This document shows positions 1 through 64,000 of a stretch of 64,000 bases of DNA, piece after piece. Each line of letters opens with the position of its first letter. Position 1 is the stretch's first letter. The DNA lies in NCBI GenBank assembly GCA_902785695.1, contig CACZZQ010000010.1, forward strand, positions 1-64,000. The letters are read 5' to 3'. Below the pieces are notes generated by a model. That model ran no database searches, was not told the DNA's origin, and saw only the letters and a list, made by a program, of their open reading frames with translations. This stretch comes from an uncultured Prevotellaceae bacterium (GTDB lineage: Bacteria > Bacteroidota > Bacteroidia > Bacteroidales > Bacteroidaceae). Both the position numbers and the translations under genes were made by a program.

Positions 1-30
1 GCCGCCGCGCAGGCTGCAGTGGAGGAGTAA
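1..30 (+). CDS. C-terminal tail of an unidentified gene (5' end outside window)
   Basis: The first ten codons read AAAQAAVEE followed by TAA, and a strong terminator begins about 20 bp later, so this is the end of a real plus-strand gene. The Ala/Gln/Glu-rich tail resembles the low-complexity extensions of some Bacteroidota ribosomal proteins such as S16, but nine residues cannot identify it. Confidence 0.5.
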   Translation, partial: AAAQAAVEE

Positions 31-52
31 ACGAATTCTAACATAATGAAAG

Positions 53-82
53 GGACCTGTCCGCTTGGGCAGGTCCTTTTTT
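53..82 (+). terminator. Rho-independent terminator
   Basis: A 10-bp stem (GGACCTGTCC with GGGCAGGTCC, one G-T wobble) with a GCTT loop is followed by six T. It ends the gene whose tail lies at 1-30. Confidence 0.9.
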
Positions 83-152
83 GTGTCCACAAGAGGGTAA
101 TCGACGATTTATAGACAAAATCGTCGCATAATATGCGATATTTTATATTTTA

Positions 153-184
153 TTTGGTAATTCAACATTATTTCAGTATCTTTG
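153..184 (+). promoter_or_regulatory. Bacteroidota promoter of the Fic gene
   Basis: TTTG at 153-156 (-33) and TATCTTTG at 177-184 (-7) are separated by 20 bp. Transcription would start near 191, which places the real start codon at 241 and excludes an upstream in-frame ATG at 133. Confidence 0.75.
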
Positions 185-240
185 CCGCAGAATTTGCGAC
201 GTTAATTACTGTATTATGTCGCACAAAGTACGAATGCGTT

Positions 241-1563
241 ATGTATATACACGAAAGAAACAATTGGACGGACTTCCGTTGGGATACTTCTAAGGTTTCA
301 CTCCTTCAGGAAAAAGTATTTCGTAAGCAGGGGTTGCTTTACGGAAGGTTGAGTTCGTTGGGCTTTGACAGCAAACTGCGTGCAATGGCAGAGAACCTGA
401 CCTATGACGTGGTGTATTCTTCGGAAATAGAAGGCATACGGCTGAACGTGGATCAGGTTCGTTCTTCCATTGCCAGAAAGCTCGGCATAGAAAACGTGAA
501 ATATACTGCGCCTTCGCACTATGTCGATTCCGTTGTGGGTGTAATGCTTGAAGCAGTTCAGCACTATGATATGCCACTCAGTAAAGAGAAACTGTGCGCT
601 TGGCAAGCTGCTTTCTTTCCATCTGGTTATAGTGAAGGGAGTCAGGTAGAAATAGGCCAGTACCGTACAAACGAGGAACATATTGTTAGCGGAAGGTTTA
701 GCTCGGCGGCCCGTAGGGGAAAGCCAATGTTCGGACGTGAGAAGATTCACTATATTGCTCCGTCTCCAGACCGTGTAGAAGAAGAGATGCAAAAGTTCCT
801 CACATGGTTCGACAAGGATGAGCCTGTAAGCAGCGTGATCCGATCTGCCATAGCACATTTCTGGTTTGTGAGTATTCATCCATTCGAGGACGGTAACGGA
901 AGGTTGGCTAGCATCCTTTCCGACATGCTTCTGGCACGTGGCGAAAAGAGTGAGTTCCGCTTCTACAATGTCTCATCACAGATTAACAAGGATAAGAACC
1001 ACTATTACGACATCTTGGAGCGGATGCAGCATGGCGATGGTGACATCACAGAGTGGCTGGAGTGGTACATGCAGAAGTTGGTGGATGCGCTAGACGAGGC
1101 TGATACTATTGTGACTACCATCTTGAACAAGAGTTTTTTCTGGCAGAAGGCATCGTCCGTTCCAATGACAGAGCGTCAGACTCAGATGCTTAACCTCTTC
1201 CTTGACGGTTACGAGGCAAAGATCACATCCAAGACATGGGCTACTCTTGCAAAGTGCTCAAAGGACACCGCCATACGCGACATACAAGACTTGGTAGCAA
1301 AAAATATCCTCATAGAAGACATACCTGGGGCAAAGCGACCAAGTTACTCCATCGTCTATGATGCGGAGGACTTGTCGCAGTTCTTTTCTGAGGTAAGTAT
1401 CACTGAGGAAAATGGCATTCCTTATCTAAAAGCGATGTTCAAGGGAAAGAAGCCAGTGAGTGAAAGATTGTTGAAACTTGATGCTGAGCGATTCAAGAAA
1501 GGAGACCTCCCTTTGTCAAATCTGCTTAGTAAGTACTGCTCAAATATAGCCCAAAATAACTGA
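241..1563 (+). CDS. Fic family protein with DUF4172 N-terminal domain
   Basis: A 440-residue probable nucleotide-transferase of the Fic/FIDO fold, a family that usually AMPylates hydroxyl groups on target proteins. The N-terminal 90 residues match the DUF4172 region found in front of Fic domains. S60xxxE64G65 fits the (S/T)xxxE(G/N) inhibitory-helix motif of class II (self-inhibited) Fic proteins. The catalytic loop is HPFEDGNGR at 213-221. The canonical motif ends GNGRxxR, but here the last Arg is Ser224. That Arg normally contacts ATP phosphate and the inhibitory Glu, so activity or its control may be altered. The C-terminal 130 residues look like a winged-helix region. The start at 241 is fixed by the promoter. 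It opens an accessory island. Confidence 0.9.
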   Translation: MYIHERNNWTDFRWDTSKVSLLQEKVFRKQGLLYGRLSSLGFDSKLRAMAENLTYDVVYSSEIEGIRLNVDQVRSSIARKLGIENVKYTAPSHYVDSVVGVMLEAVQHYDMPLSKEKLCAWQAAFFPSGYSEGSQVEIGQYRTNEEHIVSGRFSSAARRGKPMFGREKIHYIAPSPDRVEEEMQKFLTWFDKDEPVSSVIRSAIAHFWFVSIHPFEDGNGRLASILSDMLLARGEKSEFRFYNVSSQINKDKNHYYDILERMQHGDGDITEWLEWYMQKLVDALDEADTIVTTILNKSFFWQKASSVPMTERQTQMLNLFLDGYEAKITSKTWATLAKCSKDTAIRDIQDLVAKNILIEDIPGAKRPSYSIVYDAEDLSQFFSEVSITEENGIPYLKAMFKGKKPVSERLLKLDAERFKKGDLPLSNLLSKYCSNIAQNN

Positions 1564-1614
1564 GAAAATCTCATTTTTCTCAAACCTCTGCCACGGTTTG
1601 GCGTACCCTTAGTG

Positions 1615-1622
1615 TAACTTTG
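1615..1622 (+). promoter_or_regulatory. -7 element of the WYL operon
   Basis: TAACTTTG fits TAnnTTTG. A TTTG at 1597-1600 lies only 14 bp upstream, closer than usual, so the -33 element is uncertain. The 5' leader to the ATG at 1641 would be very short. Confidence 0.5.
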
Positions 1623-1640
1623 CAGAAAAAACAAATTAAT

Positions 1641-2576
1641 ATGATTAATAACGATAGAGGTCAAAGCCTGATTAGCAAATACGTCTGGGTGATAGAGACA
1701 ATCTATCGCAGACGAAAGATTACGTTCAAGGAATTGAATGAACGTTGGCTTCGCGACACGGACATCAGTAGAGGTGTAGATATCCCCAAACGCACCTTTG
1801 ACAACTGGCGCTACGTCATTTGGGATATGTTTGGCATCAACATCGCCAATGAGAATCGTGGCGAGTATCGCTATTACATTGAGAACGAAGAGGACATCAG
1901 CAAAAACGGCCTCCGTTCCTGGCTTTACAACACATTCTGCGTAAGTAATGCCTTAGCGAATAGTCAGAGTATCAAGGATCGTATCATCCTGGAGTATGTT
2001 CCATCTGGTCAGGATTACCTTCAGCCCATTATCGAAGCTATGAAGGAGAATCGTGTACTCAACATGACCTATCACAGCTATTGGAAGGACGAAGAAAACA
2101 ACTTTGATGTACAGCCATACTGCGTAAAACTATTCCGTCAAAGGTGGTACATGGTTGCTCGCAGCACCTATTCCTATTATTATAAGAAAGGACCACGCAT
2201 CTATGCACTAGACCGCATCAAAGACCTTCACGCAACAGAAGAGACCTTTGAGATGCCAAAGGACTGGACTGCCAAGGAATACTTTGACGGCTGCTTTGGT
2301 ATCATAGCGGAACAGTCGGTCAAAATCCAACCAGTCAAGCTGAAAGTATCTGCAGGTCAGGCCAACTACATCCGTGACCTCCAGATGCATGAGTCACAGG
2401 AAGAGATTGAGCGAAACGAAGAATATAGCATCTTCACCTTCAATCTTCGTCCAGAGTTCGACTTTCAGCAGGAAATTCTCTGGAATGGCGAAGACATGGA
2501 AGTGCTTGAACCGCTCTGGCTCCGTAAAGAGATTGCCGGAAAGATAAAAAGAATGTGGAACAAATATAAGGAATAG
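1641..2576 (+). CDS. WYL-domain transcriptional regulator
   Basis: 311 residues. The N-terminal ~70 residues are a basic helix-turn-helix-like segment (residues 10-60 contain the tract YRRRKITFKELNERW). Residues about 135-215 form a WYL domain, seen in the conserved RWYMVARS segment and the following YALDRI. WYL proteins bind nucleic-acid or nucleotide ligands and often control phage-defence and DNA-damage operons. An in-frame TTG at 1620 overlaps the -7 element, so the ATG at 1641 is preferred. The stop is 2 bp before the next ATG, so the YopX-like and nuclease genes probably share this transcript. I infer that it controls that cassette. Confidence 0.85.
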   Translation: MINNDRGQSLISKYVWVIETIYRRRKITFKELNERWLRDTDISRGVDIPKRTFDNWRYVIWDMFGINIANENRGEYRYYIENEEDISKNGLRSWLYNTFCVSNALANSQSIKDRIILEYVPSGQDYLQPIIEAMKENRVLNMTYHSYWKDEENNFDVQPYCVKLFRQRWYMVARSTYSYYYKKGPRIYALDRIKDLHATEETFEMPKDWTAKEYFDGCFGIIAEQSVKIQPVKLKVSAGQANYIRDLQMHESQEEIERNEEYSIFTFNLRPEFDFQQEILWNGEDMEVLEPLWLRKEIAGKIKRMWNKYKE

Positions 2577-2578
2577 CT

Positions 2579-3628
2579 ATGTATAAAGTCAATTTCAGTT
2601 TTCGTGGAATACAGGAGCTGTGCCGTATATACTATCGTGACATCATGGAACGCAGGGACATTAAGAGATTTCTGCTTAGTCGACGTGTACGATTCATTAA
2701 CCCGTGGGGTAAATTTGACTATGCCTACTTTGGTGATTTTTACTTCGATGGTGACGTGATGATGCTCATCACAAAAGACAAAAACTATGTTCCTTATCAC
2801 AAAAACGACCAGCTTGCTCACACGCTATTATCTACTGTACCCGTTATCTTCGCAGGTGTCGATACTAAGTTAAAAGACGATATGGGCAGAGAAATCTTTA
2901 CTGGCGACGTAGTGACATATCAAGGTTATACATCTTTGGTCAGATACTTTAATGATGCTGAATTTCCTGGTCTGGCAGGTGACAACTGCGACATTTTGTT
3001 TGAAGGTCGTGGTGCCATTCACAAAGAGGGTACGGCATTTGTAAATGTGAATCCAACGATGTTCAAAGAGTATAATCCCACGTTTGTAATTTGGGCTGCT
3101 GATGCGTTTTGTCAAGGTGGCCCTTCTTTTGCAGAAATTGCCGAGAAAGCATCCGTAGCAATGGATGCTCCAACATTTATTGAAGGAACGTCCATGCGAA
3201 AGAAAATGCAACGATTCACCTATGACGAGATAGATGAGGTACTGACTAATGATAAGACTCTAACTTATTTCAGAGATTGTGACGCAAATGATGAAGATGA
3301 GAATGGAGAACCGTGCTACTTCATTTTCGCAGATAATTTTCCAGATTATCAAGTCGAGAAACACTATGAGATTCCAATGCCATATAAGGAGGATTTCGTT
3401 GGTGACATGAAAAAGGCATTCAATGATTTCTTGATTTATGCTCATAGCCGTCCCGAAGAGATGTTTGTTCTTGCAGACTTCAAAGGCATTTTCCATATTG
3501 ACTCGAACTACAAATTTAAAGTAGTATCCGCCTTTGAAGAATGGTATGAATACAATATCCGCAATGTTATATTGCCAAGATGGATATTTTTCGCATTAGG
3601 TTCATTACACGGAATAGGAAAAGACTAA
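2579..3628 (+). CDS. YopX-like domain protein of unknown function
   Basis: 349 residues. Residues about 95-175, beginning DTKLKDDMGREIFTGDVV, resemble the YopX domain of phage and plasmid proteins (tGLKDKnGkeIyeGDiV). The flanks, about 90 residues in front and 170 behind, are not recognised. The C-terminal half is acidic and rich in aromatic residues, without a signal peptide or membrane segment. It starts 2 bp after the WYL gene and ends 2 bp before the nuclease gene, so the three are almost certainly co-transcribed. YopX proteins are typical of mobile elements and their biochemical role is unknown. Confidence 0.7.
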   Translation: MYKVNFSFRGIQELCRIYYRDIMERRDIKRFLLSRRVRFINPWGKFDYAYFGDFYFDGDVMMLITKDKNYVPYHKNDQLAHTLLSTVPVIFAGVDTKLKDDMGREIFTGDVVTYQGYTSLVRYFNDAEFPGLAGDNCDILFEGRGAIHKEGTAFVNVNPTMFKEYNPTFVIWAADAFCQGGPSFAEIAEKASVAMDAPTFIEGTSMRKKMQRFTYDEIDEVLTNDKTLTYFRDCDANDEDENGEPCYFIFADNFPDYQVEKHYEIPMPYKEDFVGDMKKAFNDFLIYAHSRPEEMFVLADFKGIFHIDSNYKFKVVSAFEEWYEYNIRNVILPRWIFFALGSLHGIGKD

Positions 3629-3630
3629 CT

Positions 3631-4176
3631 ATGAAACAGAATAATATCAGAATTGGCACTGTCGGTGAAACCGCTGTGGCATTAGAACTTTTAAAGAGAG
3701 GGTATGATGTGATAAACATCAACAGTACCTATCAGAATTACAAGAATGCCGACTTAGTATGTATGAACCCTGAAACAGGTAAAAGCGTTTTAATACAGGT
3801 AAAAACCGGAACAACACATAATATATTAACCGGGTTTACATCAGAGTTGGATGGAAGTATTCCTGATATTGATAAATGCATAATTGGTCCTTGGGTCTTT
3901 GTTTACTCACCAAACAAGGACTTCTCTGGAATGGAGTTCTACGTTATGACTCAAAATGAAATAAAAGAGTTGATAACAACAAGTAATTTGTGGTATTTGA
4001 AAGAGTGGAATCGTACATTAACTAGAAAGCCCATTGTTGGAGTGTTTGTTGAATGGTTGCAGGGGCAAAACTCTAAGGGAAAGTCAACACAAAAGTTGCA
4101 ATACCCCGAATATGTTAATAAGTTGGGGCATAATGCATGCAATAGATGGGACAAAATAGAAGCATTATTGAAATAA
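3631..4176 (+). CDS. PD-(D/E)XK-like nuclease
   Basis: 181 residues. GETAVALELLKRGYDV (Glu13), NADLVCM (Asp41) and LIQVKTG (Gln56, Lys58) lay out the E...D...QxK pattern of PD-(D/E)XK endonucleases of the group-I-intron/Holliday-resolvase-like type, where Gln can replace the second acidic residue. The C-terminal 120 residues are unassigned. The ATG at 3631 is chosen because it lies 2 bp after the upstream stop, while a further in-frame ATG at 3580 would overlap the YopX gene by about 50 bp. Its placement in the WYL-YopX operon suggests a defence or mobile-element role (inference). The fold assignment rests on motif spacing only. Confidence 0.65.
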   Translation: MKQNNIRIGTVGETAVALELLKRGYDVININSTYQNYKNADLVCMNPETGKSVLIQVKTGTTHNILTGFTSELDGSIPDIDKCIIGPWVFVYSPNKDFSGMEFYVMTQNEIKELITTSNLWYLKEWNRTLTRKPIVGVFVEWLQGQNSKGKSTQKLQYPEYVNKLGHNACNRWDKIEALLK

Positions 4177-4195
4177 CAAAAGAAATTTCTCTTAT

Positions 4196-4687
4196 ATGGA
4201 AAATTTTGCAGCAATAGATTTTGAAACGGCTAACAATGAGCGAAGTTCTGTTTGCTCTGTTGGCATCGTCATAGTACGTGATGGGGAGATTGTTGATTCT
4301 TTCTACTCTCTGATTCAGCCAGAGCCAAACTACTACAACTATTGGTGCAGCCAAGTTCATGGTCTCTGCTGTCAGGACACAGACGATGCCCCCGTATTCC
4401 CAAAGGTGTGGGCACAGATAGAACCGCTGATAGAAGGTTTACCACTCGTAGCTCACAATCGACCCTTTGATGAGGGATGTTTGAAAGCTGTTTTTCGTGT
4501 CTATCAGATGGACTACCCAGACTACGAGTTTTACGACACACTATGTGTCTCACGTCGTGTTCTCCCAGACTTGGAGAACCACCAGCTTCACACAGTAGCA
4601 GCAGCCTGCGGCTATCAGTTAGAGAACCATCACAATGCGCTGGCTGATGCTGAAGCCTGTGCGTGGATTGCAAGAGAGATATTGTAA
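4196..4687 (+). CDS. DEDDh 3'-5' exonuclease (DnaQ-like)
   Basis: 163 residues, a single exonuclease domain. The DEDDh residues are visible: Asp8 and Glu10 in IDFET, Asp92 in AHNRPFDEGCL, and His146/Asp151 in HHNALADAE. These enzymes remove nucleotides from 3' ends of DNA or RNA. It has no extra domain, unlike the larger homologue at 10123-10989. It starts 19 bp after the PD-(D/E)XK-like gene and is probably the last member of the WYL-led operon. Confidence 0.88.
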   Translation: MENFAAIDFETANNERSSVCSVGIVIVRDGEIVDSFYSLIQPEPNYYNYWCSQVHGLCCQDTDDAPVFPKVWAQIEPLIEGLPLVAHNRPFDEGCLKAVFRVYQMDYPDYEFYDTLCVSRRVLPDLENHQLHTVAAACGYQLENHHNALADAEACAWIAREIL

Positions 4688-4711
4688 ATGACCAAATAAG
4701 TTACCTTTTTG

Positions 4712-4719
4712 TATATTTG
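4712..4719 (+). promoter_or_regulatory. -7 element upstream of the RhuM fragment
   Basis: TATATTTG fits TAnnTTTG and lies 18 bp before the ATG at 4738. No TTG is seen at the expected distance. Confidence 0.45.
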
Positions 4720-4737
4720 CAGAAGAATGTTAATAAT

Positions 4738-4971
4738 ATGACACAGAATCAGATTATAATCTACAAGGACGAGAATAACGCCATTCAACTTGAGGTCAGG
4801 ATGGATGGTGAAATGATATGGTTAACACGTCAACAGTTGGCTACACTATTTGGCAGAGACTATAAGACAATCAGTAAACATATCAACAATGCGCTCAAGG
4901 AGGAACTTGCTGATGAAGTGGTAGTCGCAAAATTTGCGAGCTTTGCTTGCTTTGGAGATAAAAGGAGATAA
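4738..4971 (+). pseudogene. Truncated RhuM-like (virulence/Fic-associated) gene
   Basis: 77 codons survive. The N-terminus (IIIYKDENNAIQLEVRMDG, then WLTRQQLATLFGRDYKTISK and HINN) matches the start of RhuM-family proteins, which normally run to about 330 residues. Similarity stops at VVVAKFA, where the protein would be expected to continue into the conserved body of the family. Instead the sequence enters a 10-bp tandem repeat and a stop. No RhuM-like sequence resumes downstream in any frame, so this is a 3' truncation, not a simple frameshift. RhuM genes are common accessory genes of genomic islands. Confidence 0.75.
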
Positions 4972-5019
4972 AAGGAGATAAAAGGAGATAGAAGGAGATA
5001 GAAGACAGCGGCTATCTCC
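4954..5019. repeat. Five 10-bp repeats (GGAGATAAAA) followed by an inverted copy
   Basis: GGAGATA starts at 4954, 4964, 4974, 4984 and 4994, a 10-bp period. The last copy, GGAGATAG (4994-5001), is mirrored by CTATCTCC (5012-5019) across a 10-nt loop, so the end of the array can fold as a hairpin. The array sits exactly at the break point of the RhuM fragment. Confidence 0.85.
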
Positions 5020-5112
5020 GTATATCTTCCTATATCTACATAACTTCTGATACTTAATAATAGAATCTGTCACTTTTACATCTAATTTATTGATAGTCAG
5101 AACGTAGCATAC

Positions 5113-5139
5113 AGTGTAAGGTTTTTTCAACCTTACACT
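5113..5139. repeat. Perfect 11-bp inverted repeat
   Basis: AGTGTAAGGTT and AACCTTACACT flank a 5-nt loop (TTTTC). It has no downstream T-run and no intact gene directly upstream, so it is probably a repeat-element end or relic terminator. Confidence 0.7.
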
Positions 5140-5167
5140 ATTTGCATCACTTTTGCCCGCCACCATT

Positions 5168-5185
5168 GCGGGCGAGGACGCCCGC
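5168..5185. repeat. REP-like GC-rich palindrome
   Basis: GCGGGCG AGGA CGCCCGC is a perfect 7-bp stem with a 4-nt loop, much richer in GC than its surroundings. It resembles dispersed REP-type palindromes. Confidence 0.65.
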
Positions 5186-5210
5186 GCTCCCATGCAAACG
5201 ACTGGAAAAG

Positions 5211-5333
5211 ATGTTTCCTGCCTTTACGATCAAGAAAGGAACGGATATTGAGCTTGGAAAGAGGTTGGTTAAGATGGGATATGAAAGCAAACGCAACAAC
5301 AAAGGATCGGCCTTTAGAGTTGAAGGAATATGA
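5211..5333 (+). pseudogene. Fragment resembling the C-terminus of DUF3874/VirE-type primase-helicase proteins
   Basis: About 40 codons, containing KKGTDIELGKRLVKMGYES and ending KGSAFRVEGI then TGA. The pattern of a small LGKxLxxxGY/FExxRxxKGxxFxV module is that of the tail of Bacteroidota mobile-element primase/helicase proteins. The upstream frame runs into the REP-like palindrome, and no body of the gene is present. The assignment is from memory of the family and is tentative. Confidence 0.35.
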
Positions 5334-5494
5334 CATCCAACAGTAAAACAACTTGTTTTACCTTCAGAAAGATACCGTTTACGACCCAAGAAGATGCCTC
5401 TTTAGGAAGTGTTTTAATTTGTTGCTATTGTACTCGTTTTACTTACAGTTAGAAACTCTTCTCCTCAACGAAAAAAGAAATATTTATTTTTGTT

Positions 5495-5524
5495 TTGTAT
5501 TGTTCTCGCTAATTCGTACCTTTG
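5495..5524 (+). promoter_or_regulatory. glmS promoter
   Basis: TTG at 5495-5497 and TACCTTTG at 5517-5524 are separated by 19 bp. Transcription would start about 35 nt before the glmS ATG. That leader is too short for a glmS ribozyme. Confidence 0.8.
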
Positions 5525-5566
5525 CACCCAAAAAAAATTGAAACAAGATAATAAACTTTACGAAAT

Positions 5567-7411
5567 ATGTGCGGAATAGTAGGTTATATCGGAAAGCAAG
5601 AAGCCTATCCGATTCTGATTAAGGGACTTCGCCGACTGGAGTATCGCGGTTACGACTCAGCAGGCGTGGCACTGATCAGCGGCAACGGAGAGTTGAACGT
5701 ATACAAGACAAAGGGAAAGGTAGACAACCTGACGGAATACTGTGCAGACAAAGACGTGACAGGATGCGTGGGAATTGCCCACACCCGTTGGGCTACCCAC
5801 GGCGAACCTTCGGCACGCAATGCCCACCCCCATTACTCACAGAGCCATAACCTGGCCATCATCCACAACGGCATCATTGAGAACTATGCCGACATCAAGG
5901 CCAAACTTATAGAAAAAGGCGTGGAGTTTAAGAGCGACACCGATACCGAGGTGCTGGTGCAGCTCATAGAATATATTATGGTGAAAAAGCAGATTTCACT
6001 GCTTGAAGCCGTACAGGTAGCCTTGTATCAGGTAATTGGTGCCTATGCTATCGCTGTAGTGGACAAGAGCGACCCACAGCAAATCATCGCTGCCCGCAAG
6101 CAGAGTCCGCTGGTAGTAGGCATCGGCAAGGACGAGTTCTTCATCGGTTCAGATGCCAGTCCTATCATTGAATACACCGACAAGGTGGTGTATCTGGAGG
6201 ATGGCAACATTGCCGTGATTCGACTGGATGCCGATATGAAGGTGATGAGCATTCTGGGCGAGGAACAGGACTTGAAGATCAAGACCGTGGACATAGACTT
6301 AGGTCAGATAGAGAAAGGTGGCTACGACCACTTCATGCTAAAGGAGATCTTTGAGCAGCCGGAATGTCTGACCAACTGTATGAGAGGACGTATCAACGTG
6401 GAGGGTGATCACGTCACGCTGTCGGCACTGATTGACTATCGCCGTCAGCTGCTTGATGCCAAGCGCATCGTCATCGTGGCCTGCGGTACCTCATGGCACG
6501 CAGGTCTTATAGGCAAGCAGTTGATAGAGAATTTCTGTCGCATACCCTGCGAGGTAGAATACGCCTCGGAATTCCGCTACCGTAATCCCGTGGTGGGAAA
6601 AGGCGATGTGGTGATTGCCATTTCACAGAGTGGTGAGACAGCAGACACATTGGCTGCCGTCCAGCTGGCAAAGGAGAAAGGAGCTTTCATCTACGGTATC
6701 TGCAATGCCATCGGCTCGTCCATTCCCAGAGCCACCAATACGGGTACCTATATCCACGTAGGTCCAGAGATTGGTGTGGCATCAACCAAAGCCTTCACCG
6801 GTCAGGTCACTGTGCTTACGATGTTTGCCCTGGCACTTGGTGAAGCTAAGGGAACCATTAAGCGCGAGACCTATCTGGAGGTGACACGCGAGTTGAACAA
6901 CATACCTGAGACCATCAAGGAAGTATTGAAAACCAACGAGAAGGTGCACGACTTGGCCCGCACGTTCACATACGCCCGCAATTTTCTCTATCTGGGTCGC
7001 GGATACTCTTATCCCGTAGCTCTGGAAGGAGCCCTGAAGCTCAAGGAAATATCTTATATCCATGCTGAGGGCTATCCCGCAGCCGAGATGAAGCACGGTC
7101 CTATTGCATTGATTGACTCCGATATGCCGGTGGTGGTCATCGCCACGCACAATGCGATGTACGAAAAAGTGCTATCAAACATACAGGAGATCAAAGCCCG
7201 TCAGGGACGTGTCATCGCACTGGTATCGAAAGGCGACAACACCATAGCAAAGATTGCCGACGAGGTAATAGAGCTGCCCGACGTGATAGAATGCCTGGAG
7301 CCACTGATTGCCACCATTCCCCTGCAGCTGCTGGCTTATCATGTAGCTGTATGCAAGGGTAAGAACGTAGACCAGCCACGTAATCTGGCAAAATCTGTGA
7401 CGGTGGAATGA
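5567..7411 (+). CDS. glmS: Glutamine--fructose-6-phosphate aminotransferase (isomerizing)
   Basis: 614 residues, full length. It makes glucosamine-6-phosphate from fructose-6-phosphate and glutamine, the first committed step to UDP-GlcNAc for peptidoglycan and LPS. MCGIVGYIG supplies the N-terminal Cys nucleophile of the glutaminase domain (about 1-220), with the GYDSAG and HTRWATHG substrate segments. Two SIS domains follow (CGTSWHAG, SQSGETADT). The C-terminus PRNLAKSVTVE is the conserved ending. The stop overlaps the panE start by 4 bp (ATGA), so the two are co-transcribed. Confidence 0.98.
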   Translation: MCGIVGYIGKQEAYPILIKGLRRLEYRGYDSAGVALISGNGELNVYKTKGKVDNLTEYCADKDVTGCVGIAHTRWATHGEPSARNAHPHYSQSHNLAIIHNGIIENYADIKAKLIEKGVEFKSDTDTEVLVQLIEYIMVKKQISLLEAVQVALYQVIGAYAIAVVDKSDPQQIIAARKQSPLVVGIGKDEFFIGSDASPIIEYTDKVVYLEDGNIAVIRLDADMKVMSILGEEQDLKIKTVDIDLGQIEKGGYDHFMLKEIFEQPECLTNCMRGRINVEGDHVTLSALIDYRRQLLDAKRIVIVACGTSWHAGLIGKQLIENFCRIPCEVEYASEFRYRNPVVGKGDVVIAISQSGETADTLAAVQLAKEKGAFIYGICNAIGSSIPRATNTGTYIHVGPEIGVASTKAFTGQVTVLTMFALALGEAKGTIKRETYLEVTRELNNIPETIKEVLKTNEKVHDLARTFTYARNFLYLGRGYSYPVALEGALKLKEISYIHAEGYPAAEMKHGPIALIDSDMPVVVIATHNAMYEKVLSNIQEIKARQGRVIALVSKGDNTIAKIADEVIELPDVIECLEPLIATIPLQLLAYHVAVCKGKNVDQPRNLAKSVTVE

Positions 7412-8313
7412 AGTATGCAGTGATAGGAACGGGAGGCATCGGAGGCTACTATGGCGGCAAGCTGGCCCGCAGCGGACAGGAGGTACATTTCCTATTTCGC
7501 AGTGACTATGACTATGTTAAGGAACATGGACTGCAGGTGGACTCGTGTGACGGATCATTCCATTTGCCCAAGATCAATGCCTATGATACAACGGAAAACA
7601 TTCCGGATGTTGACGTTGTCATAGTCTGCCTGAAGACAACGACCAACCATAAGCTGAGCAAACTGCTTCCCCCTTTGCTCAAACCAGACACTATCGTCAT
7701 TCTGATACAGAACGGCATTGGTGTAGAGCAAGATGTCGAACAAATGTTCCCCGGCATCCAACTGGTAGCAGGCCTCGCCTTTATCTGTACGGCAAAGACA
7801 GAACCTGGCCACGTGAATCATCAATGCTATGGAAGCATTAATTTCGGAAACTATTCGTGTCGCGACGAAGGGAAATTCAATCAGATGGTAGCCGACTTCA
7901 CAAAAGCTGGTGTGAAAGCCGGAGTGGTGGAATACCACGAAGCCCGTTGGCGCAAGGCTGTATGGAATATGCCTTTCAACGGAATGACAGTAGTCCTGAA
8001 CACCCAGACCGACAGTCTTCTGAAGAATCCGTCGACCAGACAACTGATTCGTGAACAGATGATGGAAGTGGTAGGTGCAGCAAGTGCTCTTGGAGTGACT
8101 ATCGACGAGACGTTTGTAGACCAAATGATTCAGACCACTGACGAAATGACTCCATATTCACCTTCCATGAAGTTAGACTATGATTTTCATCGTCTCATGG
8201 AGATAGACTATCTCTACACGCGTCCTATCGCTGAAGCCAGAAAGGTGGGTTTCCGAATGCCCAAGTTGGAGATGCTGGAAGCAGAACTGCGTTTTATTGA
8301 ATCGCAAAGATAA
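7408..8313 (+). CDS. panE: 2-dehydropantoate 2-reductase
   Basis: 301 residues. It is predicted to reduce ketopantoate to pantoate with NADPH in pantothenate/CoA synthesis. The Rossmann motif GTGGIGGYYGG lies at the extreme N-terminus, followed by the VVIVCLKTT and QNGIG segments of the ApbA/PanE fold. The helical C-terminal domain contains RWRKAVWNMPFN with the expected Lys-Asn region. It overlaps glmS by 4 bp. coaBC, a later step of the same pathway, lies 2.7 kb downstream. Some ApbA-fold proteins reduce other 2-keto acids, so the substrate is inferred from the family. Confidence 0.88.
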   Translation: MKYAVIGTGGIGGYYGGKLARSGQEVHFLFRSDYDYVKEHGLQVDSCDGSFHLPKINAYDTTENIPDVDVVIVCLKTTTNHKLSKLLPPLLKPDTIVILIQNGIGVEQDVEQMFPGIQLVAGLAFICTAKTEPGHVNHQCYGSINFGNYSCRDEGKFNQMVADFTKAGVKAGVVEYHEARWRKAVWNMPFNGMTVVLNTQTDSLLKNPSTRQLIREQMMEVVGAASALGVTIDETFVDQMIQTTDEMTPYSPSMKLDYDFHRLMEIDYLYTRPIAEARKVGFRMPKLEMLEAELRFIESQR

Positions 8314-8325
8314 AATCGAGAAATC

Positions 8326-8379
8326 AAGACAAGAAAAAAGAGCTGCAGAATTCATCTTTAGCTCTTTTTTTCTTGTCTT
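8326..8379. terminator. Bidirectional terminator between panE and the DUF3127 gene
   Basis: AAAAAAGAGCT (8334-8344) pairs with AGCTCTTTTTT (8360-8370), and the pairing extends outward to about 19 bp with one bulged T. It has A/T runs on both sides, so it can end panE on the plus strand and the DUF3127 gene on the minus strand. Confidence 0.85.
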
Positions 8380-8383
8380 TCGT

Positions 8384-8797
8384 TTAGAAAGGCAGGTCAT
8401 CGGCTGTACCTTCACCGGCAGGTTCCTGTGCAGGAGGGAATGGTGCTGTTGCTGCATCAGGCGCGGCAGGTGCTGCTGCCTGCTGCGGTGGGAAAGGTGT
8501 TGCTGCGGGTACAGTGCCTGCCACTTGACCGCGGATAATGTTGTAAGCACGAATATCGTTGAACCAACGTCCGTTGTATTCACGGGCATCAATATCAAAC
8601 TGAACCGTGATTTCCTCGCCCGGCTGAATATTGAACTGCTTGATGCGATCCTCACCAAAGATGTTGAATAACATCTTTCTGGGATACTGACCAGGAACCT
8701 CGATCACGTATTCCTGAGTCATCCATGGGTTACCTGTGCGTGCAGACACACCACCTCTTGCCTCCATGATGGCAATGACTTTTCCTGTTAAATCCAT
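8384..8797 (-). CDS. DUF3127 protein with SSB-like C-terminal tip
   Basis: 137 residues. Residues 1-95 match the Bacteroidota DUF3127 family (start MDLTGKVIAIME, then a GVSARTGNPWMTQEYVIE segment and WFNDIRAYNI), a small beta-rich, OB-like domain. A Pro/Ala-rich linker of about 35 residues leads to a C-terminus ending ADDLPF. Single-stranded-DNA-binding proteins have the same build: OB domain, flexible linker and an acidic D-D-x-P-F tip that recruits repair proteins. A DNA-binding role is therefore plausible but unproven. It is transcribed divergently from dnaN. Confidence 0.8.
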   Translation of the reverse strand: MDLTGKVIAIMEARGGVSARTGNPWMTQEYVIEVPGQYPRKMLFNIFGEDRIKQFNIQPGEEITVQFDIDAREYNGRWFNDIRAYNIIRGQVAGTVPAATPFPPQQAAAPAAPDAATAPFPPAQEPAGEGTADDLPF

Positions 8798-8888
8798 ATC
8801 TCAATTGTTACTTTTGTTTGTATTTTCACGAAATCGCTTGCGAAATTACTAAAATAGTTTGAAAACAAGCAATTTTTTCGCAAATATT

Positions 8889-8918
8889 TTGCCAATCAAG
8901 TGTTTTTTTGTATTTTTG
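8889..8918 (+). promoter_or_regulatory. dnaN promoter
   Basis: TTG (8889-8891) and TATTTTTG (8911-8918) are 19 bp apart. The predicted transcript starts after an in-frame ATG at 8908, which supports the ATG at 8956 as the true start. Confidence 0.8.
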
Positions 8919-8955
8919 TAGTCCAATTCGAATAACAACTAACAAGTATAACCAT

Positions 8956-10080
8956 ATGAGATTTATAGTATCAAGCACCGCACTGAGCAACCGGTTGGTA
9001 GCTCTGTCAAGAGTAATTAACAGCAAGAACTCGTTGCCTATTCTGGGTGACTTCCTGTTTGAGATTATCGATGGGAAACTGAATCTGACAGCATCAGACA
9101 GCGAGGTGATGATGAAGACAACGCTTGAGCTGACTGAGACCGACGGTGACGGACGCTTCTGCGTAGGCAACCATGACCTATTGGAAGCTGTGAAAGGCAT
9201 CTCTGAGCAGCCCATTACCATTGAGGTAAACCAGGACGACAACCTGGCCAAGATCAGCTATCAGAACGGTATGTTCTCACTGCCTGTCGAGAATGCCGAT
9301 GAGTTCCCGCAGCCTCAGCAGATTGGCGATGGTGCCACCACTATTAATATAGCCACCAACGTACTGGCCGAGAATATCAACCGTTCTATCTTCGCTACAG
9401 CTCAGGACGAGCTCCGTCCCGTAATGAACGGTATCTATTTTGACCTGACCAGTGAGTATCTGGCTATCGTAGCCAGTGATGGCCATAAGCTGGTACGCAA
9501 CAAGGTGCTCAACATCCGCAGCGAGCAACCCGCTTCATTCATCCTGCCTAAGAAACCTGCATCGCTGCTTAAAGGCGTACTGGGTAAGCAGGGCGGTGAT
9601 GTAGTAATCCGCTTCGATGAGCGTAATGCAGAGATTAACTTCGAGGACGGCATCATTATCTGCCGCCTGATAGAAGGCCGTTTCCCCAACTACAACTCTG
9701 TGATACCTCAGAGCAACCCCAACCAGTTGACTATTGACCGCATGGGACTGCTGGCAGCACTCCGTCGCGTACAGCCTTTCTCCAACGATTCCAGCAACCT
9801 GATCCGTTTCCACGTTGAGAACGGAACGCTGCAGCTTGACGCAGAAGATTATGACTTCTCAAAGACCGCTACAGAGCGCATGACTTGCGATTACAACGGT
9901 ATGCCTATGAGCATCGGATTTAAGGGATCATCATTTATTGAGATACTGAGCAACTTCGACTGCGACCAGGTCATCATACAGTTGGCCGACCCCAGCCGTG
10001 CCGGATTGGTATTGCCTTCCGAACAGCCTGAAAATCAGGATGTGCTGATGCTGATGATGCCAATGCTGATCAATGATTAA
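8956..10080 (+). CDS. dnaN: DNA polymerase III beta subunit (sliding clamp)
   Basis: 374 residues, the normal clamp length. Three clamp repeats are recognisable: start MRFIVSSTAL, central SDGHKLVR, and the C-terminal hydrophobic pocket region ending in LMMPMLIND. The dimeric ring tethers the replicative polymerase and other enzymes to DNA. It leads a plus-strand series: DEDDh exonuclease, coaBC, rlmD. Confidence 0.97.
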   Translation: MRFIVSSTALSNRLVALSRVINSKNSLPILGDFLFEIIDGKLNLTASDSEVMMKTTLELTETDGDGRFCVGNHDLLEAVKGISEQPITIEVNQDDNLAKISYQNGMFSLPVENADEFPQPQQIGDGATTINIATNVLAENINRSIFATAQDELRPVMNGIYFDLTSEYLAIVASDGHKLVRNKVLNIRSEQPASFILPKKPASLLKGVLGKQGGDVVIRFDERNAEINFEDGIIICRLIEGRFPNYNSVIPQSNPNQLTIDRMGLLAALRRVQPFSNDSSNLIRFHVENGTLQLDAEDYDFSKTATERMTCDYNGMPMSIGFKGSSFIEILSNFDCDQVIIQLADPSRAGLVLPSEQPENQDVLMLMMPMLIND

Positions 10081-10109
10081 TGCATCATTCATAATGCATA
10101 ATTCATAAT
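10079..10109. repeat. Heptamer repeat (AATGCAT/AATTCAT), about 4.4 units
   Basis: Units AATGCAT, CATTCAT, AATGCAT, AATTCAT and AAT follow the last two bases of the dnaN stop codon with an exact 7-bp period. It fills most of the 42-bp gap between dnaN and the exonuclease gene. Confidence 0.8.
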
Positions 10110-10122
10110 AGGTTGAGAATAA

Positions 10123-10989
10123 ATGAAACTGAATTTAAATAAGCCACTGGTCGTCTTCGATTTGGAGACGACCGGTCTTGATTTGGTCAAGGACCGAATC
10201 ATACAGATATCCTATATTAAGGTTTATCCCGACGGACACGAGGAGCGGGGTGACCACCTGGTTAACCCGGAATGCCATATTCTGCCTATCATCACGCAAT
10301 TGACAGGCATTAGGAATGAGGATGTGCAAGACCAGCCCACCTTCAAACAGCTGGCCAAGAGTTTGGCAGAAAAGTTCACGGGTTGCGACTTTGCAGGTTT
10401 CAACTCCAACAATTTCGATATTCCCTTGCTGGCAGAGGAGTTTCTGCGTGCCGGCATCGACTTTGACTTCTCCAAGTGCCGACTCATCGATGCCTGCACC
10501 ATCTTCAGGAAGATGGAACGCCGCAACCTTGCCTCAGCCTATAAGTTCTACTGCGGTCGTAAGATGGAAGAGGACTTTGAGGCTCACCGTGCCGATCAGG
10601 ACACAGAAGCCACCTATCGCGTGCTGATGGGCGAATTGGATTATTATACGGAAGAGAAGCAGCGTGAACTTGGTGAGGATCCTGAAGGTCGTGTATTGAC
10701 AAACGACATGGATTGTCTGGCACAATTCTCAAAAGCCAACAATAATGTAGACTTTGCAGGCCGCATCATTTGGGGCGAGGCGAAGGATGCCCAAGGCAAC
10801 ACCATCACGGACAAAGACGGCAAGCCCGTCATGGTAGAATACTTCAATTTCGGCAAGCATAAAGGCAAGACCGTGGCCGAAGTTCTCCGTACCGACATGG
10901 GCTACTACGCTTGGATTATGGGCGGCGAGTTTACATATAACACCAAACAGGTGCTGACCCGCATTCGTCTGCGCGAGGCACAGAAATAA
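10123..10989 (+). CDS. DnaQ-like 3'-5' exonuclease with extra C-terminal domain
   Basis: 288 residues. The DEDDh exonuclease domain (about 1-180) shows Asp13/Glu15 in FDLETTGLD, Asp99 in NSNNFDIPLL, and His155/Asp160 in HRADQDTEA. The C-terminal 100 residues contain FNFGKHKGKTVAEV and GYYAWIMGGEF, a small module found at the end of exodeoxyribonuclease X-like proteins. Its place directly after dnaN suggests proofreading or repair linked to the clamp (inference). Confidence 0.9.
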   Translation: MKLNLNKPLVVFDLETTGLDLVKDRIIQISYIKVYPDGHEERGDHLVNPECHILPIITQLTGIRNEDVQDQPTFKQLAKSLAEKFTGCDFAGFNSNNFDIPLLAEEFLRAGIDFDFSKCRLIDACTIFRKMERRNLASAYKFYCGRKMEEDFEAHRADQDTEATYRVLMGELDYYTEEKQRELGEDPEGRVLTNDMDCLAQFSKANNNVDFAGRIIWGEAKDAQGNTITDKDGKPVMVEYFNFGKHKGKTVAEVLRTDMGYYAWIMGGEFTYNTKQVLTRIRLREAQK

Positions 10990-10993
10990 CAAT

Positions 10994-12184
10994 ATGCTGA
11001 AGGGAAAGAAAATCGTATTGGGAATAACGGGCTCTATAGCAGCCTATAAGTCATGCTTGATTATTCGTGAACTGGTGAAGCGTGGTGCCGAGGTGCAGGT
11101 GGTTATCACACCAGCCGGCAAGGAGTTTATCACACCTATCACGCTATCGGCACTCACGCAGAAGCCTGTCATCAGTGAGTTTTTCTCACAGCGCGACGGC
11201 ACATGGCACTCACATGTAGCTTTGGGGTTATGGGCTGATGCGATGCTCATTGCTCCCTGCACAGCATCCACTTTAGGTAAGATGGCCAACGGCATTGCCG
11301 ACAATATGCTCATCACCACGTATCTATCGATGAAGGCACCTGTCTTTATCGCACCTGCCATGGACTTGGATATGTATGCCCACCCTACCACGCAACAGAA
11401 TATGGAGCGTCTGAAGGGCTTTGGCAACCATATCATTGAACCACAGAGCGGTTTTCTGGCCAGCGGACTTGAAGGCAAAGGCCGAATGGAGGAGCCCGAG
11501 AAGATTGTGGAAGCACTGGATTTATTCTTCGAAGAAAAAGACCTGCAGGGCAAACGTATCATGATTACCGCAGGTCCAACCTACGAGAAGATTGATCCAG
11601 TACGTTTCATTGGCAATTATTCAAGCGGCAAGATGGGTTTCGCCCTCGCCGAAGAATGTGCCCGCAGAGGAGCAGATGTAACGCTGATAGCCGGTCCTGT
11701 TAACGTACAATGTGCGATGAGTAATATACATCGCATCGATGTAGAAAGCTGCCAACAAATGTATGATGCAGCAATGAGCTCATTCTCCAAAATGGATGCA
11801 GCCATCCTGTGCGCTGCCGTAGCCGATTTCCGTCCTGAAGAAGTGGCTGACCAGAAGATTAAGCGCGTAGGTCAGACGATGGACATCCACTTGATACCCA
11901 ATCCTGACATCGCAGCCTCACTTGGTAAGACGAAACGCAAGGGACAGGTGCTTGTAGGCTTTGCCCTTGAGACCAATGATGAGCAACAAAATGCCCAGCA
12001 GAAACTGGAAAAGAAGAACCTGGACTTCATCGTCTTGAACTCCCTGCGCAACGAAGGCACTTGTTTCAAGAGCGACGAGAACCAGATAAGTATCATATCG
12101 CGCAACAGCCAGAAAGACTTCATGAAGAAACCGAAGTCCGAGGTGGCCAGCGATATCATTGATGAACTTACAAAGATTTTATAA
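10994..12184 (+). CDS. coaBC: Bifunctional phosphopantothenoylcysteine decarboxylase/phosphopantothenate--cysteine ligase
   Basis: 396 residues. The N-terminal flavoprotein CoaC half (about 1-180) shows GITGSIAAYKS, the catalytic His in GTWHSHVALG, and PAMDLDMY. The CoaB half shows AGPTYEKIDPVRFIGNYSSG, the nucleotide-binding and dimer segment. Together they convert 4'-phosphopantothenate and cysteine to 4'-phosphopantetheine for CoA synthesis. The stop overlaps the rlmD ATG by 1 bp. Confidence 0.96.
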   Translation: MLKGKKIVLGITGSIAAYKSCLIIRELVKRGAEVQVVITPAGKEFITPITLSALTQKPVISEFFSQRDGTWHSHVALGLWADAMLIAPCTASTLGKMANGIADNMLITTYLSMKAPVFIAPAMDLDMYAHPTTQQNMERLKGFGNHIIEPQSGFLASGLEGKGRMEEPEKIVEALDLFFEEKDLQGKRIMITAGPTYEKIDPVRFIGNYSSGKMGFALAEECARRGADVTLIAGPVNVQCAMSNIHRIDVESCQQMYDAAMSSFSKMDAAILCAAVADFRPEEVADQKIKRVGQTMDIHLIPNPDIAASLGKTKRKGQVLVGFALETNDEQQNAQQKLEKKNLDFIVLNSLRNEGTCFKSDENQISIISRNSQKDFMKKPKSEVASDIIDELTKIL

Positions 12185-13662
12185 TGGCGAGAAACAAGAA
12201 ACCATTACCCTTATTAGAAAACATTACTATCGAGGCCGTAGCAGCAGAAGGCAAATGTCTGTTCCACTGGAACGAACTGGTGGTATTCGTACCGTTTTGC
12301 GTGCCTGGCGACATGTGTGACATTCAGATTCGTCGTAAGAAGCACTCGTTTGCCGAAGGCGAAGTAGTGCGGTTCGTAAAGAAGAGCGACGTACGTGCAG
12401 TACCTTTCTGCCAGCATTTCGGTGTTTGCGGCGGCTGCAAATGGCAAAACCTGCCATACGAAGAGCAACTAAAATTCAAACAGCAACAAGTATTCGATCA
12501 GCTGCATCGCATTGGCAAGGTGGAGTTGCCAGAGTTCCGCCCTATTCTGGGTAGCGTAAAGACACAGGAATATCGCAACAAGCTGGATTACGGATGCGCT
12601 AACAAGCGCTATCTGACGAAAGAGGAAATGAGGAGCCTCCCCCCAGCCCCCTCCGAAGGAGGTGGAGCCAAGGATGTACCTGCCATCGGTTTCCATATCA
12701 CAGGTGCGTTCGATAAGATTCTTCCTATTGAGAAGTGCTGGCTGATGGATGATTTGCACAATTGCATCCGCAACGACATTCGTGACTATGCGATAGAGCA
12801 TGGTCTTTCGTTCTTCGACCTCAGGGCGCAGGTAGGACTCTTGCGCGATGTGATTATCCGCAACTCTGCCAGCGGAGAGTGGATGGTCATCATACAGTTC
12901 CACTTAGGAGCCTCCCCCAGCCCCTCCGAAGGAGGGGAGAAACATTGGGATAGCGAAGACGGAGAAAAAGCACTCGGATTGTTGCAGCATGTAGCAGACA
13001 CGTTCCCGCAGATCACTTCCCTACTCTATCTGGACAACCAGAAGTGCAACGACACCATTGGCGATCAGGAGATCCTGGTGTTCAAGGGCGAGGATCATAT
13101 CTTCGAACTGATGGAGGATCTGAAGTTCAAGGTGGGGCCAAAGTCGTTCTATCAGACGAACACCGAGCAGGCCTATCATCTTTACAGCGTTGCACGCGAG
13201 TTTGCAGGATTGACGGGCAAAGAGATGGTGTACGACCTCTATACAGGAACGGGCACTATAGCCAACTTCGTAGCCAAGAAAGCAAAGAAGGTCATCGGTA
13301 TTGAGTATGTCCCCGAGGCTATTGAGGATGCAAAAATCAACTCTGAGATTAACGGCATTGAGAACACGCTGTTCTATGCCGGCGATATGAAAGATATTCT
13401 GACGGATGAATTTATTGCCGAGCACGGACGTCCCGATGTCATCATCACCGACCCGCCCCGTGCAGGTATGCACCCCGATGTAGTAAAAACCATTCTGCGT
13501 GCTGCTCCTGAACGTATCGTCTATGTATCATGCAATCCTGCCACGCAGGCTCGCGACCTGCAGGATTTGGACGAAGCGTACAAGGTCGTAGAAGTACAAC
13601 CCGTGGATATGTTCCCGCATACCCCGCACGTTGAGAATGTTGTACTGTTGGTGAAAAGGTGA
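12184..13662 (+). CDS. rlmD: 23S rRNA (uracil-5-)-methyltransferase, RumA/RlmD family, with two repeat-derived insertions
   Basis: 492 residues. The N-terminal TRAM-like domain is followed by a 4Fe-4S site, Cys76, Cys82 and Cys85 in CQHFGVCGGC, with a fourth Cys probably in IEKCW. The SAM-binding motif is DLYTGTGTIANF. The catalytic Cys lies in VSCNPATQARDL, after DPPRAGMH. These enzymes methylate C5 of a uridine in 23S rRNA; the exact position is not decidable here. Two segments (SLPPAPSEGGG near residue 153 and ASPSPSEGGE near 243) do not belong to the family. They are coded by GC-rich palindromic repeats inserted in frame. The TGA stop lies within a GTGAAAA repeat. Confidence 0.93.
   Translation: MARNKKPLPLLENITIEAVAAEGKCLFHWNELVVFVPFCVPGDMCDIQIRRKKHSFAEGEVVRFVKKSDVRAVPFCQHFGVCGGCKWQNLPYEEQLKFKQQQVFDQLHRIGKVELPEFRPILGSVKTQEYRNKLDYGCANKRYLTKEEMRSLPPAPSEGGGAKDVPAIGFHITGAFDKILPIEKCWLMDDLHNCIRNDIRDYAIEHGLSFFDLRAQVGLLRDVIIRNSASGEWMVIIQFHLGASPSPSEGGEKHWDSEDGEKALGLLQHVADTFPQITSLLYLDNQKCNDTIGDQEILVFKGEDHIFELMEDLKFKVGPKSFYQTNTEQAYHLYSVAREFAGLTGKEMVYDLYTGTGTIANFVAKKAKKVIGIEYVPEAIEDAKINSEINGIENTLFYAGDMKDILTDEFIAEHGRPDVIITDPPRAGMHPDVVKTILRAAPERIVYVSCNPATQARDLQDLDEAYKVVEVQPVDMFPHTPHVENVVLLVKR
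12632..12669. repeat. GC-rich palindromic element inserted in rlmD, copy 1
   Basis: GGAGCCTCCCCCCAGCCCCC leads into the hairpin CCTCC GAA GGAGG. It codes for SLPPAPSEGGGA in frame. Confidence 0.85.
12907..12937. repeat. GC-rich palindromic element inserted in rlmD, copy 2
   Basis: GGAGCCTCCCCCAGCCCC leads into CCCCTCC GAA GGAGGGG, a 7-bp stem. It codes for GASPSPSEGGE in the same reading frame as copy 1, 275 bp away. Confidence 0.85.
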
Positions 13663-13673
13663 AAAAGTGAAAA
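13651..13673. repeat. GTGAAAA repeat with 8-bp period
   Basis: GTGAAAA occurs at 13651, 13659 and 13667. The middle copy supplies the TGA stop codon of rlmD. Confidence 0.65.
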
Positions 13674-13708
13674 AGGTATATAAGTTAAATGTAAAAAGAA
13701 TCGAGACT

Positions 13709-14752
13709 ATGAAGAAGATTTTGATGGCAGCCCTGATGATGGGTGCAACACTGAGCACACAGGCTCAGAGCAATTGGTTTGAAAACGTGAAGTTCAGCGG
13801 ATACGGCATGGTGCAGTATCAGGCAAGTGACCAAGATCAAAAAGAGTCCAACGGATTTAACCTCCGTCTGGCACGTTTGGCATTGGAGGGGCGCGCCCAC
13901 AAAGACTTCTATTGGAAGACACAAATGCAGATTAACGGAAATGCCTTTGACACAAAGGCAGACGGTAAGAAAAACAACATGACCATCCGTCTGGTAGACC
14001 TCTTCGGAGAGTGGCAGAAATACGAGTTCTTTAAAGTGAAGGCTGGTCAGTTCAAACGTCCCTTTACGTTTGAGAACCCCATGCACCCTATCACTCAAGG
14101 CTTCATGAGCTACTCACAGAATGTCAGCAAGTTGGCTGGCTTTGCCGACCGTACTGGCGAACACGCATCCAACGGTCGTGACATCGGTGTCCAGATCCAG
14201 GGTGACTTCCTGAAGAATGCCGAGGGTCGCAACCTGTTACACTATCAGATTGGCGCATTCAACGGCGAGGGCATCAACACTGGCGACGCAGACAACCGCA
14301 AGGACATCATCGGCGGTGCATGGGTTATGCCTATCAAGGGATTGCGTATCGGTGCCTTCGGATGGACTGGTAGTCGTGCAGGCGTAGGCGAGAAGAACCG
14401 CTATGCCATTTCAGGCGAATATGCAGCTAACGACTGGACCTTCCGTACAGAGTATATCCACAGTCAGGGTTGGAACGCAGCTCAAACCAGCGACAAGGCC
14501 GATGGTATCTATGCACTCTGCATTGCTCCTATCCAAAAGAACAAGATGCACGTCAAGGCTCGCTACGACCTGTATCGCGAGGCCAAGGAATGGGGACAGT
14601 CAAAGACCATGTACGAGATCGGTGCCGACTACCTGTTCACCAAGAACCTACAGATTAACGTGGAGTATGCTCGCGTGAACGACCGCACCATTGCCAACCC
14701 CGACAAGCACAACTACAACATGGTAGATGTGGAGCTCGATTTCCGCTTCTAA
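13709..14752 (+). CDS. Porin, phosphate-selective porin O/P-like
   Basis: 347 residues. The signal peptide (MKKILMAALMMGATLSTQAQ) is followed by an alternating beta pattern through to the terminal aromatic residue (VDVELDFRF), typical of an outer-membrane barrel. The FSGYGMVQYQ start and FKVKAGQFKRPFTFENPMHP segment are those of the OprO/OprP-like family in Bacteroidota. The ATG at 13709 is preferred over an in-frame GTG at 13667 because it gives a proper signal peptide. The transported substrate is not predictable. Confidence 0.85.
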   Translation: MKKILMAALMMGATLSTQAQSNWFENVKFSGYGMVQYQASDQDQKESNGFNLRLARLALEGRAHKDFYWKTQMQINGNAFDTKADGKKNNMTIRLVDLFGEWQKYEFFKVKAGQFKRPFTFENPMHPITQGFMSYSQNVSKLAGFADRTGEHASNGRDIGVQIQGDFLKNAEGRNLLHYQIGAFNGEGINTGDADNRKDIIGGAWVMPIKGLRIGAFGWTGSRAGVGEKNRYAISGEYAANDWTFRTEYIHSQGWNAAQTSDKADGIYALCIAPIQKNKMHVKARYDLYREAKEWGQSKTMYEIGADYLFTKNLQINVEYARVNDRTIANPDKHNYNMVDVELDFRF

Positions 14753-14753
14753 A

Positions 14754-14787
14754 AGTGAAGAGTGAAGAGTGAAGAATTTGCTACCGC
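14754..14787. repeat. Heptamer repeat (AGTGAAG)x3 plus TTTGCTACCGC tail
   Basis: Three exact 7-bp units (14754-14774) lie between the porin and ansA, followed by TTTGCTACCGC (14777-14787). The same tail follows related arrays at 17507-17517 (reverse strand) and 46622-46631. Confidence 0.85.
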
Positions 14788-14790
14788 TTC

Positions 14791-15831
14791 ATGCAAAGTA
14801 AAGTTCTTTTAATCTACACAGGCGGAACGATTGGTATGAACCAAAACCCGCAGACAGGTGCTCTGGAGCCATTCGACTTCGAGCACCTGCTCAGCCGTGT
14901 GCCGGAGCTGAAGCAATTTCAGACCGAGATAGCCACCTATCAGTTCAACCCTCCTATCGACTCCAGCGATATGTCGCCCCGTCTGTGGACAGAACTGGCC
15001 CATATCATTGCCGACCACTACGAGGAATACGACGGTTTTGTGATTCTTCATGGCACCGACACGATGGCTTACACAGCATCGGCCCTATCGTTCATGCTCG
15101 AGAACCTTTCGAAACCTGTGATCCTCACTGGCTCGCAACTGCCTATCGGTCAGCTGCGCACCGATGGCAAGGAGAACCTGATTACCAGTATCGAGATGGC
15201 TGCGGCAAAACGAGAGAACGGTTCTGCGATGGTACCTGAAGTGGGTATCTACTTCAACGGACACCTGATGCGCGGCAACCGCACCACCAAACAGAGTGCC
15301 GATGAGTTCAACGCCTTTGAGTCGTTCAACTATCCTCATCTGGCTGATGCTGGTGTAGAGATTACCTATCACAATGAGTTCATTCATCGCCCATCACCCG
15401 TCACCCGTCACCCGTCACCCTTTACGCCTCAATTCAAACTTGACAACAACGTGATCATTTTCTCGTTGTTCCCTGGCATCCGCGAAGACCTGATTCGTCA
15501 CATCATTGCTACGCCTAACCTACGAGCCATCGTGATGCGTACCTTTGGCTCAGGCAATGCGCCTCAGAGTCCCTGGCTTATCAATGCCCTTCGCGAGGGA
15601 ACCCGCAATGGCAAGGTCATCATCAACATTAGCCAATGTCTGCAAGGCTGTGTGGAGATGGGACGCTATGATACCGGCTATCAACTACAGGAAGCGGGTG
15701 TTATCAGCGGTTACGACGGAACGGTGGAGGCAGCAGTTACCAAACTGATGTATCTACAAGGGAAATACGAAGACGCTGAACAGGTGCGCAAGTATATGAG
15801 ACAAAACATCCGTGGAGAAATCTCCATTTAA
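14791..15831 (+). CDS. ansA: Type I L-asparaginase
   Basis: 346 residues. It hydrolyses asparagine to aspartate and ammonia. The first catalytic Thr is in YTGGTIGM and the second in HGTDTMAYTASALSF. TGSQLPIGQLRTDGKENL is a type I (cytosolic) asparaginase segment, and no signal peptide is present. Between YHNEFI and LDNNVIIFSLFPGI lies RPSPVTRHPSPFTPQF, which is foreign to the family and coded by a CACCCGT heptamer array inserted in frame. It probably forms a surface loop. Confidence 0.93.
   Translation: MQSKVLLIYTGGTIGMNQNPQTGALEPFDFEHLLSRVPELKQFQTEIATYQFNPPIDSSDMSPRLWTELAHIIADHYEEYDGFVILHGTDTMAYTASALSFMLENLSKPVILTGSQLPIGQLRTDGKENLITSIEMAAAKRENGSAMVPEVGIYFNGHLMRGNRTTKQSADEFNAFESFNYPHLADAGVEITYHNEFIHRPSPVTRHPSPFTPQFKLDNNVIIFSLFPGIREDLIRHIIATPNLRAIVMRTFGSGNAPQSPWLINALREGTRNGKVIINISQCLQGCVEMGRYDTGYQLQEAGVISGYDGTVEAAVTKLMYLQGKYEDAEQVRKYMRQNIRGEISI
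15388..15422. repeat. Heptamer repeat (CACCCGT) inside ansA
   Basis: Five units (CGCCCAT, CACCCGT x3, CACCCTT) with an exact 7-bp period code for the RPSPVTRHPSPF insertion. Confidence 0.9.
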
Positions 15832-15855
15832 TATTAACTATAAAAACCTACAACA

Positions 15856-16398
15856 ATGAAAGAATTGAAAGGAACAAAGACAGAGAAAAACCTGCAAGAA
15901 GCTTTTGCAGGTGAGAGTCAGGCACGCAACAAGTACACCTACTGGGCATCAAAAGCCAAGAAAGACGGTTATGTACAGATAGCTGCTATCTTTGAAGAGA
16001 CAGCTGCTAACGAGAAGGAACATGCCAAGATGTGGTTCAAGCTGTTGGAAGGCGGTGCCATCAAGAGTACTGCCGAGAATCTTGAGGCTGCTGCTAATGG
16101 CGAGAACTTCGAGTGGACGGATATGTATGCCCGCATGGCCAAGGAGGCTCGCGAAGAGGGCTTTGATGAGATTGCCGAAAAGTTCGAGGCCGTTGGTAAG
16201 ATTGAGAAGGAGCACGAGGAGCGCTATCGCAAACTTCTGGACAACGTCAAGAAGGAACGCGTGTTCTCAAAAGATGGTGACGTTATCTGGCAGTGTTCAA
16301 ACTGCGGACATATCGTCATCGGCAAGAACGCCCCTGAGGTATGCCCTGTATGCGACCATCCCCAGGCTTATTTCCAAGTAAAGGCTGAGAATTATTAA
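15856..16398 (+). CDS. rbr: Rubrerythrin
   Basis: 180 residues. The ferritin-like four-helix domain carries the diiron ligands ([23 protein letters not shown], and a second ExxH-type pair, [10 protein letters not shown]). A C-terminal rubredoxin domain has CSNCG and CPVCDHP, which bind one Fe. It detoxifies hydrogen peroxide in anaerobes. The start follows ansA by 24 bp with no visible promoter of its own. Its 3' end overlaps the convergent wecB-like gene by 4 bp. Confidence 0.96.
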
Positions 16399-17465
16399 GC
16401 CAACAAGATTTGCACTATGCGCTCTGCCGTACGACCGTCCCATCGGTCAGGCAGGGCGCATTTTTTCCATTCGCCTGCCTCAATACGCAGGATCTCCTCC
16501 TTCAATCGCTGAGGATCTTCTCCCACAAGGACATTACTGCCTACTGTGACCGTCTCCTCATGCTCTGTGTAACTGTTAAGTGTGATGCAAGGCACACTAT
16601 TAAAGGTTGCCTCCTCTGCCACATTACCAGAATCGGTGATGATGCCTTTTGCATTGGCGATGAGCCAACCGAACTCCAAGTAGGGGAGTGAAGAGTGAAG
16701 AGTGAAGAGTGAAGAATTTCTAAAAGCCATCATACGACTTACTGTTTCGTAGGCCTTTCCACGCAGCGGGGCGATAATGGGGGTATCGCCGGCAGCCTCA
16801 GTCATTACCTCTAACATCAGCTTTAGTTTCTCATCATCAGCAAGCAATGCCTTTCTATTGAGTGTGAAAACAAAGTAGTTTTGAGGTTGGAGGTTGGAGA
16901 TTTCAGGTTTAACGAGTCGCTGATGGTTAAAGCGGAGGGTATCCATCAGGATGTTTCCGACCATATAGGTATTGTTGCTATCCGACTGCTCCCTACTGGC
17001 TATGCTATTGCTCTTGATGCCAGCCGTAAAGAGATAGTCACTAAGGGCATCAATAACCAGTCGGTTTACCTCCTTCGGCATATTCATATCGAAGGAACGG
17101 GTGCCAGCCACCAGATGCGCCAGTTTGATGCCACGCTTCTTCGTAACGATAGCAGCAGCCATTGTAGAGGCGAGGTCATCGACCACGATAACCACATCGG
17201 CAGGATTATCTTCGAGATAAGCATCGAAATGTGCCATCACCCTACTGGTAATCTCATTCAGGCTGACGCTGTCCACCCCAAAGAATACTGATGGACGCGG
17301 CATCTGAAGGTCATTAAAGAGCGACGGTTCCAGCGTAGGGTCATCCTCACACCCTGTATATACCAGTTCGTACTCAGCCCCATCCGTCTTCTCAATGGCA
17401 CGAATCAGCGGGGCCACCTTCACAAAATTAGGGCGTGCACCCGCCACGATACAGATCTTTTTCAT
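16395..17465 (-). CDS. Divergent UDP-GlcNAc 2-epimerase-like (WecB fold) protein with altered active site
   Basis: 356 residues with the GT-B-like layout of non-hydrolysing UDP-N-acetylglucosamine 2-epimerases (start [19 protein letters not shown], late DSGNVAEEA and [10 protein letters not shown]). Mapped on the Bacillus enzyme, Asp95 is kept (Asp97 in VVDDLAS) and Glu131 is kept (Glu132 in PKEVNR). The catalytic Glu117 position is Ala120 (HLVAGTRS instead of HVEAGLRT), and the His213 position is Asn203 (TLNRKAL instead of xPHRxEN). It may be a non-catalytic or altered-substrate paralogue. Two repeat-derived insertions are present, SNLQPQN near 190 and [11 protein letters not shown] near 253. 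The former is a short GAGGTTG repeat at 16883-16896. Confidence 0.75.
16687..16714. repeat. Heptamer repeat (AGTGAAG)x4 inside the wecB-like gene
   Basis: Four exact units. Read on the minus strand they code for [10 protein letters not shown] in frame. Confidence 0.9.
16883..16899. repeat. Short heptamer repeat (GAGGTTG)x2 inside the wecB-like gene
   Basis: Two exact units and a partial third code on the minus strand for SNLQPQ, between EI and NYFVFTLNR. Confidence 0.6.
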
Positions 17466-17506
17466 AGTAATTTTCTTCTTATGTTAAATCACTTCCCACT
17501 CAGATA

Positions 17507-17555
17507 GCGGTAGCGAATTATTCACTCTTCACTCTTCACTCTTCACTCTTCACTT
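17507..17555. repeat. Heptamer repeat (TTCACTC)x5 with GCGGTAGCGAA flank
   Basis: Units run 17521-17555. On the minus strand this is (GTGAAGA) followed by TTCGCTACCGC, the same head and tail order as at 14754-14787. The TGA stop of the upstream TPR gene (17550-17552) lies inside the repeat. Confidence 0.85.
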
Positions 17556-18722
17556 TTTAAGCAGCCGGTCTATCTCGTCAAACTGCTTGCCCATATTCAG
17601 GTTCAGGTAGATGCGGTACAGCACCGGAGCCCATTTGGCCTTTTCGTTTGGCATCAGTTTGCGATAATGTTCCATATATGGACAGGCTTTCTGGTAAGCC
17701 TGTTTCACCAGTTTCTTTTCTTTGCGGTCAGCCAGTCGGTCGGCAATGTTGACGTAGGCCGTACCGGCATTAAAATAAGGTTCTGCGAGGTTAGGGTTCA
17801 CCTCTATAAGTCTTTCGCTATACTTGATGCTCTCGGCATAGCGTTCCATGCGCAGCAGTGTAGTAGATTTGGCGAACAGGAATAGTTCGCTCGACGGTTT
17901 GAGCATCAAGGCTGTATCAGCCAATGCCAACGCCTTTTCGTATTGTCCCATGCTGGTATAGGCATCCAGCAGACGTGGGAAGAAATAATGGAAGTCCGGG
18001 TATCTTCGGAACCCCTCTTCCATCGTCTTGACATACAGTTCGTCATCTTTCAGCCACTTACGTGCCTCAGCCACGAACTGCAAAGTAAAGTCGGCCTTCG
18101 ACTCATCCTTCAGCGCCAGCTTGTGATAGCGCAGCGTGAGCACCGCATCCTGCATCTTATAGCCGCAGTAGGTAGCCCAATAGGCCGCCTCAGGCAATCG
18201 TGTGTCGAGTGAATCGTATTGATATGCCTCGAACAACGGCTGCCTACTACAATCTATATAGGCTTCGTAGTAGCGATAGGCATCAGTCCATTTCTCCTTT
18301 CTCAACAGAAAGGATCCACCGTTAAATATATTGGGACGGATGGTATTCAGCAGTTGTGAATGCTTTTTACGGTTGTCATCGGTCAGACTGTCATACGTCT
18401 CGGCAACGGTAAGCAGCTGCAGAGCCTTTGCGAAGAAGGCCGCTGTGTCGTATTTCTGTTTTAAGTAAAGTTTTTCGTTGCCCTGCTCATATTGTCCGAG
18501 CACGGCATCATAGTAGGCCAGCCATATCCGCTTATCGGTACGGTTGACCGAGTCTTTCAGCAGAGTAGCCAGTGTTTTCTCTGCGTCTGCATATTTGCCG
18601 CTCTTGATAGACGACCGTGCTTGACTTAGCTCCTGACGAGGATTGCTCACCTTCGTCTTTTGAGCCATCAAGCACGGTGTCGTCATCAATATGAGAAGCA
18701 GAACTGCAAAGAGTTGCTTCAT
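17550..18722 (-). CDS. Secreted/periplasmic TPR protein
   Basis: 390 residues with a signal peptide (MKQLFAVLLLILMTTPCLMA) and a run of helical repeats. TPR-like signatures are clearest at about residues 255-335 (SMGQYEKALALADTALMLKP, then RMERYAESIKYSERLIEVNP and LAEPYFNAGTAYVNIADR). It is a protein-interaction scaffold with no catalytic motif. It lies 20 bp downstream of another TPR gene, which itself follows gyrA by 24 bp, so the three are probably one operon. Its last codons and TGA are formed by a GTGAAGA repeat. Confidence 0.8.
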   Translation of the reverse strand: MKQLFAVLLLILMTTPCLMAQKTKVSNPRQELSQARSSIKSGKYADAEKTLATLLKDSVNRTDKRIWLAYYDAVLGQYEQGNEKLYLKQKYDTAAFFAKALQLLTVAETYDSLTDDNRKKHSQLLNTIRPNIFNGGSFLLRKEKWTDAYRYYEAYIDCSRQPLFEAYQYDSLDTRLPEAAYWATYCGYKMQDAVLTLRYHKLALKDESKADFTLQFVAEARKWLKDDELYVKTMEEGFRRYPDFHYFFPRLLDAYTSMGQYEKALALADTALMLKPSSELFLFAKSTTLLRMERYAESIKYSERLIEVNPNLAEPYFNAGTAYVNIADRLADRKEKKLVKQAYQKACPYMEHYRKLMPNEKAKWAPVLYRIYLNLNMGKQFDEIDRLLKK

Positions 18723-18742
18723 TCTGTCAGTTTAAGTGATAC

Positions 18743-19999
18743 TTATTGAGCATTTACCAGAGCTTCCATCTCGTCGCTCTTAGCCTTGTCGCCCAACGAA
18801 TAATAAATCTGGTAGAGCGGATAAGCCCATTTTACCTTCTCGCGGTCGGGATCCAGCTCCTTGGCACGCTCCAGGAATGGCAGAGCCTGGTTCAGGATTT
18901 CCTTCACCTTGTCGGCATTAACCTTGGTGAGACCACCGGTATTCTTGTCGGCCAGCTTGTCCTTCAGTTCGATAGCCTTACTGTTCAGGCAAACGCCGGC
19001 ATTGAAGATGCACTGTATGAACTCGTCATCAAGCTCGATGGCCTTCTTGTAAGACTCTACGGCAGCGTCCCACTCACGGTTGTTCATCTGCACCTCACCT
19101 TTCAATGCCCAAGCCATCTTGTTCTGTGCATTCAGGGCAATCTCCTCGTCGGCCCACTCAGCCAGAGCCTTTTGGTTGTTGGAACGGGTATAGAACTCCA
19201 TGAGCAGATTGAAGTAACGCTCCTCCTCAGGATTAGCCTTATGCAATTCCTTCACGGTATTGACATAGTCCAGTGAGTCCTCAGCGGTCTTCATCAGGTC
19301 TTTCTTCGAGAAGAGCAGGATATCGTTGGCATCTCCGGCCTTTGAAGGATCGGCCTCAATGAGCTTCTTGGCATAGACGACGGCATCCTCATAGTTCTTC
19401 ATCTGATAAGAGAGGAATGCGCAATAGTAGAGGATGTCATTATAGAAAGGCTCCTTGGGGAACTCCGTCTCAGGCAGATTCTTGAAGAGAGATGTCTCAC
19501 GCATATTCACGTAAGCCTTCCACAAATGAATAGCCTCATCATTGTTCTGCTTGTTATAGTAGTACTGACCACCCTGAACGAGGGGAACAGAAAGCATCTT
19601 CATGCGATCCTGGTTTGCCTTCTGGTATTTCACCTTCACCTTTCCCTTTTCGTCAGGCATCTGATCGTACTTATCAGTCTCAACAGCAGCCTCCAAAGCC
19701 TTGATGGCACTGCGATACATCAATGCGGAATCAGCCTTCTCTTTTGCTCCAGGCACCATGCTCTTGATAGCAGCGTCGGCCTGTTGTGAATACTGCTGAT
19801 AATAGATGTCTGTCTGAAGGTTCCATGCTGCGGCCTTGTCGAGCGTCTCGCTTGATGTGAGTGCCGGTGCCAGCATCTGTGTGGCAGCCTCGAAATCACC
19901 TGCCGAAACAAGTTTTTTGGCTTGTTTCACCACTGCATCCTGTGCAAAAGCTGTGGTGGCAGCACCTGCCATCAGAGCCATGATCATTAACTTTTTCAT
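18743..19999 (-). CDS. Secreted/periplasmic TPR protein, paralogue of the next gene
   Basis: 418 residues. The signal peptide is MKKLMIMALMAGAATTAFA. TPR repeats are seen at about residues 270-340 (MAWALKGEVQMNNREWDAAV and KKAIELDDEFIQCIFNAGV). Both TPR proteins share the order of segments (KLVSAGDFEAATQ or SIKSGKYADAEKT near the N-terminus, similar C-terminal YPLYQIYYSLGD or APVLYRIYLNLN), so they are tandem paralogues. An ATG two codons upstream (20005) is an alternative start. The position between gyrA and the second TPR gene suggests co-transcription. Confidence 0.82.
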   Translation of the reverse strand: MKKLMIMALMAGAATTAFAQDAVVKQAKKLVSAGDFEAATQMLAPALTSSETLDKAAAWNLQTDIYYQQYSQQADAAIKSMVPGAKEKADSALMYRSAIKALEAAVETDKYDQMPDEKGKVKVKYQKANQDRMKMLSVPLVQGGQYYYNKQNNDEAIHLWKAYVNMRETSLFKNLPETEFPKEPFYNDILYYCAFLSYQMKNYEDAVVYAKKLIEADPSKAGDANDILLFSKKDLMKTAEDSLDYVNTVKELHKANPEEERYFNLLMEFYTRSNNQKALAEWADEEIALNAQNKMAWALKGEVQMNNREWDAAVESYKKAIELDDEFIQCIFNAGVCLNSKAIELKDKLADKNTGGLTKVNADKVKEILNQALPFLERAKELDPDREKVKWAYPLYQIYYSLGDKAKSDEMEALVNAQ

Positions 20000-20023
20000 A
20001 TACATAAGTTATTGGTTAAACGG

Positions 20024-22585
20024 TTATTCTTTATTCTCTGTATTTTCTGAGTCCTCTGCGTTTTCAGAGATCTCGGCATTTGCCTCCTGCTCCTCAGCCA
20101 GTTCCTCCTCGGTAGCTTTCTGCACCTTGCAGACGCTGGCGATGGTGTCGTTCTTCTTCGTGAGGTTGATCAGGCGAACGCCCTGCGTAGCGCGACCCAT
20201 GACGCGTACCTCACTGACGTTCAGACGGATCAGGATGCCGCTCTTGTTGATAATCATCAGGTCGTTCTCGTCGGTCACCACCTTGATAGCCACCAGACGG
20301 CCGGTCTTCTCAGTGATGGCGAGGGTCTTCACACCCTTGGTACCGCGGTTGGTGATACGATAGTCCTCGATGTCCGAGCGCTTACCATAGCCGTTCTCGC
20401 TCACCACCATGATGGTCTCTGTCTGAGGATCGTTGACACATACCATGCCTACTACCTCATCATCACCACCGTCGAGACGCATTCCGATAACACCAGTAGA
20501 TACACGACCCATGGTGCGGATCTGGTCTTCATTGAAGCGAACGGCACGTCCGTTGCGGTTAGCCAGCAGGATTTCGTTCTTACCGTTGGTCAGACGAACG
20601 CCTACAACCTCGTCGCCCTCGTTGATATTGATAGCAATCACACCAGCAGCACGCACGTTCTTATATTGGTTCAGACAGGTCTTCTTCACAATACCCTGCT
20701 TGGTGGCGAATACCACGTAGTGGTTGTTCAGGAACTCCTCATCATTGAAGTTCTTGATGCGCAGTACGGCATTGATAGAGTCGTCTGGCTCAATATTCAG
20801 CATATTCTGGATGGCACGACCCTTAGAGTTGCGGTCGCCTTCAGGAATCTCGTAGCACTTCTGCCAGTAGCAACGGCCCTTCTGGGTGAAGAACAGCAGC
20901 GTGTTGTGCATTGTGGCTGGATAGATATACTCTGTAAAGTCGTTGTCGCGATGACGAGCACCCTTAGCGCCCAGTCCTCCACGGCTCTGAGCATGGAAGT
21001 CGCTCAGCGGTGTGCGTTTGATATAGCCCATGTGGCTGATGGTAATCACCACAGGATCATCGGGATAGAAGTCCTCTGCATTGAACTCATGGTCGAAGGG
21101 GATAATCTCCGTCTTACGCTCGTCGCCGTACTTCTCCTTCACCTCTAAAAGGTCTTCCTTCATCACCTGCTTGCAACGCTCAGGATTGTTCAGGATTTCT
21201 TCCAAGTCGGCGATGAGTTTCATCAGGTCGTCGTACTCCTGATGCAACTGATCCACACGCAGGCCGGTCAACTGACTCAGGCGCATATCCACGATAGCCT
21301 TCGACTGCAACTCGTCCAGGTCGAAGCGCTTCTCCAAGTTGCGCTGGGCATCGGTAGGTGTAGCCGACTGGCGGATGATGTGCACCACCTCGTCGATATT
21401 GTTCACGGCAATGATCAAGCCCTCCAGGATGTGGGCACGCTCCTGCGCCTTCTTCAGGTCGAACTTCGTGCGACGGATAGTCACCTCGTGACGATGCTCA
21501 ATGAAGTAGCGGATACAGTCACGCAGTGAAAGGAGCTTTGGACGCATCTTGCCATGAGTGCCGGGAATGGGCACCAGGGCGATATTGTTCACAGAGAACG
21601 AGCTCTGCAGAGCCGTCATCTTGAACAGCTTGTTCAGAATCACATTGGCATTAGCATCGCGCTTCACGTCAACCACGATACGCATACCCTGACGGCCTGA
21701 CTCATCGTTCACGTTCGAGATACCCTCAATCTTGTGCTGCGTAGCCAGATCGGCGATATAAGCCACCAAGTCGGCCTTGTTCACACCGTAAGGAATCTCC
21801 GTCACCACAATCTTATCGTGGGTCTCGCCACTCTCGATCTCGGCCTTTGCACGCATCACGATACGGCCTCGACCTGTCTCATAGGCATCCTTTACACCCT
21901 GCAAGCCATAGATATAAGCGCCTGTGGGGAAGTCAGGACCGGGGATATACTGCATCAAGCCCTCGCAGTCAATCTCAGGATTGTCGATAAAGGCGCAGCA
22001 ACCATCGATCACCTCACCCAGGTTGTGGGTAGGCATATTCGTTGCCATACCTACGGCAATACCGTTACCACCGTTTACCAGCAGGTTAGGCACCTTTGTT
22101 GGCATCACGCTGGGCTCCACCAGGGTATTGTCGAAGTTGGGGTCCATATCCACGGTGTCCTTCTCCAGGTCGTCCATGATATGCTCACCCATCTTCGAGA
22201 GGCGGCACTCCGTGTAACGCATGGCAGCAGGCGAGTCACCGTCTACCGAACCGAAGTTACCCTGACCGTCGACCAGCATATAGCGCATATTCCATTCCTG
22301 ACCCATACGCACCAGGGCGCCATATACTGACGAGTCGCCGTGGGGGTGATACTTACCGAGCACCTCACCTACAACACGCGCACACTTCTTGTGTGGCTTG
22401 TCGCTGGTGTTACCAATGCCCATCATACCATAGAGAATACGGCGATGCACGGGTTTAAATCCATCACGAACATCAGGAAGGGCGCGAGCCACAATCACGG
22501 ACATTGAATAGTCAATGTACGAAGACTTCATCTCTTCCTCGATGTTAATCTTCAAAATTCTGTCGTTATCAAACGTCTGATCCAC
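20024..22585 (-). CDS. gyrA: DNA gyrase subunit A
   Basis: 853 residues. It cleaves and rejoins DNA in the ATP-driven introduction of negative supercoils, with GyrB (not in this window). The catalytic Tyr is Tyr124 in AAMRYTECRL. The breakage domain covers the first ~490 residues, then the beta-pinwheel with the GyrA-box-like segment SRGGLGAKG. An acidic tail (EEELAEEQEANAEISE...) ends the protein. In the quinolone region, Ser85 matches E. coli Ser83 and Gly89 sits where E. coli has Asp87; the latter may be normal for this lineage. Two TPR genes follow at short spacing. Confidence 0.97.
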   Translation of the reverse strand: MDQTFDNDRILKINIEEEMKSSYIDYSMSVIVARALPDVRDGFKPVHRRILYGMMGIGNTSDKPHKKCARVVGEVLGKYHPHGDSSVYGALVRMGQEWNMRYMLVDGQGNFGSVDGDSPAAMRYTECRLSKMGEHIMDDLEKDTVDMDPNFDNTLVEPSVMPTKVPNLLVNGGNGIAVGMATNMPTHNLGEVIDGCCAFIDNPEIDCEGLMQYIPGPDFPTGAYIYGLQGVKDAYETGRGRIVMRAKAEIESGETHDKIVVTEIPYGVNKADLVAYIADLATQHKIEGISNVNDESGRQGMRIVVDVKRDANANVILNKLFKMTALQSSFSVNNIALVPIPGTHGKMRPKLLSLRDCIRYFIEHRHEVTIRRTKFDLKKAQERAHILEGLIIAVNNIDEVVHIIRQSATPTDAQRNLEKRFDLDELQSKAIVDMRLSQLTGLRVDQLHQEYDDLMKLIADLEEILNNPERCKQVMKEDLLEVKEKYGDERKTEIIPFDHEFNAEDFYPDDPVVITISHMGYIKRTPLSDFHAQSRGGLGAKGARHRDNDFTEYIYPATMHNTLLFFTQKGRCYWQKCYEIPEGDRNSKGRAIQNMLNIEPDDSINAVLRIKNFNDEEFLNNHYVVFATKQGIVKKTCLNQYKNVRAAGVIAININEGDEVVGVRLTNGKNEILLANRNGRAVRFNEDQIRTMGRVSTGVIGMRLDGGDDEVVGMVCVNDPQTETIMVVSENGYGKRSDIEDYRITNRGTKGVKTLAITEKTGRLVAIKVVTDENDLMIINKSGILIRLNVSEVRVMGRATQGVRLINLTKKNDTIASVCKVQKATEEELAEEQEANAEISENAEDSENTENKE

Positions 22586-22592
22586 TTTTTAT

Positions 22593-22641
22593 AATGCTTA
22601 ATTCTTAATGCTTAATGCTTAATGCTTAATGCTTAATGCTT
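22593..22641. repeat. Heptamer repeat (AATGCTT)x7 in the gyrA leader
   Basis: Seven 7-bp units, one of them AATTCTT, lie 8 bp upstream of the gyrA ATG. They fall inside the predicted 5' untranslated region (transcription start near 22723), so they are probably transcribed. Confidence 0.9.
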
Positions 22642-22729
22642 AATTGAACAATGAACTTTTAGGCTGGAAATTGCGTTTAAGGCCATTTTTAAGCCCGCTG
22701 ACGCGTTTTCGCCTTTTTGTTTCGGCGTA

Positions 22730-22737
22730 CAAAGGTA
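22730..22737 (-). promoter_or_regulatory. -7 element of gyrA
   Basis: CAAAGGTA on the plus strand is TACCTTTG on the minus strand. No TTG is visible at 19-20 bp. The predicted leader is about 140 nt and carries the AATGCTT array. Confidence 0.55.
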
Positions 22738-22746
22738 CAAAAAAAA

Positions 22747-22774
22747 GTGAGAAGTGAAAAGTGAAAAGTGAAAA
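22747..22774. repeat. Heptamer repeat (GTGAAAA)x4
   Basis: GTGAGAA then three GTGAAAA units, exact 7-bp period, just upstream of the gyrA -7 element. Confidence 0.8.
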
Positions 22775-22798
22775 AATTACATTTTTTTATTTTTAAAT

Positions 22799-22877
22799 TT
22801 TTACATTTTTACATTTTTGCATTTTTACAATTTTGCATTTTTGCATCTTTACATTTTTACATTTTTACATTTTTCAT
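22799..22877. repeat. AT-rich octamer repeat (TTTTACAT), about 10 units
   Basis: Units TTTTACAT/TTTTGCAT with an 8-bp period run up to and over the TGA stop of the DUF5715-like gene, which is made by the repeat edge. It fills the space between that gene and the gyrA promoter. Confidence 0.85.
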
Positions 22878-23659
22878 CGTACCGTCATATGAAAACAGCC
22901 CTGCTTCACCTCATACTTGATATAGCAGCGATTATTCTGGCGCATATCGTTGAGCACCTCGCTCAGGATGAACTTCAGCGAGTCGTTGCGCACCTCACGA
23001 CGTTTCGGACCGTCTGGGTCCTCCACCGTCTGATAGCGGTTATAGCAAATATCAACGGTAGTGCCGTAGAGGTGGCACGAGTTCTCCGTAGCGTTGCCGT
23101 TATGCCGGCGCAGCTTCAACACATCCTCCTGCGTACGCAATACGCTGGTCACGATAAAACGGTGCAAGGGTACGCCTTTCACCTGAAGACTGTCGAAGAA
23201 AGCCTCTCCGATGTCCTGCAACAGGATGGCAGCACGAGGCACCAGATAGGGAATACTGCTATAGAGCGAGTCTATAATATAATAAGGTGAACAGCCTATG
23301 TACACCAGTTCGTCTTTTCTTGCCTCCGCATCCTGGCGGTTCTTCACGGGTTTCACGCCCCATCGGTTGGCAGCCACTATCTGCACATCATTAACGTCGG
23401 GGAAAGCCTTCTGATAGCTGGGAACGCTCCAAATCCTATGAGGCCGCTCACCGTCGGCCAAGTACTTCGTGCTGACGGGCTTTATCTGACTGACGGGTTC
23501 TTTAGCCTCAGCGGCCTGCGTTGTCCGTCTTGCCTCCTTTTGCTTAGTCGTCTCGACAGTACCAACACCAGAAACGCCGCACCTTACCAGTGCCAGCACG
23601 ATGACCACAATTCCAAAAATCTCCAGAAACCTGTGTTTGCGAATATCCTGAACCATCAA
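22874..23659 (-). CDS. DUF5715-like, M15/YcbK-type peptidase-like protein
   Basis: 261 residues with one N-terminal membrane anchor (about 11-28, LEIFGIVVIVLALVRC). The C-terminal half has SVLRTQEDVLKLRR, HLYGTTVDICY and CFHMTVR, which place His, Asp and His as in the zinc site of D-alanyl-D-alanine peptidase (M15) folds. A role in peptidoglycan trimming in the periplasm is likely but not shown. It begins 17 bp after the DUF4359-like gene, so the two form an operon. Confidence 0.75.
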   Translation of the reverse strand: MMVQDIRKHRFLEIFGIVVIVLALVRCGVSGVGTVETTKQKEARRTTQAAEAKEPVSQIKPVSTKYLADGERPHRIWSVPSYQKAFPDVNDVQIVAANRWGVKPVKNRQDAEARKDELVYIGCSPYYIIDSLYSSIPYLVPRAAILLQDIGEAFFDSLQVKGVPLHRFIVTSVLRTQEDVLKLRRHNGNATENSCHLYGTTVDICYNRYQTVEDPDGPKRREVRNDSLKFILSEVLNDMRQNNRCYIKYEVKQGCFHMTVR

Positions 23660-23676
23660 TCCTTTTCTTTCTCGTC

Positions 23677-24060
23677 TTATCTTAATGCGTTCCTTACGTC
23701 ATTCTCGTCTGCAAGGACAAACACCCGTCCGAAGGTACCTACCGTGATGGGAAGCGTCTGACCGTGATAGCTCACCCAGCCCACTGAAAGCACCAGGTAG
23801 TCCTCCACCTGCATATTGCTCTGCAGGAAACTGCCCGCAGCGTTCATCGCCATATCCAGGCCTTTCTCAGTAACCTGCTCAGCAAATTCCGCAGGCATCT
23901 CCTTTGGCAACTGCACACTGGCCACCTCCTGACTTACCACCTTCATAGCCAGCTCCCTCACTGCCGCCTGATGTTCCCACGGCTCCGGCTTCGTCAGTGC
24001 CATCACTACCAACACGATAATCACCACGAAGGTCAGGAATACAAATATCTTCTTTGCCAT
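23677..24060 (-). CDS. DUF4359-like small membrane-anchored protein
   Basis: 127 residues. A single N-terminal membrane helix (about 4-22, IFVFLTFVVIIVLVVMALT) is followed by a soluble domain ending SVGWVSYHGQTLPITVGTFG then RVFVLAD, the pattern of DUF4359 proteins. The function is unknown. A canonical minus-strand promoter at 24085-24114 fixes the start at 24060 and excludes an in-frame ATG at 24162. It is followed at 17 bp by the peptidase-like gene. Confidence 0.75.
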   Translation of the reverse strand: MAKKIFVFLTFVVIIVLVVMALTKPEPWEHQAAVRELAMKVVSQEVASVQLPKEMPAEFAEQVTEKGLDMAMNAAGSFLQSNMQVEDYLVLSVGWVSYHGQTLPITVGTFGRVFVLADENDVRNALR

Positions 24061-24084
24061 AGTCTTCACTCTGAAAATTGGCTG

Positions 24085-24114
24085 CAAAGTTACGAAATAA
24101 CGGGGGAAACACAA
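24085..24114 (-). promoter_or_regulatory. Promoter of the DUF4359-like/DUF5715-like operon
   Basis: On the minus strand TTG (24114-24112) and TAACTTTG (24092-24085) are 19 bp apart. The two 22-bp minisatellites begin about 45 bp upstream of it. Confidence 0.8.
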
Positions 24115-24155
24115 AAAGAAAATGCGTTTTTCTTCTTCATTTGGCTTCATCGGCA

Positions 24156-24247
24156 TTTTCATTCAGGCCAATCGGCACTTTCATTCAGGCCGCTCTGCAC
24201 TTTCATTCAGGCCTGTCTGCACTTTCATTCAGGCCAATCACCTACTT
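24156..24247. repeat. 22-bp tandem repeat A (CACTTTCATTCAGGCC), four units
   Basis: CATTCAGGCC starts at 24160, 24182, 24204 and 24226, an exact 22-bp period. The base pairs after GGCC vary between units. The period is not a multiple of 3 and no gene runs through it. Confidence 0.9.
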
Positions 24248-24250
24248 GCC

Positions 24251-24333
24251 GACCAAGGTCGGCCGATCAGCTGACCCGGGTCGGCCGATCTGCTGACTAA
24301 GGTCGGCCGATTTGCTGACCTTGGTCGGCCGAT
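24251..24333. repeat. 22-bp tandem repeat B (GACCNNGGTCGGCCGAT), four units
   Basis: Units start at 24251, 24273, 24295 and 24317, again exactly 22 bp. Each carries two dyads, GACCNNGGTC and TCGGCCGA; the two central bases change (AA, CG, TT; one copy is GACTAAGGTC). It shares GGCCNNTCNGC with repeat A but is shifted by 7 bp. Confidence 0.9.
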
Positions 24334-24472
24334 AGCAAAGGATGTCATCTGAATCTACAAACTGTCCCGTTTTCGGTTAGCATGAAGCTTCCTTTACGCA
24401 ACAAGGGCCCCCGATTCCTCGAGAGCCCCTGCATCCATCTATGTTTCAAAGATGTGGAATGTCAACTGCTGA

Positions 24473-24640
24473 TTAGTAGTCTTCATCATCGTCAAACCAT
24501 CTGCCACCACGGCTTTCAGCATCAGTAACACCAGCTTCAGTTGTCGTTTGATTCGATACACCAAGACCTGATACGCAGATAATATTGGAAATATTCAAGC
24601 GAATCTCCTGCATTTTAGGTTCAATATATGTCTTTTTCAT
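24473..24640 (-). CDS. Short peptide with acidic C-terminus (MKKxYxxP type), copy 1
   Basis: 55 residues starting MKKTYIEPKMQEIRLN and ending RGGRWFDDDEDY. A hydrophobic middle (ISNIICVSGLGV) is followed by a Thr/Ser-rich and then acidic end. The start at 24640 follows a purine-rich GGAAAC-like stretch on the minus strand. It lies 94 bp after the 685-residue secreted protein in the same direction. It shares the MKKxYxxP start and acidic tail with the peptide at 26896-27084. Such short genes are often seen near secreted proteins in Prevotella-like genomes, and no function is known to me. A peptide precursor or secretion accessory is possible. Confidence 0.6.
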   Translation of the reverse strand: MKKTYIEPKMQEIRLNISNIICVSGLGVSNQTTTEAGVTDAESRGGRWFDDDEDY

Positions 24641-24734
24641 TGTTGTTTCCTTTAAATTATAACATGAATTACCATTAATTGTACATGAATTTCTCATTAA
24701 TTTCTTTTCTATCAAGAATTAGAGAATTGAGGAA

Positions 24735-26792
24735 TTATTTCACCATTACTTTCTTACCATTCACGATGTACATTCCCTTAACAGGCTGAGCGACGCGACG
24801 ACCCTGAAGGTCGAAGAATTCTGATCCGTTAAAAATGGATTCTGAACTCTTAACCGTCTTTATACCAGTCGGCTCGTCAAAATCAATAAAGACGTTACCT
24901 CTAGCCAAAGAAGGAGTAATTGCAGTCAAATCTACATAAGCCTTATTGGCATCTACCGTTACAGCATCAGCATTATCCACTTGATAAAGTTTATTGCTGC
25001 TTAGTACATAGCTATTCAACGGTGCCTTCGTACTTACAAAAGTACCAATCAAACCATTATCAGAACCAGCAGAAGCAGCATCATATGTATCGAGGTCTGC
25101 ACGGAAGAAGTTCACGTTATGTTCGTCATTACCCGATGCTTCACCATTATCATGTCCAACGACATCTGTTGCCTTATAGAAATATGGCTTTCCTGCCTCA
25201 AGCAGACCAGTTACCTTGGTCAATGTTAGACTATTTCCGACCTTGCCTTCAATGCTATACACCTCAGCACCGGCACAAGAAGCTACATAGGGCAGACAGA
25301 TAGTTCCAAACTTACCAACGGTTGAAGATGTATAATTACGCGTTACGTCGCCAGATGGGTATAGATTCCATCGATTGGCAGTCATTAATTTAGCATTAGC
25401 GCAGTCGGTCAGATAGAATACAGATGGAGTTATCGTACCTTCGATTGAAAGCGACTTGATATGGAAAATATCAATATTCTTAACTTTTCTCAGATAGTCC
25501 ATACTAATGCAGGCAATGCTTTGGTTATGATAACGGCTGAAATACATATTGGGACCAGTTGTTCCTGCATCTACACCTACATATTCATCTCCGCTTATTG
25601 AATTACCAGAATTATCTGTAATTGTAATTTTGTGAGTAGCATTAGCACCACCATTAGACAAAGCCATCACAAGATAGTCCCAATCAGAGAGGTCAACAGG
25701 CGTTGCGAATGTCCAAGTACCATTAGTCAAAGTACCAGCTTCTGCATCGTATCCGGTAGCGTTTGAGAAAGCAAAGATACTTGTGTTGGCGGCATTATCT
25801 TCCTTTTCGAGGTCTGTACTTCCAGAGAAATTAATACCATCATACAATTTCAAATAAACTTTACTAGCACTTGTGCCGTCAACTTTCAAATAAACGCCAG
25901 TTTCATCTGCACATTGAAAAACAAATCCGTTTCCTGCTTCATATGATAATTTCCAAATGCCACCAAATTCATAGTCCCAACCATAATTATTATTAACGCC
26001 ACTAGCAGAACTGGCAGCAAAGGTATGGCCATATTGAGAATGATTCAAAAAACTACCGAAATTCCATGCGTGGGTAAAATAATCACCTGCACTATTAAAA
26101 ATCTGAATTTTATAGTTGTTATCTTCAGCGTTTCCGTCATTATCAGTATCAAGGCCGTCTACTTTAGTAACCTGATATAGATAATATCCATCTACAGGAA
26201 CAGAAGCAACCTCTATATTTTTTGCATCAGTAGAACTTGTCATGAAATACATTGCTTTGGATGCGTCTGAATTAGCAATCACAAACTTTGTTCCATCTGT
26301 AATACCGGACAATGAAGTAATCTCATCACCAAAGCCAGTAGCAACAGTTATCGTTTTCACAGGATTGTAGAGATACATCTCCGTAATAACGGCACTACCA
26401 TCAGAAGATCCTGTACCCCATAGAGTTAATTCTGTTACATTATTTAAATTAATATCATAACTGGAAAAAACAACATTGTTGACACCTTCTGTAAGATTAA
26501 TTATTTGATCGCTTTTTCCTTCACTTACAACCTTCAGTTGTATATAACCATTATCACCTGTGATGCTCGTTATTGTAGCACGAATCTTTGTGTACGCACT
26601 TAAATCGCCTGTCGGAAAGTTTGTACTCATGACTTTGTAGCCATCTGTGCCTTTCCACGACATAGTTTTGGTTTCACCATTCCACGATGCAACCCAACCA
26701 GAAGGACTCCAATTAGTTTTAGTCGCTTTTGCCCCCCCCACTCCAACAACTAGCAATGCCAGAGTGAGCATCAATTTAGTAAATTTTCTCAT
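24735..26792 (-). CDS. Large secreted protein with type IX secretion C-terminal domain
   Basis: 685 residues. The signal peptide (MRKFTKLMLTLALLVVGVGG then AKA) is nearly identical to that of the 1,453-residue neighbour. Residues about 24-145 and 148-330 match the first two domains of that neighbour (both contain TGFGD...TSL..ITDG.KF.I), but the esterase and binding modules are absent. The middle and C-terminal parts are beta-rich. The end, FDLQGRRV then KGMYIVNGKKVMVK, is a T9SS sorting domain, so it is exported and surface-attached or released. The function is unknown; polysaccharide binding is suggested by context. A run of eight G lies in the signal-peptide codons (26732-26739). Confidence 0.75.
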   Translation of the reverse strand: MRKFTKLMLTLALLVVGVGGAKATKTNWSPSGWVASWNGETKTMSWKGTDGYKVMSTNFPTGDLSAYTKIRATITSITGDNGYIQLKVVSEGKSDQIINLTEGVNNVVFSSYDINLNNVTELTLWGTGSSDGSAVITEMYLYNPVKTITVATGFGDEITSLSGITDGTKFVIANSDASKAMYFMTSSTDAKNIEVASVPVDGYYLYQVTKVDGLDTDNDGNAEDNNYKIQIFNSAGDYFTHAWNFGSFLNHSQYGHTFAASSASGVNNNYGWDYEFGGIWKLSYEAGNGFVFQCADETGVYLKVDGTSASKVYLKLYDGINFSGSTDLEKEDNAANTSIFAFSNATGYDAEAGTLTNGTWTFATPVDLSDWDYLVMALSNGGANATHKITITDNSGNSISGDEYVGVDAGTTGPNMYFSRYHNQSIACISMDYLRKVKNIDIFHIKSLSIEGTITPSVFYLTDCANAKLMTANRWNLYPSGDVTRNYTSSTVGKFGTICLPYVASCAGAEVYSIEGKVGNSLTLTKVTGLLEAGKPYFYKATDVVGHDNGEASGNDEHNVNFFRADLDTYDAASAGSDNGLIGTFVSTKAPLNSYVLSSNKLYQVDNADAVTVDANKAYVDLTAITPSLARGNVFIDFDEPTGIKTVKSSESIFNGSEFFDLQGRRVAQPVKGMYIVNGKKVMVK

Positions 26793-26837
26793 AATGTAAA
26801 TTGTTTAGTTTTTGTTATTATTATGTATTTCTTTTAA

Positions 26838-26881
26838 AGTAAGAATAGGGTTCCAGTTCATTCAAGAGCCCCATTCTTACT
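26838..26881 (-). terminator. Hairpin between the two secreted-protein modules
   Basis: AGTAAGAAT(A)GGG and CCCATTCTTACT pair with one bulge. On the minus strand the stem is followed by TTTAAAAG. It lies after the 64-codon peptide gene and before the 685-residue gene, so it may be a terminator, or an attenuator allowing partial read-through. Confidence 0.6.
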
Positions 26882-26895
26882 ATGAGCATTAAGAT

Positions 26896-27084
26896 TTAGA
26901 AGTCTTCTTCCTCTTCTAACTCTTCTTCGTCGTCCCATGCATTATGGCGTCTGACACCTGTCAGTTCTCCGCCTTCCTCATATTCTTCAGCATCTTTCAG
27001 ATTAACAGGAGTCGAGGTAGCTATCATAGTTATGGTAGAAACCTTCACAACTACCAATTCCGGGCTATTATATATCTTTTTCAT
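26896..27084 (-). CDS. Short peptide with acidic C-terminus (MKKxYxxP type), copy 2
   Basis: 62 residues starting MKKIYNSPELVVVKVSTI and ending AWDDEEELEEEEDF. An ATG two codons upstream (27090) is an alternative start. It begins only 19 bp after the stop of the 1,453-residue esterase gene, so the two are co-transcribed. The layout (basic MKKxYxxP start, hydrophobic middle, Gly/Thr region, RRHNAWDDEE acidic end) parallels the peptide at 24473-24640. Confidence 0.6.
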   Translation of the reverse strand: MKKIYNSPELVVVKVSTITMIATSTPVNLKDAEEYEEGGELTGVRRHNAWDDEEELEEEEDF

Positions 27085-27103
27085 AATCATTTCCTCCTTT
27101 GCT

Positions 27104-30100
27104 TTACTTTACAACCTTTTTTCCGTTCACAATATACAAACCCTTTGTGGGATTCATTACGCGACGACCACTGAGGTCGAAATACTGGTTCACGCTGAAT
27201 GACTTACTATTAATCGTTTTCACGCCAGTTGTCTCCTCATCGAAGCTGATGTTCAGCGCACGTGCACCACCAGAGATGGCAGAAGTGCTCACCTTGAAAT
27301 AGCCTCGGAAGGCAGGTAAAGTAGCAGCTTTGGTAGCAATCTTCACCAGCGAGCCGTTATTGAATGCGAAGTAGCTATTCGTCTCATCGCTGGCAGGAAT
27401 CGAAGTAGAAGCCAAGGTGCCGATAAACTCCACGTTGGTAATTTCTGCACCAAGGTTTGCTGGTGTGGCAGCAATAGTCTTGCCAGGCTCAGACAAAGTA
27501 AGACTTGTAGCAGTAGGAACTGCCAAATAAGCCTTATTTGCCTCAGGTGCCTCTACCGATGTAAAGTGAATTGTAGCACCATCAAAGCTGGTCATTTCAT
27601 AGAACGTACCCAAAGTAGCTGCCTCAGCTTCCGTCAATGCAAAGGGCAAGCAGACGGTAGTAATAGCGTCAGCCACGAAAGAACGATTATAGGTCGGAAC
27701 AGCTGTAGCAGTAAAGTCAACGGGTGACTTGAAGGAATAACCATCAGCAATAGTAAGCAGTTCGCAGACACCAGACACAATCACGTTATGGTCATTAGTC
27801 AAAGTTCCTGCATTGGACACAAATAAGCAATTAGGATTTGCTGCAGCGAGTCCTACTCCACTACCCGTTACGTTTGCCAAATCGATCACTGTTGTTTCAC
27901 TATCGGCTAAAGCTGCAATTACCACAGAAGATTTCTTACCATCTTTAATATCACCAGATAATGTATAATCTACATTAGTAGGAATATTGGGATTAATCAC
28001 AGATACTTTGGTCACAGTTACAGTATTACCCCAATTTACCTTGATAGAATTCAGATGGAAAGGCTGATATGAAGAAATGTCCAACAAGGTTCCTTCTTCC
28101 GTCGGAGTGACTAATATTTGTGGACAATCTCCACCATTTCCTTCTCCCGCAGGTCGGTTATACATAACACGTACCGTACCGCCCGAACCATATATCTTGA
28201 TTCCTGAGCATGAAGAGAGGTCTGCATAATTAGAATAATGAACATTTGCATCTCCATATATCAAAGAACCTTCTACTTGTGCTTCATTTTTAACATTTAC
28301 TTCACAAGCACCTGGATTATTATAAAGCGATGAAACCAAATCAAATTCTGGGGTAGGAACTTCAGCTGTTACTTCCGGATATTCCATAACAACACTATAC
28401 TCGGGCTTATTCCAACTATCATCGCCCCAATTAGAGGCAAGGCCTTTCTCAAAATCGCCACCATTGATGAGGTTCGTTGTACTACCCTGCTCCACCAGTT
28501 TCACATCGTCGAAGCAAACGGTACCATTAAGTGAGCCAAAACACCACTTCAAATGTGTCAAATCATCAGCAGCAGTAAAGGTGCAAGAGCAATCTCCCCA
28601 TTCAGTACCGATATTATATCCTGTATAATTGGTGCCTCCTCCATCTTTATAAGGCCAGAATGGCATATTATAAGCTTCTGAGCACTTGGCCTTCATCGTG
28701 AGGACGTAAGTCTTGTCTTTCACCAACGGAGTATCAAGTCTATACCAGACAGCCCATTCCCAAGCATTGGCCTTTACCTCATTAGTCGTCATTTTCAGAT
28801 ACTTACTGGGCTTAGCTGCAGTCTCATATACTCCGTATTCAGGTTTATTCCAACCATCATTACCCCAATGAGAATCCAATCCTGACTCGAAGTCCCCACC
28901 GGTAATTAAGTTCGTGGTCTCGCCTTTCTTCACCAACTTGACGTTATCAAAGCGAAGGAAACCATTAAGAAGACCGAAATTCCACGACAAACGATCAAGG
29001 TCGTCACCGGCTGTAAATTCACATGTACAAGCCCCCCATTCCGTACCTATTTTATAACCAGTATATGTTGTTCCTCCACCTTTCTTGTTTGGCCAGAAGG
29101 CGATATCGTAAGATTCAGAGCAAATTGCGTCCATTGTAAGAACATATTTCTCACCTTTCACAAGCGGAGTTTCAAGATCATACCAGATAGCCCATTCCCA
29201 AGCATTGGACTTTACCTCGTTTGTAGTGATTTCAAGGTAATGGTTACCTGTAGATTCTACTGGATTTTCTTCTACTGTTCCCTCCTTAATAGCAATGTTG
29301 CTAATAGTAATTGCATTGCTTTCTGAGGGACGTGTGATTGTCAGCTGATACTCACCCCATCCGTCTGTAATTTCAAAAGGCAACACAGCGTCTTCACCAA
29401 CATTGACAGTTTCATCAAGCACAACCGTATTCGGGCTTGTCAGTTTCTGAATCTTTACACCCATGCTTACTGCTGCTCCTGTAGAATTAAAGCTAAGTAC
29501 ATACTCACCGTCGCCGAACTGCAGCGAATGATAAACATTCTGGTTTTCGTTAGTATTTTGATCTCCACCAAACTGCAACAATGTGGTGCCATCGTTCATC
29601 GTCCAACCGTGACTGGCAGGTGCGAAGCCTGCCTCCTCAATGCGAGGAGCCCACTTCAATGTTGGGTCACAAGAAGAATCCAGCGTATACTGTTCGAAGA
29701 AGTTCCACATGGTTTGGGCAGAGTTGCCATCCTCGGTGTTTTCAGTATAAGCTTCATGACCCATTCCGTCAACCTCATAATATACATATGGGAAGCTACC
29801 ATCGCCAGCCTGATAAACATTCTTAGTATACTTTCCATCCACCGTAGTCGTCGTAGGTACAGGATTAGCACCAAGACGAGCTACCATCTCATCAACTATC
29901 GTAGGCATCAGAGAATACTTCACGAAGTCATCGTTCTTGCCGTGAATATGCAGGAAAGGCACAGGACGCTCGCCCGCATGTCGCAGGTGGAACTCATTGA
30001 TGGGATAGCCACTAATAGCAGCAAAAGCTGCAAAGACATCGCTACAAGTATTGCTCAGAGCGTAGGTCATCATACCGCCATTAGAGAAACCACAGCAGTA

Positions 30101-31465
30101 GATGCGCTTACGGTCGATCTGCCACTTCGAAGCCACATCCTCGATTACAGCTTTAATAAAATCAACATCAAAATTGTCCTCACCTGAGGCCGTCCAACCG
30201 GGAGTCAAGTTGCCTAACAATTGGGTATCCTTGCCCTGCGGATAGGCTACGATACAACCCTCAGCATCAGCTACGCCCTTTCCGAACGGTGTATAGTTTG
30301 TACTTGCACCGCCAGCACCATGCAATGATATCACCAAAGGACAATTGTCTCCCGCATTAACAGGCACATAGAGCTGATAATTACGAGTCTCTGCATCTAC
30401 GGTAATTTCAACATTCTCATCCATGGGGTCAAGTTCAGAGTTCACAACAAAACCAAGAGACTTGTAAAGCTTTAGATATTGCTGATCATCAGCAGTGCCA
30501 TCAACTTTCATCCATTTCTCACGACCAACATTCTGGAATGAGAAACCTTTTTCTGCATCGTATGAAACATACCAGAGGCCCCAGTTCGCACCATCAACGC
30601 CATAACCTTTACTTTTATCTGAAGCAGAAGTTCCAGAGAACATAGAGCCCCAGCTGGTAATATTTACGTACGAACCGCCACTAATACCATAAGGATAGTC
30701 TGTGCCATCACCATTCTGAATACGTATTCTGTAAATATTGTCCCCTTCAACACCGGAATCCTCAACTTTCTCCAATTTCATATAGAAATAGGAGTCATTA
30801 GGAACAAGAGCATAAGCTGAATTCTTATAGTCTTGGTTGCCCGTGTAGTAAATAGCTTTTGCGCCATTGTCACTGATGATGAACTTGCCTCCATCTGTAA
30901 TGTAGTCAAGAGAAGTTACGGCATCTCCAAATCCTGTACAAACAACCACATCTGTAGGCTTATACAGATAAACATTCGTGATGACTACAGAGGCTGGATG
31001 TTCACCATCGATTGTCTTTTCTTCCAAAGCTTCTCTGGCGCCCCAAAGCGTGATGTCGGTTACTTTAGTAAAGTCAACCCCTGGATTAGCAGCGGCAAGA
31101 GTTGTAAGGTCTATATTGTTTTCTCCTGCGACCAACTTCGCATCAGCATAATTATCATCCCCCTGCTTAATACGAAGCCATATATGATCTACATTATCAC
31201 TAAAATTAGATAATGTAACATGAAACTTGGTATACGAAGTAATATCGCCAGAAGGAAGACCAGTATTTAGAAAATAATATGAGCCCCAAGCACCAGAGGG
31301 TGCTGCCCATACCCCATTCCAAGACATTGTATTAGTTTCTGAATTCCAAGAGGCATTAATATACCAATCCGTACTCAGGGTAGCATAGAGCTTACCAGCT
31401 TTTGCCCCCCCCACACCGACAATTAGCAATGCCAGAGTGAGCATTAGTTTAGTAATTTTTCTCAT
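27104..31465 (-). CDS. Secreted multidomain esterase (PHB-depolymerase/feruloyl-esterase type) with duplicated binding modules
   Basis: 1,453 residues. Signal peptide MRKITKLMLTLALLIVGVGG then AKA; two beta domains shared with the 685-residue neighbour (to ~350). Then an alpha/beta-hydrolase (~355-610) of the LpqC/PHB-depolymerase-like esterase family: VISLHGAGG (oxyanion hole), GFSNGGMM (nucleophile Ser near 462), and acid and His in HGKNDDF and GMGHEAY. Two near-identical ~120-residue repeats follow (TTNEVKSNAWEWAIWY near 740; TTNEVKANAWEWAVWY near 890), each closing with LINGGDFE-like text, as in CBM4/9/22-type carbohydrate-binding modules. A further beta domain precedes the T9SS tail FDLSGRRV, KGLYIVNGKK. 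It probably releases acyl or feruloyl groups from hemicellulose at the cell surface (inference). Confidence 0.85.
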   Translation of the reverse strand: MRKITKLMLTLALLIVGVGGAKAGKLYATLSTDWYINASWNSETNTMSWNGVWAAPSGAWGSYYFLNTGLPSGDITSYTKFHVTLSNFSDNVDHIWLRIKQGDDNYADAKLVAGENNIDLTTLAAANPGVDFTKVTDITLWGAREALEEKTIDGEHPASVVITNVYLYKPTDVVVCTGFGDAVTSLDYITDGGKFIISDNGAKAIYYTGNQDYKNSAYALVPNDSYFYMKLEKVEDSGVEGDNIYRIRIQNGDGTDYPYGISGGSYVNITSWGSMFSGTSASDKSKGYGVDGANWGLWYVSYDAEKGFSFQNVGREKWMKVDGTADDQQYLKLYKSLGFVVNSELDPMDENVEITVDAETRNYQLYVPVNAGDNCPLVISLHGAGGASTNYTPFGKGVADAEGCIVAYPQGKDTQLLGNLTPGWTASGEDNFDVDFIKAVIEDVASKWQIDRKRIYCCGFSNGGMMTYALSNTCSDVFAAFAAISGYPINEFHLRHAGERPVPFLHIHGKNDDFVKYSLMPTIVDEMVARLGANPVPTTTTVDGKYTKNVYQAGDGSFPYVYYEVDGMGHEAYTENTEDGNSAQTMWNFFEQYTLDSSCDPTLKWAPRIEEAGFAPASHGWTMNDGTTLLQFGGDQNTNENQNVYHSLQFGDGEYVLSFNSTGAAVSMGVKIQKLTSPNTVVLDETVNVGEDAVLPFEITDGWGEYQLTITRPSESNAITISNIAIKEGTVEENPVESTGNHYLEITTNEVKSNAWEWAIWYDLETPLVKGEKYVLTMDAICSESYDIAFWPNKKGGGTTYTGYKIGTEWGACTCEFTAGDDLDRLSWNFGLLNGFLRFDNVKLVKKGETTNLITGGDFESGLDSHWGNDGWNKPEYGVYETAAKPSKYLKMTTNEVKANAWEWAVWYRLDTPLVKDKTYVLTMKAKCSEAYNMPFWPYKDGGGTNYTGYNIGTEWGDCSCTFTAADDLTHLKWCFGSLNGTVCFDDVKLVEQGSTTNLINGGDFEKGLASNWGDDSWNKPEYSVVMEYPEVTAEVPTPEFDLVSSLYNNPGACEVNVKNEAQVEGSLIYGDANVHYSNYADLSSCSGIKIYGSGGTVRVMYNRPAGEGNGGDCPQILVTPTEEGTLLDISSYQPFHLNSIKVNWGNTVTVTKVSVINPNIPTNVDYTLSGDIKDGKKSSVVIAALADSETTVIDLANVTGSGVGLAAANPNCLFVSNAGTLTNDHNVIVSGVCELLTIADGYSFKSPVDFTATAVPTYNRSFVADAITTVCLPFALTEAEAATLGTFYEMTSFDGATIHFTSVEAPEANKAYLAVPTATSLTLSEPGKTIAATPANLGAEITNVEFIGTLASTSIPASDETNSYFAFNNGSLVKIATKAATLPAFRGYFKVSTSAISGGARALNISFDEETTGVKTINSKSFSVNQYFDLSGRRVMNPTKGLYIVNGKKVVK

Positions 31466-31521
31466 AATGTAAATAGTTTTAGTTATTTTTTACTGACTAC
31501 ATATTTCGCTTTAGGTTGGTG

Positions 31522-31529
31522 CAAAGGTA
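31522..31529 (-). promoter_or_regulatory. -7 element of the esterase-peptide operon
   Basis: CAAAGGTA on the plus strand is TACCTTTG on the minus strand, about 57 bp before the esterase ATG. No clear TTG at 19-20 bp. Confidence 0.5.
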
Positions 31530-31671
31530 CGGAATCCTATATAAAAATAAACGCAATAATGGTTAAAAAATACTAACAATACCTCTTTTGCCTGCAAAAA
31601 CTAACATTTTGAAATAAAATCGAATAGGTTTTATACAAAATCCGCAAATTGAATGGTTGTTAAGAATCACA

Positions 31672-31802
31672 TGGACACTGGACAGCAATGACAGCAGTTT
31701 TCCAAAAAGCACGGCGTACGTCTGTACATTTCTATACGCGCGTATGCGCAGACGTACGCGAATAGTTTGCCAATAACTGCTGTCATTGCTGTCTACTGTC
31801 CA
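31672..31802. repeat. 131-bp nested palindrome
   Basis: The outer arms are 28 bp (31672-31699 and 31775-31802), matching at 26 positions around the core GACAGCAATGACAGCAGTT. The inner arms are GCGTACGTCTG (31714-31724) and CAGACGTACGC (31749-31759). The centre is the perfect palindrome ATACGCGCGTAT (31734-31745). All three share one axis to within a few bases. Confidence 0.9.
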
Positions 31803-31871
31803 CTTCTGTTTTTGCTTTCATTTTGAAAGTGAGCCCAAAACGACAAAATAAATCAAAATGAAATACGTTAA

Positions 31872-32138
31872 AAAGAAAACCACAAGCGTTTTTATGGCGA
31901 AACAAGAACAGTGGCATTGGCAAAAGGAAGGGACATCAAGGAGGGGCATCCCATCATCATGCTTGCCGACAATGGTTTCCGCGATTACTACAAGCCGCCC
32001 TATGATATTTTTGATGCTGTAGCAGAGGGACGCGCCCTCATCCTCAGTCCATGGGAATATGATGCAGGCAAACGGCATATCAGCCACGCCGACTGCGTCG
32101 CCCTAAACACAATGGCTGAGGAGATTGCAGCGATATAA
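31872..32138 (+). pseudogene. 5'-truncated fragment of a DprA/SLOG-like gene
   Basis: An open frame of 88 codons without a convincing ATG. The only possible start is GTG at 31911. The peptide contains GRDIKEGHPIIMLADNGF then YYKPPYDIFDAVAEGRALI and ILSPWEYDAG. This alternation of small hydrophobic strands and Gly turns, with the EGR.LILSPW segment, resembles C-terminal parts of nucleotide-binding Rossmann (DprA/SLOG-like) proteins in Bacteroidota. The upstream part of such a fold is missing; a stop occurs at 31869 and the palindrome lies before it. Probably a relic, though a short functional gene starting at the GTG is not excluded. Confidence 0.4.
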
Positions 32139-32181
32139 ATTACTTAGCATTCGGAAATAAAAAGAAAAATGAGTTTTCCTT

Positions 32182-32211
32182 TTGTATTTCGCTCATTTAT
32201 TCGTAACTTTG
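32182..32211 (+). promoter_or_regulatory. lysS promoter
   Basis: TTG (32182-32184) and TAACTTTG (32204-32211) are 19 bp apart, about 31 bp before the lysS ATG. Confidence 0.85.
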
Positions 32212-32242
32212 CACCCAAATTGCAAATATTCGAATATTAGAT

Positions 32243-34027
32243 ATGAACATACTTGAACTGAGTGAGCAAGAAATCCTTCGTCGGCAGTCGCTCGACGAGC
32301 TGCGCAAGATGGGGATCAATCCCTACCCTGCTGCAGAGTTTCCCGTAAATGCATGGAGCACAGATATCATCAACGAATTTGAGGACCTGCCCGTCATTGG
32401 AAAGGACGAGGAAGGCAACGATGTGCGCGAGACAGCCACACCAGAGAACAGTAGGATGGTGAGCATCGCTGGACGAATCATGAGCAAGAGCATCATGGGT
32501 AAGGCCGCCTTTGCTAAACTGCAGGACTCTAAAGGCCGCATCCAGGTATATGTGCAGCGCGATTCCATCTGTCCTGACGAAAATAAAGACTTATATAATA
32601 TTGTATTTAAGAAACTGCTCGACCTGGGCGACTTCATCGGCGTGAAGGGATACGTGTTCCGTACGAAGACGGGCGAAATCAGCGTTCACGTAATGGAGAT
32701 GACGGTGTTGAGCAAGAGCTTGAAGCCTCTGCCAGTTGTCAAGACGGATGCTGACGGTAAGGTATATGATGCTTTCGACGACCCAGAGTTGCGCTATCGT
32801 CAGCGTTATGTGGACTTGGTGGTGAATGCAGGCGTGAAGGAGACGTTCCTGAAGCGTGCTACTATCATCCGCACCCTGCGTAGCATTCTCGATAATGCCG
32901 GTTATACGGAAGTAGATACGCCTATTCTGCAGAATATCGCTGGTGGTGCATCGGCTCGTCCGTTCATTACCCATTTCAATGCGCTAAATCAGGATATGTA
33001 TATGCGTATCGCTACAGAGCTTTACCTGAAGCGCCTCATCGTAGGTGGTTTCGAGGGTGTCTATGAGATGGGTAAGAACTTCCGCAACGAGGGTATGGAC
33101 AAGACTCATAATCCTGAGTTCACCTGCATGGAGCTCTACGTGAGCTATAAAGACCTGCTGTGGGGTATGACCTTCACAGAGAATATGCTGGAGCAGATCT
33201 GTACGGCTGTAAATGGTAAGCCCGAGGTAGAGATTGACGGTAAGGTCATCTCGTTCAAGGCTCCTTTCCGTCGTCTGCCTATCCTTGAGGCTATCAAGGA
33301 GAAGACTGGCTTCGACTGCGAGGGCAAGACGGAAGAGGAGATTCGCCAGTTCTGCCTGTCGAAGAATATGGAGGTCGACGAAACAATGGGTAAGGGCAAA
33401 CTGATCGACGAACTCTTTGGTGAGTTCTGCGAGGGTACCTTCATCCAGCCCACTTTCATCACCGACTATCCCGTAGAGATGAGTCCTCTGACCAAGATGC
33501 ACCGCTCTAAGCCCGGCTTGACAGAGCGCTTCGAACTGATGGTGAACGGAAAAGAGTTGGCTAACGCCTATTCTGAGCTCAACGACCCCATTGATCAGGA
33601 GGAGCGCTTCAAGGAGCAGATGCGATTGGCTGCCAAGGGCGACGACGAGGCCATGATTATCGATCAGGATTTTTTGCGCGCATTACAATATGGTATGCCA
33701 CCTACCTTTGGTATCGGTATCGGTATCGACCGTCTGGTGATGGTACTCACTGGCAAGTTCGCTATTGGCGAGGTGATGCTGTTCCCACAGATGAAGCCTG
33801 AGAAGAAAGCTCCTCAGAGCAGCATCCAGGAATGGGCTGCCATCGGTGTGCCAGAAGACTGGGCCTACGTGCTGCGTAAGGCAGGCTTCTACCTGATCCA
33901 GGACATCAAGGACGAGAAGGCACAGGGCCTACAACAGAAGATTGGCGAGATCAACAAGAAATTCAAGCTTGGATACGAGAAGCCATCGCTGGACGAAGTG
34001 CAGGGGTGGATTGACAAAGCACAATAA
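32243..34027 (+). CDS. lysS: Lysyl-tRNA synthetase, class II
   Basis: 594 residues. It charges tRNA-Lys with lysine. The N-terminal OB-fold anticodon domain (about 60-180) is followed by a class II catalytic core with motif 2 in FRNEGMDKTHNPEFT and motif 3 in GIGIGIDRLVMVL. About 75 residues after the usual end (from KAPQSSIQEW to GWIDKAQ) form a helical C-terminal extension that I associate with Bacteroidota LysS. The stop and the gpsA ATG overlap by 1 bp. Confidence 0.97.
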   Translation: MNILELSEQEILRRQSLDELRKMGINPYPAAEFPVNAWSTDIINEFEDLPVIGKDEEGNDVRETATPENSRMVSIAGRIMSKSIMGKAAFAKLQDSKGRIQVYVQRDSICPDENKDLYNIVFKKLLDLGDFIGVKGYVFRTKTGEISVHVMEMTVLSKSLKPLPVVKTDADGKVYDAFDDPELRYRQRYVDLVVNAGVKETFLKRATIIRTLRSILDNAGYTEVDTPILQNIAGGASARPFITHFNALNQDMYMRIATELYLKRLIVGGFEGVYEMGKNFRNEGMDKTHNPEFTCMELYVSYKDLLWGMTFTENMLEQICTAVNGKPEVEIDGKVISFKAPFRRLPILEAIKEKTGFDCEGKTEEEIRQFCLSKNMEVDETMGKGKLIDELFGEFCEGTFIQPTFITDYPVEMSPLTKMHRSKPGLTERFELMVNGKELANAYSELNDPIDQEERFKEQMRLAAKGDDEAMIIDQDFLRALQYGMPPTFGIGIGIDRLVMVLTGKFAIGEVMLFPQMKPEKKAPQSSIQEWAAIGVPEDWAYVLRKAGFYLIQDIKDEKAQGLQQKIGEINKKFKLGYEKPSLDEVQGWIDKAQ

Positions 34028-35022
34028 TGTACGATTGCGGTAAGATAGCGATTATTGGCGGAGGCTCGTGGGCAACGGCTATAGCCAAGATTGTGGTACA
34101 GCATACGCACCACATAGGATGGTATATGCGTCGTGAAGACCAGATAGAGGACTTCAAACGACTGAGCCATAACCCCAGCTATCTGACCAGCGTACACTTC
34201 AACATCAGCGAGATTACCTTTAACAGCGACCTCAACAAGATTATTGAGGCCTACGACACTCTGGTGTTCGTAGTGCCATCGCCCTATCTGAAGAACCACC
34301 TGAAGAAGTTGAAGGTGAGGCTGAAGGATAAGTTTATTGTCACAGCCATCAAGGGTATCGTACCCGATGAGAACCTGATATGTACGGAGTATTTCCATCA
34401 GGTTTTTGATGTGCCACATGATAATCTGGCTTGTATCGGAGGCCCCAGCCACGCAGAAGAGGTGGCACTGGAGCGACTGAGCTACCTGACGGTGGGCTGT
34501 TCGGATATGGAGAAAGCACAGGCCTTTGCTGAAGTGCTGAACAGTCAGTTTATCAAGACCAAGACATCGACCGACGTCATTGGCATAGAGTATTCCAGCG
34601 TATTGAAGAATGTCTATGCCATTGCCGCCGGTATCTGCAACGGACTGAAGTTTGGTGATAACTTCCAAGCCGTGCTCATATCCAATGCCGTACAGGAGAT
34701 GTCGCGTTTCCTACAGAGTGTACATCCCACAGAGCGCAACGTCTATGACAGCGTATATCTGGGCGACCTGCTGGTAACGGGCTACTCGAACTTCTCGCGA
34801 AACCGCGTCTTCGGTACGATGATAGGCAAAGGCTACAGCGTGAAGAGTGCACAGATGGAGATGGAGATGATTGCCGAGGGATACTTTGGCACGAAGTGTA
34901 TGAAGGAGATCAACCGTCACTGGCACGTGAATATGCCTATTCTGGATGCCGTCTACAACATCCTCTACGAGCGCATAGCCCCCAAGATTGAGATTAAGTT
35001 ATTGACGGATTCCTTCCGATAG
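34027..35022 (+). CDS. gpsA: Glycerol-3-phosphate dehydrogenase [NAD(P)+]
   Basis: 331 residues. It makes sn-glycerol-3-phosphate from dihydroxyacetone phosphate for phospholipid synthesis. The Rossmann motif is IGGGSWATAIAK. The catalytic Lys region is EYSSVLKNVYAIAAGI, with the CIGGPSHAEE substrate segment. It is co-transcribed with lysS. In Bacteroides relatives pgi usually follows this pair. Here a heptamer array and an oppositely oriented kinase gene follow. Confidence 0.95.
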   Translation: MYDCGKIAIIGGGSWATAIAKIVVQHTHHIGWYMRREDQIEDFKRLSHNPSYLTSVHFNISEITFNSDLNKIIEAYDTLVFVVPSPYLKNHLKKLKVRLKDKFIVTAIKGIVPDENLICTEYFHQVFDVPHDNLACIGGPSHAEEVALERLSYLTVGCSDMEKAQAFAEVLNSQFIKTKTSTDVIGIEYSSVLKNVYAIAAGICNGLKFGDNFQAVLISNAVQEMSRFLQSVHPTERNVYDSVYLGDLLVTGYSNFSRNRVFGTMIGKGYSVKSAQMEMEMIAEGYFGTKCMKEINRHWHVNMPILDAVYNILYERIAPKIEIKLLTDSFR

Positions 35023-35027
35023 TCACC

Positions 35028-35062
35028 CTAAACTCTAACCTCTGAACTCTAAACTCTAAACT
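35028..35062. repeat. Heptamer repeat (CTAAACT)x5
   Basis: Five units (CTAAACT, CTAACCT, CTGAACT, CTAAACT x2) with an exact 7-bp period fill the whole gap between the gpsA stop and the stop of the convergent kinase gene. Confidence 0.9.
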
Positions 35063-36313
35063 TTACTGTATCGGCAGTTCTACCTTGAACGTAGAACCCT
35101 CGCCCAATTTGGATTCCACAGTCACATTTCCGCCCAGGCTGAATGCCATCACACGACAGAGGCTCAAGCCTAAGCCTGCACCGGGGATAAACTCATCGAC
35201 CTTATAGAATCTTTCGAAGATACGCTCCAGATTCTCTTCGGCAATACCTTTACCCGTATCGCGCACCCAGATAGTGATACGACCGTCAACAGGCTTGTCG
35301 TAGCCCACAGTGACAGTGCCTGCCTGTGTGAATTTGGCAGCGTTCTGAAGCAAGTGCTTCATAATCTCGTTGAGACGAGCCAGGTCGGTTGTAATGGTCA
35401 GCGCATCCATAGCAAACTGCGCATCAAGCCCTACGCCTGGCTGCAACGACTGTTCACAACGGCTCATATTCTCAAGCAACAGGGTATTGAGCTCAAAGGC
35501 CGTCATCACCAGTTCCTCCTTACCAGACTCTATCTTTGAGATGTTCACCACATCATCAACGATACGAAGCAGTTTTTGAGTATTCTCCTGAATCAGGTCG
35601 AGCAGGCTCTTACGCTCTTCCTCATCGGTAATGTCGGGCAATACACTGGTGAAGCCTACGATAGCATTCAACGGCGTACGGATCTCGTGACTCATATTGG
35701 CAACGAAGGCGGTCTTCAAACGGTCGCTCTCCTCAGCACGGTTACGAGCCTGCACAAGGGCTTCCTCCATAGACTTACGGTCGTCGATACGTTGGGTGGT
35801 TCCCACAATGAGCGTGGGATGTCCGTCAATATCACGCTGAGTCACCGTAGCGTAGCTTTCCTCCCAATACACCGTCTGGGCATAAGGCACAGTAACGCGA
35901 TAGATTTCATGATAAGAAGACTTCTTTCCGCTACAGAGGTCAGCCATTGACTGTCCCACCCGCTCAGAATCGCGAGGATCAAGCAATGCCACAGATTCAT
36001 CTACCTCCATTCCGTCGGCGTTAGTAAAATACTTATTGCCTTTATCACGAAAATCCTGCTCAAACGTCAGCTTACCCGTCTTCACATCCAAATGCCAGAT
36101 AGAGAGCTTCATGGTGTCCAAAACGAACTCATACTCTACGTTGTGCTTACCTATCTTAGCCAGCATCGCCAGCTCTGATTTCAACTGCTGACCGGTTTTC
36201 CACTGGATCCACAGGAACACCAGAAGAAAAACGACAAGCAAAGTCATCAGAACCTGAGGCCAGGACTCCAGGAACCAAACGGCAAGCATCGTATGCAAGA
36301 GAACATTTATCAT
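35063..36313 (-). CDS. Membrane-anchored PAS sensor histidine kinase
   Basis: 416 residues. One N-terminal membrane helix (about 20-36) leads to a PAS domain (about 60-175, ending IVGTTQRIDDRKSMEE). A HisKA dimerisation domain has His209 in FVANMSHEIRTPLNA. The HATPase domain shows the N-box (NEIMKHLLQNAAKF), G1 (VRDTGKGI) and G2 (GAGLGLSLC). No receiver domain and no adjacent response-regulator gene are present, so the partner is unknown. The signal is presumably intracellular, sensed through PAS, because the membrane anchor has no sizeable outer loop. Confidence 0.9.
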   Translation of the reverse strand: MINVLLHTMLAVWFLESWPQVLMTLLVVFLLVFLWIQWKTGQQLKSELAMLAKIGKHNVEYEFVLDTMKLSIWHLDVKTGKLTFEQDFRDKGNKYFTNADGMEVDESVALLDPRDSERVGQSMADLCSGKKSSYHEIYRVTVPYAQTVYWEESYATVTQRDIDGHPTLIVGTTQRIDDRKSMEEALVQARNRAEESDRLKTAFVANMSHEIRTPLNAIVGFTSVLPDITDEEERKSLLDLIQENTQKLLRIVDDVVNISKIESGKEELVMTAFELNTLLLENMSRCEQSLQPGVGLDAQFAMDALTITTDLARLNEIMKHLLQNAAKFTQAGTVTVGYDKPVDGRITIWVRDTGKGIAEENLERIFERFYKVDEFIPGAGLGLSLCRVMAFSLGGNVTVESKLGEGSTFKVELPIQ

Positions 36314-36320
36314 ACCACTG

Positions 36321-36328
36321 CAAAAGTA
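36321..36328 (-). promoter_or_regulatory. -7-like element of the kinase gene
   Basis: CAAAAGTA on the plus strand is TACTTTTG on the minus strand, 7 bp before the kinase ATG. That leaves almost no leader, so it is uncertain. Confidence 0.3.
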
Positions 36329-36368
36329 CGAATAATTTTCGAATCACGAAAATAAATCATAATTAATT

Positions 36369-36398
36369 TTGTTATTCGCACGTTTTGCTGTATCTTTG
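36369..36398 (+). promoter_or_regulatory. rlmL promoter
   Basis: TTG (36369-36371) and TATCTTTG (36391-36398) are 19 bp apart, 21 bp before the ATG at 36420. Confidence 0.85.
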
Positions 36399-36419
36399 CG
36401 CTGTAAATTACAACAATAA

Positions 36420-37940
36420 ATGGAAAACGAATTCGAATTGATCGCCAAAACGTTCATGGGACTGGAACCTGTGCTGGCGAAAGAGCTGACCCAACTGGGG
36501 GCTAACAATGTAAAAATCGGCAGGCGAATGGTGTCATTCACCGGTGACAAAGAGATGATGTATCGCGCTAATTTCTCGCTACATACAGCCATCAAGATAC
36601 TGAAGCCCATCGCCCATTTCAAGGCGCAGAGTGCTGACGATGTCTATGAGGAAATCAAGAAGATAGACTGGACAGAATATTTAGATAACGACCGTACGTT
36701 CGCGGTTGACTCGGTGGTGTTCTCAGAAGAGTTCCGCCACTCGAAGTTCGTGAGCTATAAAGTAAAGGATGCCATCGTAGACCAGCTCCGCGAAAAGACA
36801 GGCAGCCGTCCTAATATTTCCGTTGCAAATCCCGACCTGCGGCTGCATATCCATATTGCCGACGTAGCTCCTGGTAAGAGCGAGTGTACGCTCTGTCTGG
36901 ACTCAAGCGGAGAATCGCTGCATCGTCGTGGCTATCGCCAGGAAAGCGTAGAGGCACCCTTGAACGAGGTGCTGGCAGCAGGAATGATTCTGATGACTGG
37001 CTGGCAGGGCGAGACTGACTTCATCGATCCGATGTGCGGTTCCGGCACCCTGCTCATTGAGGCTGCCCTCATTGCCCGCAACATGGCACCAGGACTTTTC
37101 CGTAAAGAGTATGCCTTTGAGAAGTGGCCAGACTTCGATGCCGACCTTTTTGACCAGATTTACAACGATGACTCCAAAGAGCGTGAGTTCAAACATCATA
37201 TCTATGGCTACGATGTGGACATCAAGGCAGTGAATACTGCCCGTCTGAACGCAAAGGCTGCAGGACTGACTGCCGACATCACCGTAGAGGAGCAGGACTT
37301 CAAGAACTTCACACAGCCAAAGGAGAAAAGCATACTGGTATGCAACCCTCCCTACGGAGAGCGAATCTCAACACCCGACCTGCTGGGTACCTATCGTATG
37401 ATTGGTGAACGACTGAAGCATCAGTTCCTGAATAACGATGCGTGGATCCTCTCATATCGCGAAGAATGCTTTGAGCAGATTGGTTTGAAGCCCTCAATCA
37501 AGATTCCCGTCTATAATGGTTCGCTGGAATGCGAATTTCGCAAATACCAAATCTTCGATGGCAAACTGAAGGACTTCCGCAGTGAAGGCGGTGTGGTAAA
37601 GACCGATGACGAGAAGCGCCAGATGGCAGAGAAGCACCGTTTCAAGAAGAACCGTGAGTTCAAACAGCGACTTGACGAGCAGGAGGAGAACGAGAACAGC
37701 GACATCCGCTCGTTTACGTTCCACAAGCATGAAATGGATTCTAAAGATTCCAAAGGCTCCAGATACCCCAGAAAGGCAAAAGACTCCAGAGAGCCTCGGG
37801 ATTCGAGGGACTCGAAGGACTCAAGGGATTCCAGAAAGCCAAGAGATTTCAGAGACAACAATAGGAACCGCGGCGGACACGAGCGTTTCGACCGTAGCGG
37901 CGGCAAGCGTAACAAGCGATTCGATCATGACGACGAGTAA
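36420..37940 (+). CDS. rlmL: THUMP-domain rRNA m2G methyltransferase (RlmL N-terminal-like)
   Basis: 506 residues. A THUMP RNA-binding domain (about 50-155) is followed by a class I methyltransferase with FIDPMCGSGTLLIEAA (SAM binding) and the catalytic NPPYGERI. The family methylates N2 of guanosine in 23S rRNA (G2445 in E. coli). The last ~95 residues are a highly charged disordered tail with KDSxxSR/RDSRDSK triplets, coded by a degenerate 9-bp repeat at about 37740-37850. This may add unspecific RNA affinity. The stop lies 14 bp inside the dpp4 gene. Confidence 0.88.
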   Translation: MENEFELIAKTFMGLEPVLAKELTQLGANNVKIGRRMVSFTGDKEMMYRANFSLHTAIKILKPIAHFKAQSADDVYEEIKKIDWTEYLDNDRTFAVDSVVFSEEFRHSKFVSYKVKDAIVDQLREKTGSRPNISVANPDLRLHIHIADVAPGKSECTLCLDSSGESLHRRGYRQESVEAPLNEVLAAGMILMTGWQGETDFIDPMCGSGTLLIEAALIARNMAPGLFRKEYAFEKWPDFDADLFDQIYNDDSKEREFKHHIYGYDVDIKAVNTARLNAKAAGLTADITVEEQDFKNFTQPKEKSILVCNPPYGERISTPDLLGTYRMIGERLKHQFLNNDAWILSYREECFEQIGLKPSIKIPVYNGSLECEFRKYQIFDGKLKDFRSEGGVVKTDDEKRQMAEKHRFKKNREFKQRLDEQEENENSDIRSFTFHKHEMDSKDSKGSRYPRKAKDSREPRDSRDSKDSRDSRKPRDFRDNNRNRGGHERFDRSGGKRNKRFDHDDE

Positions 37941-40119
37941 TATCAGACTATGGGCGCACTATGCTGCATCCTTTCTGCTTTTAACAGTAATGGCACTTCC
38001 AATGTCTGCACAGAAGCTTTTCACACTGGAGGATCTGAACTTCGGTGGCACCAACTTCCATAACTTGAGGCCCAAGAATTTGTTCCTCACCTGGTGGGGC
38101 GACCAACTGGTGCGCACAGATGTAGAGGAATGCAAGCTCATTGATAGCAAGACAGGCAAGGAGACACTGCTGTTTACACTCGATGATGTCAATAAATGGG
38201 CAGGCAACGATGATAACCATTACGTGCGCCACCTGATGAATGCCACCTTCCCCTACCCCAACGAAACTCTCGTTCTACTGGGATTCAAAAAGTCCATGAT
38301 TCTGCTTGACTTTGAAAAGAAACAGATTGTATGGCAGGACAGCATCTCACAACAGACCTGTAACGAATGGAATTCCGCTTCAAAAGCCACGGTCTATAAG
38401 GAGGACAACCAACTTTTTGTGGTAGATGCTCAGGGCAACAAGCAACAACTGACTACTGACGGTTCACGTGAGATTGTATATGGAGAAGCCGTACACCGTA
38501 ATGAGTTCGGCATTGAGAAAGGTACGTTCTGGAGCCCCGATGGTCAGCGTCTGGCATTCTATCGCATGGATCAGAGTATGGTGACTGATTATCCGCAGGT
38601 AAACATCTTCCCTCGTACAGCTGCCTATGAGCCAGATAAATACCCAATGGCAGGCATGACCAGCCATGAGGTGACAGTTGGAGTTTATGATATCATAACC
38701 CACAAGACAATCTACCTGAAAACAAAAGATGTCCCCTCGGGGGCAGCATGGGAGGCTTGTTATTTCACCAACATCGCCTGGAGTCCTGATGCGAAAACCA
38801 TCTATATGTTCGAGCTTAACCGCGACCAGAACGACTGCAGACTGGTGAGCTATGATGCCGAGACGGGTGAACGCCTACAGGAACTCTATCGCGAGACTAA
38901 CGATAAATACGTAGAACCAGAGCATCCCATCCTGTTCCTGCCTTGGGACAGCAATCTGTTTGTCATGCAGAGCCAGAAGGACGGCTATAACCACCTATAC
39001 CTATATAATATAAAAGGTGAACAGGTGGCACAACTTACCAAAGGTCCTTGGGTAGTACTCGACGTGCTGGGCTTCAACAAAAAGGACAAGAGCATTATCA
39101 TTGCATCCAACGAGAAACACCCTTTGCAGCGTAATCTCTATGCCGTCAACCTGAAAACCTTGAAGCGCACACCACTCGATAACGGAGAAGGTGTACACAG
39201 AGGAACATTATCTGCATCAGGCACACAGCTATACGATAAGTACAGCACACCGACAACGCCAAATACTATTGACGCTATTTCAATTCACAATTCACAATTC
39301 ACAATTCACAATTTGCTTACTGCTCCCGACCCATGGAATGACTATATCGTACCACAGTTTGAGTCAGGATGCATCAAAGCTGCCGATGGTGTGACAGACC
39401 TCTATTGGCGTATGGTGAAGCCTGCGGACTTCGATCCAGCGAAGAAATATCCTACGGTGGTTTATGTCTACGGCGGTCCTCATGCCCATAACGTAGAGGC
39501 TTCGTGGCACTGGTACAGCAGGTCGTGGGAGACCTATATGGCACAGAAGGGCTATATCGTCTTCATACTCGACAATCGTGGCAGTGAGAATCGCGGACGC
39601 GAGTTTGAACAGGCAACCTTCCGACAGCTGGGACAGATAGAGATGCTGGATCAGATGAAAGGAGTGGAATACCTGAAGAGCCTGCCATATATCGACATAA
39701 ACCGACTGGGCGTACACGGATGGTCGTATGGTGGCTATATGACCATCTCACTGATGACCAACTATCCAGACGTGTTCAAAGTAGGTGTGGCTGGCGGCCC
39801 CGTCATCGACTGGCAGTGGTACGAGGTGATGTATGGCGAGCGTTACATGGACACCCCACAGCAAAACCCTGAGGGCTATGCCAAGACCAGCCTCATTGCA
39901 AAGGCGGGCAACCTAAAGGGTAAGCTCCAGATTATCACCGGCTATAACGACAAAACCGTGGTGCCACAACACTGTCTGTCGTTCCTCGATGCCTGTATCA
40001 AGGCCGGCACCCAACCCGACTTCTTTGCATACCCTGGCGAAGAGCACAATATGCGAGGCCATGCCAGTGTGCATCTGCATGAACGGATTACGCAATATTT
40101 TGAAGACTACCTGAAATAA
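37927..40119 (+). CDS. Secreted S9B dipeptidyl peptidase IV-like protease
   Basis: 730 residues. The N-terminus (MTTSNIRLWAHYAASFLLL then TVMALPMSAQ) is a signal peptide. A beta-propeller domain (about 30-460) precedes an alpha/beta-hydrolase domain. The catalytic Ser is in GWSYGGYM, the Asp in GYNDKTV and the His in EEHNMRGH. DPP4-type enzymes remove X-Pro or X-Ala dipeptides from peptide N-termini in the periplasm, feeding amino-acid fermentation. The ATG at 37927 is the first compatible with a signal peptide; the frame stays open further up inside rlmL but codes there for unrelated basic sequence. Between the propeller and the hydrolase lies ISIHNSQFTIHNL, coded by an AATTCAC heptamer array. 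Confidence 0.92.
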   Translation: MTTSNIRLWAHYAASFLLLTVMALPMSAQKLFTLEDLNFGGTNFHNLRPKNLFLTWWGDQLVRTDVEECKLIDSKTGKETLLFTLDDVNKWAGNDDNHYVRHLMNATFPYPNETLVLLGFKKSMILLDFEKKQIVWQDSISQQTCNEWNSASKATVYKEDNQLFVVDAQGNKQQLTTDGSREIVYGEAVHRNEFGIEKGTFWSPDGQRLAFYRMDQSMVTDYPQVNIFPRTAAYEPDKYPMAGMTSHEVTVGVYDIITHKTIYLKTKDVPSGAAWEACYFTNIAWSPDAKTIYMFELNRDQNDCRLVSYDAETGERLQELYRETNDKYVEPEHPILFLPWDSNLFVMQSQKDGYNHLYLYNIKGEQVAQLTKGPWVVLDVLGFNKKDKSIIIASNEKHPLQRNLYAVNLKTLKRTPLDNGEGVHRGTLSASGTQLYDKYSTPTTPNTIDAISIHNSQFTIHNLLTAPDPWNDYIVPQFESGCIKAADGVTDLYWRMVKPADFDPAKKYPTVVYVYGGPHAHNVEASWHWYSRSWETYMAQKGYIVFILDNRGSENRGREFEQATFRQLGQIEMLDQMKGVEYLKSLPYIDINRLGVHGWSYGGYMTISLMTNYPDVFKVGVAGGPVIDWQWYEVMYGERYMDTPQQNPEGYAKTSLIAKAGNLKGKLQIITGYNDKTVVPQHCLSFLDACIKAGTQPDFFAYPGEEHNMRGHASVHLHERITQYFEDYLK
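39282..39309. repeat. Heptamer repeat (AATTCAC)x4 inside the dpp4-like gene
   Basis: Four exact units, coding for IHNSQFTIHN in frame at the border of the propeller and catalytic domains. Confidence 0.92.
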
Positions 40120-40144
40120 AAGACCAACGAAATATCCTAAACCT

Positions 40145-41890
40145 ATGAATCTAAGACACCTTACCTTAATTCTTACCTTCCTGCTTGGCATTGGAACAGC
40201 GCAAGCCAGAGACTGCAAGGAAGACTCGACATATCTGGCTATGCGAGCTGAAATGAGCAATGCATTCAATATGGGCGACAGCACACATTTCTTTGAAGCA
40301 GTCACCCGACTGGAGGATTATTTGCTCGAACAGAACGACCTACACTTATATTACACACAGAGATGTAATGAGATTGTCTTCCTGATGAACACCCAGAGGA
40401 TTTTCGAGGCATATTTGAAAGCGCAGGAAATGTCAAAAGAACTGCGCGAGCGAGGGCTTGACAAGGAAATATATATGGCCGTCAATATGATGGGCCATAT
40501 TCATCGCTATTGCGGTAATCACGATGCAGCGAAAAAAGCATTCAATGAAGTCATTTCACTCATGGAAAAATATGGCTACTATGAGAGCATGCCCCCTATC
40601 TACATGAATATTGTCAATGTTGAGTTGGAAGATGACCCAGAAGAAGCTCTTGAAATGTTGAACAAAGCTGACAGCATAGCACGCCAGTATGCACCAGAGC
40701 GGGTGTTCGACATTGAGTCGCGCCGACTGCTCAGCTACTATAACATGGGCGACATGGAGCGCTTTGTCGAAGGCTACAAGGCCTACAAGGCGGGGATAGA
40801 CAGCGGCCTCACCACCATCAGCGGACGCGCTATAGACGTCTATTATCAGGCCTATCTGGGCAATACAGACGCTGCCTTACAGCTGGCAAGAGAAACCATG
40901 GGCGACGATGCCGACGAGATTATCATCAACCTGTACAAGAATTCCGAGCGATGGAAAGAGGCCTATGAAGCACAGCGTGTACAGATGAACAGGCATGACT
41001 CTATCAACAGCATCATCCTAAGCAACAACATGAAGGGCATCGAGGATGAATTGCGTCTCTACGAAATAGAGCACAAGGCAGACAAAGAAAAACTTATTGG
41101 AATGATTCTTATCATTGCCTTCCTCATCTTGCTCATCTGTGCCCTATCCTACATCGTCTTTATACGCCGACTGCACATGAAACAGCTGAAGAAAGCCTAC
41201 GAACACGCCTTAGAGTCGGACAACATGAAGACGGCCTTCATACGGAATGTCAGTCACGAAGTACGTACACCTTTGAACATTATCTCAGGCTTTGCCCAGA
41301 TTGTCTCAGACGAGAATATAGAGATCAGCAAGGCCGAGCTCGCAGAAATGTCGCAGATGGTCATTAAGAACACCAATATCATCACCAATCAGTTCGACGA
41401 ACTCATTGAACTGTCACTCAACGAGAATGTCGGTGAAGAAATCAATATGGAATCCACAGACATTAATAGTCTTATCAACCAGATTGCAGGCGACTTCAAA
41501 GGTTTGGTCAACAAAGGAGTGGAACTACGTATTGAAAATGAATTACCTGACGAGTACACCATCCCTACCAATAAGAAAATGATAGCCCGCATGGTGAATC
41601 TGCTATTGGACAATTCCAACAAGAACACCACTACGGGCCATATCGCCGTCAAGACATCGACAAAGTATGGTAAGCTTCAAATAGCTGTCGAGGATACCGG
41701 CATTGGCATTGATGCCAAAGAAGCCGAACACATCTTCGAACGCTTCGTCAAGCTTGACAATTTCAAGGAAGGATTGGGACTTGGGCTATCCTTGTGTAGG
41801 ATGATTGCCCGCCGTATGGGAGGCGATGTCAACCTTGACACTACCTATGCCGGTCCAGGTGCCCGCTTCGTCATCACCCTTCCCCTGTAA
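40145..41890 (+). CDS. Sensor histidine kinase with periplasmic TPR-like domain
   Basis: 581 residues. The signal peptide is MNLRHLTLILTFLLGIGTAQ. The periplasmic domain (about 25-315) is all-helical and TPR-like. One membrane helix lies at about 318-340. HisKA has His371 in FIRNVSHEVRTPLNI, and the HATPase domain has LLLDNSNKNT, VEDTGIGID and GLGLGLSLC. No receiver domain follows and no regulator gene is adjacent. It starts 25 bp after the dpp4-like gene, so co-expression is likely; peptide or nutrient sensing is a guess. It ends directly against the stop of the convergent FadL-like gene. Confidence 0.9.
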   Translation: MNLRHLTLILTFLLGIGTAQARDCKEDSTYLAMRAEMSNAFNMGDSTHFFEAVTRLEDYLLEQNDLHLYYTQRCNEIVFLMNTQRIFEAYLKAQEMSKELRERGLDKEIYMAVNMMGHIHRYCGNHDAAKKAFNEVISLMEKYGYYESMPPIYMNIVNVELEDDPEEALEMLNKADSIARQYAPERVFDIESRRLLSYYNMGDMERFVEGYKAYKAGIDSGLTTISGRAIDVYYQAYLGNTDAALQLARETMGDDADEIIINLYKNSERWKEAYEAQRVQMNRHDSINSIILSNNMKGIEDELRLYEIEHKADKEKLIGMILIIAFLILLICALSYIVFIRRLHMKQLKKAYEHALESDNMKTAFIRNVSHEVRTPLNIISGFAQIVSDENIEISKAELAEMSQMVIKNTNIITNQFDELIELSLNENVGEEINMESTDINSLINQIAGDFKGLVNKGVELRIENELPDEYTIPTNKKMIARMVNLLLDNSNKNTTTGHIAVKTSTKYGKLQIAVEDTGIGIDAKEAEHIFERFVKLDNFKEGLGLGLSLCRMIARRMGGDVNLDTTYAGPGARFVITLPL

Positions 41891-43345
41891 TCAGAACTTG
41901 TAGTCGATACCCACACCTATCACGTGGTTGGTACGACTGAAGGTGTCACTTCCAGAATAGGCAGTATTCAGGTAGCCACCTATCATCTTGCCGTCAACTA
42001 ACTGAGCGTTGTATTCACATTTATAATCGCTATAGAGTGTGCAGAAATAGCTCACGTTCAAGCGCATACGCTCGCTCAAGTTGATTGCGGCACCACAGCC
42101 CAAAGAGTAGCTATCGCAGGCAAACGATGTATGGGTCTGATATTTATCTGACAAACCGTAGTCGGTACGCTGACCACCCAAGCTCACTGTAAACTTGTCG
42201 TTGATGTCATACTCGGCACCAAGCAGAATTTCGTGAGTTCCATGCTCCAAATCATCCTGACGATTGTTTGCCATCTTTGCATTCTTGTCATCAAAGAAGT
42301 GATACTCGGCAGCAGCACGCAACTTTGGCGTTATCTCATACTGAGCAGCCACAACCAAGAGTGAAGGCATATCATATCGTACTTTCTCGTCAGGCATAAA
42401 ATCCTTGATCTTGGATGCCATCGCTTCACCCATACTTGTAGAAAGGCCTGCCAGTGTAGCAGCATTTCCATATTGTGCTGCCATAGCCTTGATATCCGTC
42501 TTTTGATCATTCATCGTCACATTGAGCGACTCAGTATCGTTAGTGGTGTTGATCTTTGTACGAAACTCATAGCGGGCAGCCAATGTCAGAGGACCTTTGT
42601 GGAAGTCCAAGCTCACTATAGGTGCCACACCCCATCCACGCTGGATAACATCCAACTGTAAATCCATTAGTTGTTTACTACCCAATGCAGGCAATGTCGT
42701 TGCCGTCACATATCCACGGTTATAACCATCATAATAATTGGCACGCAATCCAACAGCAGCCGACAAGCAGTCCAATATCTTGTATGTAAAGTTCAGCTGT
42801 CCACCATATATATATTGTTTACCTTTAACCTCTGAGTCTATTCCATATTTATCTGGGGTCACAGGTGTAGGAACCGTCTTCTCAAAAATCTTACCCATAG
42901 TCATCAGATTAAACATGGGAATACCTTCCTCATACTTCACAAAACCGCCACTTCCCACGATACCAATCATCGTTGACACTGCCCAACGGTCGTGCTTATA
43001 GGAAGCAAACAAAGCCGGGACTATAGGAGCAGAAGCCTTTCCATTGTATTTCTGGTCTATATTCACGCCCTGATAGCCCAGTGCCGGATAGGCCAAGTAA
43101 TTTGGAACATTTGCCTCGATATCACGGTTCTGCCACGGTTTCTGGAAGTTAAGCGACAGTTGCCAACCCTCATGTCCCCATGCCAGGCCTGCAGGATTAC
43201 TGTAAGCCGCATCGATATCAAACGTAGCACCACGTGCAAACATTCGGTCGAATGAGATGTGATAATTCGTGTTGGTCATCAGACCTCCAGCCTTTGCAAA
43301 AATGCCCAATGAGGCTGCGATAAAAACAAAAAATAGTCTCTTCAT
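41891..43345 (-). CDS. FadL/OmpP1-family outer-membrane transport protein
   Basis: 484 residues with a signal peptide (MKRLFFVFIAASLGIFAKA). The mature start GGLMTNTNYHISFDRMFAR then GATFDIDAAYSNPAGLAW contains the conserved NPAG-type element of FadL N-terminal hatches. Alternating beta strands continue to a terminal Phe (GVGIDYKF). FadL-type barrels carry hydrophobic compounds across the outer membrane; the substrate is not predictable here. It is convergent with the kinase at 40145-41890 with no gap. Confidence 0.85.
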   Translation of the reverse strand: MKRLFFVFIAASLGIFAKAGGLMTNTNYHISFDRMFARGATFDIDAAYSNPAGLAWGHEGWQLSLNFQKPWQNRDIEANVPNYLAYPALGYQGVNIDQKYNGKASAPIVPALFASYKHDRWAVSTMIGIVGSGGFVKYEEGIPMFNLMTMGKIFEKTVPTPVTPDKYGIDSEVKGKQYIYGGQLNFTYKILDCLSAAVGLRANYYDGYNRGYVTATTLPALGSKQLMDLQLDVIQRGWGVAPIVSLDFHKGPLTLAARYEFRTKINTTNDTESLNVTMNDQKTDIKAMAAQYGNAATLAGLSTSMGEAMASKIKDFMPDEKVRYDMPSLLVVAAQYEITPKLRAAAEYHFFDDKNAKMANNRQDDLEHGTHEILLGAEYDINDKFTVSLGGQRTDYGLSDKYQTHTSFACDSYSLGCGAAINLSERMRLNVSYFCTLYSDYKCEYNAQLVDGKMIGGYLNTAYSGSDTFSRTNHVIGVGIDYKF

Positions 43346-43370
43346 ATTAAAGTGGTTAAGAATTTGGCCG

Positions 43371-43378
43371 CAAAGTTA
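43371..43378 (-). promoter_or_regulatory. -7 element of the FadL-like gene
   Basis: CAAAGTTA on the plus strand is TAACTTTG on the minus strand, 26 bp before the ATG. Confidence 0.5.
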
Positions 43379-43442
43379 GCAAATTTTTCCCAGAAATTAG
43401 TCAAAAACATCAAAAACTTTCTACTTTTATCAATATAATTAC

Positions 43443-43450
43443 TAATTTTG
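43443..43450 (+). promoter_or_regulatory. -7 element of purD
   Basis: TAATTTTG fits TAnnTTTG and lies 30 bp before the purD ATG. No TTG at the standard distance. Confidence 0.5.
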
Positions 43451-43479
43451 CAGTCGATTTCGAAATCAACCTACTTATT

Positions 43480-44748
43480 ATGAAGATTTTACTATTGGGA
43501 AGCGGCGGCCGCGAGCACGCCTTGGCTTGGAAAATTGCTCAGAGCGAGCGAGTGGAGGAACTTTTTATTGCCCCTGGCAACGCAGGCACGTCAAACTGTG
43601 GCGTAAATGTCAACATGAAGGCAGATGACTTTGAGGCCATCAAGCTGTTTGTGGTAGAAAAAGGCATCGACATGGTGATAGTTGGTCCTGAAGACCCATT
43701 GGTAAAAGGTATCTACGATAATCTGAAGCATGACGAGAGGACAAAGGACGTACCCGTTATCGGCCCATCAAAAGCCGGTGCTGTGCTTGAAGGCTCCAAG
43801 GACTTTGCCAAGGGTTTCATGCAACGCCATAACATCCCAACCGCCCGCTACGAGACTTTCGATGGCGAACATCTGGAGGAGGGTCTGAAGTTCTTGGAGA
43901 CCCTTGAAGCCCCATACGTACTCAAGGCCGACGGTCTGTGTGCAGGTAAGGGCGTACTGATTCTCCCCACCCTCGAAGAAGCCCAAAAAGAGCTGAAGGA
44001 GATGCTGGGCGGTATGTTTGGCAATGCCAGCAGCCGCGTAGTCATCGAGGAATTTTTGAGTGGCATCGAGTGTTCTGTCTTCGTGCTGACCGATGGTGAC
44101 CACTATAAGATTCTGCCTGAAGCCAAGGACTACAAGCGTATTGGCGAGGGCGACACTGGTCTGAACACAGGTGGTATGGGTAGTGTTTCTCCCGTTCCCT
44201 TTGCCACCAAAGAGTGGATGCAGAAAGTAGACGACCGCATCATCCGTCCTACTGTAGAGGGGTTGAAGGCCGAAGGCATCGACTACAAAGGTTTTATTTT
44301 CTTTGGACTTATCAATGTGAAGGGTGAGCCAATGGTCATCGAATACAACTGCCGCATGGGCGACCCTGAGACCGAGAGCGTGATGTTGCGACTGAAGAGC
44401 GACATCGTTGACCTCTTTGAAGGTGTAGCAGAGGGCAATCTCGATCAGCGTCGGATAGAATTCGATGAGCGTGCAGCCGTCTGCGTCATGCTTGTCAGCG
44501 GAGGTTATCCCGAGACTTACAAGAAAGGTTATCCCATTACAGGCATTGAGAATGTGGAAGGCTCTATCGTCTTCCATGCAGGAACAGCCATGAAGGACGG
44601 TCAGGTAGTGACTAATGGCGGTCGCGTCATCGCTGTTTCCTCATACGGAAAGGACAAGGAAGAAGCCCTGAAGAAATCATTTACCGAGGCCCAGAAGATA
44701 CAATTCACCGACCAGTATTTCCGTCGTGACATTGGAAAGGACCTATAA
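43480..44748 (+). CDS. purD: Phosphoribosylamine--glycine ligase
   Basis: 422 residues. It catalyses the second step of purine synthesis, joining phosphoribosylamine and glycine with ATP. The N-terminal [12 protein letters not shown], the ATP-grasp segments ([35 protein letters not shown]) and the late GGYPETY are all present. The stop is followed immediately by a degenerate heptamer array and a membrane-protein gene. Confidence 0.97.
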
Positions 44749-44769
44749 GAGGTAAGAAGTGAGAGGTGA
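44749..44769. repeat. Degenerate heptamer repeat that supplies a GTG start codon
   Basis: GAGGTAA, GAAGTGA and GAGGTGA are three 7-bp units directly after the purD stop. The best start of the next gene, GTG at 44766, lies in the third unit. Confidence 0.55.
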
Positions 44770-45731
44770 AGAGACTTCAGAACAGAATTGCTGAGAGTTA
44801 CCTGACACTGCCAATAGCAGCAGTCTATTGTTGTGTAGTGTGGCTGATTGCCATACTACACAATACTACTGCGGCAGTCCATTCTGAGACATTAGCCATA
44901 CATTGGCCAGAGATAGTTTGTTTTGCTGTCTCTGTGTATATCATCGTAGAGCTGAACAACAGCAATATACTGATACGTGTGCGAAGCCGAATGGTAGCTT
45001 CCACATTTATTTTCCTATCATGTATGCTTGTCAGCGGATTCCAGTCATTGCAAGCCGGCATCTGCCAGATATGCATCATCACAATGCTTCAGTTGCTGTT
45101 TCACACCTACCAGAACAATAGTCTGCCAGGTCTGACTTATTATGCCTTCCTTTGTTTGGGTGGCTGTAGCCTGATCTATGTGGAATACCTATATTACATT
45201 CCCCTCTTATGGATTCTGATGGCCGGCAGACTTCAGTCGCTGAGCCTACGCACGCTGTTGGCCTCTGTCTTCGGCATCCTAACACCATATTGGCTGATAT
45301 CGATATGGTTGTTTTACCAAAACGACTTCACCCCACTGGCAGAGCATCTGAAAGATTTTGGGACATTCACTTTCCCAGCCGACTATCTGAGCCTCAGCCT
45401 TGATCAATGGTTGGTTTTCGCGTTTCTGACAGTCACCTCCATAGCAGGTATCATCCATTTCTGGATGTACAGCTATGAAGACAAGATTCGCATCCGACAG
45501 CTGTATGGTTTCCTGACCACTATGACGCTCATCACGTTGCTCTTCATCGCACTCCAGCCCCAATTCTATCATTTATTCATACGTGTGGCAATTGTATGTA
45601 GCAGTGTTCTCATAGCTCATTTGCTAACACTCACCTCCACCCGTTTCACCAACATCATGTTTTTTGTCATCATAGGCATTTGTATCTGCATCACTGCTGT
45701 TAATCTATGGATGTATTTCTTGAGTTTCTAA
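44766..45731 (+). CDS. Multi-pass inner-membrane protein of unknown function
   Basis: 321 residues, with about nine or ten hydrophobic helices from LPIAAVYCCVVWLIAIL near the N-terminus to MFFVIIGICICITAVNLW at the end. No catalytic motif is recognisable. I associate the pattern with uncharacterised membrane families of Bacteroidota. The start is GTG, 17 bp after purD, within a repeat; no ATG with a better context precedes the first helix. It overlaps the next gene by 25 bp, so the two are translationally linked. Confidence 0.75.
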   Translation: MKRLQNRIAESYLTLPIAAVYCCVVWLIAILHNTTAAVHSETLAIHWPEIVCFAVSVYIIVELNNSNILIRVRSRMVASTFIFLSCMLVSGFQSLQAGICQICIITMLQLLFHTYQNNSLPGLTYYAFLCLGGCSLIYVEYLYYIPLLWILMAGRLQSLSLRTLLASVFGILTPYWLISIWLFYQNDFTPLAEHLKDFGTFTFPADYLSLSLDQWLVFAFLTVTSIAGIIHFWMYSYEDKIRIRQLYGFLTTMTLITLLFIALQPQFYHLFIRVAIVCSSVLIAHLLTLTSTRFTNIMFFVIIGICICITAVNLWMYFLSF

Positions 45732-46162
45732 CCAGCTATGGCTACTGGGGTATGTTAGTTGGTGCATTCATAGCCGGTAGCGTGTTCCCCTTTTCCAGCG
45801 AGACGATGATGCTGATGCTCTTAGGGTCTGGCCTTGACGGTGGACTACTTGTCATCTATGGCACCATCGGCAATGTGTTGGGTTCTGTATTCAACTATTT
45901 CGTGGGGCGTCTTGGCAAGTTGGAATGGATAGAGAAATACCTGAAAATCAAGAGAAAGAACATGGAGCGTGCCCAGCGTTTTATGGCAGGTCGTGGTGCC
46001 TGGATGGGGTTCTTCGCCTTTCTGCCCATTATCGGCAGTGCCATCACGGTGACCTTAGGGTTTATGCGTGCCAATATGCCCATCTCGTTCCTAAGCATTA
46101 CGATAGGCAAGCTCCTGCGCTATTGGCTGCTCATCTATGGTACTCAATGGCTTTTCTGTTAA
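45707..46162 (+). CDS. VTT/DedA-like membrane protein (YqaA family)
   Basis: 151 residues. About four helices; the SVFPFSSETMMLMLLGSG and FNYFVGRLGK segments and the late FFAFLPIIGSAITVTLGFMR re-entrant region are typical of the YqaA branch of DedA/VTT proteins, which are linked to membrane-lipid and envelope homeostasis. It overlaps the upstream membrane-protein gene by 25 bp. Confidence 0.85.
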   Translation: MDVFLEFLTSYGYWGMLVGAFIAGSVFPFSSETMMLMLLGSGLDGGLLVIYGTIGNVLGSVFNYFVGRLGKLEWIEKYLKIKRKNMERAQRFMAGRGAWMGFFAFLPIIGSAITVTLGFMRANMPISFLSITIGKLLRYWLLIYGTQWLFC

Positions 46163-46222
46163 TTAATGTAGAGCGGCAGCAAATTTTTTACTTTTCACCG
46201 TCCCCTTTTCCCTTAAAATGAC

Positions 46223-46230
46223 TATCTTTG
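46223..46230 (+). promoter_or_regulatory. -7 element of the DUF2723 operon
   Basis: TATCTTTG fits TAnnTTTG. It overlaps an in-frame ATG at 46228, which supports the ATG at 46273 as the start. The -33 element is not clear. Confidence 0.6.
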
Positions 46231-46272
46231 CACACTATAAGTGATTTTAACGTAACAACAAACCTTTTTAAA

Positions 46273-49200
46273 ATGAAACAATTCCGTATAGTGGACAATA
46301 TTCTCGGCTGGCTGACATTCTTCATTGCCGCCTTTGTTTATTGTTCAACTGTCGAGCCGACAGCCTCTTTCTGGGACTGCCCTGAGTTTATTACAACTGG
46401 TTATCGTCTGGAAGTCGGTCACCCACCTGGTGCACCTTTCTTCATGCTGACGGCCAATCTTTTCTCACAGTTAACCAGCGACCCCACTAAGGTGGCCTTC
46501 ATGGTCAATACGATGAGTGCGCTGCTGTCAGCTACGTGTATTCTCTTCCTTTTCTGGAGTATCACGCACCTGGCACGCCGTCTGCTTATAAGTGAAGAGT
46601 TAAGAGTGAAGAGTGAAGAGTCTGCTACCGCCATACCTCTGAGTAAGCTGGTGACTATCGAGGCCTGCGGACTGGTGGGTGCACTGATTTACACCTTCAG
46701 CGACACCTTCTGGTTCTCAGCTGTCGAGGGTGAGGTTTATGCCTACTCTTCAGCATTCACAGCTGTCGTATTCTGGCTGATACTGAAATGGGAAGACCAT
46801 GCTGACGAGCCTCATAGCGACCGTTGGCTGGTATTGATTATGTATATGACAGGCCTCTCCATTGGTGTGCACCTGCTGAACCTGCTGTGTCTGCCTGCCA
46901 TCGTATTGGTTTACTACTTCAAGCGTTTCCCCAATGCCAATGTCAAAGGCAGTATCGTAGCCCTGCTCATCTCGTTTGTGATTCTGGCTGCCGTGCTCTA
47001 TGGCGTGGTTCCAGGCATTATCACCGTAGGAGGATGGTTTGAGCTGTTCTTTGTCAACACGCTGGGTATGTCGTTCAACACGGGTGAGTACATCTACCTC
47101 TTCCTTTTGGTTGTGTTGGTTATCTGGGCTATCTACGAGACACAGATGGCCAAGGAGACCAAAGGTAGCTGGATGCGCCAGAACATTGCCTTCCTCATTG
47201 CCATTGCCATGCTGGGCATTCCCTTCTACGGCTTTGGCTGGAGTGCATTCTTCATCGGTGCGCTTGTCCTGACGCTCATCGGCCTTGTGCTGTTCTTGCC
47301 TGGCATGAAGAAGCAGCTTATCTCTCCACGTCTGAAGAACACCACGCTGCTCTGTATGCTGATGCTGATGATTGGCTATTCTACTTATGCTGTCATCGTA
47401 ATCCGTTCTTCGGCCAACCCTCCAATGGATCAGAACTCACCAGAGGATATCTTTACGTTAGGAAACTACCTGAGCCGCGACCAGTATGGCTATCGTCCTC
47501 TGGCTTACGGACAGGCCTACAGTTCTGAATATAAGATTGACAATGACGGTCATGTCAAGATGGATCAGGGAGCACCTATCTATCAGCGTAAGGAGAAGGC
47601 TTCAGACAATGAGCCCGACACCTATTTTGTGGTGAGCACAAAAGACAAGCCCATCTATGCGCAGAATATGCTGTTCCCACGTATGTACTCCAACAATCAG
47701 CGTCATATCCAGGACTACAACAGCTGGATTGGCGGTGTGAAGGGTACCAAGGAACCGTCGAACTACCGTGACGGAGATTTCGTGACCATTCCTACGCAGT
47801 GGGAGAACCTGAAGTTCTTCTTCATCTATCAGTGCAACTGGATGTACTGGCGTTACTTTCTGTGGAACTTCGCAGGCCGTCAGAACGACATTCAGGGACA
47901 CGGCGAGTTGGATCACGGCAACTGGCTCAGTGGTATTCCCTTCATCGACAATGCCCGTCTGGGCGACCAGTCGCTGCTGCCTGATGACCTGAAGAACAAC
48001 AAAGGCCACAACGTCTTCTACTGTCTGCCTCTGCTGCTCGGTTTGTTGGGTATTTTCTGGCAAATCTTCATGCGCGGCAAGAAGGGTGTACAGCAGTTCT
48101 GGGTGGTATTCTTCCTGTTCTTCATGACAGGTCTGGCCATCGTCATCTACCTGAACCAGACACCCCAACAGCCACGTGAGCGCGACTATGCCTACGCAGG
48201 TTCGTTCTATGCCTACGCTATCTGGTGCGGACTTGGTGTGGCTGCTCTGACTCAGATGGTATGGAACAGCTTTAAGAAGTATCAGCTTGTTACAGCCTCT
48301 ATCATTGGTGCTGCCGCCCTGTTGGTACCTATTCAGATGGCTTCGCAGACGTGGGACGATCACGACCGCAGCGGTCGCTACACCTGCCGTGACTTCGGCC
48401 AGAACTACCTGATGTCTTTGCAGGAAGAGGGTAACCCCATCATCTTCACCAACGGTGATAACGACACCTTCCCACTCTGGTACAATCAGGACACCGAAGG
48501 TGTACGTACCGATGCACGTGTTTGTAACTTGTCGTACCTGCAGACCGACTGGTACATCGACCAGATGATTCGTCCTGCCTACGACTCCCCTGCCCTGCCA
48601 ATCAAGTGGAGCCGTTTGGAATACTGCTCTGGCACCAACGAGTACGTCCGTGTGGACAATAATATCCGCAAGGCTATTAAACTGCTGCAACAGATGTATC
48701 CCGAAGAGACCAAGGAACTCTTTGGTGACAATCCCTTCGAGTTGAAGAACGTGCTGGAATTCTGGGTGCGCGACCATCGCGATGCCAACCTCAAGCAGCG
48801 TCAGAAGAATGCCATCGAGTTTGCCTACACCAAGATGCCCGAGGTGATGAACGACCGTCGCTACTATCTTGACGAGACGCTCAACATCATTCCTACCGAC
48901 ACCGTTTATATGACTATTGACAAGGAGGCAGTCAAGAAGAGTGGTATGCTGATTCAGGGCATTGCCGACTCTACCGATGTTGATGCTGCTATCCCCGACC
49001 GTATGACCATCTCGCTGGCAGGCCTTGGCGGTCTCGACAAGAGCAAGCTGATGATGCTTGAGATGCTGGCCAATGCCAACTGGACGCGTCCTATCTACGT
49101 GGCCTATACCGTGGGACAGGAGAACTACATGAACCTGGGCGACAACTTCATACAGGAAGGCCTAACCAACCGTATCACGCCGTTCACCACGAACATCAAC

Positions 49201-49761
49201 GACCAACCGTTGCCCGGCATGACCAACTTCGACACTGAGAAGACCTACGACAACGTGATGCACCGCTTCAAGTTCGGTGGTGCCAACACGCCTGGCATCT
49301 ATCTCGACGAGACAGTGATGCGTATGTGCTACACCCACCGCCGCCTCTTTGTCAAGTTGGCTTCACATCTGGCAGCACAGGGCGACAAGAAACGTGCAGA
49401 AGAGGTGCTCGACCGTGCTGAGAAGGAATTCCCCGCAGCCAATGTTCCCCACGATTTCCAAAGCTCTTCTATCGAGATGGCTCAGGTCTATGCTTCTATA
49501 GGCAATAAAGTGAAAGCCACCGAGATACTCGAACAGCTGTGGAAGAAGTCGGAACAGAGCCTCATCTTCAACTTCTCACTCGACCACAACAAATTCAAGA
49601 GCACTGAGTCAAACTGCCAGCTCCAGCTCTTCTACGTCATGCGCCATCTTATCAACATCGCTGATATGATTGACGAAAAGATGGGCAACGAATACGAGAG
49701 CAAGATGACTATACTTGCCCAGCAATATATGGCCAAAGGCGGTGCTCTGCCAAAGTATTAA
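46273..49761 (+). CDS. DUF2723 membrane protein (protein O-glycosyltransferase-like)
   Basis: 1,162 residues. The N-terminal ~600 residues hold about 12 membrane helices and the DUF2723 signature (TVEPTASFWDCPEFI, then HPPGAPFF and TFWFSAVEGEVYA). DUF2723 is related to PMT/GT-C glycosyltransferases, with acidic residues in the first outer loop, and in Bacteroidota is a candidate for protein O-glycosylation. The C-terminal half is soluble and ends in a TPR-like region. LLISEELRVKSEESATA interrupts the conserved segment between LARR and the next helix. It is coded by an AGTGAAG heptamer array with the GCTACCGC tail. The deacetylase gene follows after 1 bp. Confidence 0.88.
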   Translation: MKQFRIVDNILGWLTFFIAAFVYCSTVEPTASFWDCPEFITTGYRLEVGHPPGAPFFMLTANLFSQLTSDPTKVAFMVNTMSALLSATCILFLFWSITHLARRLLISEELRVKSEESATAIPLSKLVTIEACGLVGALIYTFSDTFWFSAVEGEVYAYSSAFTAVVFWLILKWEDHADEPHSDRWLVLIMYMTGLSIGVHLLNLLCLPAIVLVYYFKRFPNANVKGSIVALLISFVILAAVLYGVVPGIITVGGWFELFFVNTLGMSFNTGEYIYLFLLVVLVIWAIYETQMAKETKGSWMRQNIAFLIAIAMLGIPFYGFGWSAFFIGALVLTLIGLVLFLPGMKKQLISPRLKNTTLLCMLMLMIGYSTYAVIVIRSSANPPMDQNSPEDIFTLGNYLSRDQYGYRPLAYGQAYSSEYKIDNDGHVKMDQGAPIYQRKEKASDNEPDTYFVVSTKDKPIYAQNMLFPRMYSNNQRHIQDYNSWIGGVKGTKEPSNYRDGDFVTIPTQWENLKFFFIYQCNWMYWRYFLWNFAGRQNDIQGHGELDHGNWLSGIPFIDNARLGDQSLLPDDLKNNKGHNVFYCLPLLLGLLGIFWQIFMRGKKGVQQFWVVFFLFFMTGLAIVIYLNQTPQQPRERDYAYAGSFYAYAIWCGLGVAALTQMVWNSFKKYQLVTASIIGAAALLVPIQMASQTWDDHDRSGRYTCRDFGQNYLMSLQEEGNPIIFTNGDNDTFPLWYNQDTEGVRTDARVCNLSYLQTDWYIDQMIRPAYDSPALPIKWSRLEYCSGTNEYVRVDNNIRKAIKLLQQMYPEETKELFGDNPFELKNVLEFWVRDHRDANLKQRQKNAIEFAYTKMPEVMNDRRYYLDETLNIIPTDTVYMTIDKEAVKKSGMLIQGIADSTDVDAAIPDRMTISLAGLGGLDKSKLMMLEMLANANWTRPIYVAYTVGQENYMNLGDNFIQEGLTNRITPFTTNINDQPLPGMTNFDTEKTYDNVMHRFKFGGANTPGIYLDETVMRMCYTHRRLFVKLASHLAAQGDKKRAEEVLDRAEKEFPAANVPHDFQSSSIEMAQVYASIGNKVKATEILEQLWKKSEQSLIFNFSLDHNKFKSTESNCQLQLFYVMRHLINIADMIDEKMGNEYESKMTILAQQYMAKGGALPKY
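46591..46631. repeat. Heptamer repeat (AGTGAAG)x4 plus CTGCTACCGC tail inside the DUF2723 gene
   Basis: AGTGAAG, AGTTAAG and AGTGAAG x2 (46591-46618) are followed by CTGCTACCGC (46622-46631). The head and tail match the intergenic copies at 14754-14787 and 17507-17555, but here the element is translated as SEELRVKSEESATA. Confidence 0.9.
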
Positions 49762-49762
49762 G

Positions 49763-50377
49763 ATGTTTATAGAGCAACCTGCGATATACCTCAGATGGCT
49801 TTATCCGAAAGCCCTATGGAGAATGGACCGTCGCGAACATGCAGTTTATCTGACGTTCGACGACGGCCCCATCCCCGAGGCTACGCCGTTCATCCTTGAC
49901 GTACTGCACGCTGAAGGTGTGAAAGCCACCTTCTTCTGTGTGGGCGACAACGTGAGGAAATATCCAGAGCTCTTCCAACGCATACTTGACGAAGGCCATC
50001 AGGTGGGCAACCACACCCACAACCACATCGGTAGCCTTCGACATTCCATCAAGGAGTACAGCTACAATGTGGAGAAAGCCAATGCCTATATCCACAGCCG
50101 ACTGATGCGACCGCCCCACGGATGGATGCGACTGCCGCATTATGCCTGGCTCTCACGTAAGTTCAAGATTGTGATGTGGGATCTTGTGACACGCGACTAC
50201 TCTTCATGGCTCACCGCCGATGATGTGGTGAACAACGTAAAACGCTATGCCCGCAACGGCTCCATCATCACCTTCCACGACTCGCTGAAAAGCATTGAGA
50301 AACTGCGCACAGCCCTGCCCGAGAGCATCAAGTGGCTCAAAGAGCAAGGCTATCAGTTCAAGACTTTCGATATTTGA
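49763..50377 (+). CDS. Polysaccharide deacetylase (NodB homology domain)
   Basis: 204 residues. The catalytic metal motifs are TFDDGP and HTHNH, with RPPHGW and ITFHDS further on, so the fold is complete (carbohydrate esterase 4 type). It removes N- or O-acetyl groups from sugar polymers; the substrate could be peptidoglycan or a surface glycan. It has no cleavable signal peptide. The ATG 1 bp after the DUF2723 stop is chosen over an upstream in-frame ATG that would lie inside that gene. Confidence 0.9.
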   Translation: MFIEQPAIYLRWLYPKALWRMDRREHAVYLTFDDGPIPEATPFILDVLHAEGVKATFFCVGDNVRKYPELFQRILDEGHQVGNHTHNHIGSLRHSIKEYSYNVEKANAYIHSRLMRPPHGWMRLPHYAWLSRKFKIVMWDLVTRDYSSWLTADDVVNNVKRYARNGSIITFHDSLKSIEKLRTALPESIKWLKEQGYQFKTFDI

Positions 50378-50466
50378 GCAATAGCCTCGTCGGGGCCTTT
50401 ATAGCGCACCGACCGCACACCGTTGGCTTTATTCTTGTACACCACAAACTCACCCTTTTCGTCTTC
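50353..50466 (-). other. Possible gene remnant, minus strand
   Basis: A 37-codon open stretch without a start codon reads EDEKGEFVVYKNKANGVRSV and continues RYKGPDEAIAQIS. It looks like coding sequence but overlaps the end of the deacetylase gene and is closed by stops on both sides. The rest of the gap to 50595 contains only the next promoter. Confidence 0.2.
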
Positions 50467-50556
50467 TCAGTTTCCTCCATACCGTATATTCTGGCTTGTG
50501 TGTACAAAAATAATAAAAAAAGCTGAAAGAGCCAAACTTTATTAATTTTTTATTCG

Positions 50557-50564
50557 TACCTTTG
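50557..50564 (+). promoter_or_regulatory. -7 element of the aldose-epimerase-like gene
   Basis: TACCTTTG fits TAnnTTTG, 32 bp before the ATG at 50596. No TTG at the standard distance. Confidence 0.6.
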
Positions 50565-50595
50565 CGGTCATAACAATCTTAAAAACATCAGACAA

Positions 50596-51462
50596 ATGGA
50601 AACTATTCAAAACGGACTACTCACAGTAGAAGTGTCGGCCATGGGAGCCGAACTGCAAAGCATCAAGGACATCAACGGTCGTGAATACCTGTGGCAGGCA
50701 GGCGAGAAGTGGCCTCGCCGCTCGCCCATCCTCTTCCCCATCGTTTGTAGCGTGAACAACGACACCTACCGTGTGGAGGGCAAAGAGTACCACCTTCCCC
50801 GTCACGGATTTGCCCGCGACACTGAGTTCACCCTCATCAGCCAAGGCCCCGACCGCGTGACCTACGCCCTGCACGAGAGCGAAGAGACGCTGAAGGTCTA
50901 TCCCTACTGCTTCAACTTAGCTGTCACTTATAAGCTGGAGGGCAACAAGATTCATGTCATCTGGCACGTAGAGAATACCGACAAGCGCGACATTCACTTC
51001 CAGATTGGCGGTCACCCTGCTTTCCTCGCACCAGGTTGCAAGGAGGACGAGCCCCTGAAGGGTGTCATCGTGTTCGACAACAAGGAGCAGATGCAGAACC
51101 TGAAGAGCTATATTGACGGCTCTCACGAACTCACCGAGATAGAGGCAGAGACGAAAGACGGACTGCTGGCCGTGACCGATGAGACCTTTGCCGACGATAG
51201 CGTGAAGTTCCACAAGAGCCAGACCTCGCAGGCCACCCTGCTCAATCCCGACGGCACCCCCGCCGTGACGCTCGACTATCGTTGTCCCGTCATCGCCTTC
51301 TGGAGTCCGTACAAGAAGCAGGCACCGTTTATCTGCATCGAACCTTGGTACGGTCTTGGCGACCATCGCGGCTTCGAGGGCGAGTTCAAGGACAAGCCCT
51401 ACATGAACCACCTGCAGCCAGGCGCATCGTTTATGAGCGAATACACCATCACGATTGGATAA
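50596..51462 (+). CDS. Aldose 1-epimerase family protein (LacX-like)
   Basis: 288 residues. The beta-sandwich galactose-mutarotase fold is indicated by GAELQSIKDINGREYLWQA near the N-terminus, LPRHGFARD (conserved His), and HFQIGGHPAF (second His). The branch resembles LacX or hexose-6-phosphate mutarotase-like proteins more than secreted GalM, since it has no signal peptide. It interconverts alpha and beta forms of a sugar; the exact sugar is unknown. Confidence 0.87.
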   Translation: METIQNGLLTVEVSAMGAELQSIKDINGREYLWQAGEKWPRRSPILFPIVCSVNNDTYRVEGKEYHLPRHGFARDTEFTLISQGPDRVTYALHESEETLKVYPYCFNLAVTYKLEGNKIHVIWHVENTDKRDIHFQIGGHPAFLAPGCKEDEPLKGVIVFDNKEQMQNLKSYIDGSHELTEIEAETKDGLLAVTDETFADDSVKFHKSQTSQATLLNPDGTPAVTLDYRCPVIAFWSPYKKQAPFICIEPWYGLGDHRGFEGEFKDKPYMNHLQPGASFMSEYTITIG

Positions 51463-51553
51463 AAAATATCGCTCACTGTTTAAACCATTGGGGCTGCAAC
51501 GCATCAAAGAAAATATGCTAACTTACATTAACCAATAAAAAAAAGCCAAAACA

Positions 51554-52063
51554 ATGAAAAAGATTTTTATGATGATGGTGCTGCTGGCATTGCCATTCGC
51601 CATGCAGGCACAGACAAAGTTCCACGATGTAGAACTGAACGAGGCAAAGGGTGCTGTCAAGAAAATCAGCCAGAGCATGATGGGTATGGATCAGGTTGTC
51701 ACCTTCACCCAGGACGGCAAGATGGAGCGCGAGGGCATGACCAATGCCAAGTACGATGAGAACGGCTATCTGCAGTCGGCCACGATGTCGATGCGCGGAC
51801 AGGAGGTCAACGTCACCTACAAGTGGGAGAACGGCAAGGTGAAGAGCCAGAGCATGGACATGATGGGACAGGCACTCACCACCACGTACAACTACAACGA
51901 GCAGGGAGCCATCGTGAGCCAGTCGATGAACATCGGCGGTCAGGAGATGACAATGGAATATTCCGACATCAAATACGATGCCAAAGGCAACTGGATAAGT
52001 CGCAAGACCTCTATGATGGGTCAGGAAATAGAATTGACTCGCACCATTGAGTACTACGAGTAA
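51554..52063 (+). CDS. Secreted small protein with Met-rich internal repeats
   Basis: 169 residues. The signal peptide (MKKIFMMMVLLALPFAMQAQ) is followed by about five degenerate repeats of 20-26 residues, each with a core like QSMxMMGQxxxxxY (QSMMGMDQVVTF, TMSMRGQEVNVTY, QSMDMMGQALTTTY, QSMNIGGQEMTMEY, KTSMMGQEIELTR). The alternating polar/hydrophobic strands and N/D-G turns (NGK, DENGY, DAKGN) resemble YD/RHS-like or MORN-like beta-hairpin repeats. The function is unknown; it probably lives in the periplasm or at the surface. Confidence 0.8.
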   Translation: MKKIFMMMVLLALPFAMQAQTKFHDVELNEAKGAVKKISQSMMGMDQVVTFTQDGKMEREGMTNAKYDENGYLQSATMSMRGQEVNVTYKWENGKVKSQSMDMMGQALTTTYNYNEQGAIVSQSMNIGGQEMTMEYSDIKYDAKGNWISRKTSMMGQEIELTRTIEYYE

Positions 52064-52162
52064 AAAAAGATTCCGTCACAAATTCTGCCTGTCGGAATTC
52101 TTGCGTCCCTTCGGTAGCAAGCGTCCTTCGGCGGAGCGGACAGAATTGACAGAATACGAAGA

Positions 52163-52192
52163 AATCCCAGCCACAGCGATGTGACTGGGATT
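52163..52192 (+). terminator. Hairpin downstream of the Met-rich repeat protein gene
   Basis: AATCCCAGCCACA and TGTGACTGGGATT pair over 13 positions with one mismatch and a GCGA loop. The following CGTTTATTTCT is only weakly T-rich. Confidence 0.6.
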
Positions 52193-52243
52193 CGTTTATT
52201 TCTCCGCAAAACAAGTTAAGACGCTATGTATCAGAAAGATAAG

Positions 52244-52381
52244 TGCGGAGCATTTCGTAGGGTTGATGAAAGTGAAATGAGATGGGGGGATACATTGTTA
52301 TCTGGCACAATAAACATAGTGGATTGGGCGAGACGTTTGGTAGCAAAGACAGGTAAGAGGTGAAGTAGGAAATGCTCCGCA
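52244..52381. repeat. 13-bp perfect inverted repeat enclosing 112 bp
   Basis: TGCGGAGCATTTC (52244-52256) and GAAATGCTCCGCA (52369-52381). A partial third copy, TTGCGGAGTATTT, lies near 52424. The enclosed segment has no open frame. Confidence 0.75.
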
Positions 52382-52493
52382 GTTCCTAACCTTTATACAG
52401 GGCATTTCCAAGAATTTGCGGAGTATTTTTTAATAGTACTTTCAGGATTTCTTTAGGTTTTTCATATTGAAGGAGATTACGATGACAAATTCC

Positions 52494-52636
52494 TAAGTGG
52501 CGTACTTACGGTTACTAAGTGGCATACTTACGTTTCTAAGTGGCATACTTACGTCCATAAGTGGCATACTTACGTTCATAAGTGGCATACTTACGTTCAT
52601 AAGTGGCATACTTACGGTTCCTAAGTGACGTACTTA
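52494..52636. repeat. Seven-unit tandem array with 21/22-bp period and dyad units
   Basis: TAAGTGGCATACTTA units start at 52494, 52516, 52537, 52558, 52579, 52600 and 52622 (spacings 22, 21, 21, 21, 21, 22). Each unit has the 5-bp dyad TAAGT/ACTTA around GGCAT. The end units vary to GGCGT and GACGT. Confidence 0.92.
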
Positions 52637-52745
52637 CCAGAAAGATTATCGTGGAAATGTAAAAAACAAACTAATTAATTTGCCGTTTGAAAAAGAAACT
52701 GATCGCACGCAGCTATTATCCTGGAATATCGAGAGGACTAAAAAC

Positions 52746-52784
52746 AATACGCCCCAATAGTCAAATAAGCTATCGGGGTGTATT
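52746..52784 (-). terminator. Terminator of the S9 peptidase gene
   Basis: AATACGCCCCAATAG and CTATCGGGGTGTATT pair over 15 positions with two wobbles. On the minus strand the stem is followed by GTTTTTAG, directly after the peptidase stop. Confidence 0.8.
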
Positions 52785-52786
52785 TT

Positions 52787-55225
52787 TTAAAGGTTCTTCT
52801 TAGGATAGAGGGCATCCCACCAAGTGGGGTCATCCTTCAACCAACGGGCGAACCACGCCATTTGGGTAGCCAGCCACTTTTCCTTCTTGGAGTAGTCGAG
52901 GATGTGGTGATTCTCGCCTTTCACCTGCACAAGGGCAACCTCACGACCGAGGAGTTTCAAGGCGGTGAACATCTGCAGGCTCTCGATAAGGGGCACGTTG
53001 GTGTCGGCATCGCCGTGAAGGAGCAGCAGGGGCGTGTGAATCTTGTCGGCATTGAAGAGGGGCGACTGATTGACGTACAGGTCGCGATGGCTCCAAGGAT
53101 AGCTGTTGGCCATACTGACCTCACTGTAGTTATAGCCCCAGTAACCCTCGCCCCAGTAGCTGGTGTGGTTGGCAATGCCCGCATGAGAGACGGCAGCAGC
53201 GAAGATGTCGGTCTGCGTCTGCAAATACTGCGTCATGAAACCACCATAGGAGGCACCCATGCAACCAATCTTCTCCTTATTAATAAAGGGATGAGCCTCG
53301 CAAATCTTCTTCGTACCCTCGATGATGTCCTCTGCAGGTCCACGACCAGCGGTGTTCACGTGGCGCGAAGCCCACTCCTGTCCGAAGCCCGTAGCGCCAC
53401 TTGGCTCAATGATGTAGGCCACATAGCCCAGCGAGTTCCAATACTGAGGGGCATAAGGCGACTCGAAATATCTTGAAACAGGCGAGCAACCGCCATAGTA
53501 ATACACAATCATCGGATATTCCTTCGAGGCGTCAAAGTCCTTTGGCAGATAGAGGCGACCATAGACCGTATCACCCTTGGAATTAGTAAAGTTCCAGTCT
53601 TGGCAAGTGCCAATCTCGGCATCACCAAGAGCCTCAGAACCTACAAAGAAGGTCTGGTTCTTCTTGATTTTCAAATCAAAGACGTAAGCCGAGGCCGGTT
53701 CCATCGTCTTATACGACAGGTAACCGATGACACTTGCGTTGGATGCCATATCGTAGCGGTAAGCATAGTCGCCATCGATAGGCAGCTTCGTGATTTTGCC
53801 CGTCTTGGGATTTAGGGCGAACATATTCACGTAGTCACGATCCTCGGCCGTGAAATAGATATTGCCGTCGGCAGCCGACCAATCGCAATTGCTGATGCTG
53901 GGGTCGAAGTCCTTCGTAAGCGGCGTTACCTTCTTCGTAGCGAGGTCGAAAAGGAAGAGCTCGTTCTCCGTCATGCTGGGTGTCACGTTTGCAGGCAACT
54001 GACAGCCAATACGGTTGAAAGCCTCTGGATTACCCATAAAAAGGAGTTGGGTGCCGTCGGGCGAGAATGCACAACCGCCGAGGAAGCCCTCGCACATCAG
54101 TATGGTATCGACTTTCAGCGTCTGGGCATCCATAATGAATACATCCTGCACCTCAGTGGGGCGTTTAGACAGACGCGAATAGGAAGAGACGATGAGCAGT
54201 TTCCGTCCGTCGCGAGAGATATCATAGAGATGTTCACCCTTGTTGCCGAAGGTGATGCGCTGGCAAAGCCCGTTCTTCAGGTCGTATTTCTTCAGATAGC
54301 TGCGCTTACGCCAACCTGGCTGACGGTCATCCATCTCGAGCACCTCATAGACATCAGCATCCTCCTTGGGACCTTCTTCGCTGCACGAGAAAATCAGATA
54401 ATCCTCTGTAGGACTAATGGTATAGCTCTCACGCGGAATGTCGTAGGCCCACTGTGTGCGCTGTCCCGTCAGCGGATCCACCTTGAAGAGCACACGCTTA
54501 TCCCCCTGATATTCCTCTTCGATATAGGACGTAGAGCGTGGCATCCACTTTACGTTCTTACTCAGGTAGCGCAACAAGCGCTGCGTCTTCACCTCACGCA
54601 GTTCATAATCCCAACGACTGTTGCCACCTCGTTCCGTGGTCTGGTAAGACACTACCACGTATTTTCCATCAGCCGAAAGTGAGATACCACGCACGCGCTT
54701 ACCATCTGTCAGGTCGTGTACCATGTAGGGATGCTGCTTTGAGGTCTGAAGTCTGATGTTTGATGTCTGAGTATCAAACGTCACCTGAATCGAGTCCGTA
54801 TCGCTAGGCTCAGCCAGATAGCGGATGGCAAAGGTGTGGTGTTCCGGTGCCAGTTTCAGGTCGCCCCCAGCCTCTTGTCCGTCCACGAATAGCTTATAGT
54901 TCTTAGGACCCTTCACGCTGACCGAGCCCTTCACATAGTCCTTATTATTCACAAAGAAAGAAAGGATGCCCACGCTCTTGCTGTCCTTCAGAGAAGGGAG
55001 CACCTTCCCACTGAACACCGTCGTAGGCTCAGCAGAGAGTGCCAAGCCACCCAACAGGCTCTTCTCGTCGAACTTCTTGCCGTTCACATCTACGGAATCC
55101 AAACCTACAGGAGCCTGCACAGCAAAGGGTCCTGCCATATTAAACTCCGTCACAGCTGTCTTTACCTGCGCACCAGCACTTATCGTACCGGCTAACAGCG
55201 TCATCACTATAAAAATCTTATTCAT
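52787..55225 (-). CDS. Secreted S9 family prolyl oligopeptidase/acylaminoacyl-peptidase-like protease
   Basis: 812 residues. The signal peptide is MNKIFIVMTLLAGTISAGAQ. A long beta-propeller region (about 200-560) precedes the alpha/beta-hydrolase. The nucleophile is in GCMGASYGGFM, the Asp in LHGDADTNVP and the His in GENHHILDY. It likely degrades oligopeptides in the periplasm, parallel to the dpp4-like gene at 37927. The start at 55225 gives a clean signal peptide; the frame is open upstream to 55348 but codes there for low-complexity sequence. SNIRLQTSK, near residue 155, is coded by a GTCTGAT heptamer array. Confidence 0.92.
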   Translation of the reverse strand: MNKIFIVMTLLAGTISAGAQVKTAVTEFNMAGPFAVQAPVGLDSVDVNGKKFDEKSLLGGLALSAEPTTVFSGKVLPSLKDSKSVGILSFFVNNKDYVKGSVSVKGPKNYKLFVDGQEAGGDLKLAPEHHTFAIRYLAEPSDTDSIQVTFDTQTSNIRLQTSKQHPYMVHDLTDGKRVRGISLSADGKYVVVSYQTTERGGNSRWDYELREVKTQRLLRYLSKNVKWMPRSTSYIEEEYQGDKRVLFKVDPLTGQRTQWAYDIPRESYTISPTEDYLIFSCSEEGPKEDADVYEVLEMDDRQPGWRKRSYLKKYDLKNGLCQRITFGNKGEHLYDISRDGRKLLIVSSYSRLSKRPTEVQDVFIMDAQTLKVDTILMCEGFLGGCAFSPDGTQLLFMGNPEAFNRIGCQLPANVTPSMTENELFLFDLATKKVTPLTKDFDPSISNCDWSAADGNIYFTAEDRDYVNMFALNPKTGKITKLPIDGDYAYRYDMASNASVIGYLSYKTMEPASAYVFDLKIKKNQTFFVGSEALGDAEIGTCQDWNFTNSKGDTVYGRLYLPKDFDASKEYPMIVYYYGGCSPVSRYFESPYAPQYWNSLGYVAYIIEPSGATGFGQEWASRHVNTAGRGPAEDIIEGTKKICEAHPFINKEKIGCMGASYGGFMTQYLQTQTDIFAAAVSHAGIANHTSYWGEGYWGYNYSEVSMANSYPWSHRDLYVNQSPLFNADKIHTPLLLLHGDADTNVPLIESLQMFTALKLLGREVALVQVKGENHHILDYSKKEKWLATQMAWFARWLKDDPTWWDALYPKKNL
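54744..54771. repeat. Heptamer repeat (GTCTGAT)x4 inside the S9 peptidase gene
   Basis: GTCTGAA, GTCTGAT, GTTTGAT and GTCTGAG with an exact 7-bp period. They code on the minus strand for QTSNIRLQTS in frame. Confidence 0.85.
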
Positions 55226-55252
55226 ACTTCTTAAATGGTCAGTTTGCGGATG

Positions 55253-55260
55253 CAAAAGTA
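55253..55260 (-). promoter_or_regulatory. -7 element of the S9 peptidase gene
   Basis: CAAAAGTA on the plus strand is TACTTTTG on the minus strand, 28 bp before the ATG at 55225. Confidence 0.5.
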
Positions 55261-55387
55261 CGAAAAAAAAGATTATTATAAAAATTATCCTTAAAGAATT
55301 CTTTTGAGGCATCAACAGCAATGAGCTCACTTCAACAATAGTAGCCACCGTGCTTGAAGATGAAGGGAGCCTCTATGGCTATTGTCA

Positions 55388-58300
55388 TTATTTTACAAGG
55401 ATCTTACGTTTGTTGATGATATAAATTCCCTTATTGGTCTGGACAACACGGCAGCCCTGCAGATTGAAGGTCCCGTTATCACTAACATTTCCGTTAAGGT
55501 TAATATTGTTAATACCTGTTATCATCTCTTCGCTGATGGTGACGCTCTCTGACTCAGCACTCAAGCCACCCATCTCGTTGGCAGCACGTACAGTATAGGC
55601 GCCACTCTCAGTGGCAGTGAACGTGGGCTGGGTGGTGAAGGCAATCACCTTACTGTCCTTGCACACGGCCCACAGCAATGCGTAGTTGTTGTCAGCCCAG
55701 GTAAGGGTGGCATTGCTGGCTGCCAGTTGTGTGGGTACAGGAGCCTGCTCAGTGAGCAACGTGGGCTGCCAGTCACCAAAGGTGTTAGTCATATCGCCGA
55801 TAACTGCTGCCTCCACGTCTGTGAGGATGGGACTGTTGGGGGTGCCGTTGATAGTGGTAGCACGCTGGCTCAGGTCAATAGCGGCACCATTAGCATTGAC
55901 GGAATGGTATTCTGCAAAACGTGTAGGCCCGTTGTTCCATTCATGCCATCCTGCCTTGGCTGGCTGTGCCTTCATGGTCGTATTAATAAAATAGGTCTCA
56001 GCAGCAGCCGTCCACGCACGTCCAAGATAGTAGGTGCCGTCAACATCACTCTTACCCCCCTCAATGGTGCAGTTCTTGAACACATAGCCATACTTGCTAT
56101 TGCCCTGTGGAGCCACGATATAACCGCCTTTCTCACACATGATAATGTTCACTTTGTTGAAGAATACATCACCAGAGCCACAAATAAAGTCTGTACGTCC
56201 ACGGATAACGCCACCCTCGAAATAGTAAGCACCATCTTGCTTGTTTGACACGTATGTATCCTGATATGCCCAGATACAGGCATCCTTGAGAATAGTATGG
56301 GTACTATAGTCATGAAGCACGATGTCGCGACCATGAGCATCACCCATCGATGATTTCAGCGTCAGGTTCTGGAAATAGCTGTTAGTGGCCGAACCCTCAA
56401 TGATGAGCACGTCGCCTTTACCAATACCTTCTAACGGACAAGCTTGTCCGAATCCATTATCCCAAGTAGCAGCAGGTGTATGGTTAGTAATCACGACCCC
56501 TTCCATCGACTCACCGATAAAACTGGTGTTGGGTGCTTTCAAGTATGAGCGCGGATCGTCGTATTCCTTGCCGTCGCCTCCCGTGGTCTTACCATGAGTA
56601 TCGAATACATAATTACCGTTCTTAATGAACACACGATAACGCACGTTCTTGTCGGCACGACTATTGGCAGCAGCCAGTGCCTCGCTGATGGTGCCGTTGT
56701 CGGGTACGATGAAGTCATAAAGTCCCTTTGCAACAGTAGGACGCTGCATCGTTGTGAAGGTGATGCTGACAGGCTCTGCAAGCTTGTTGCCAGAGCGGTC
56801 CTGCACATAGTTGGCTGGCATGATAAAGGTATATTGTTTGCCATAGTCCAACATACTGTAGTCGAAACTCACACTGCGACTACTCCATACTGGCTGCAGT
56901 TCTTTGCCGTCAAGCATCGCCTTGTCAGCTCCCTCTACAGCCTTAATACGCTCATTAAACGAGATAGTAATCTTTCCCGTAGCACTCACACCTGTAGCAT
57001 TGTCAGCTGGAATCGTAGCAGTAACCACGGGTGCCTGCTCATCAGCTTCTACGACAGCCTCACCAAGTATAAAGACATTACCCACGCCACTCTCTGAATG
57101 GTCGCAATAATCCAGTCCGTCAAACTGTTTATCGAAAGGATAGTTGGTATTATAGACCTCATCGCCTACACCTGTGATGCGAATGCAGACACTCTCCTGC
57201 CCCATCGCCTCACTCGGCAAGACCAATTCTATGGGATTGACAGCATTAGCCGTTACATCCCAAGCAGCCTTCAATTCTGTGAATTCTGCACCATTAACAG
57301 AGATAAGCGCCTTATATTTCTTGGTGGCAGCATTCTTGGCACACATATCCGCCGTAAAGGTGGCTGTCGTAAACCCCTTCGTTGAGAACTGATACTGAAA
57401 GGCGATGTCGCTGGTGCGGTAGCCGTTCTGATAAAGGCCATTGATAGCACTAATTACCACACTCTCTCGATTACGTACCACTGGTGTACCACCGTCCTTG
57501 GTATAGCACAGCGAACCGTCACTCATCCTTATCACACTACTCTTGGCATTACGCTCACCATCCCATGTCTCATCGGCAGCAAAGGGATAGCCGGCTGTGG
57601 TAGTGTAAGCATAGCTCTGGTTACTGCTGGCATCAAACACAGCAATAAAATCCTGTACTTCGTAGCTGGCCACCAACTCCATATCACTGTTAACGGTCAG
57701 TTCACGTTCTTTCAGGGCGTTGGCATTCTCATTGGCATCAGTCCATGAAAGGAACTTCAGAATCTTCGACTCGTTGGCCGTGGCCTTGATCTTAGTGCCT
57801 GCCTCATACTGACCTTCGTGGTCGTTGGGTGACAAGGTGACGTTGCCCATCTGACGTTCGCTGTCATTGACGGCCTTAGTCGTGACCTTATAAACAGGCA
57901 CAGATTCAAAAACCGCTTTTATGGTCTTCTCAGAATCCATGGTGACCGTAGTGGTAGCCTCAGTACTTATCGTTACACCAGCTGCATCCTGCCACTCCAC
58001 GAAACGATAGCCGAAGTTCTTCGTAGCTTTCAGCATTACAACCGTACCCTCCTTAAACTGTTCCATGTCAGGCTCACGACTGATACTTCCTGCTTCAACT
58101 GATGGTACTACCTGTGTATTCAAGGTGTATTTCGTCACCTGCGCAGCAGCGCCTACGAGCTGGCCTTCAATAACGACATCCGAGATACCCATTGATTTCG
58201 TCTTACCCAAACCGAGGAAATAGAAACTCAGTTCCAAAGGCTTTTCCGCCGTAGCCGTAATGCCATCAACGGGTTCACTGAATGACGCTATATCGAGATT

Positions 58301-60439
58301 CTTGCCGCCACGGTTTACAGCCGCATTCTCTACCAGCACCACCTCTTCGTCACCAGCCTTCACGGCAGCACCGATATTACCGCCATCTGTACCATAGCGG
58401 GCAGCCTTAAAACTCACCTTTGAAGGGACAAACGTAAAACCATCCTCAGGAGTGAGCGTCAACTTTAGTGCATTATCGGCTCCACGGGTGGCACTGAAAC
58501 TGGCATCTGTACCGTTATAGACCTTAGTCTGATTCGTCTTGTCATTGTTCTGGCCTACATACTGAATAGTACCATCGACAGTCAGTGCCGAACCTGCCGA
58601 CCATTTCTTAGCGGCAAAGCCAGCACTCAGCGTTTCAGGGGAAAACACAACGTCATCGCCCTGAGCCAGTCCGCCCTTGTCAAGGGTATAAGTGATAGAG
58701 CCCGTGACGTTCACACCTGCGGCATCTTTCACCTGACCACCTATCGTAACATCGGAAACACATATCCATCTGCCATTATCCACATTCTTCGACCAAGGAT
58801 AAACACGGACAAGCAATTTTTCACCCTCGTCCACCTTGATGACATCATCTGATGAAATCTCGTTCCATGTACTGGTAAGCACAGCCGACGAGAAGATAGT
58901 CTTACGAGTAACGAAACCATCGGTAGAATAATAAACATGACACTGGAGGGCACCCCCACCCTGTGCCTTGATTTTCATAGCGAGGCTATTGATATCGAGC
59001 TTCTTGCCCTCAGGGGCTGTCACGGAAAACTGCACATACTGGTTGGGCGAATCGTCGATGCCAGCCGAAGGCCATGCCCCCGTACTGCCTGTGGGAGCTA
59101 TCATCGCTCCATACCCATTCACATATCCGTATGTTTCAAGACCTTCATATTTCACGTCAGCGACAGTTGCATTACCCGTTAAAGTAGCCCGAACCTTGTC
59201 AGTATTGTTCAACGTCCAAGTGACGGAAAAAGGCTCACCTCCACCCAGTTCTATCACATTTACGGTGACGGGCACCTCAATGCTCTTTGTACCCTGCGTT
59301 GCAGTAATAGTACCATTGAACTTGCCCACAGCCGAGAGCGACACGCGGGCATAGAAAGTCTTGATGAGCGAACCGTTCTGGTAGTTCACCTCTAACGAGT
59401 TCTGCCAGTTCTGCTTGTCGGTAGAAAGCATGATACCCTCCGTAGCAGTGATATTAACCGTACCTGCAGCAGGTTCCAGTCCCAAGCCACAGAGTGTCAG
59501 TTCCTTCATGGCCGTCTTGCCCAAGTAGCCCTCACCCATATCAACAGAAGCGGGAGTTATAGAGAGTTCCGTAGGAATCACGATGTCATCAGCCAAGATA
59601 CCCTTTTCTTTCATCAGTTGAGCACACAGGCGGGCAGCCGTCAGCGCACCCGTCAGGTTATAGTGGGTATTATCCTTCTCGCTACCCTTGTCAAATAAAG
59701 CCGCATAACATTTATCATACGTTCCATAACTCTCGTAGAGTTCCTTTGTAGCCGTGGTCATATCAACAAAAGCCACATTCAGTTCAGAAGCCAACTGCTG
59801 CATCTGATAGCCATAGTCCATTGTATGATCGGAGACCGCAATCTTCTGACCCGTCTTCAGTTGTCCGTCAATGATGGCATCAAACTTATCACCTAAGTCG
59901 TGACGACCAGAACGGGTGATTTTGTTGTCACTGCCAAAGTAGCAACGACATACAGCAGATACAAGGATAGGCGTAGCCCCCTTCTCCTTCACGGCATCAA
60001 CTATCTGCTTCAAGCACTCCTTATAGGTTGTAGAGGGCGTAGTGCCTCGTCCGTCGCTCTTCACGGCTGTAGCATTCGTGGCATCCCCTTTGGCAGCGTA
60101 GTAGGCCAGCAGTTCCAAATTATCCACACCATTATATTTCTCGTCATTATGGGCAAACTGTATGAGCACATAGTCGCCCGCCTCCACATTGTCCTTCGCA
60201 TTCTGCCATAGTTCTTTGTAGCCAGCACGAGAATCGCGCCCACCTTTGGCATAATTGACCGATGTCCAGCCGTTAGTCAGGAAGTTTTCGAAATACATAC
60301 CCCATCCACGGGTATTCGTAGCATTCTCGTTATAGAATGCCATGGTGGAGTCGCCCAGCGTGTGTACCTTCTTGGCACTGCCCACTATAGTGCATAGCAT
60401 CAGCAACAGCGCCATTAAAGCATAAAATTTTGATTTCAT
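55388..60439 (-). CDS. Secreted pectinolytic fusion: CE12 acetylesterase and CE8 pectin methylesterase
   Basis: 1,683 residues. After a signal peptide (to about 22), an SGNH/CE12 rhamnogalacturonan-acetylesterase domain (~24-285) has Ser31 in LGDST, then GGRDSRAGY, QFAHND and the late DNTHYN pair. Beta-sandwich segments follow, then two InlB-type repeats (~768-845 and 848-925: FGYRFVEWQDAAG; LKFLSWTDANENA) and an SbsA/Big_5-like Ig domain (~1130-1232: PADNATGV, KITISFNERI). The CE8 pectin methylesterase (~1235-1550) shows the catalytic AYQDT, GRTDFICGSGD and YLGRAW. The end, FNLQGCRVVQTNKGIYIINK, is a T9SS sorting tail. One protein can thus strip acetyl and methyl esters from pectin at the surface, exposing it to lyases or hydrolases not seen here. 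Confidence 0.9.
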   Translation of the reverse strand: MKSKFYALMALLLMLCTIVGSAKKVHTLGDSTMAFYNENATNTRGWGMYFENFLTNGWTSVNYAKGGRDSRAGYKELWQNAKDNVEAGDYVLIQFAHNDEKYNGVDNLELLAYYAAKGDATNATAVKSDGRGTTPSTTYKECLKQIVDAVKEKGATPILVSAVCRCYFGSDNKITRSGRHDLGDKFDAIIDGQLKTGQKIAVSDHTMDYGYQMQQLASELNVAFVDMTTATKELYESYGTYDKCYAALFDKGSEKDNTHYNLTGALTAARLCAQLMKEKGILADDIVIPTELSITPASVDMGEGYLGKTAMKELTLCGLGLEPAAGTVNITATEGIMLSTDKQNWQNSLEVNYQNGSLIKTFYARVSLSAVGKFNGTITATQGTKSIEVPVTVNVIELGGGEPFSVTWTLNNTDKVRATLTGNATVADVKYEGLETYGYVNGYGAMIAPTGSTGAWPSAGIDDSPNQYVQFSVTAPEGKKLDINSLAMKIKAQGGGALQCHVYYSTDGFVTRKTIFSSAVLTSTWNEISSDDVIKVDEGEKLLVRVYPWSKNVDNGRWICVSDVTIGGQVKDAAGVNVTGSITYTLDKGGLAQGDDVVFSPETLSAGFAAKKWSAGSALTVDGTIQYVGQNNDKTNQTKVYNGTDASFSATRGADNALKLTLTPEDGFTFVPSKVSFKAARYGTDGGNIGAAVKAGDEEVVLVENAAVNRGGKNLDIASFSEPVDGITATAEKPLELSFYFLGLGKTKSMGISDVVIEGQLVGAAAQVTKYTLNTQVVPSVEAGSISREPDMEQFKEGTVVMLKATKNFGYRFVEWQDAAGVTISTEATTTVTMDSEKTIKAVFESVPVYKVTTKAVNDSERQMGNVTLSPNDHEGQYEAGTKIKATANESKILKFLSWTDANENANALKERELTVNSDMELVASYEVQDFIAVFDASSNQSYAYTTTAGYPFAADETWDGERNAKSSVIRMSDGSLCYTKDGGTPVVRNRESVVISAINGLYQNGYRTSDIAFQYQFSTKGFTTATFTADMCAKNAATKKYKALISVNGAEFTELKAAWDVTANAVNPIELVLPSEAMGQESVCIRITGVGDEVYNTNYPFDKQFDGLDYCDHSESGVGNVFILGEAVVEADEQAPVVTATIPADNATGVSATGKITISFNERIKAVEGADKAMLDGKELQPVWSSRSVSFDYSMLDYGKQYTFIMPANYVQDRSGNKLAEPVSITFTTMQRPTVAKGLYDFIVPDNGTISEALAAANSRADKNVRYRVFIKNGNYVFDTHGKTTGGDGKEYDDPRSYLKAPNTSFIGESMEGVVITNHTPAATWDNGFGQACPLEGIGKGDVLIIEGSATNSYFQNLTLKSSMGDAHGRDIVLHDYSTHTILKDACIWAYQDTYVSNKQDGAYYFEGGVIRGRTDFICGSGDVFFNKVNIIMCEKGGYIVAPQGNSKYGYVFKNCTIEGGKSDVDGTYYLGRAWTAAAETYFINTTMKAQPAKAGWHEWNNGPTRFAEYHSVNANGAAIDLSQRATTINGTPNSPILTDVEAAVIGDMTNTFGDWQPTLLTEQAPVPTQLAASNATLTWADNNYALLWAVCKDSKVIAFTTQPTFTATESGAYTVRAANEMGGLSAESESVTISEEMITGINNINLNGNVSDNGTFNLQGCRVVQTNKGIYIINKRKILVK

Positions 60440-60479
60440 TGATTGATTAGTTTTGTAAATTAGTAATTGGTTTGCGGTG

Positions 60480-60487
60480 CAAAGGTA
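60480..60487 (-). promoter_or_regulatory. -7 element of the CE12-CE8 gene
   Basis: CAAAGGTA on the plus strand is TACCTTTG on the minus strand, 41 bp before the ATG at 60439. Confidence 0.55.
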
Positions 60488-60587
60488 TAAAATTTCTGCG
60501 AAACTTGTTACGGTTTCGCAGAAAAAAATTCGACCTGTACGGTTGAAAAAGTTTCTGTTAATGAGTCTAAAGGAACTAAAGGAGTGC

Positions 60588-63500
60588 TCATACCGATCCT
60601 ACTACAACCTTGATATCATCTTCATCAAGACCGATATTCCGATAGAAGAGGGCATTGATTTTGTCTAATACAGTTTCATCTGAAGTCTTTTCATACTCAT
60701 GGTACAAATCTACAATCTCTTTTTCTTGTATCTCGGGCAATTGAGGTATGGGTATTCTCTCCACTGTATATTTCAGCCATCGCATAGTACCCGTTCCGGA
60801 AGTCGTACATCTTTTAGAAAACATGTACTCACAGATCGAGGAATTCAGGTAGCATAATAAATACTCCAGACGCTTGCCCGTAAAGAAGAAAACTGTGTTG
60901 AGACAATAATAGCAGCCATCCTTATCGTAGGCAAACTTGGATTTATCAGACAACTCTCCCCACATGATTTTGGCCTTTCCGAACTCACGCAAGTAAGCAC
61001 AATTCCGCAGATTATAGGGTGTGTCACCCTGATCTTCTCTCTTCACCAATTTAGAGTAGATCTTTTCATCATCCAGTCGTTTCTTGACAGCAGGATATAG
61101 GCCAATATCAACCTTTGGTAATCCTTCTTCTCCTTTTTCTTTATTTTTTTTCAAGCCATTATGGATGTTGAGCAACCACACATGATTGCTGATGGTGAAT
61201 TTTCTCAAATCCTCGCCCCGCACCATATCAACGATGAGTTCTTTGGACTTCGGGTCTTCAGAAGTTAATTGTTCAAGCTCTTCCTCGTCCTTGATACTGA
61301 ACGCCTCGTTAAGACCTGTGGTAAAACCTCGATAGATTTGGTATCCCATTGACAATAGCGTTTCAGGTGCGCTGTCAACATCCTTCTTGCAGGCTTGGTT
61401 CACTTTTGACAGGACAACTTTGTCTGCATCGGAAAGAACCACCCAGGGATTCTCTGCATCATAGCTGTTCTCTACAAGCTTGTCTATGATATAACTGCTA
61501 AGATTCAGTTTCTTGTTATACTCATGAATCTCACATGCCATTGTCTTATGGTTGTTCTCTGACTTGCGAGCCATAAGAATGTTGGTGGCAACCGTGACGT
61601 TGTCAAACAATTGCGCATCTTTAAAGTCTATGAGCAGCATGGGGTCAGAGCAATTTGCCATGTATTCACGCACTCCACCACCAGAGTCTGAACGTAGCCA
61701 TGTGTTGGTCGTTATGTACATAAGCAGACCGTTGTACTTGAGTAACTCCATCCCATATTCATAGAACAGCATGCAGATGTCGCCGTTGCTCTCGAACGAT
61801 TTATATCCCCCTTTTGCAAGAGCTTTCTTGTTGACTTCAGACAACTTGGAAATAGAGATGTATGGCGGGTTGCCAACTATACAGTCGAAACCGACAAAAC
61901 TACCATTATTATCAAGCACTTCTGGGAATGCGAAACGCCATTCAAGTGCACGACTGAACATTTCTTCGCGTTCTTTAATCTGACCTTCGCATTTTTCAAT
62001 TCTCTGGTTCAGCTTGTCTATTTTTGCCTGAAGCTTCTCGTTCTTCTCATCATCTTCACAAACGAGAGCACCACCATACAAAGAACTCGTTAATTCATTC
62101 CACTCAGCTTGGGCTTTATTACGTTTCCGATAGAGTTCATCGTCGCTTTTGATGATAGTGAGAATATTCTTCTTCAGCTCGTTAAGTTTTGCCTCTTTCT
62201 CCTTGCGTATTTGCTTGTCGTGAATATTTTTGTAGTCGGCAACGAGCTGCTTGTATTCCTGAATGGTCATTCTGGCACGTGCCATCTCCCAACGCAAATC
62301 ATCGGTCAGGCTTTTTCGATGTACCATACTGTCGCCACACTTGATATTAATGTCTATATTGGGTAGCGTTACCAAATGATTATTCTCGTCGTAATAAGCA
62401 TTTTTAAGGAGTTCAATCCAAAGGCGTAACTGGCAGATGTTAACAGAATTGGGATTGATGTCAACGCCAAAGAGACAGTTTTCGATGATATCACGTTTCT
62501 CACGAAACAACACCTTCTGAAGTCTTAAAGTACCGTTCTTGCGCTGATAGGCAAAGCGACGTCCCTCTTCATCGTGTATCACAAGCTCGTCATCAATGAT
62601 CTTGATGATGTAATCCTTCACTGGCAGTCCTTCATCGTCAAGCAAAATCCCCAGACGGTATTTTAGTTCAATGAACTGGTTCAAAGCTGAAACGAGAAAG
62701 TGACCACTACCCACAGCGGGGTCACACACACGGATGCTGTTCATTATCCGGTTGGCCTGCTGACGATTCTCTCTATTAATGAACTCCTTCAACTCGCTCA
62801 TCGTTGAGCAGTCCCATCCTTGCTCCCGAAATTTCTCTACTATTGTGAGTTCAAGGGTCTTCTGACAGATGAACTGGGTGATAGTTGACGGGGTAAATAC
62901 TGCACCGTCCTTGTAGCCATTGATTTTCTCGAATATTTTTCCAAGCACCGAGGCATTGATGAGTTCCTTCTCCTCGCGGGCAAAACTCAGCATCTCCTTT
63001 GAGTCTGCTCCGAAATCATAATTGTTGAGAAAGTCAACAATATATTTTATATTGTCAACACCTTTAGGGTTATTCTTCGCATCTTCTTTCAGTACCGTCT
63101 TTTCGAAGTACTTCATCTTGTCCACCTTCAGGCTCGAAATACGGAAGAAATCAGCCTCAATTTCAGAAAGTTCAAATAAACGACTATTCAGATAAGGTAC
63201 AATCTCAAAAGCCTCTTTGATGTCGTGACGGTCTCCTTCTTTTAGTGCAAGCACCTGGAAGAAGAGTTCATTAAGGTCGTTGTAGTCCTTAATGTTGGTG
63301 TTTGTAAAAAACCTATATTTGCTTTCATTTCCGTTGAAGCCCAAAAGCTGCGACTCTACTAATTTGATGAAAAGCATGCGGTTTACCCACATCAAAACTA
63401 ATTCCAGTGCCAAGTCCAACTGAGATTCTTCGTCAAGACAAGTAAATTTAGGGAAGTCCGATAATTGATGAAGTGTGTTCTCCAGCAGCGAAGCTGGTTC

Positions 63501-64000
63501 ACGCTTGTCTTCGCGTCGCGTGATTACTGGTCGTCCATTCTTTTTCTTTTCCTCCAAACCTATAATGTAGAGCAACTCGTTATAGAAACGCTCATTCAGG
63601 GCATACTTATCATTATAGGATTGTTTGAGCAGGAAATAGGGGCTAAGCATTTTACAGATACTTCTAATGCCTTTGGAATGCTCAACATTGTCAAGCGAAA
63701 AGCCAGTATATACCAGTTTACCTAATACTTTCTCTACGGCTGGCTTAATCTCCTGCTCATAGAAATTTTTTGCTTTCGTCTTCCACAAAGATGGTGCTTT
63801 TACAGCTTTATATTTCTTGAGGAGCTCGTTGGTTGCAATAAGTTCACGAATCATCAGGGCTTCAAAGATATACCAGTCGTAGCCATTTGTCACAATGAGA
63901 TACTTTACTTCGAAATTCTCCCTGGAAAGTTCGTCAAGATAGTAGGCAATAACTTCATGAAGACCTCTCCTATTAAGATGGTCATCACTTATCATTTCAT
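60588..64000 (-). CDS. Type IIG restriction-modification enzyme (Eco57I-like), 5' end outside window
   Basis: At least 1,135 codons; the frame stays open to the window edge. The first visible residues (ISDDHLNRRGLHE, then YLIVTNGYDWYIFEA) look like the end of the N-terminal PD-(D/E)XK nuclease region of these fused enzymes, so the nuclease core lies outside. A helical connector follows. The gamma-class N6-adenine methyltransferase has motif I in VCDPAVGSGHFLVSAL and motif IV in IVGNPPYISIS. A coiled-coil insertion (about 590-660) separates motif I from motif IV. The C-terminal part (GTGTMRWLKYTVERIPIPQL) is a TaqI/Type I-like target-recognition domain. It cuts and methylates DNA at one recognition site; the site cannot be read from sequence. 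Confidence 0.88.
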   Translation of the reverse strand, partial: EMISDDHLNRRGLHEVIAYYLDELSRENFEVKYLIVTNGYDWYIFEALMIRELIATNELLKKYKAVKAPSLWKTKAKNFYEQEIKPAVEKVLGKLVYTGFSLDNVEHSKGIRSICKMLSPYFLLKQSYNDKYALNERFYNELLYIIGLEEKKKNGRPVITRREDKREPASLLENTLHQLSDFPKFTCLDEESQLDLALELVLMWVNRMLFIKLVESQLLGFNGNESKYRFFTNTNIKDYNDLNELFFQVLALKEGDRHDIKEAFEIVPYLNSRLFELSEIEADFFRISSLKVDKMKYFEKTVLKEDAKNNPKGVDNIKYIVDFLNNYDFGADSKEMLSFAREEKELINASVLGKIFEKINGYKDGAVFTPSTITQFICQKTLELTIVEKFREQGWDCSTMSELKEFINRENRQQANRIMNSIRVCDPAVGSGHFLVSALNQFIELKYRLGILLDDEGLPVKDYIIKIIDDELVIHDEEGRRFAYQRKNGTLRLQKVLFREKRDIIENCLFGVDINPNSVNICQLRLWIELLKNAYYDENNHLVTLPNIDINIKCGDSMVHRKSLTDDLRWEMARARMTIQEYKQLVADYKNIHDKQIRKEKEAKLNELKKNILTIIKSDDELYRKRNKAQAEWNELTSSLYGGALVCEDDEKNEKLQAKIDKLNQRIEKCEGQIKEREEMFSRALEWRFAFPEVLDNNGSFVGFDCIVGNPPYISISKLSEVNKKALAKGGYKSFESNGDICMLFYEYGMELLKYNGLLMYITTNTWLRSDSGGGVREYMANCSDPMLLIDFKDAQLFDNVTVATNILMARKSENNHKTMACEIHEYNKKLNLSSYIIDKLVENSYDAENPWVVLSDADKVVLSKVNQACKKDVDSAPETLLSMGYQIYRGFTTGLNEAFSIKDEEELEQLTSEDPKSKELIVDMVRGEDLRKFTISNHVWLLNIHNGLKKNKEKGEEGLPKVDIGLYPAVKKRLDDEKIYSKLVKREDQGDTPYNLRNCAYLREFGKAKIMWGELSDKSKFAYDKDGCYYCLNTVFFFTGKRLEYLLCYLNSSICEYMFSKRCTTSGTGTMRWLKYTVERIPIPQLPEIQEKEIVDLYHEYEKTSDETVLDKINALFYRNIGLDEDDIKVVVGSV

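Follow-up and report, generated by a model that had tools for sequence, protein, structure and literature searches.

Heptamer arrays of a Prevotella-like genome and their likeness to the inverted ends of S23 gene cassettes

Described heptamer repeats and the arrays of this locus

The over-representation of heptamer repeats in bacteria has been remarked on without detailed study (PMC4692102). Heptamers with the unit TAACTGA occur in Beggiatoaceae, cyanobacteria, and five Bacteroidetes (MacGregor 2015, PMC4679880). The GGGAATC heptamers of Xanthomonas and the GGGGA(T/C)T heptamers of Nostoc were studied as G-quadruplex formers; the former are dispersed, with 186 and 183 in two genomes and four units being commonest (PMC4692102). 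In the 23S rRNA intervening sequence (IVS) of Coxiella, tandem heptamers (GACAGAT) are found upstream of the start of the S23 reading frame, and the S23 proteins were described as being without known function (PMC4990558).

The window analyzed here is a stretch of 64,000 nucleotides from an uncultured Prevotellaceae bacterium (GCA_902785695.1, contig CACZZQ010000010.1, positions 1–64,000). Its arrays are dispersed tandem heptamers in the manner of STRR repeats. They share dispersal with the Xanthomonas heptamers and a patchy distribution with those of unit TAACTGA. The TAACTGA unit is fixed, unlike the units found here, and was present in 0 of the 41 arrays in 464 kb of this genome. The original prediction of no described counterpart needs to be qualified in light of the five Bacteroidetes, for which no link to S23 was reported; neither S23 nor four helix occurs in the main text of PMC4679880 or in PMC4692102. 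Among the matches listed from the open-licence literature, only the Coxiella IVS paper joins S23 or four-helix-bundle genes with tandem repeats.

All 13 of the arrays listed for the window were recovered by Tandem Repeats Finder at period 7 with a score of at least 30 (Table 1). For the array at 10078–10109, the 14-mer call outscores the 7-mer. Four arrays are weak, namely those at 10078 (80% matches), 16883 (17 bp, 2.4 copies), 44748, and 54740, and nine passed a stricter lag-7 test. The window also contains period-8 arrays (13651 and 22777) and period-10 arrays (4954–5037).

Table 1. Arrays and flank motifs in the window
Feature	Position	Strand	Remark
Period-10 arrays, inverted pair (GGAGATAAAA / TATCTCC), ~8 bp apart	4954..5037		
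7/14-bp array TAATGCA/TAATTCA, end of dnaN, whose stop codon supplies its first three bases	10078..10109		
Period-8 array GTGAAAAA/GTGAAAAG, resembles arms of period-8 S23 cassette L131	13651..13675	+	
AGTGAAG array between porin and asparaginase genes	14754..14775	+	
Flank motif ATTTGCTACCGC immediately after the AGTGAAG array 14754..14775	14776..14787	+	
GGTGACG array within asparaginase gene, in a loop carrying other heptamers in some relatives	15385..15420	-	
AGTGAAG array antisense within UDP-GlcNAc 2-epimerase gene, in a loop with other heptamers in some relatives	16686..16715	+	
Short GAGGTTG array, same UDP-GlcNAc 2-epimerase gene as 16686..16715	16883..16899	+	
AGTGAAG array (TTCACTC on +) overlapping TPR gene 3' end, then TTCGCTACCGC on minus strand	17521..17554	-	
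AAGCATT-type array (TAATGCT on +), upstream of gyrA	22592..22644	-	
AGTGAAA array between gyrA and DUF5715 gene	22743..22774	+	
Period-8 array TTACATTT, 12 copies	22777..22874		
AGTTTAG-type array between glycerol-3-phosphate dehydrogenase and histidine kinase genes	35028..35062	-	
GTGAATT array (AATTCAC on +) within DPP IV-like peptidase gene	39281..39313	-	
Degenerate AGAGGTG array, end of phosphoribosylglycinamide synthetase gene	44748..44769	+	80% matches
AGTGAAG array within TMEM260-like gene, then CTGCTACCGC	46591..46621	+	
Degenerate TGATGTC array within S9 peptidase gene	54740..54770		83% matches

The period spectrum was determined by counting exact runs of at least 14 lag matches per period, with third-order simulations (five for the window) as the control. 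The window gave 7 runs at period 7, 2 at period 8, 1 at period 10, and 0 at periods 5, 6, and 9. For a sample of 400 kb from the same genome, which carries a mild bias in that its 20 stretches come from four contigs already known to hold AGTGAAG, the counts were 13 at period 7, 1 at period 8, 3 at each of periods 9 and 14, and 0 at periods 5 and 6. The simulations yielded 0 exact runs for the 400 kb and for the window at every period. When mismatches were tolerated, 464 kb contained 33 arrays at period 7, 6 at period 8, 3 at period 9, and 0 at periods 5 and 6. The predicted excess of 7 over 5, 6, 8, and 9 bp holds both in the window and in the 400-kb sample, and the simulated sequences do not reproduce it. 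The prediction also spoke of different sequences with one period; the units do differ, but they are not a random set, many being close variants on one strand (AGTGAAG, AGTGAAA, GTGAATT, GGTGACG, and AGTTTAG).

A further excess was observed at periods 21 and 22, with 3 and 2 exact runs in the window, 6 and 11 in the 400 kb, and 8 and 14 in the 464 kb.

In the whole genome, three copies of AGTGAAG gave 102 overlapping matches with up to 2 mismatches and 42 exact matches, compared with 8 and 0 for the reversed control. The exact match is found in 54 of 150 genus genomes, this one included, in collections with one genome per species; control matches also occur in a few of them, such as G067 (7 and 10) and G101 (3 and 10). 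Heptamer arrays are a genome-wide but patchy trait of this Prevotella-like genus. Sites that hold arrays in this genome carry different units in some relatives, the copy number varies, and the units inside one array differ by point changes. The flank motif TGCTACCGC (up to 1 mismatch) is located within 20 bp after 6 of the 12 AGTGAAG arrays (chance 0.001).

S23 cassettes with inverted arrays

In this genus, we find cassettes made of one small gene (PF05635, 23S_rRNA_IVP, an S23 four-helix bundle) between two inverted arrays. The arm most often has ~5 copies of a 4–5-base core at fixed spacing (30–33 bp at period 7). The lengths of the best period-7 arms (n = 124) are spread, with 45 of 30–33 bp, 24 longer, and 55 shorter, and thus five cores per arm is the mode and not a rule.

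A periodic array was found at 65 of the 76 distinct S23 genes of the genus, and 61 have one period on both sides. With the same scoring, the called genes of genome G000 gave 52 and 5 of 290, respectively, in a control set that still includes two cassettes located in its stretches. The remaining 11 S23 genes have no period label, their arrays not being clear. Period-7 arrays numbered 82 at 0–300 bp from the S23 genes and 5 at 300–600 bp, and the corresponding values for period 8 were 40 and 0. When the left flank was compared with the reverse complement of the right flank (score of at least 16), an inverted repeat was detected in 56 of 76 loci versus 4 of 149 mismatched pairs. A scan of the best-scoring genus loci for period 7 was largely negative, and arrays emerged at other periods.

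The genome of the window has five PF05635 matches. Four of these genes have period-7 arrays on both sides, and the arrays of the fifth alternate between 8 and 9. In the AGTGAAG-type cassette L063, TTTGCTACCGC faces the S23 gene from both sides. No PF05635 match was obtained on the contig of the window, nor a tblastn match to S23 in the window itself; the window has solo arrays only, and the S23 genes found sit elsewhere in the genome. Several units of the window are matched by cassette arms: AGTGAAG (L080, from the same genome), AGTGAAA (L112), AGTTTAG (L124), TAATGCT (L141), TAATTCA (L118), and AGAGGTG (L103). The period-8 and period-10 types are matched by L131 and L105, the latter sharing the core AGATA with the period-10 pair of the window. 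For GGTGACG, GTGAATT, TGATGTC, and GAGGTTG, none of the cassettes read, a subset of the existing ones, offered a match.

Inverted arrays are likewise found at S23 genes on plasmids from cyanobacteria and three further phyla. The original prediction had drawn a parallel with cyanobacterial heptamers, and this is borne out by the inverted heptamer arrays at the cyanobacterial plasmid genes. In the plasmid sample (16 of 25 matches read), period-7 arrays are present on both sides in 13 of 16 loci, or 15 of 16 counting period 14. An inverted repeat was found in 11 of 16 plasmid loci versus 1 of 30 mismatched pairs, and in 17 of 28 L079-like loci of the phylum versus 2 of 53. Period-7 arrays at 0–300 and 300–600 bp numbered 17 and 0 for the phylum and 32 and 1 for the plasmids. 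The proposal of an array at every S23 gene was rejected from the 30 top-scoring PF05635 loci of the phylum, of which 8 have a period-7 array on any side; 10 of 29 have an inverted repeat.

Four units were compared across 34 genomes. Two of the four are clearly concentrated in the genome that holds their cassette, and two do not discriminate. CAGTTCA gave 18 matches in G008, which holds the cassette (2 are its own arm), and 1 in the other 33 genomes. AACTGTC gave 30 in G009 (3 in the cassette locus, with several sites within ~11 kb of the cassette) and 5 in the other 33. Matches to AGTGAAA occur in 15 of the 34 genomes, with 45 in the cassette holder G037 (8 are its own arms), 38 in G031, and 19 in G007; for this unit and AACTGTC, the reversed-pattern control is useless, the reversed array being the same array in another phase. 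ATAGTTC gave 16 matches in G033 and 37 in G037, where no ATAGTTC cassette is among those read, and G027 has the cassette yet just its own two arm matches.

The arrays could be ordinary microsatellites that arise and grow by replication slippage, with the S23 genes merely among them. This would suit the variable copy number, the point changes between units, and the placement of some arrays where a change in length is tolerated. We consider it quite improbable. Slippage gives no reason for period 7 to peak when periods 5 and 6 are empty, for one gene family to be bracketed by inverted arrays with matching units, for arrays to be followed by a common flank motif, or for a unit to be concentrated in a single genome among 34.

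The layout can also be compared with known elements. In REP/RAYT systems (REPtrons), a gene is flanked by inverted short repeats, and solo copies are dispersed genome-wide. The S23 cassettes have this layout, but S23 is a four-helix bundle without known nuclease activity, and the cassette ends are tandem arrays whose unit differs from cassette to cassette. In the cassettes examined, the gene between the arms is PF05635 and not a Y1 transposase (RAYT). The genome has a single RVT_1 gene. As in MITEs, inverted arms are present at the cassettes; the nearest relatives found are only ~75–79% identical, too distant to define a target-site duplication or exact insertion boundaries.

The 23S rRNA IVS has the same protein family, and its reading frame lies in an element with inverted repeats (PMC4990558). 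An S23 (23S_rRNA_IVP) gene between inverted repeats is found in the genus cassettes and not at the window arrays. Unlike the IVS, the cassettes occur at ordinary gene junctions and on plasmids, each of their two inverted repeats is itself a short-period array, and solo arms are dispersed across the genome. An Rfam search of the window gave no RNA family at the gathering score. An IVS-like RNA element has to be weighed, in which the arms pair in the transcript, RNase III excises the element, S23 is a passenger, and the solo arrays are decayed remnants. One cassette of this genome, L079, is bounded by a perfect inverted repeat of 40 bp (the outer 32 bp are the array, plus 8 bp), and its arms pair as RNA into a stem of ~40 bp (folding z -7.3). 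S23 genes are known from the 23S rRNA IVS, and that of Coxiella has tandem heptamers (PMC4990558). However, the 41 arrays in 464 kb, of which a few are cassette arms, outnumber the S23 genes of the whole genome, and the relationship between period and protein described below is left unexplained. We regard such an element as very unlikely.

Period, unit, and the origin of the solo arrays

The arm periods observed at S23 genes are 7, 8, alternating 8/9, 10, and 11. On the S23 tree, which was built on few columns, the period changes 9 times among 64 labeled rows, compared with a mean of 23.7 and a minimum of 19 in 300 shufflings. The unit of the inverted arrays takes many forms among the cassettes. 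The mechanism of the original prediction, under which unit length is fixed and unit sequence is not, is supported by the many units and by the tracking of the tree by the period, but 7 is not the sole length. The best reading is that S23 is a candidate for fixing the period and not the sequence.

The arrays of the window are probably solo, non-autonomous copies of S23 cassette ends that were dispersed by cassettes; we infer both the binding and the movement. A phmmer search with an S23 protein gave 2RLD (five chains, E 1.6e-32). The S23 protein, whose solved relatives have five chains, would bind one core per subunit on the single-stranded RNA or DNA of the arm, and this would keep the spacing constant as the sequence drifts. 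The arms might then be copied to new places by a putative partner. Several points count against this explanation. S23 has no known function (PMC4990558), and therefore the mover is missing. The arrays are unclear at some S23 genes (11 of 76 in the genus, and 22 of the 30 top phylum loci are without period 7), AGTGAAA and ATAGTTC do not discriminate between genomes, four units of the window match no cassette read, and the phylogenetic signal of the period could be plain inheritance.

S23 could instead be a regulator, with the solo arrays serving as the binding sites of a regulon on mRNA or DNA. Several arrays adjoin a stop or start codon, the arms of an S23 gene could serve in its own regulation, and the S23 relatives are pentamers, as are some RNA-binding rings. 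Translational regulation was proposed by MacGregor for the TAACTGA repeats (PMC4679880). However, 19 of the 41 arrays in 464 kb lie within called genes, some in loops of housekeeping enzymes, and both sites and units vary between related species. The intragenic units have a stop codon on the non-coding strand in 16 of 19 cases and on the coding strand in 3 of 19 (some on both), a split that fits simple avoidance of in-frame stops. Regulation by S23 is thus an unlikely account of these arrays.

In this genome, most units include a stop codon (TGA, TAA, or TAG) on one strand or both, and since the period is not divisible by 3, such a codon interrupts all frames. Among the genus left arms, 37 of 49 stop all three sense frames, compared with 49% of shuffled units; of the right arms, 27 of 50 are without a sense stop. 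Just 4 of 11 left arms from plasmids block every frame, and a stop-codon rule for the arms was therefore rejected in favor of a bias.

The dispersal of cassette ends may extend beyond this genus. It is possible, if somewhat doubtful, that a single class of one-gene mobile element, moving without a recognizable transposase, has left its dispersed ends as the heptamers of Bacteroidota, cyanobacteria, Beggiatoaceae, xanthomonads, and others. Its S23 pentamer would recognize five cores at regular intervals along one strand. Selection would then keep the period constant and leave the unit free to diverge, so that every cassette acquired a private address and every genome a repeat of its own. A derivation of the solo arrays from S23 cassettes would in itself link two unexplained things, the heptamer repeats of bacteria and the S23 protein family, and offer for both an explanation open to testing with a single protein and a single oligonucleotide. 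The known mobile elements would gain a very small class, with ends that settle in the housekeeping genes of gut bacteria, and S23 would exemplify a protein that chooses by spacing and not by sequence.

The junction between the porin and asparaginase genes holds a solo array in the window. In two relatives (L012 and L038), an S23 cassette lies at this junction, between protein genes and not inside a 23S rRNA gene, and it is absent from the 18 other relatives shown. The S23 proteins of L012 and L038 are sisters on the S23 tree, and thus the two may share one insertion. In both, the S23 stop codon is coupled with the downstream gene through ATGA, which was rejected as a general feature at just 5 of 78 overall. 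In L012 and L038, the reading frame continues from the right arm into the asparaginase.

Period-7 arrays in the window and in its genome

The original prediction, that the window contains dispersed tandem arrays with a constant 7-bp period and varying units, was borne out. All 13 of the arrays listed were confirmed at period 7, and period 7 exceeded periods 5 and 6 and simulated sequence, both in the window and in 400 kb of its own genome. The exact lag runs of at least 14 numbered 7 at period 7 and 0 at periods 5, 6, and 9 in the window; the corresponding values for the 400 kb were 13 at period 7 and 0 at periods 5 and 6. Third-order simulated sequence gave 0 such runs. A lag-7 scan with mismatches tolerated located 41 arrays in 464 kb. 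Up to 2 mismatches being allowed, AGTGAAG x3 gave 102 overlapping matches in the genome (2.48 Mb, 61 contigs, 78% complete) versus 8 for the reversed pattern. The exact triplet was found in 54 of 150 genomes of the genus, this one included, at 1 to 146 per genome.

When read on one strand, many of the units are near variants of one another (AGTGAAG, AGTGAAA, GTGAATT, GGTGACG, AATTGAG, and AGTTTAG). Using gene calls from a simple hexamer method, 19 of the 41 arrays were placed inside called genes and 22 outside. The unit of the intragenic arrays carries a stop codon on the non-coding strand in 16 cases and on the coding strand in 3, with some having both. The motif TGCTACCGC (at most 1 mismatch) was found within 20 bp after the AGTGAAG arrays in 6 of 12 cases (chance, 0.001). 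Of the other arrays, 3 of 29 have it on either side. The AGTGAAG family, at the least, therefore represents a definite DNA segment made up of an array and a motif rather than a microsatellite alone.

Periods 21 and 22 were likewise in excess in the window, and period 22 is also over-represented in the 400 kb. A second dispersed sequence has TTGCTACC in common with the flank motif of the arrays, and portions of it occur in the asparaginase loop of the relatives L014 and L016.

Repeat features of the window and of corresponding sites in relatives (L numbers)
Feature	Position	Unit or sequence	Remark
AGTGAAG arrays followed by TGCTACCGC	14754, 17521, 46591	AGTGAAG	
Epimerase loop	16686	AGTGAAG (window, L227); CATCACT types (L018, L228); CCTCAAA types (L025, L037, L038)	
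Asparaginase loop		GGTGACG (window); CTCAAAA (L037); CTCAAAC (L014); CACCCTT (L016)	
TPR-gene junction		ACTTATC (L018, L228); TTCACTT (L038)	
Two 22-bp-period arrays	24149-24333	ATCGGCACTTTCATTCAGGCCA, TGCTGACCAAGGTCGGCCGATC	
Second dispersed sequence	52112; L056 4676	CCGCTCGGCCGAAGGACGCTTGCTACCGAAGGGACGCAAGAA in L056	near variants at other places
21-bp repeat	52490-52637	TTCCTAAGTGGCATACTTACG x7	close to S9 peptidase gene

S23 cassettes and the period of their arms

The genome contains 5 matches to PF05635 (S23 four-helix bundle), none of them on the contig of the window; 14 control genomes gave 0. Four of the five genes are flanked on both sides by period-7 arrays, and at the fifth the arrays alternate between 8 and 9. 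The ends of one cassette, L079, are a perfect 40-bp inverted repeat, the outer 32 bp of which is the array. This array has five cores, AATT four times and AGTT once, with the variant position identical in both arms. The L079 RNA is predicted to fold into a stem of the inverted repeat.

PF05635 is present in 52 of 60 genomes of the genus. The loci read were the best from each of 30 genomes, 40 further listed matches (E about 2e-30 to 9e-25), the remaining copies of the window's genome, and L012 and L038 from relatives; 78 were located, and 2 duplicates leave 76 distinct genes. A periodic array was found at 65 of these and the same period on both sides at 61, while identical scoring of 290 called genes of the window's genome gave 52 and 5, respectively. 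The period was 7 at 38 genes, 8 at 20, alternating 8/9 at 3, 10 at 3, and 11 at 1, with none at 11. Among the 40 further listed loci alone, period-7 arrays were found on both sides at 24, on one side at 3, and on neither at 13, many of the last being of period 8. Arrays at 0-300 versus 300-600 bp from the S23 gene numbered 82 versus 5 for period 7, 40 versus 0 for period 8, 8 versus 1 for period 9, and 5 versus 0 for period 10. On the tree of S23 proteins (75 rows, of which 64 carry a period label, without the own-genome locus L080 and two duplicates), the period changes 9 times, versus a mean of 23.7 and a minimum of 19 in 300 shufflings; this tree is built on few columns and leaves 24 forks open. 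Some cassettes, such as L144 (genome G009) and L112 (genome G037), have several evenly spaced array blocks in each arm, 54 bp apart in the L112 right arm, which resembles an amplification of arms.

Units in relatives and in cassette-bearing genomes

The majority of 29 aligned relatives lack a clear array in the asparaginase loop. L018 and L228 appear to be one species represented in both collections, as do L019 and L227. In some genomes a single unit recurs at several sites (L018; TTTGAGG in L038). L038 also contains an AGTGAAA-type array, and thus one genome can contain several units, as does that of the window.

L012 and L038 contain an additional, S23-like gene between inverted TTTGAGG arrays where the porin and asparaginase genes meet; the 18 other relatives shown lack this gene. 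The unit of the L038 cassette is present in the epimerase loop of L038 too. In both loci the right arm is read in frame with the asparaginase gene that follows, lengthening its product at the N terminus, and reading restarts at an ATGA that overlaps the stop codon of S23.

Triplets of four cassette units were counted as overlapping matches across 34 genomes. CAGTTCA gave 18 matches in G008, the owner of that cassette (2 being its arm), and 1 in other genomes. For AACTGTC, G009 accounted for 30 matches, of which 3 belong to the cassette locus and several more lie no further than about 11 kb from it; the other genomes had 5. AGTGAAA gave 45 in G037, 8 of them in its own arms, yet 38 in G031 and 19 in G007. 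ATAGTTC gave 16 in G033 and 37 in G037, although no cassette of this unit was seen in G037 among those read; in G027 the matches were confined to its own arms. Concentration of the unit with its cassette is therefore clear for two of the four units, and the other two are non-discriminating.

A proposed reading mechanism and S23 genes on plasmids

The S23 protein is related to 2RLD, a PDB entry with five chains, and the Xanthomonas protein is described in PMC4990558 as a toroidal homopentamer of four-helix bundles. The commonest length of a period-7 arm is 30-33 bp (45 of 124, with 24 longer and 55 shorter), which amounts to five cores of 4-5 bases. Each subunit may read one core on a single strand, and this would explain why the period is kept while the sequence drifts. 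A single strand is suggested because a 7-bp step on double-stranded DNA would rotate the core by about two-thirds of a turn, making it poorly readable by a ring. PMC4990558 places S23 in IVS elements and heptamers beside S23 in Coxiella. Heptamers in several phyla are also already known. A general connection between S23 and heptamers, the division into classes of period, and the proposal that solo arms are a source of dispersed heptamers were not found in the open-licence literature among the matches listed, and are possibly new.

Across the phylum, PF05635 is present in 116 of 148 genomes. Only 8 of the 30 top-scoring loci have a period-7 array on any side; among L079-like loci, 19 of 29 have such an array on one or both sides. 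A tblastn search with the L079 protein gave 25 plasmid records, mostly from cyanobacteria (Nostoc, 11) and otherwise from Bernardetia, Treponema, Monoglobus, and Chlorohelix. Sixteen of the 25 loci were read, and period-7 arrays were found on both sides in 13, or 15 if period 14 is counted. At the Monoglobus locus (Bacillota), the only array is a degenerate one of period 21 that flanks a single side, and the clear cases are thus from Cyanobacteriota, Bacteroidota, Spirochaetota, and Chloroflexota. At L155, L157, and L159, perfect 33-bp arrays with five cores each flank the gene on both sides. On the plasmids of Anabaena and Pseudanabaena, an S23 gene with arrays lies between cas2 and cas1 at L161 and adjoins cas1 at L164; 18 such genes in cas loci are reported in a 2013 paper (PMC3936711).
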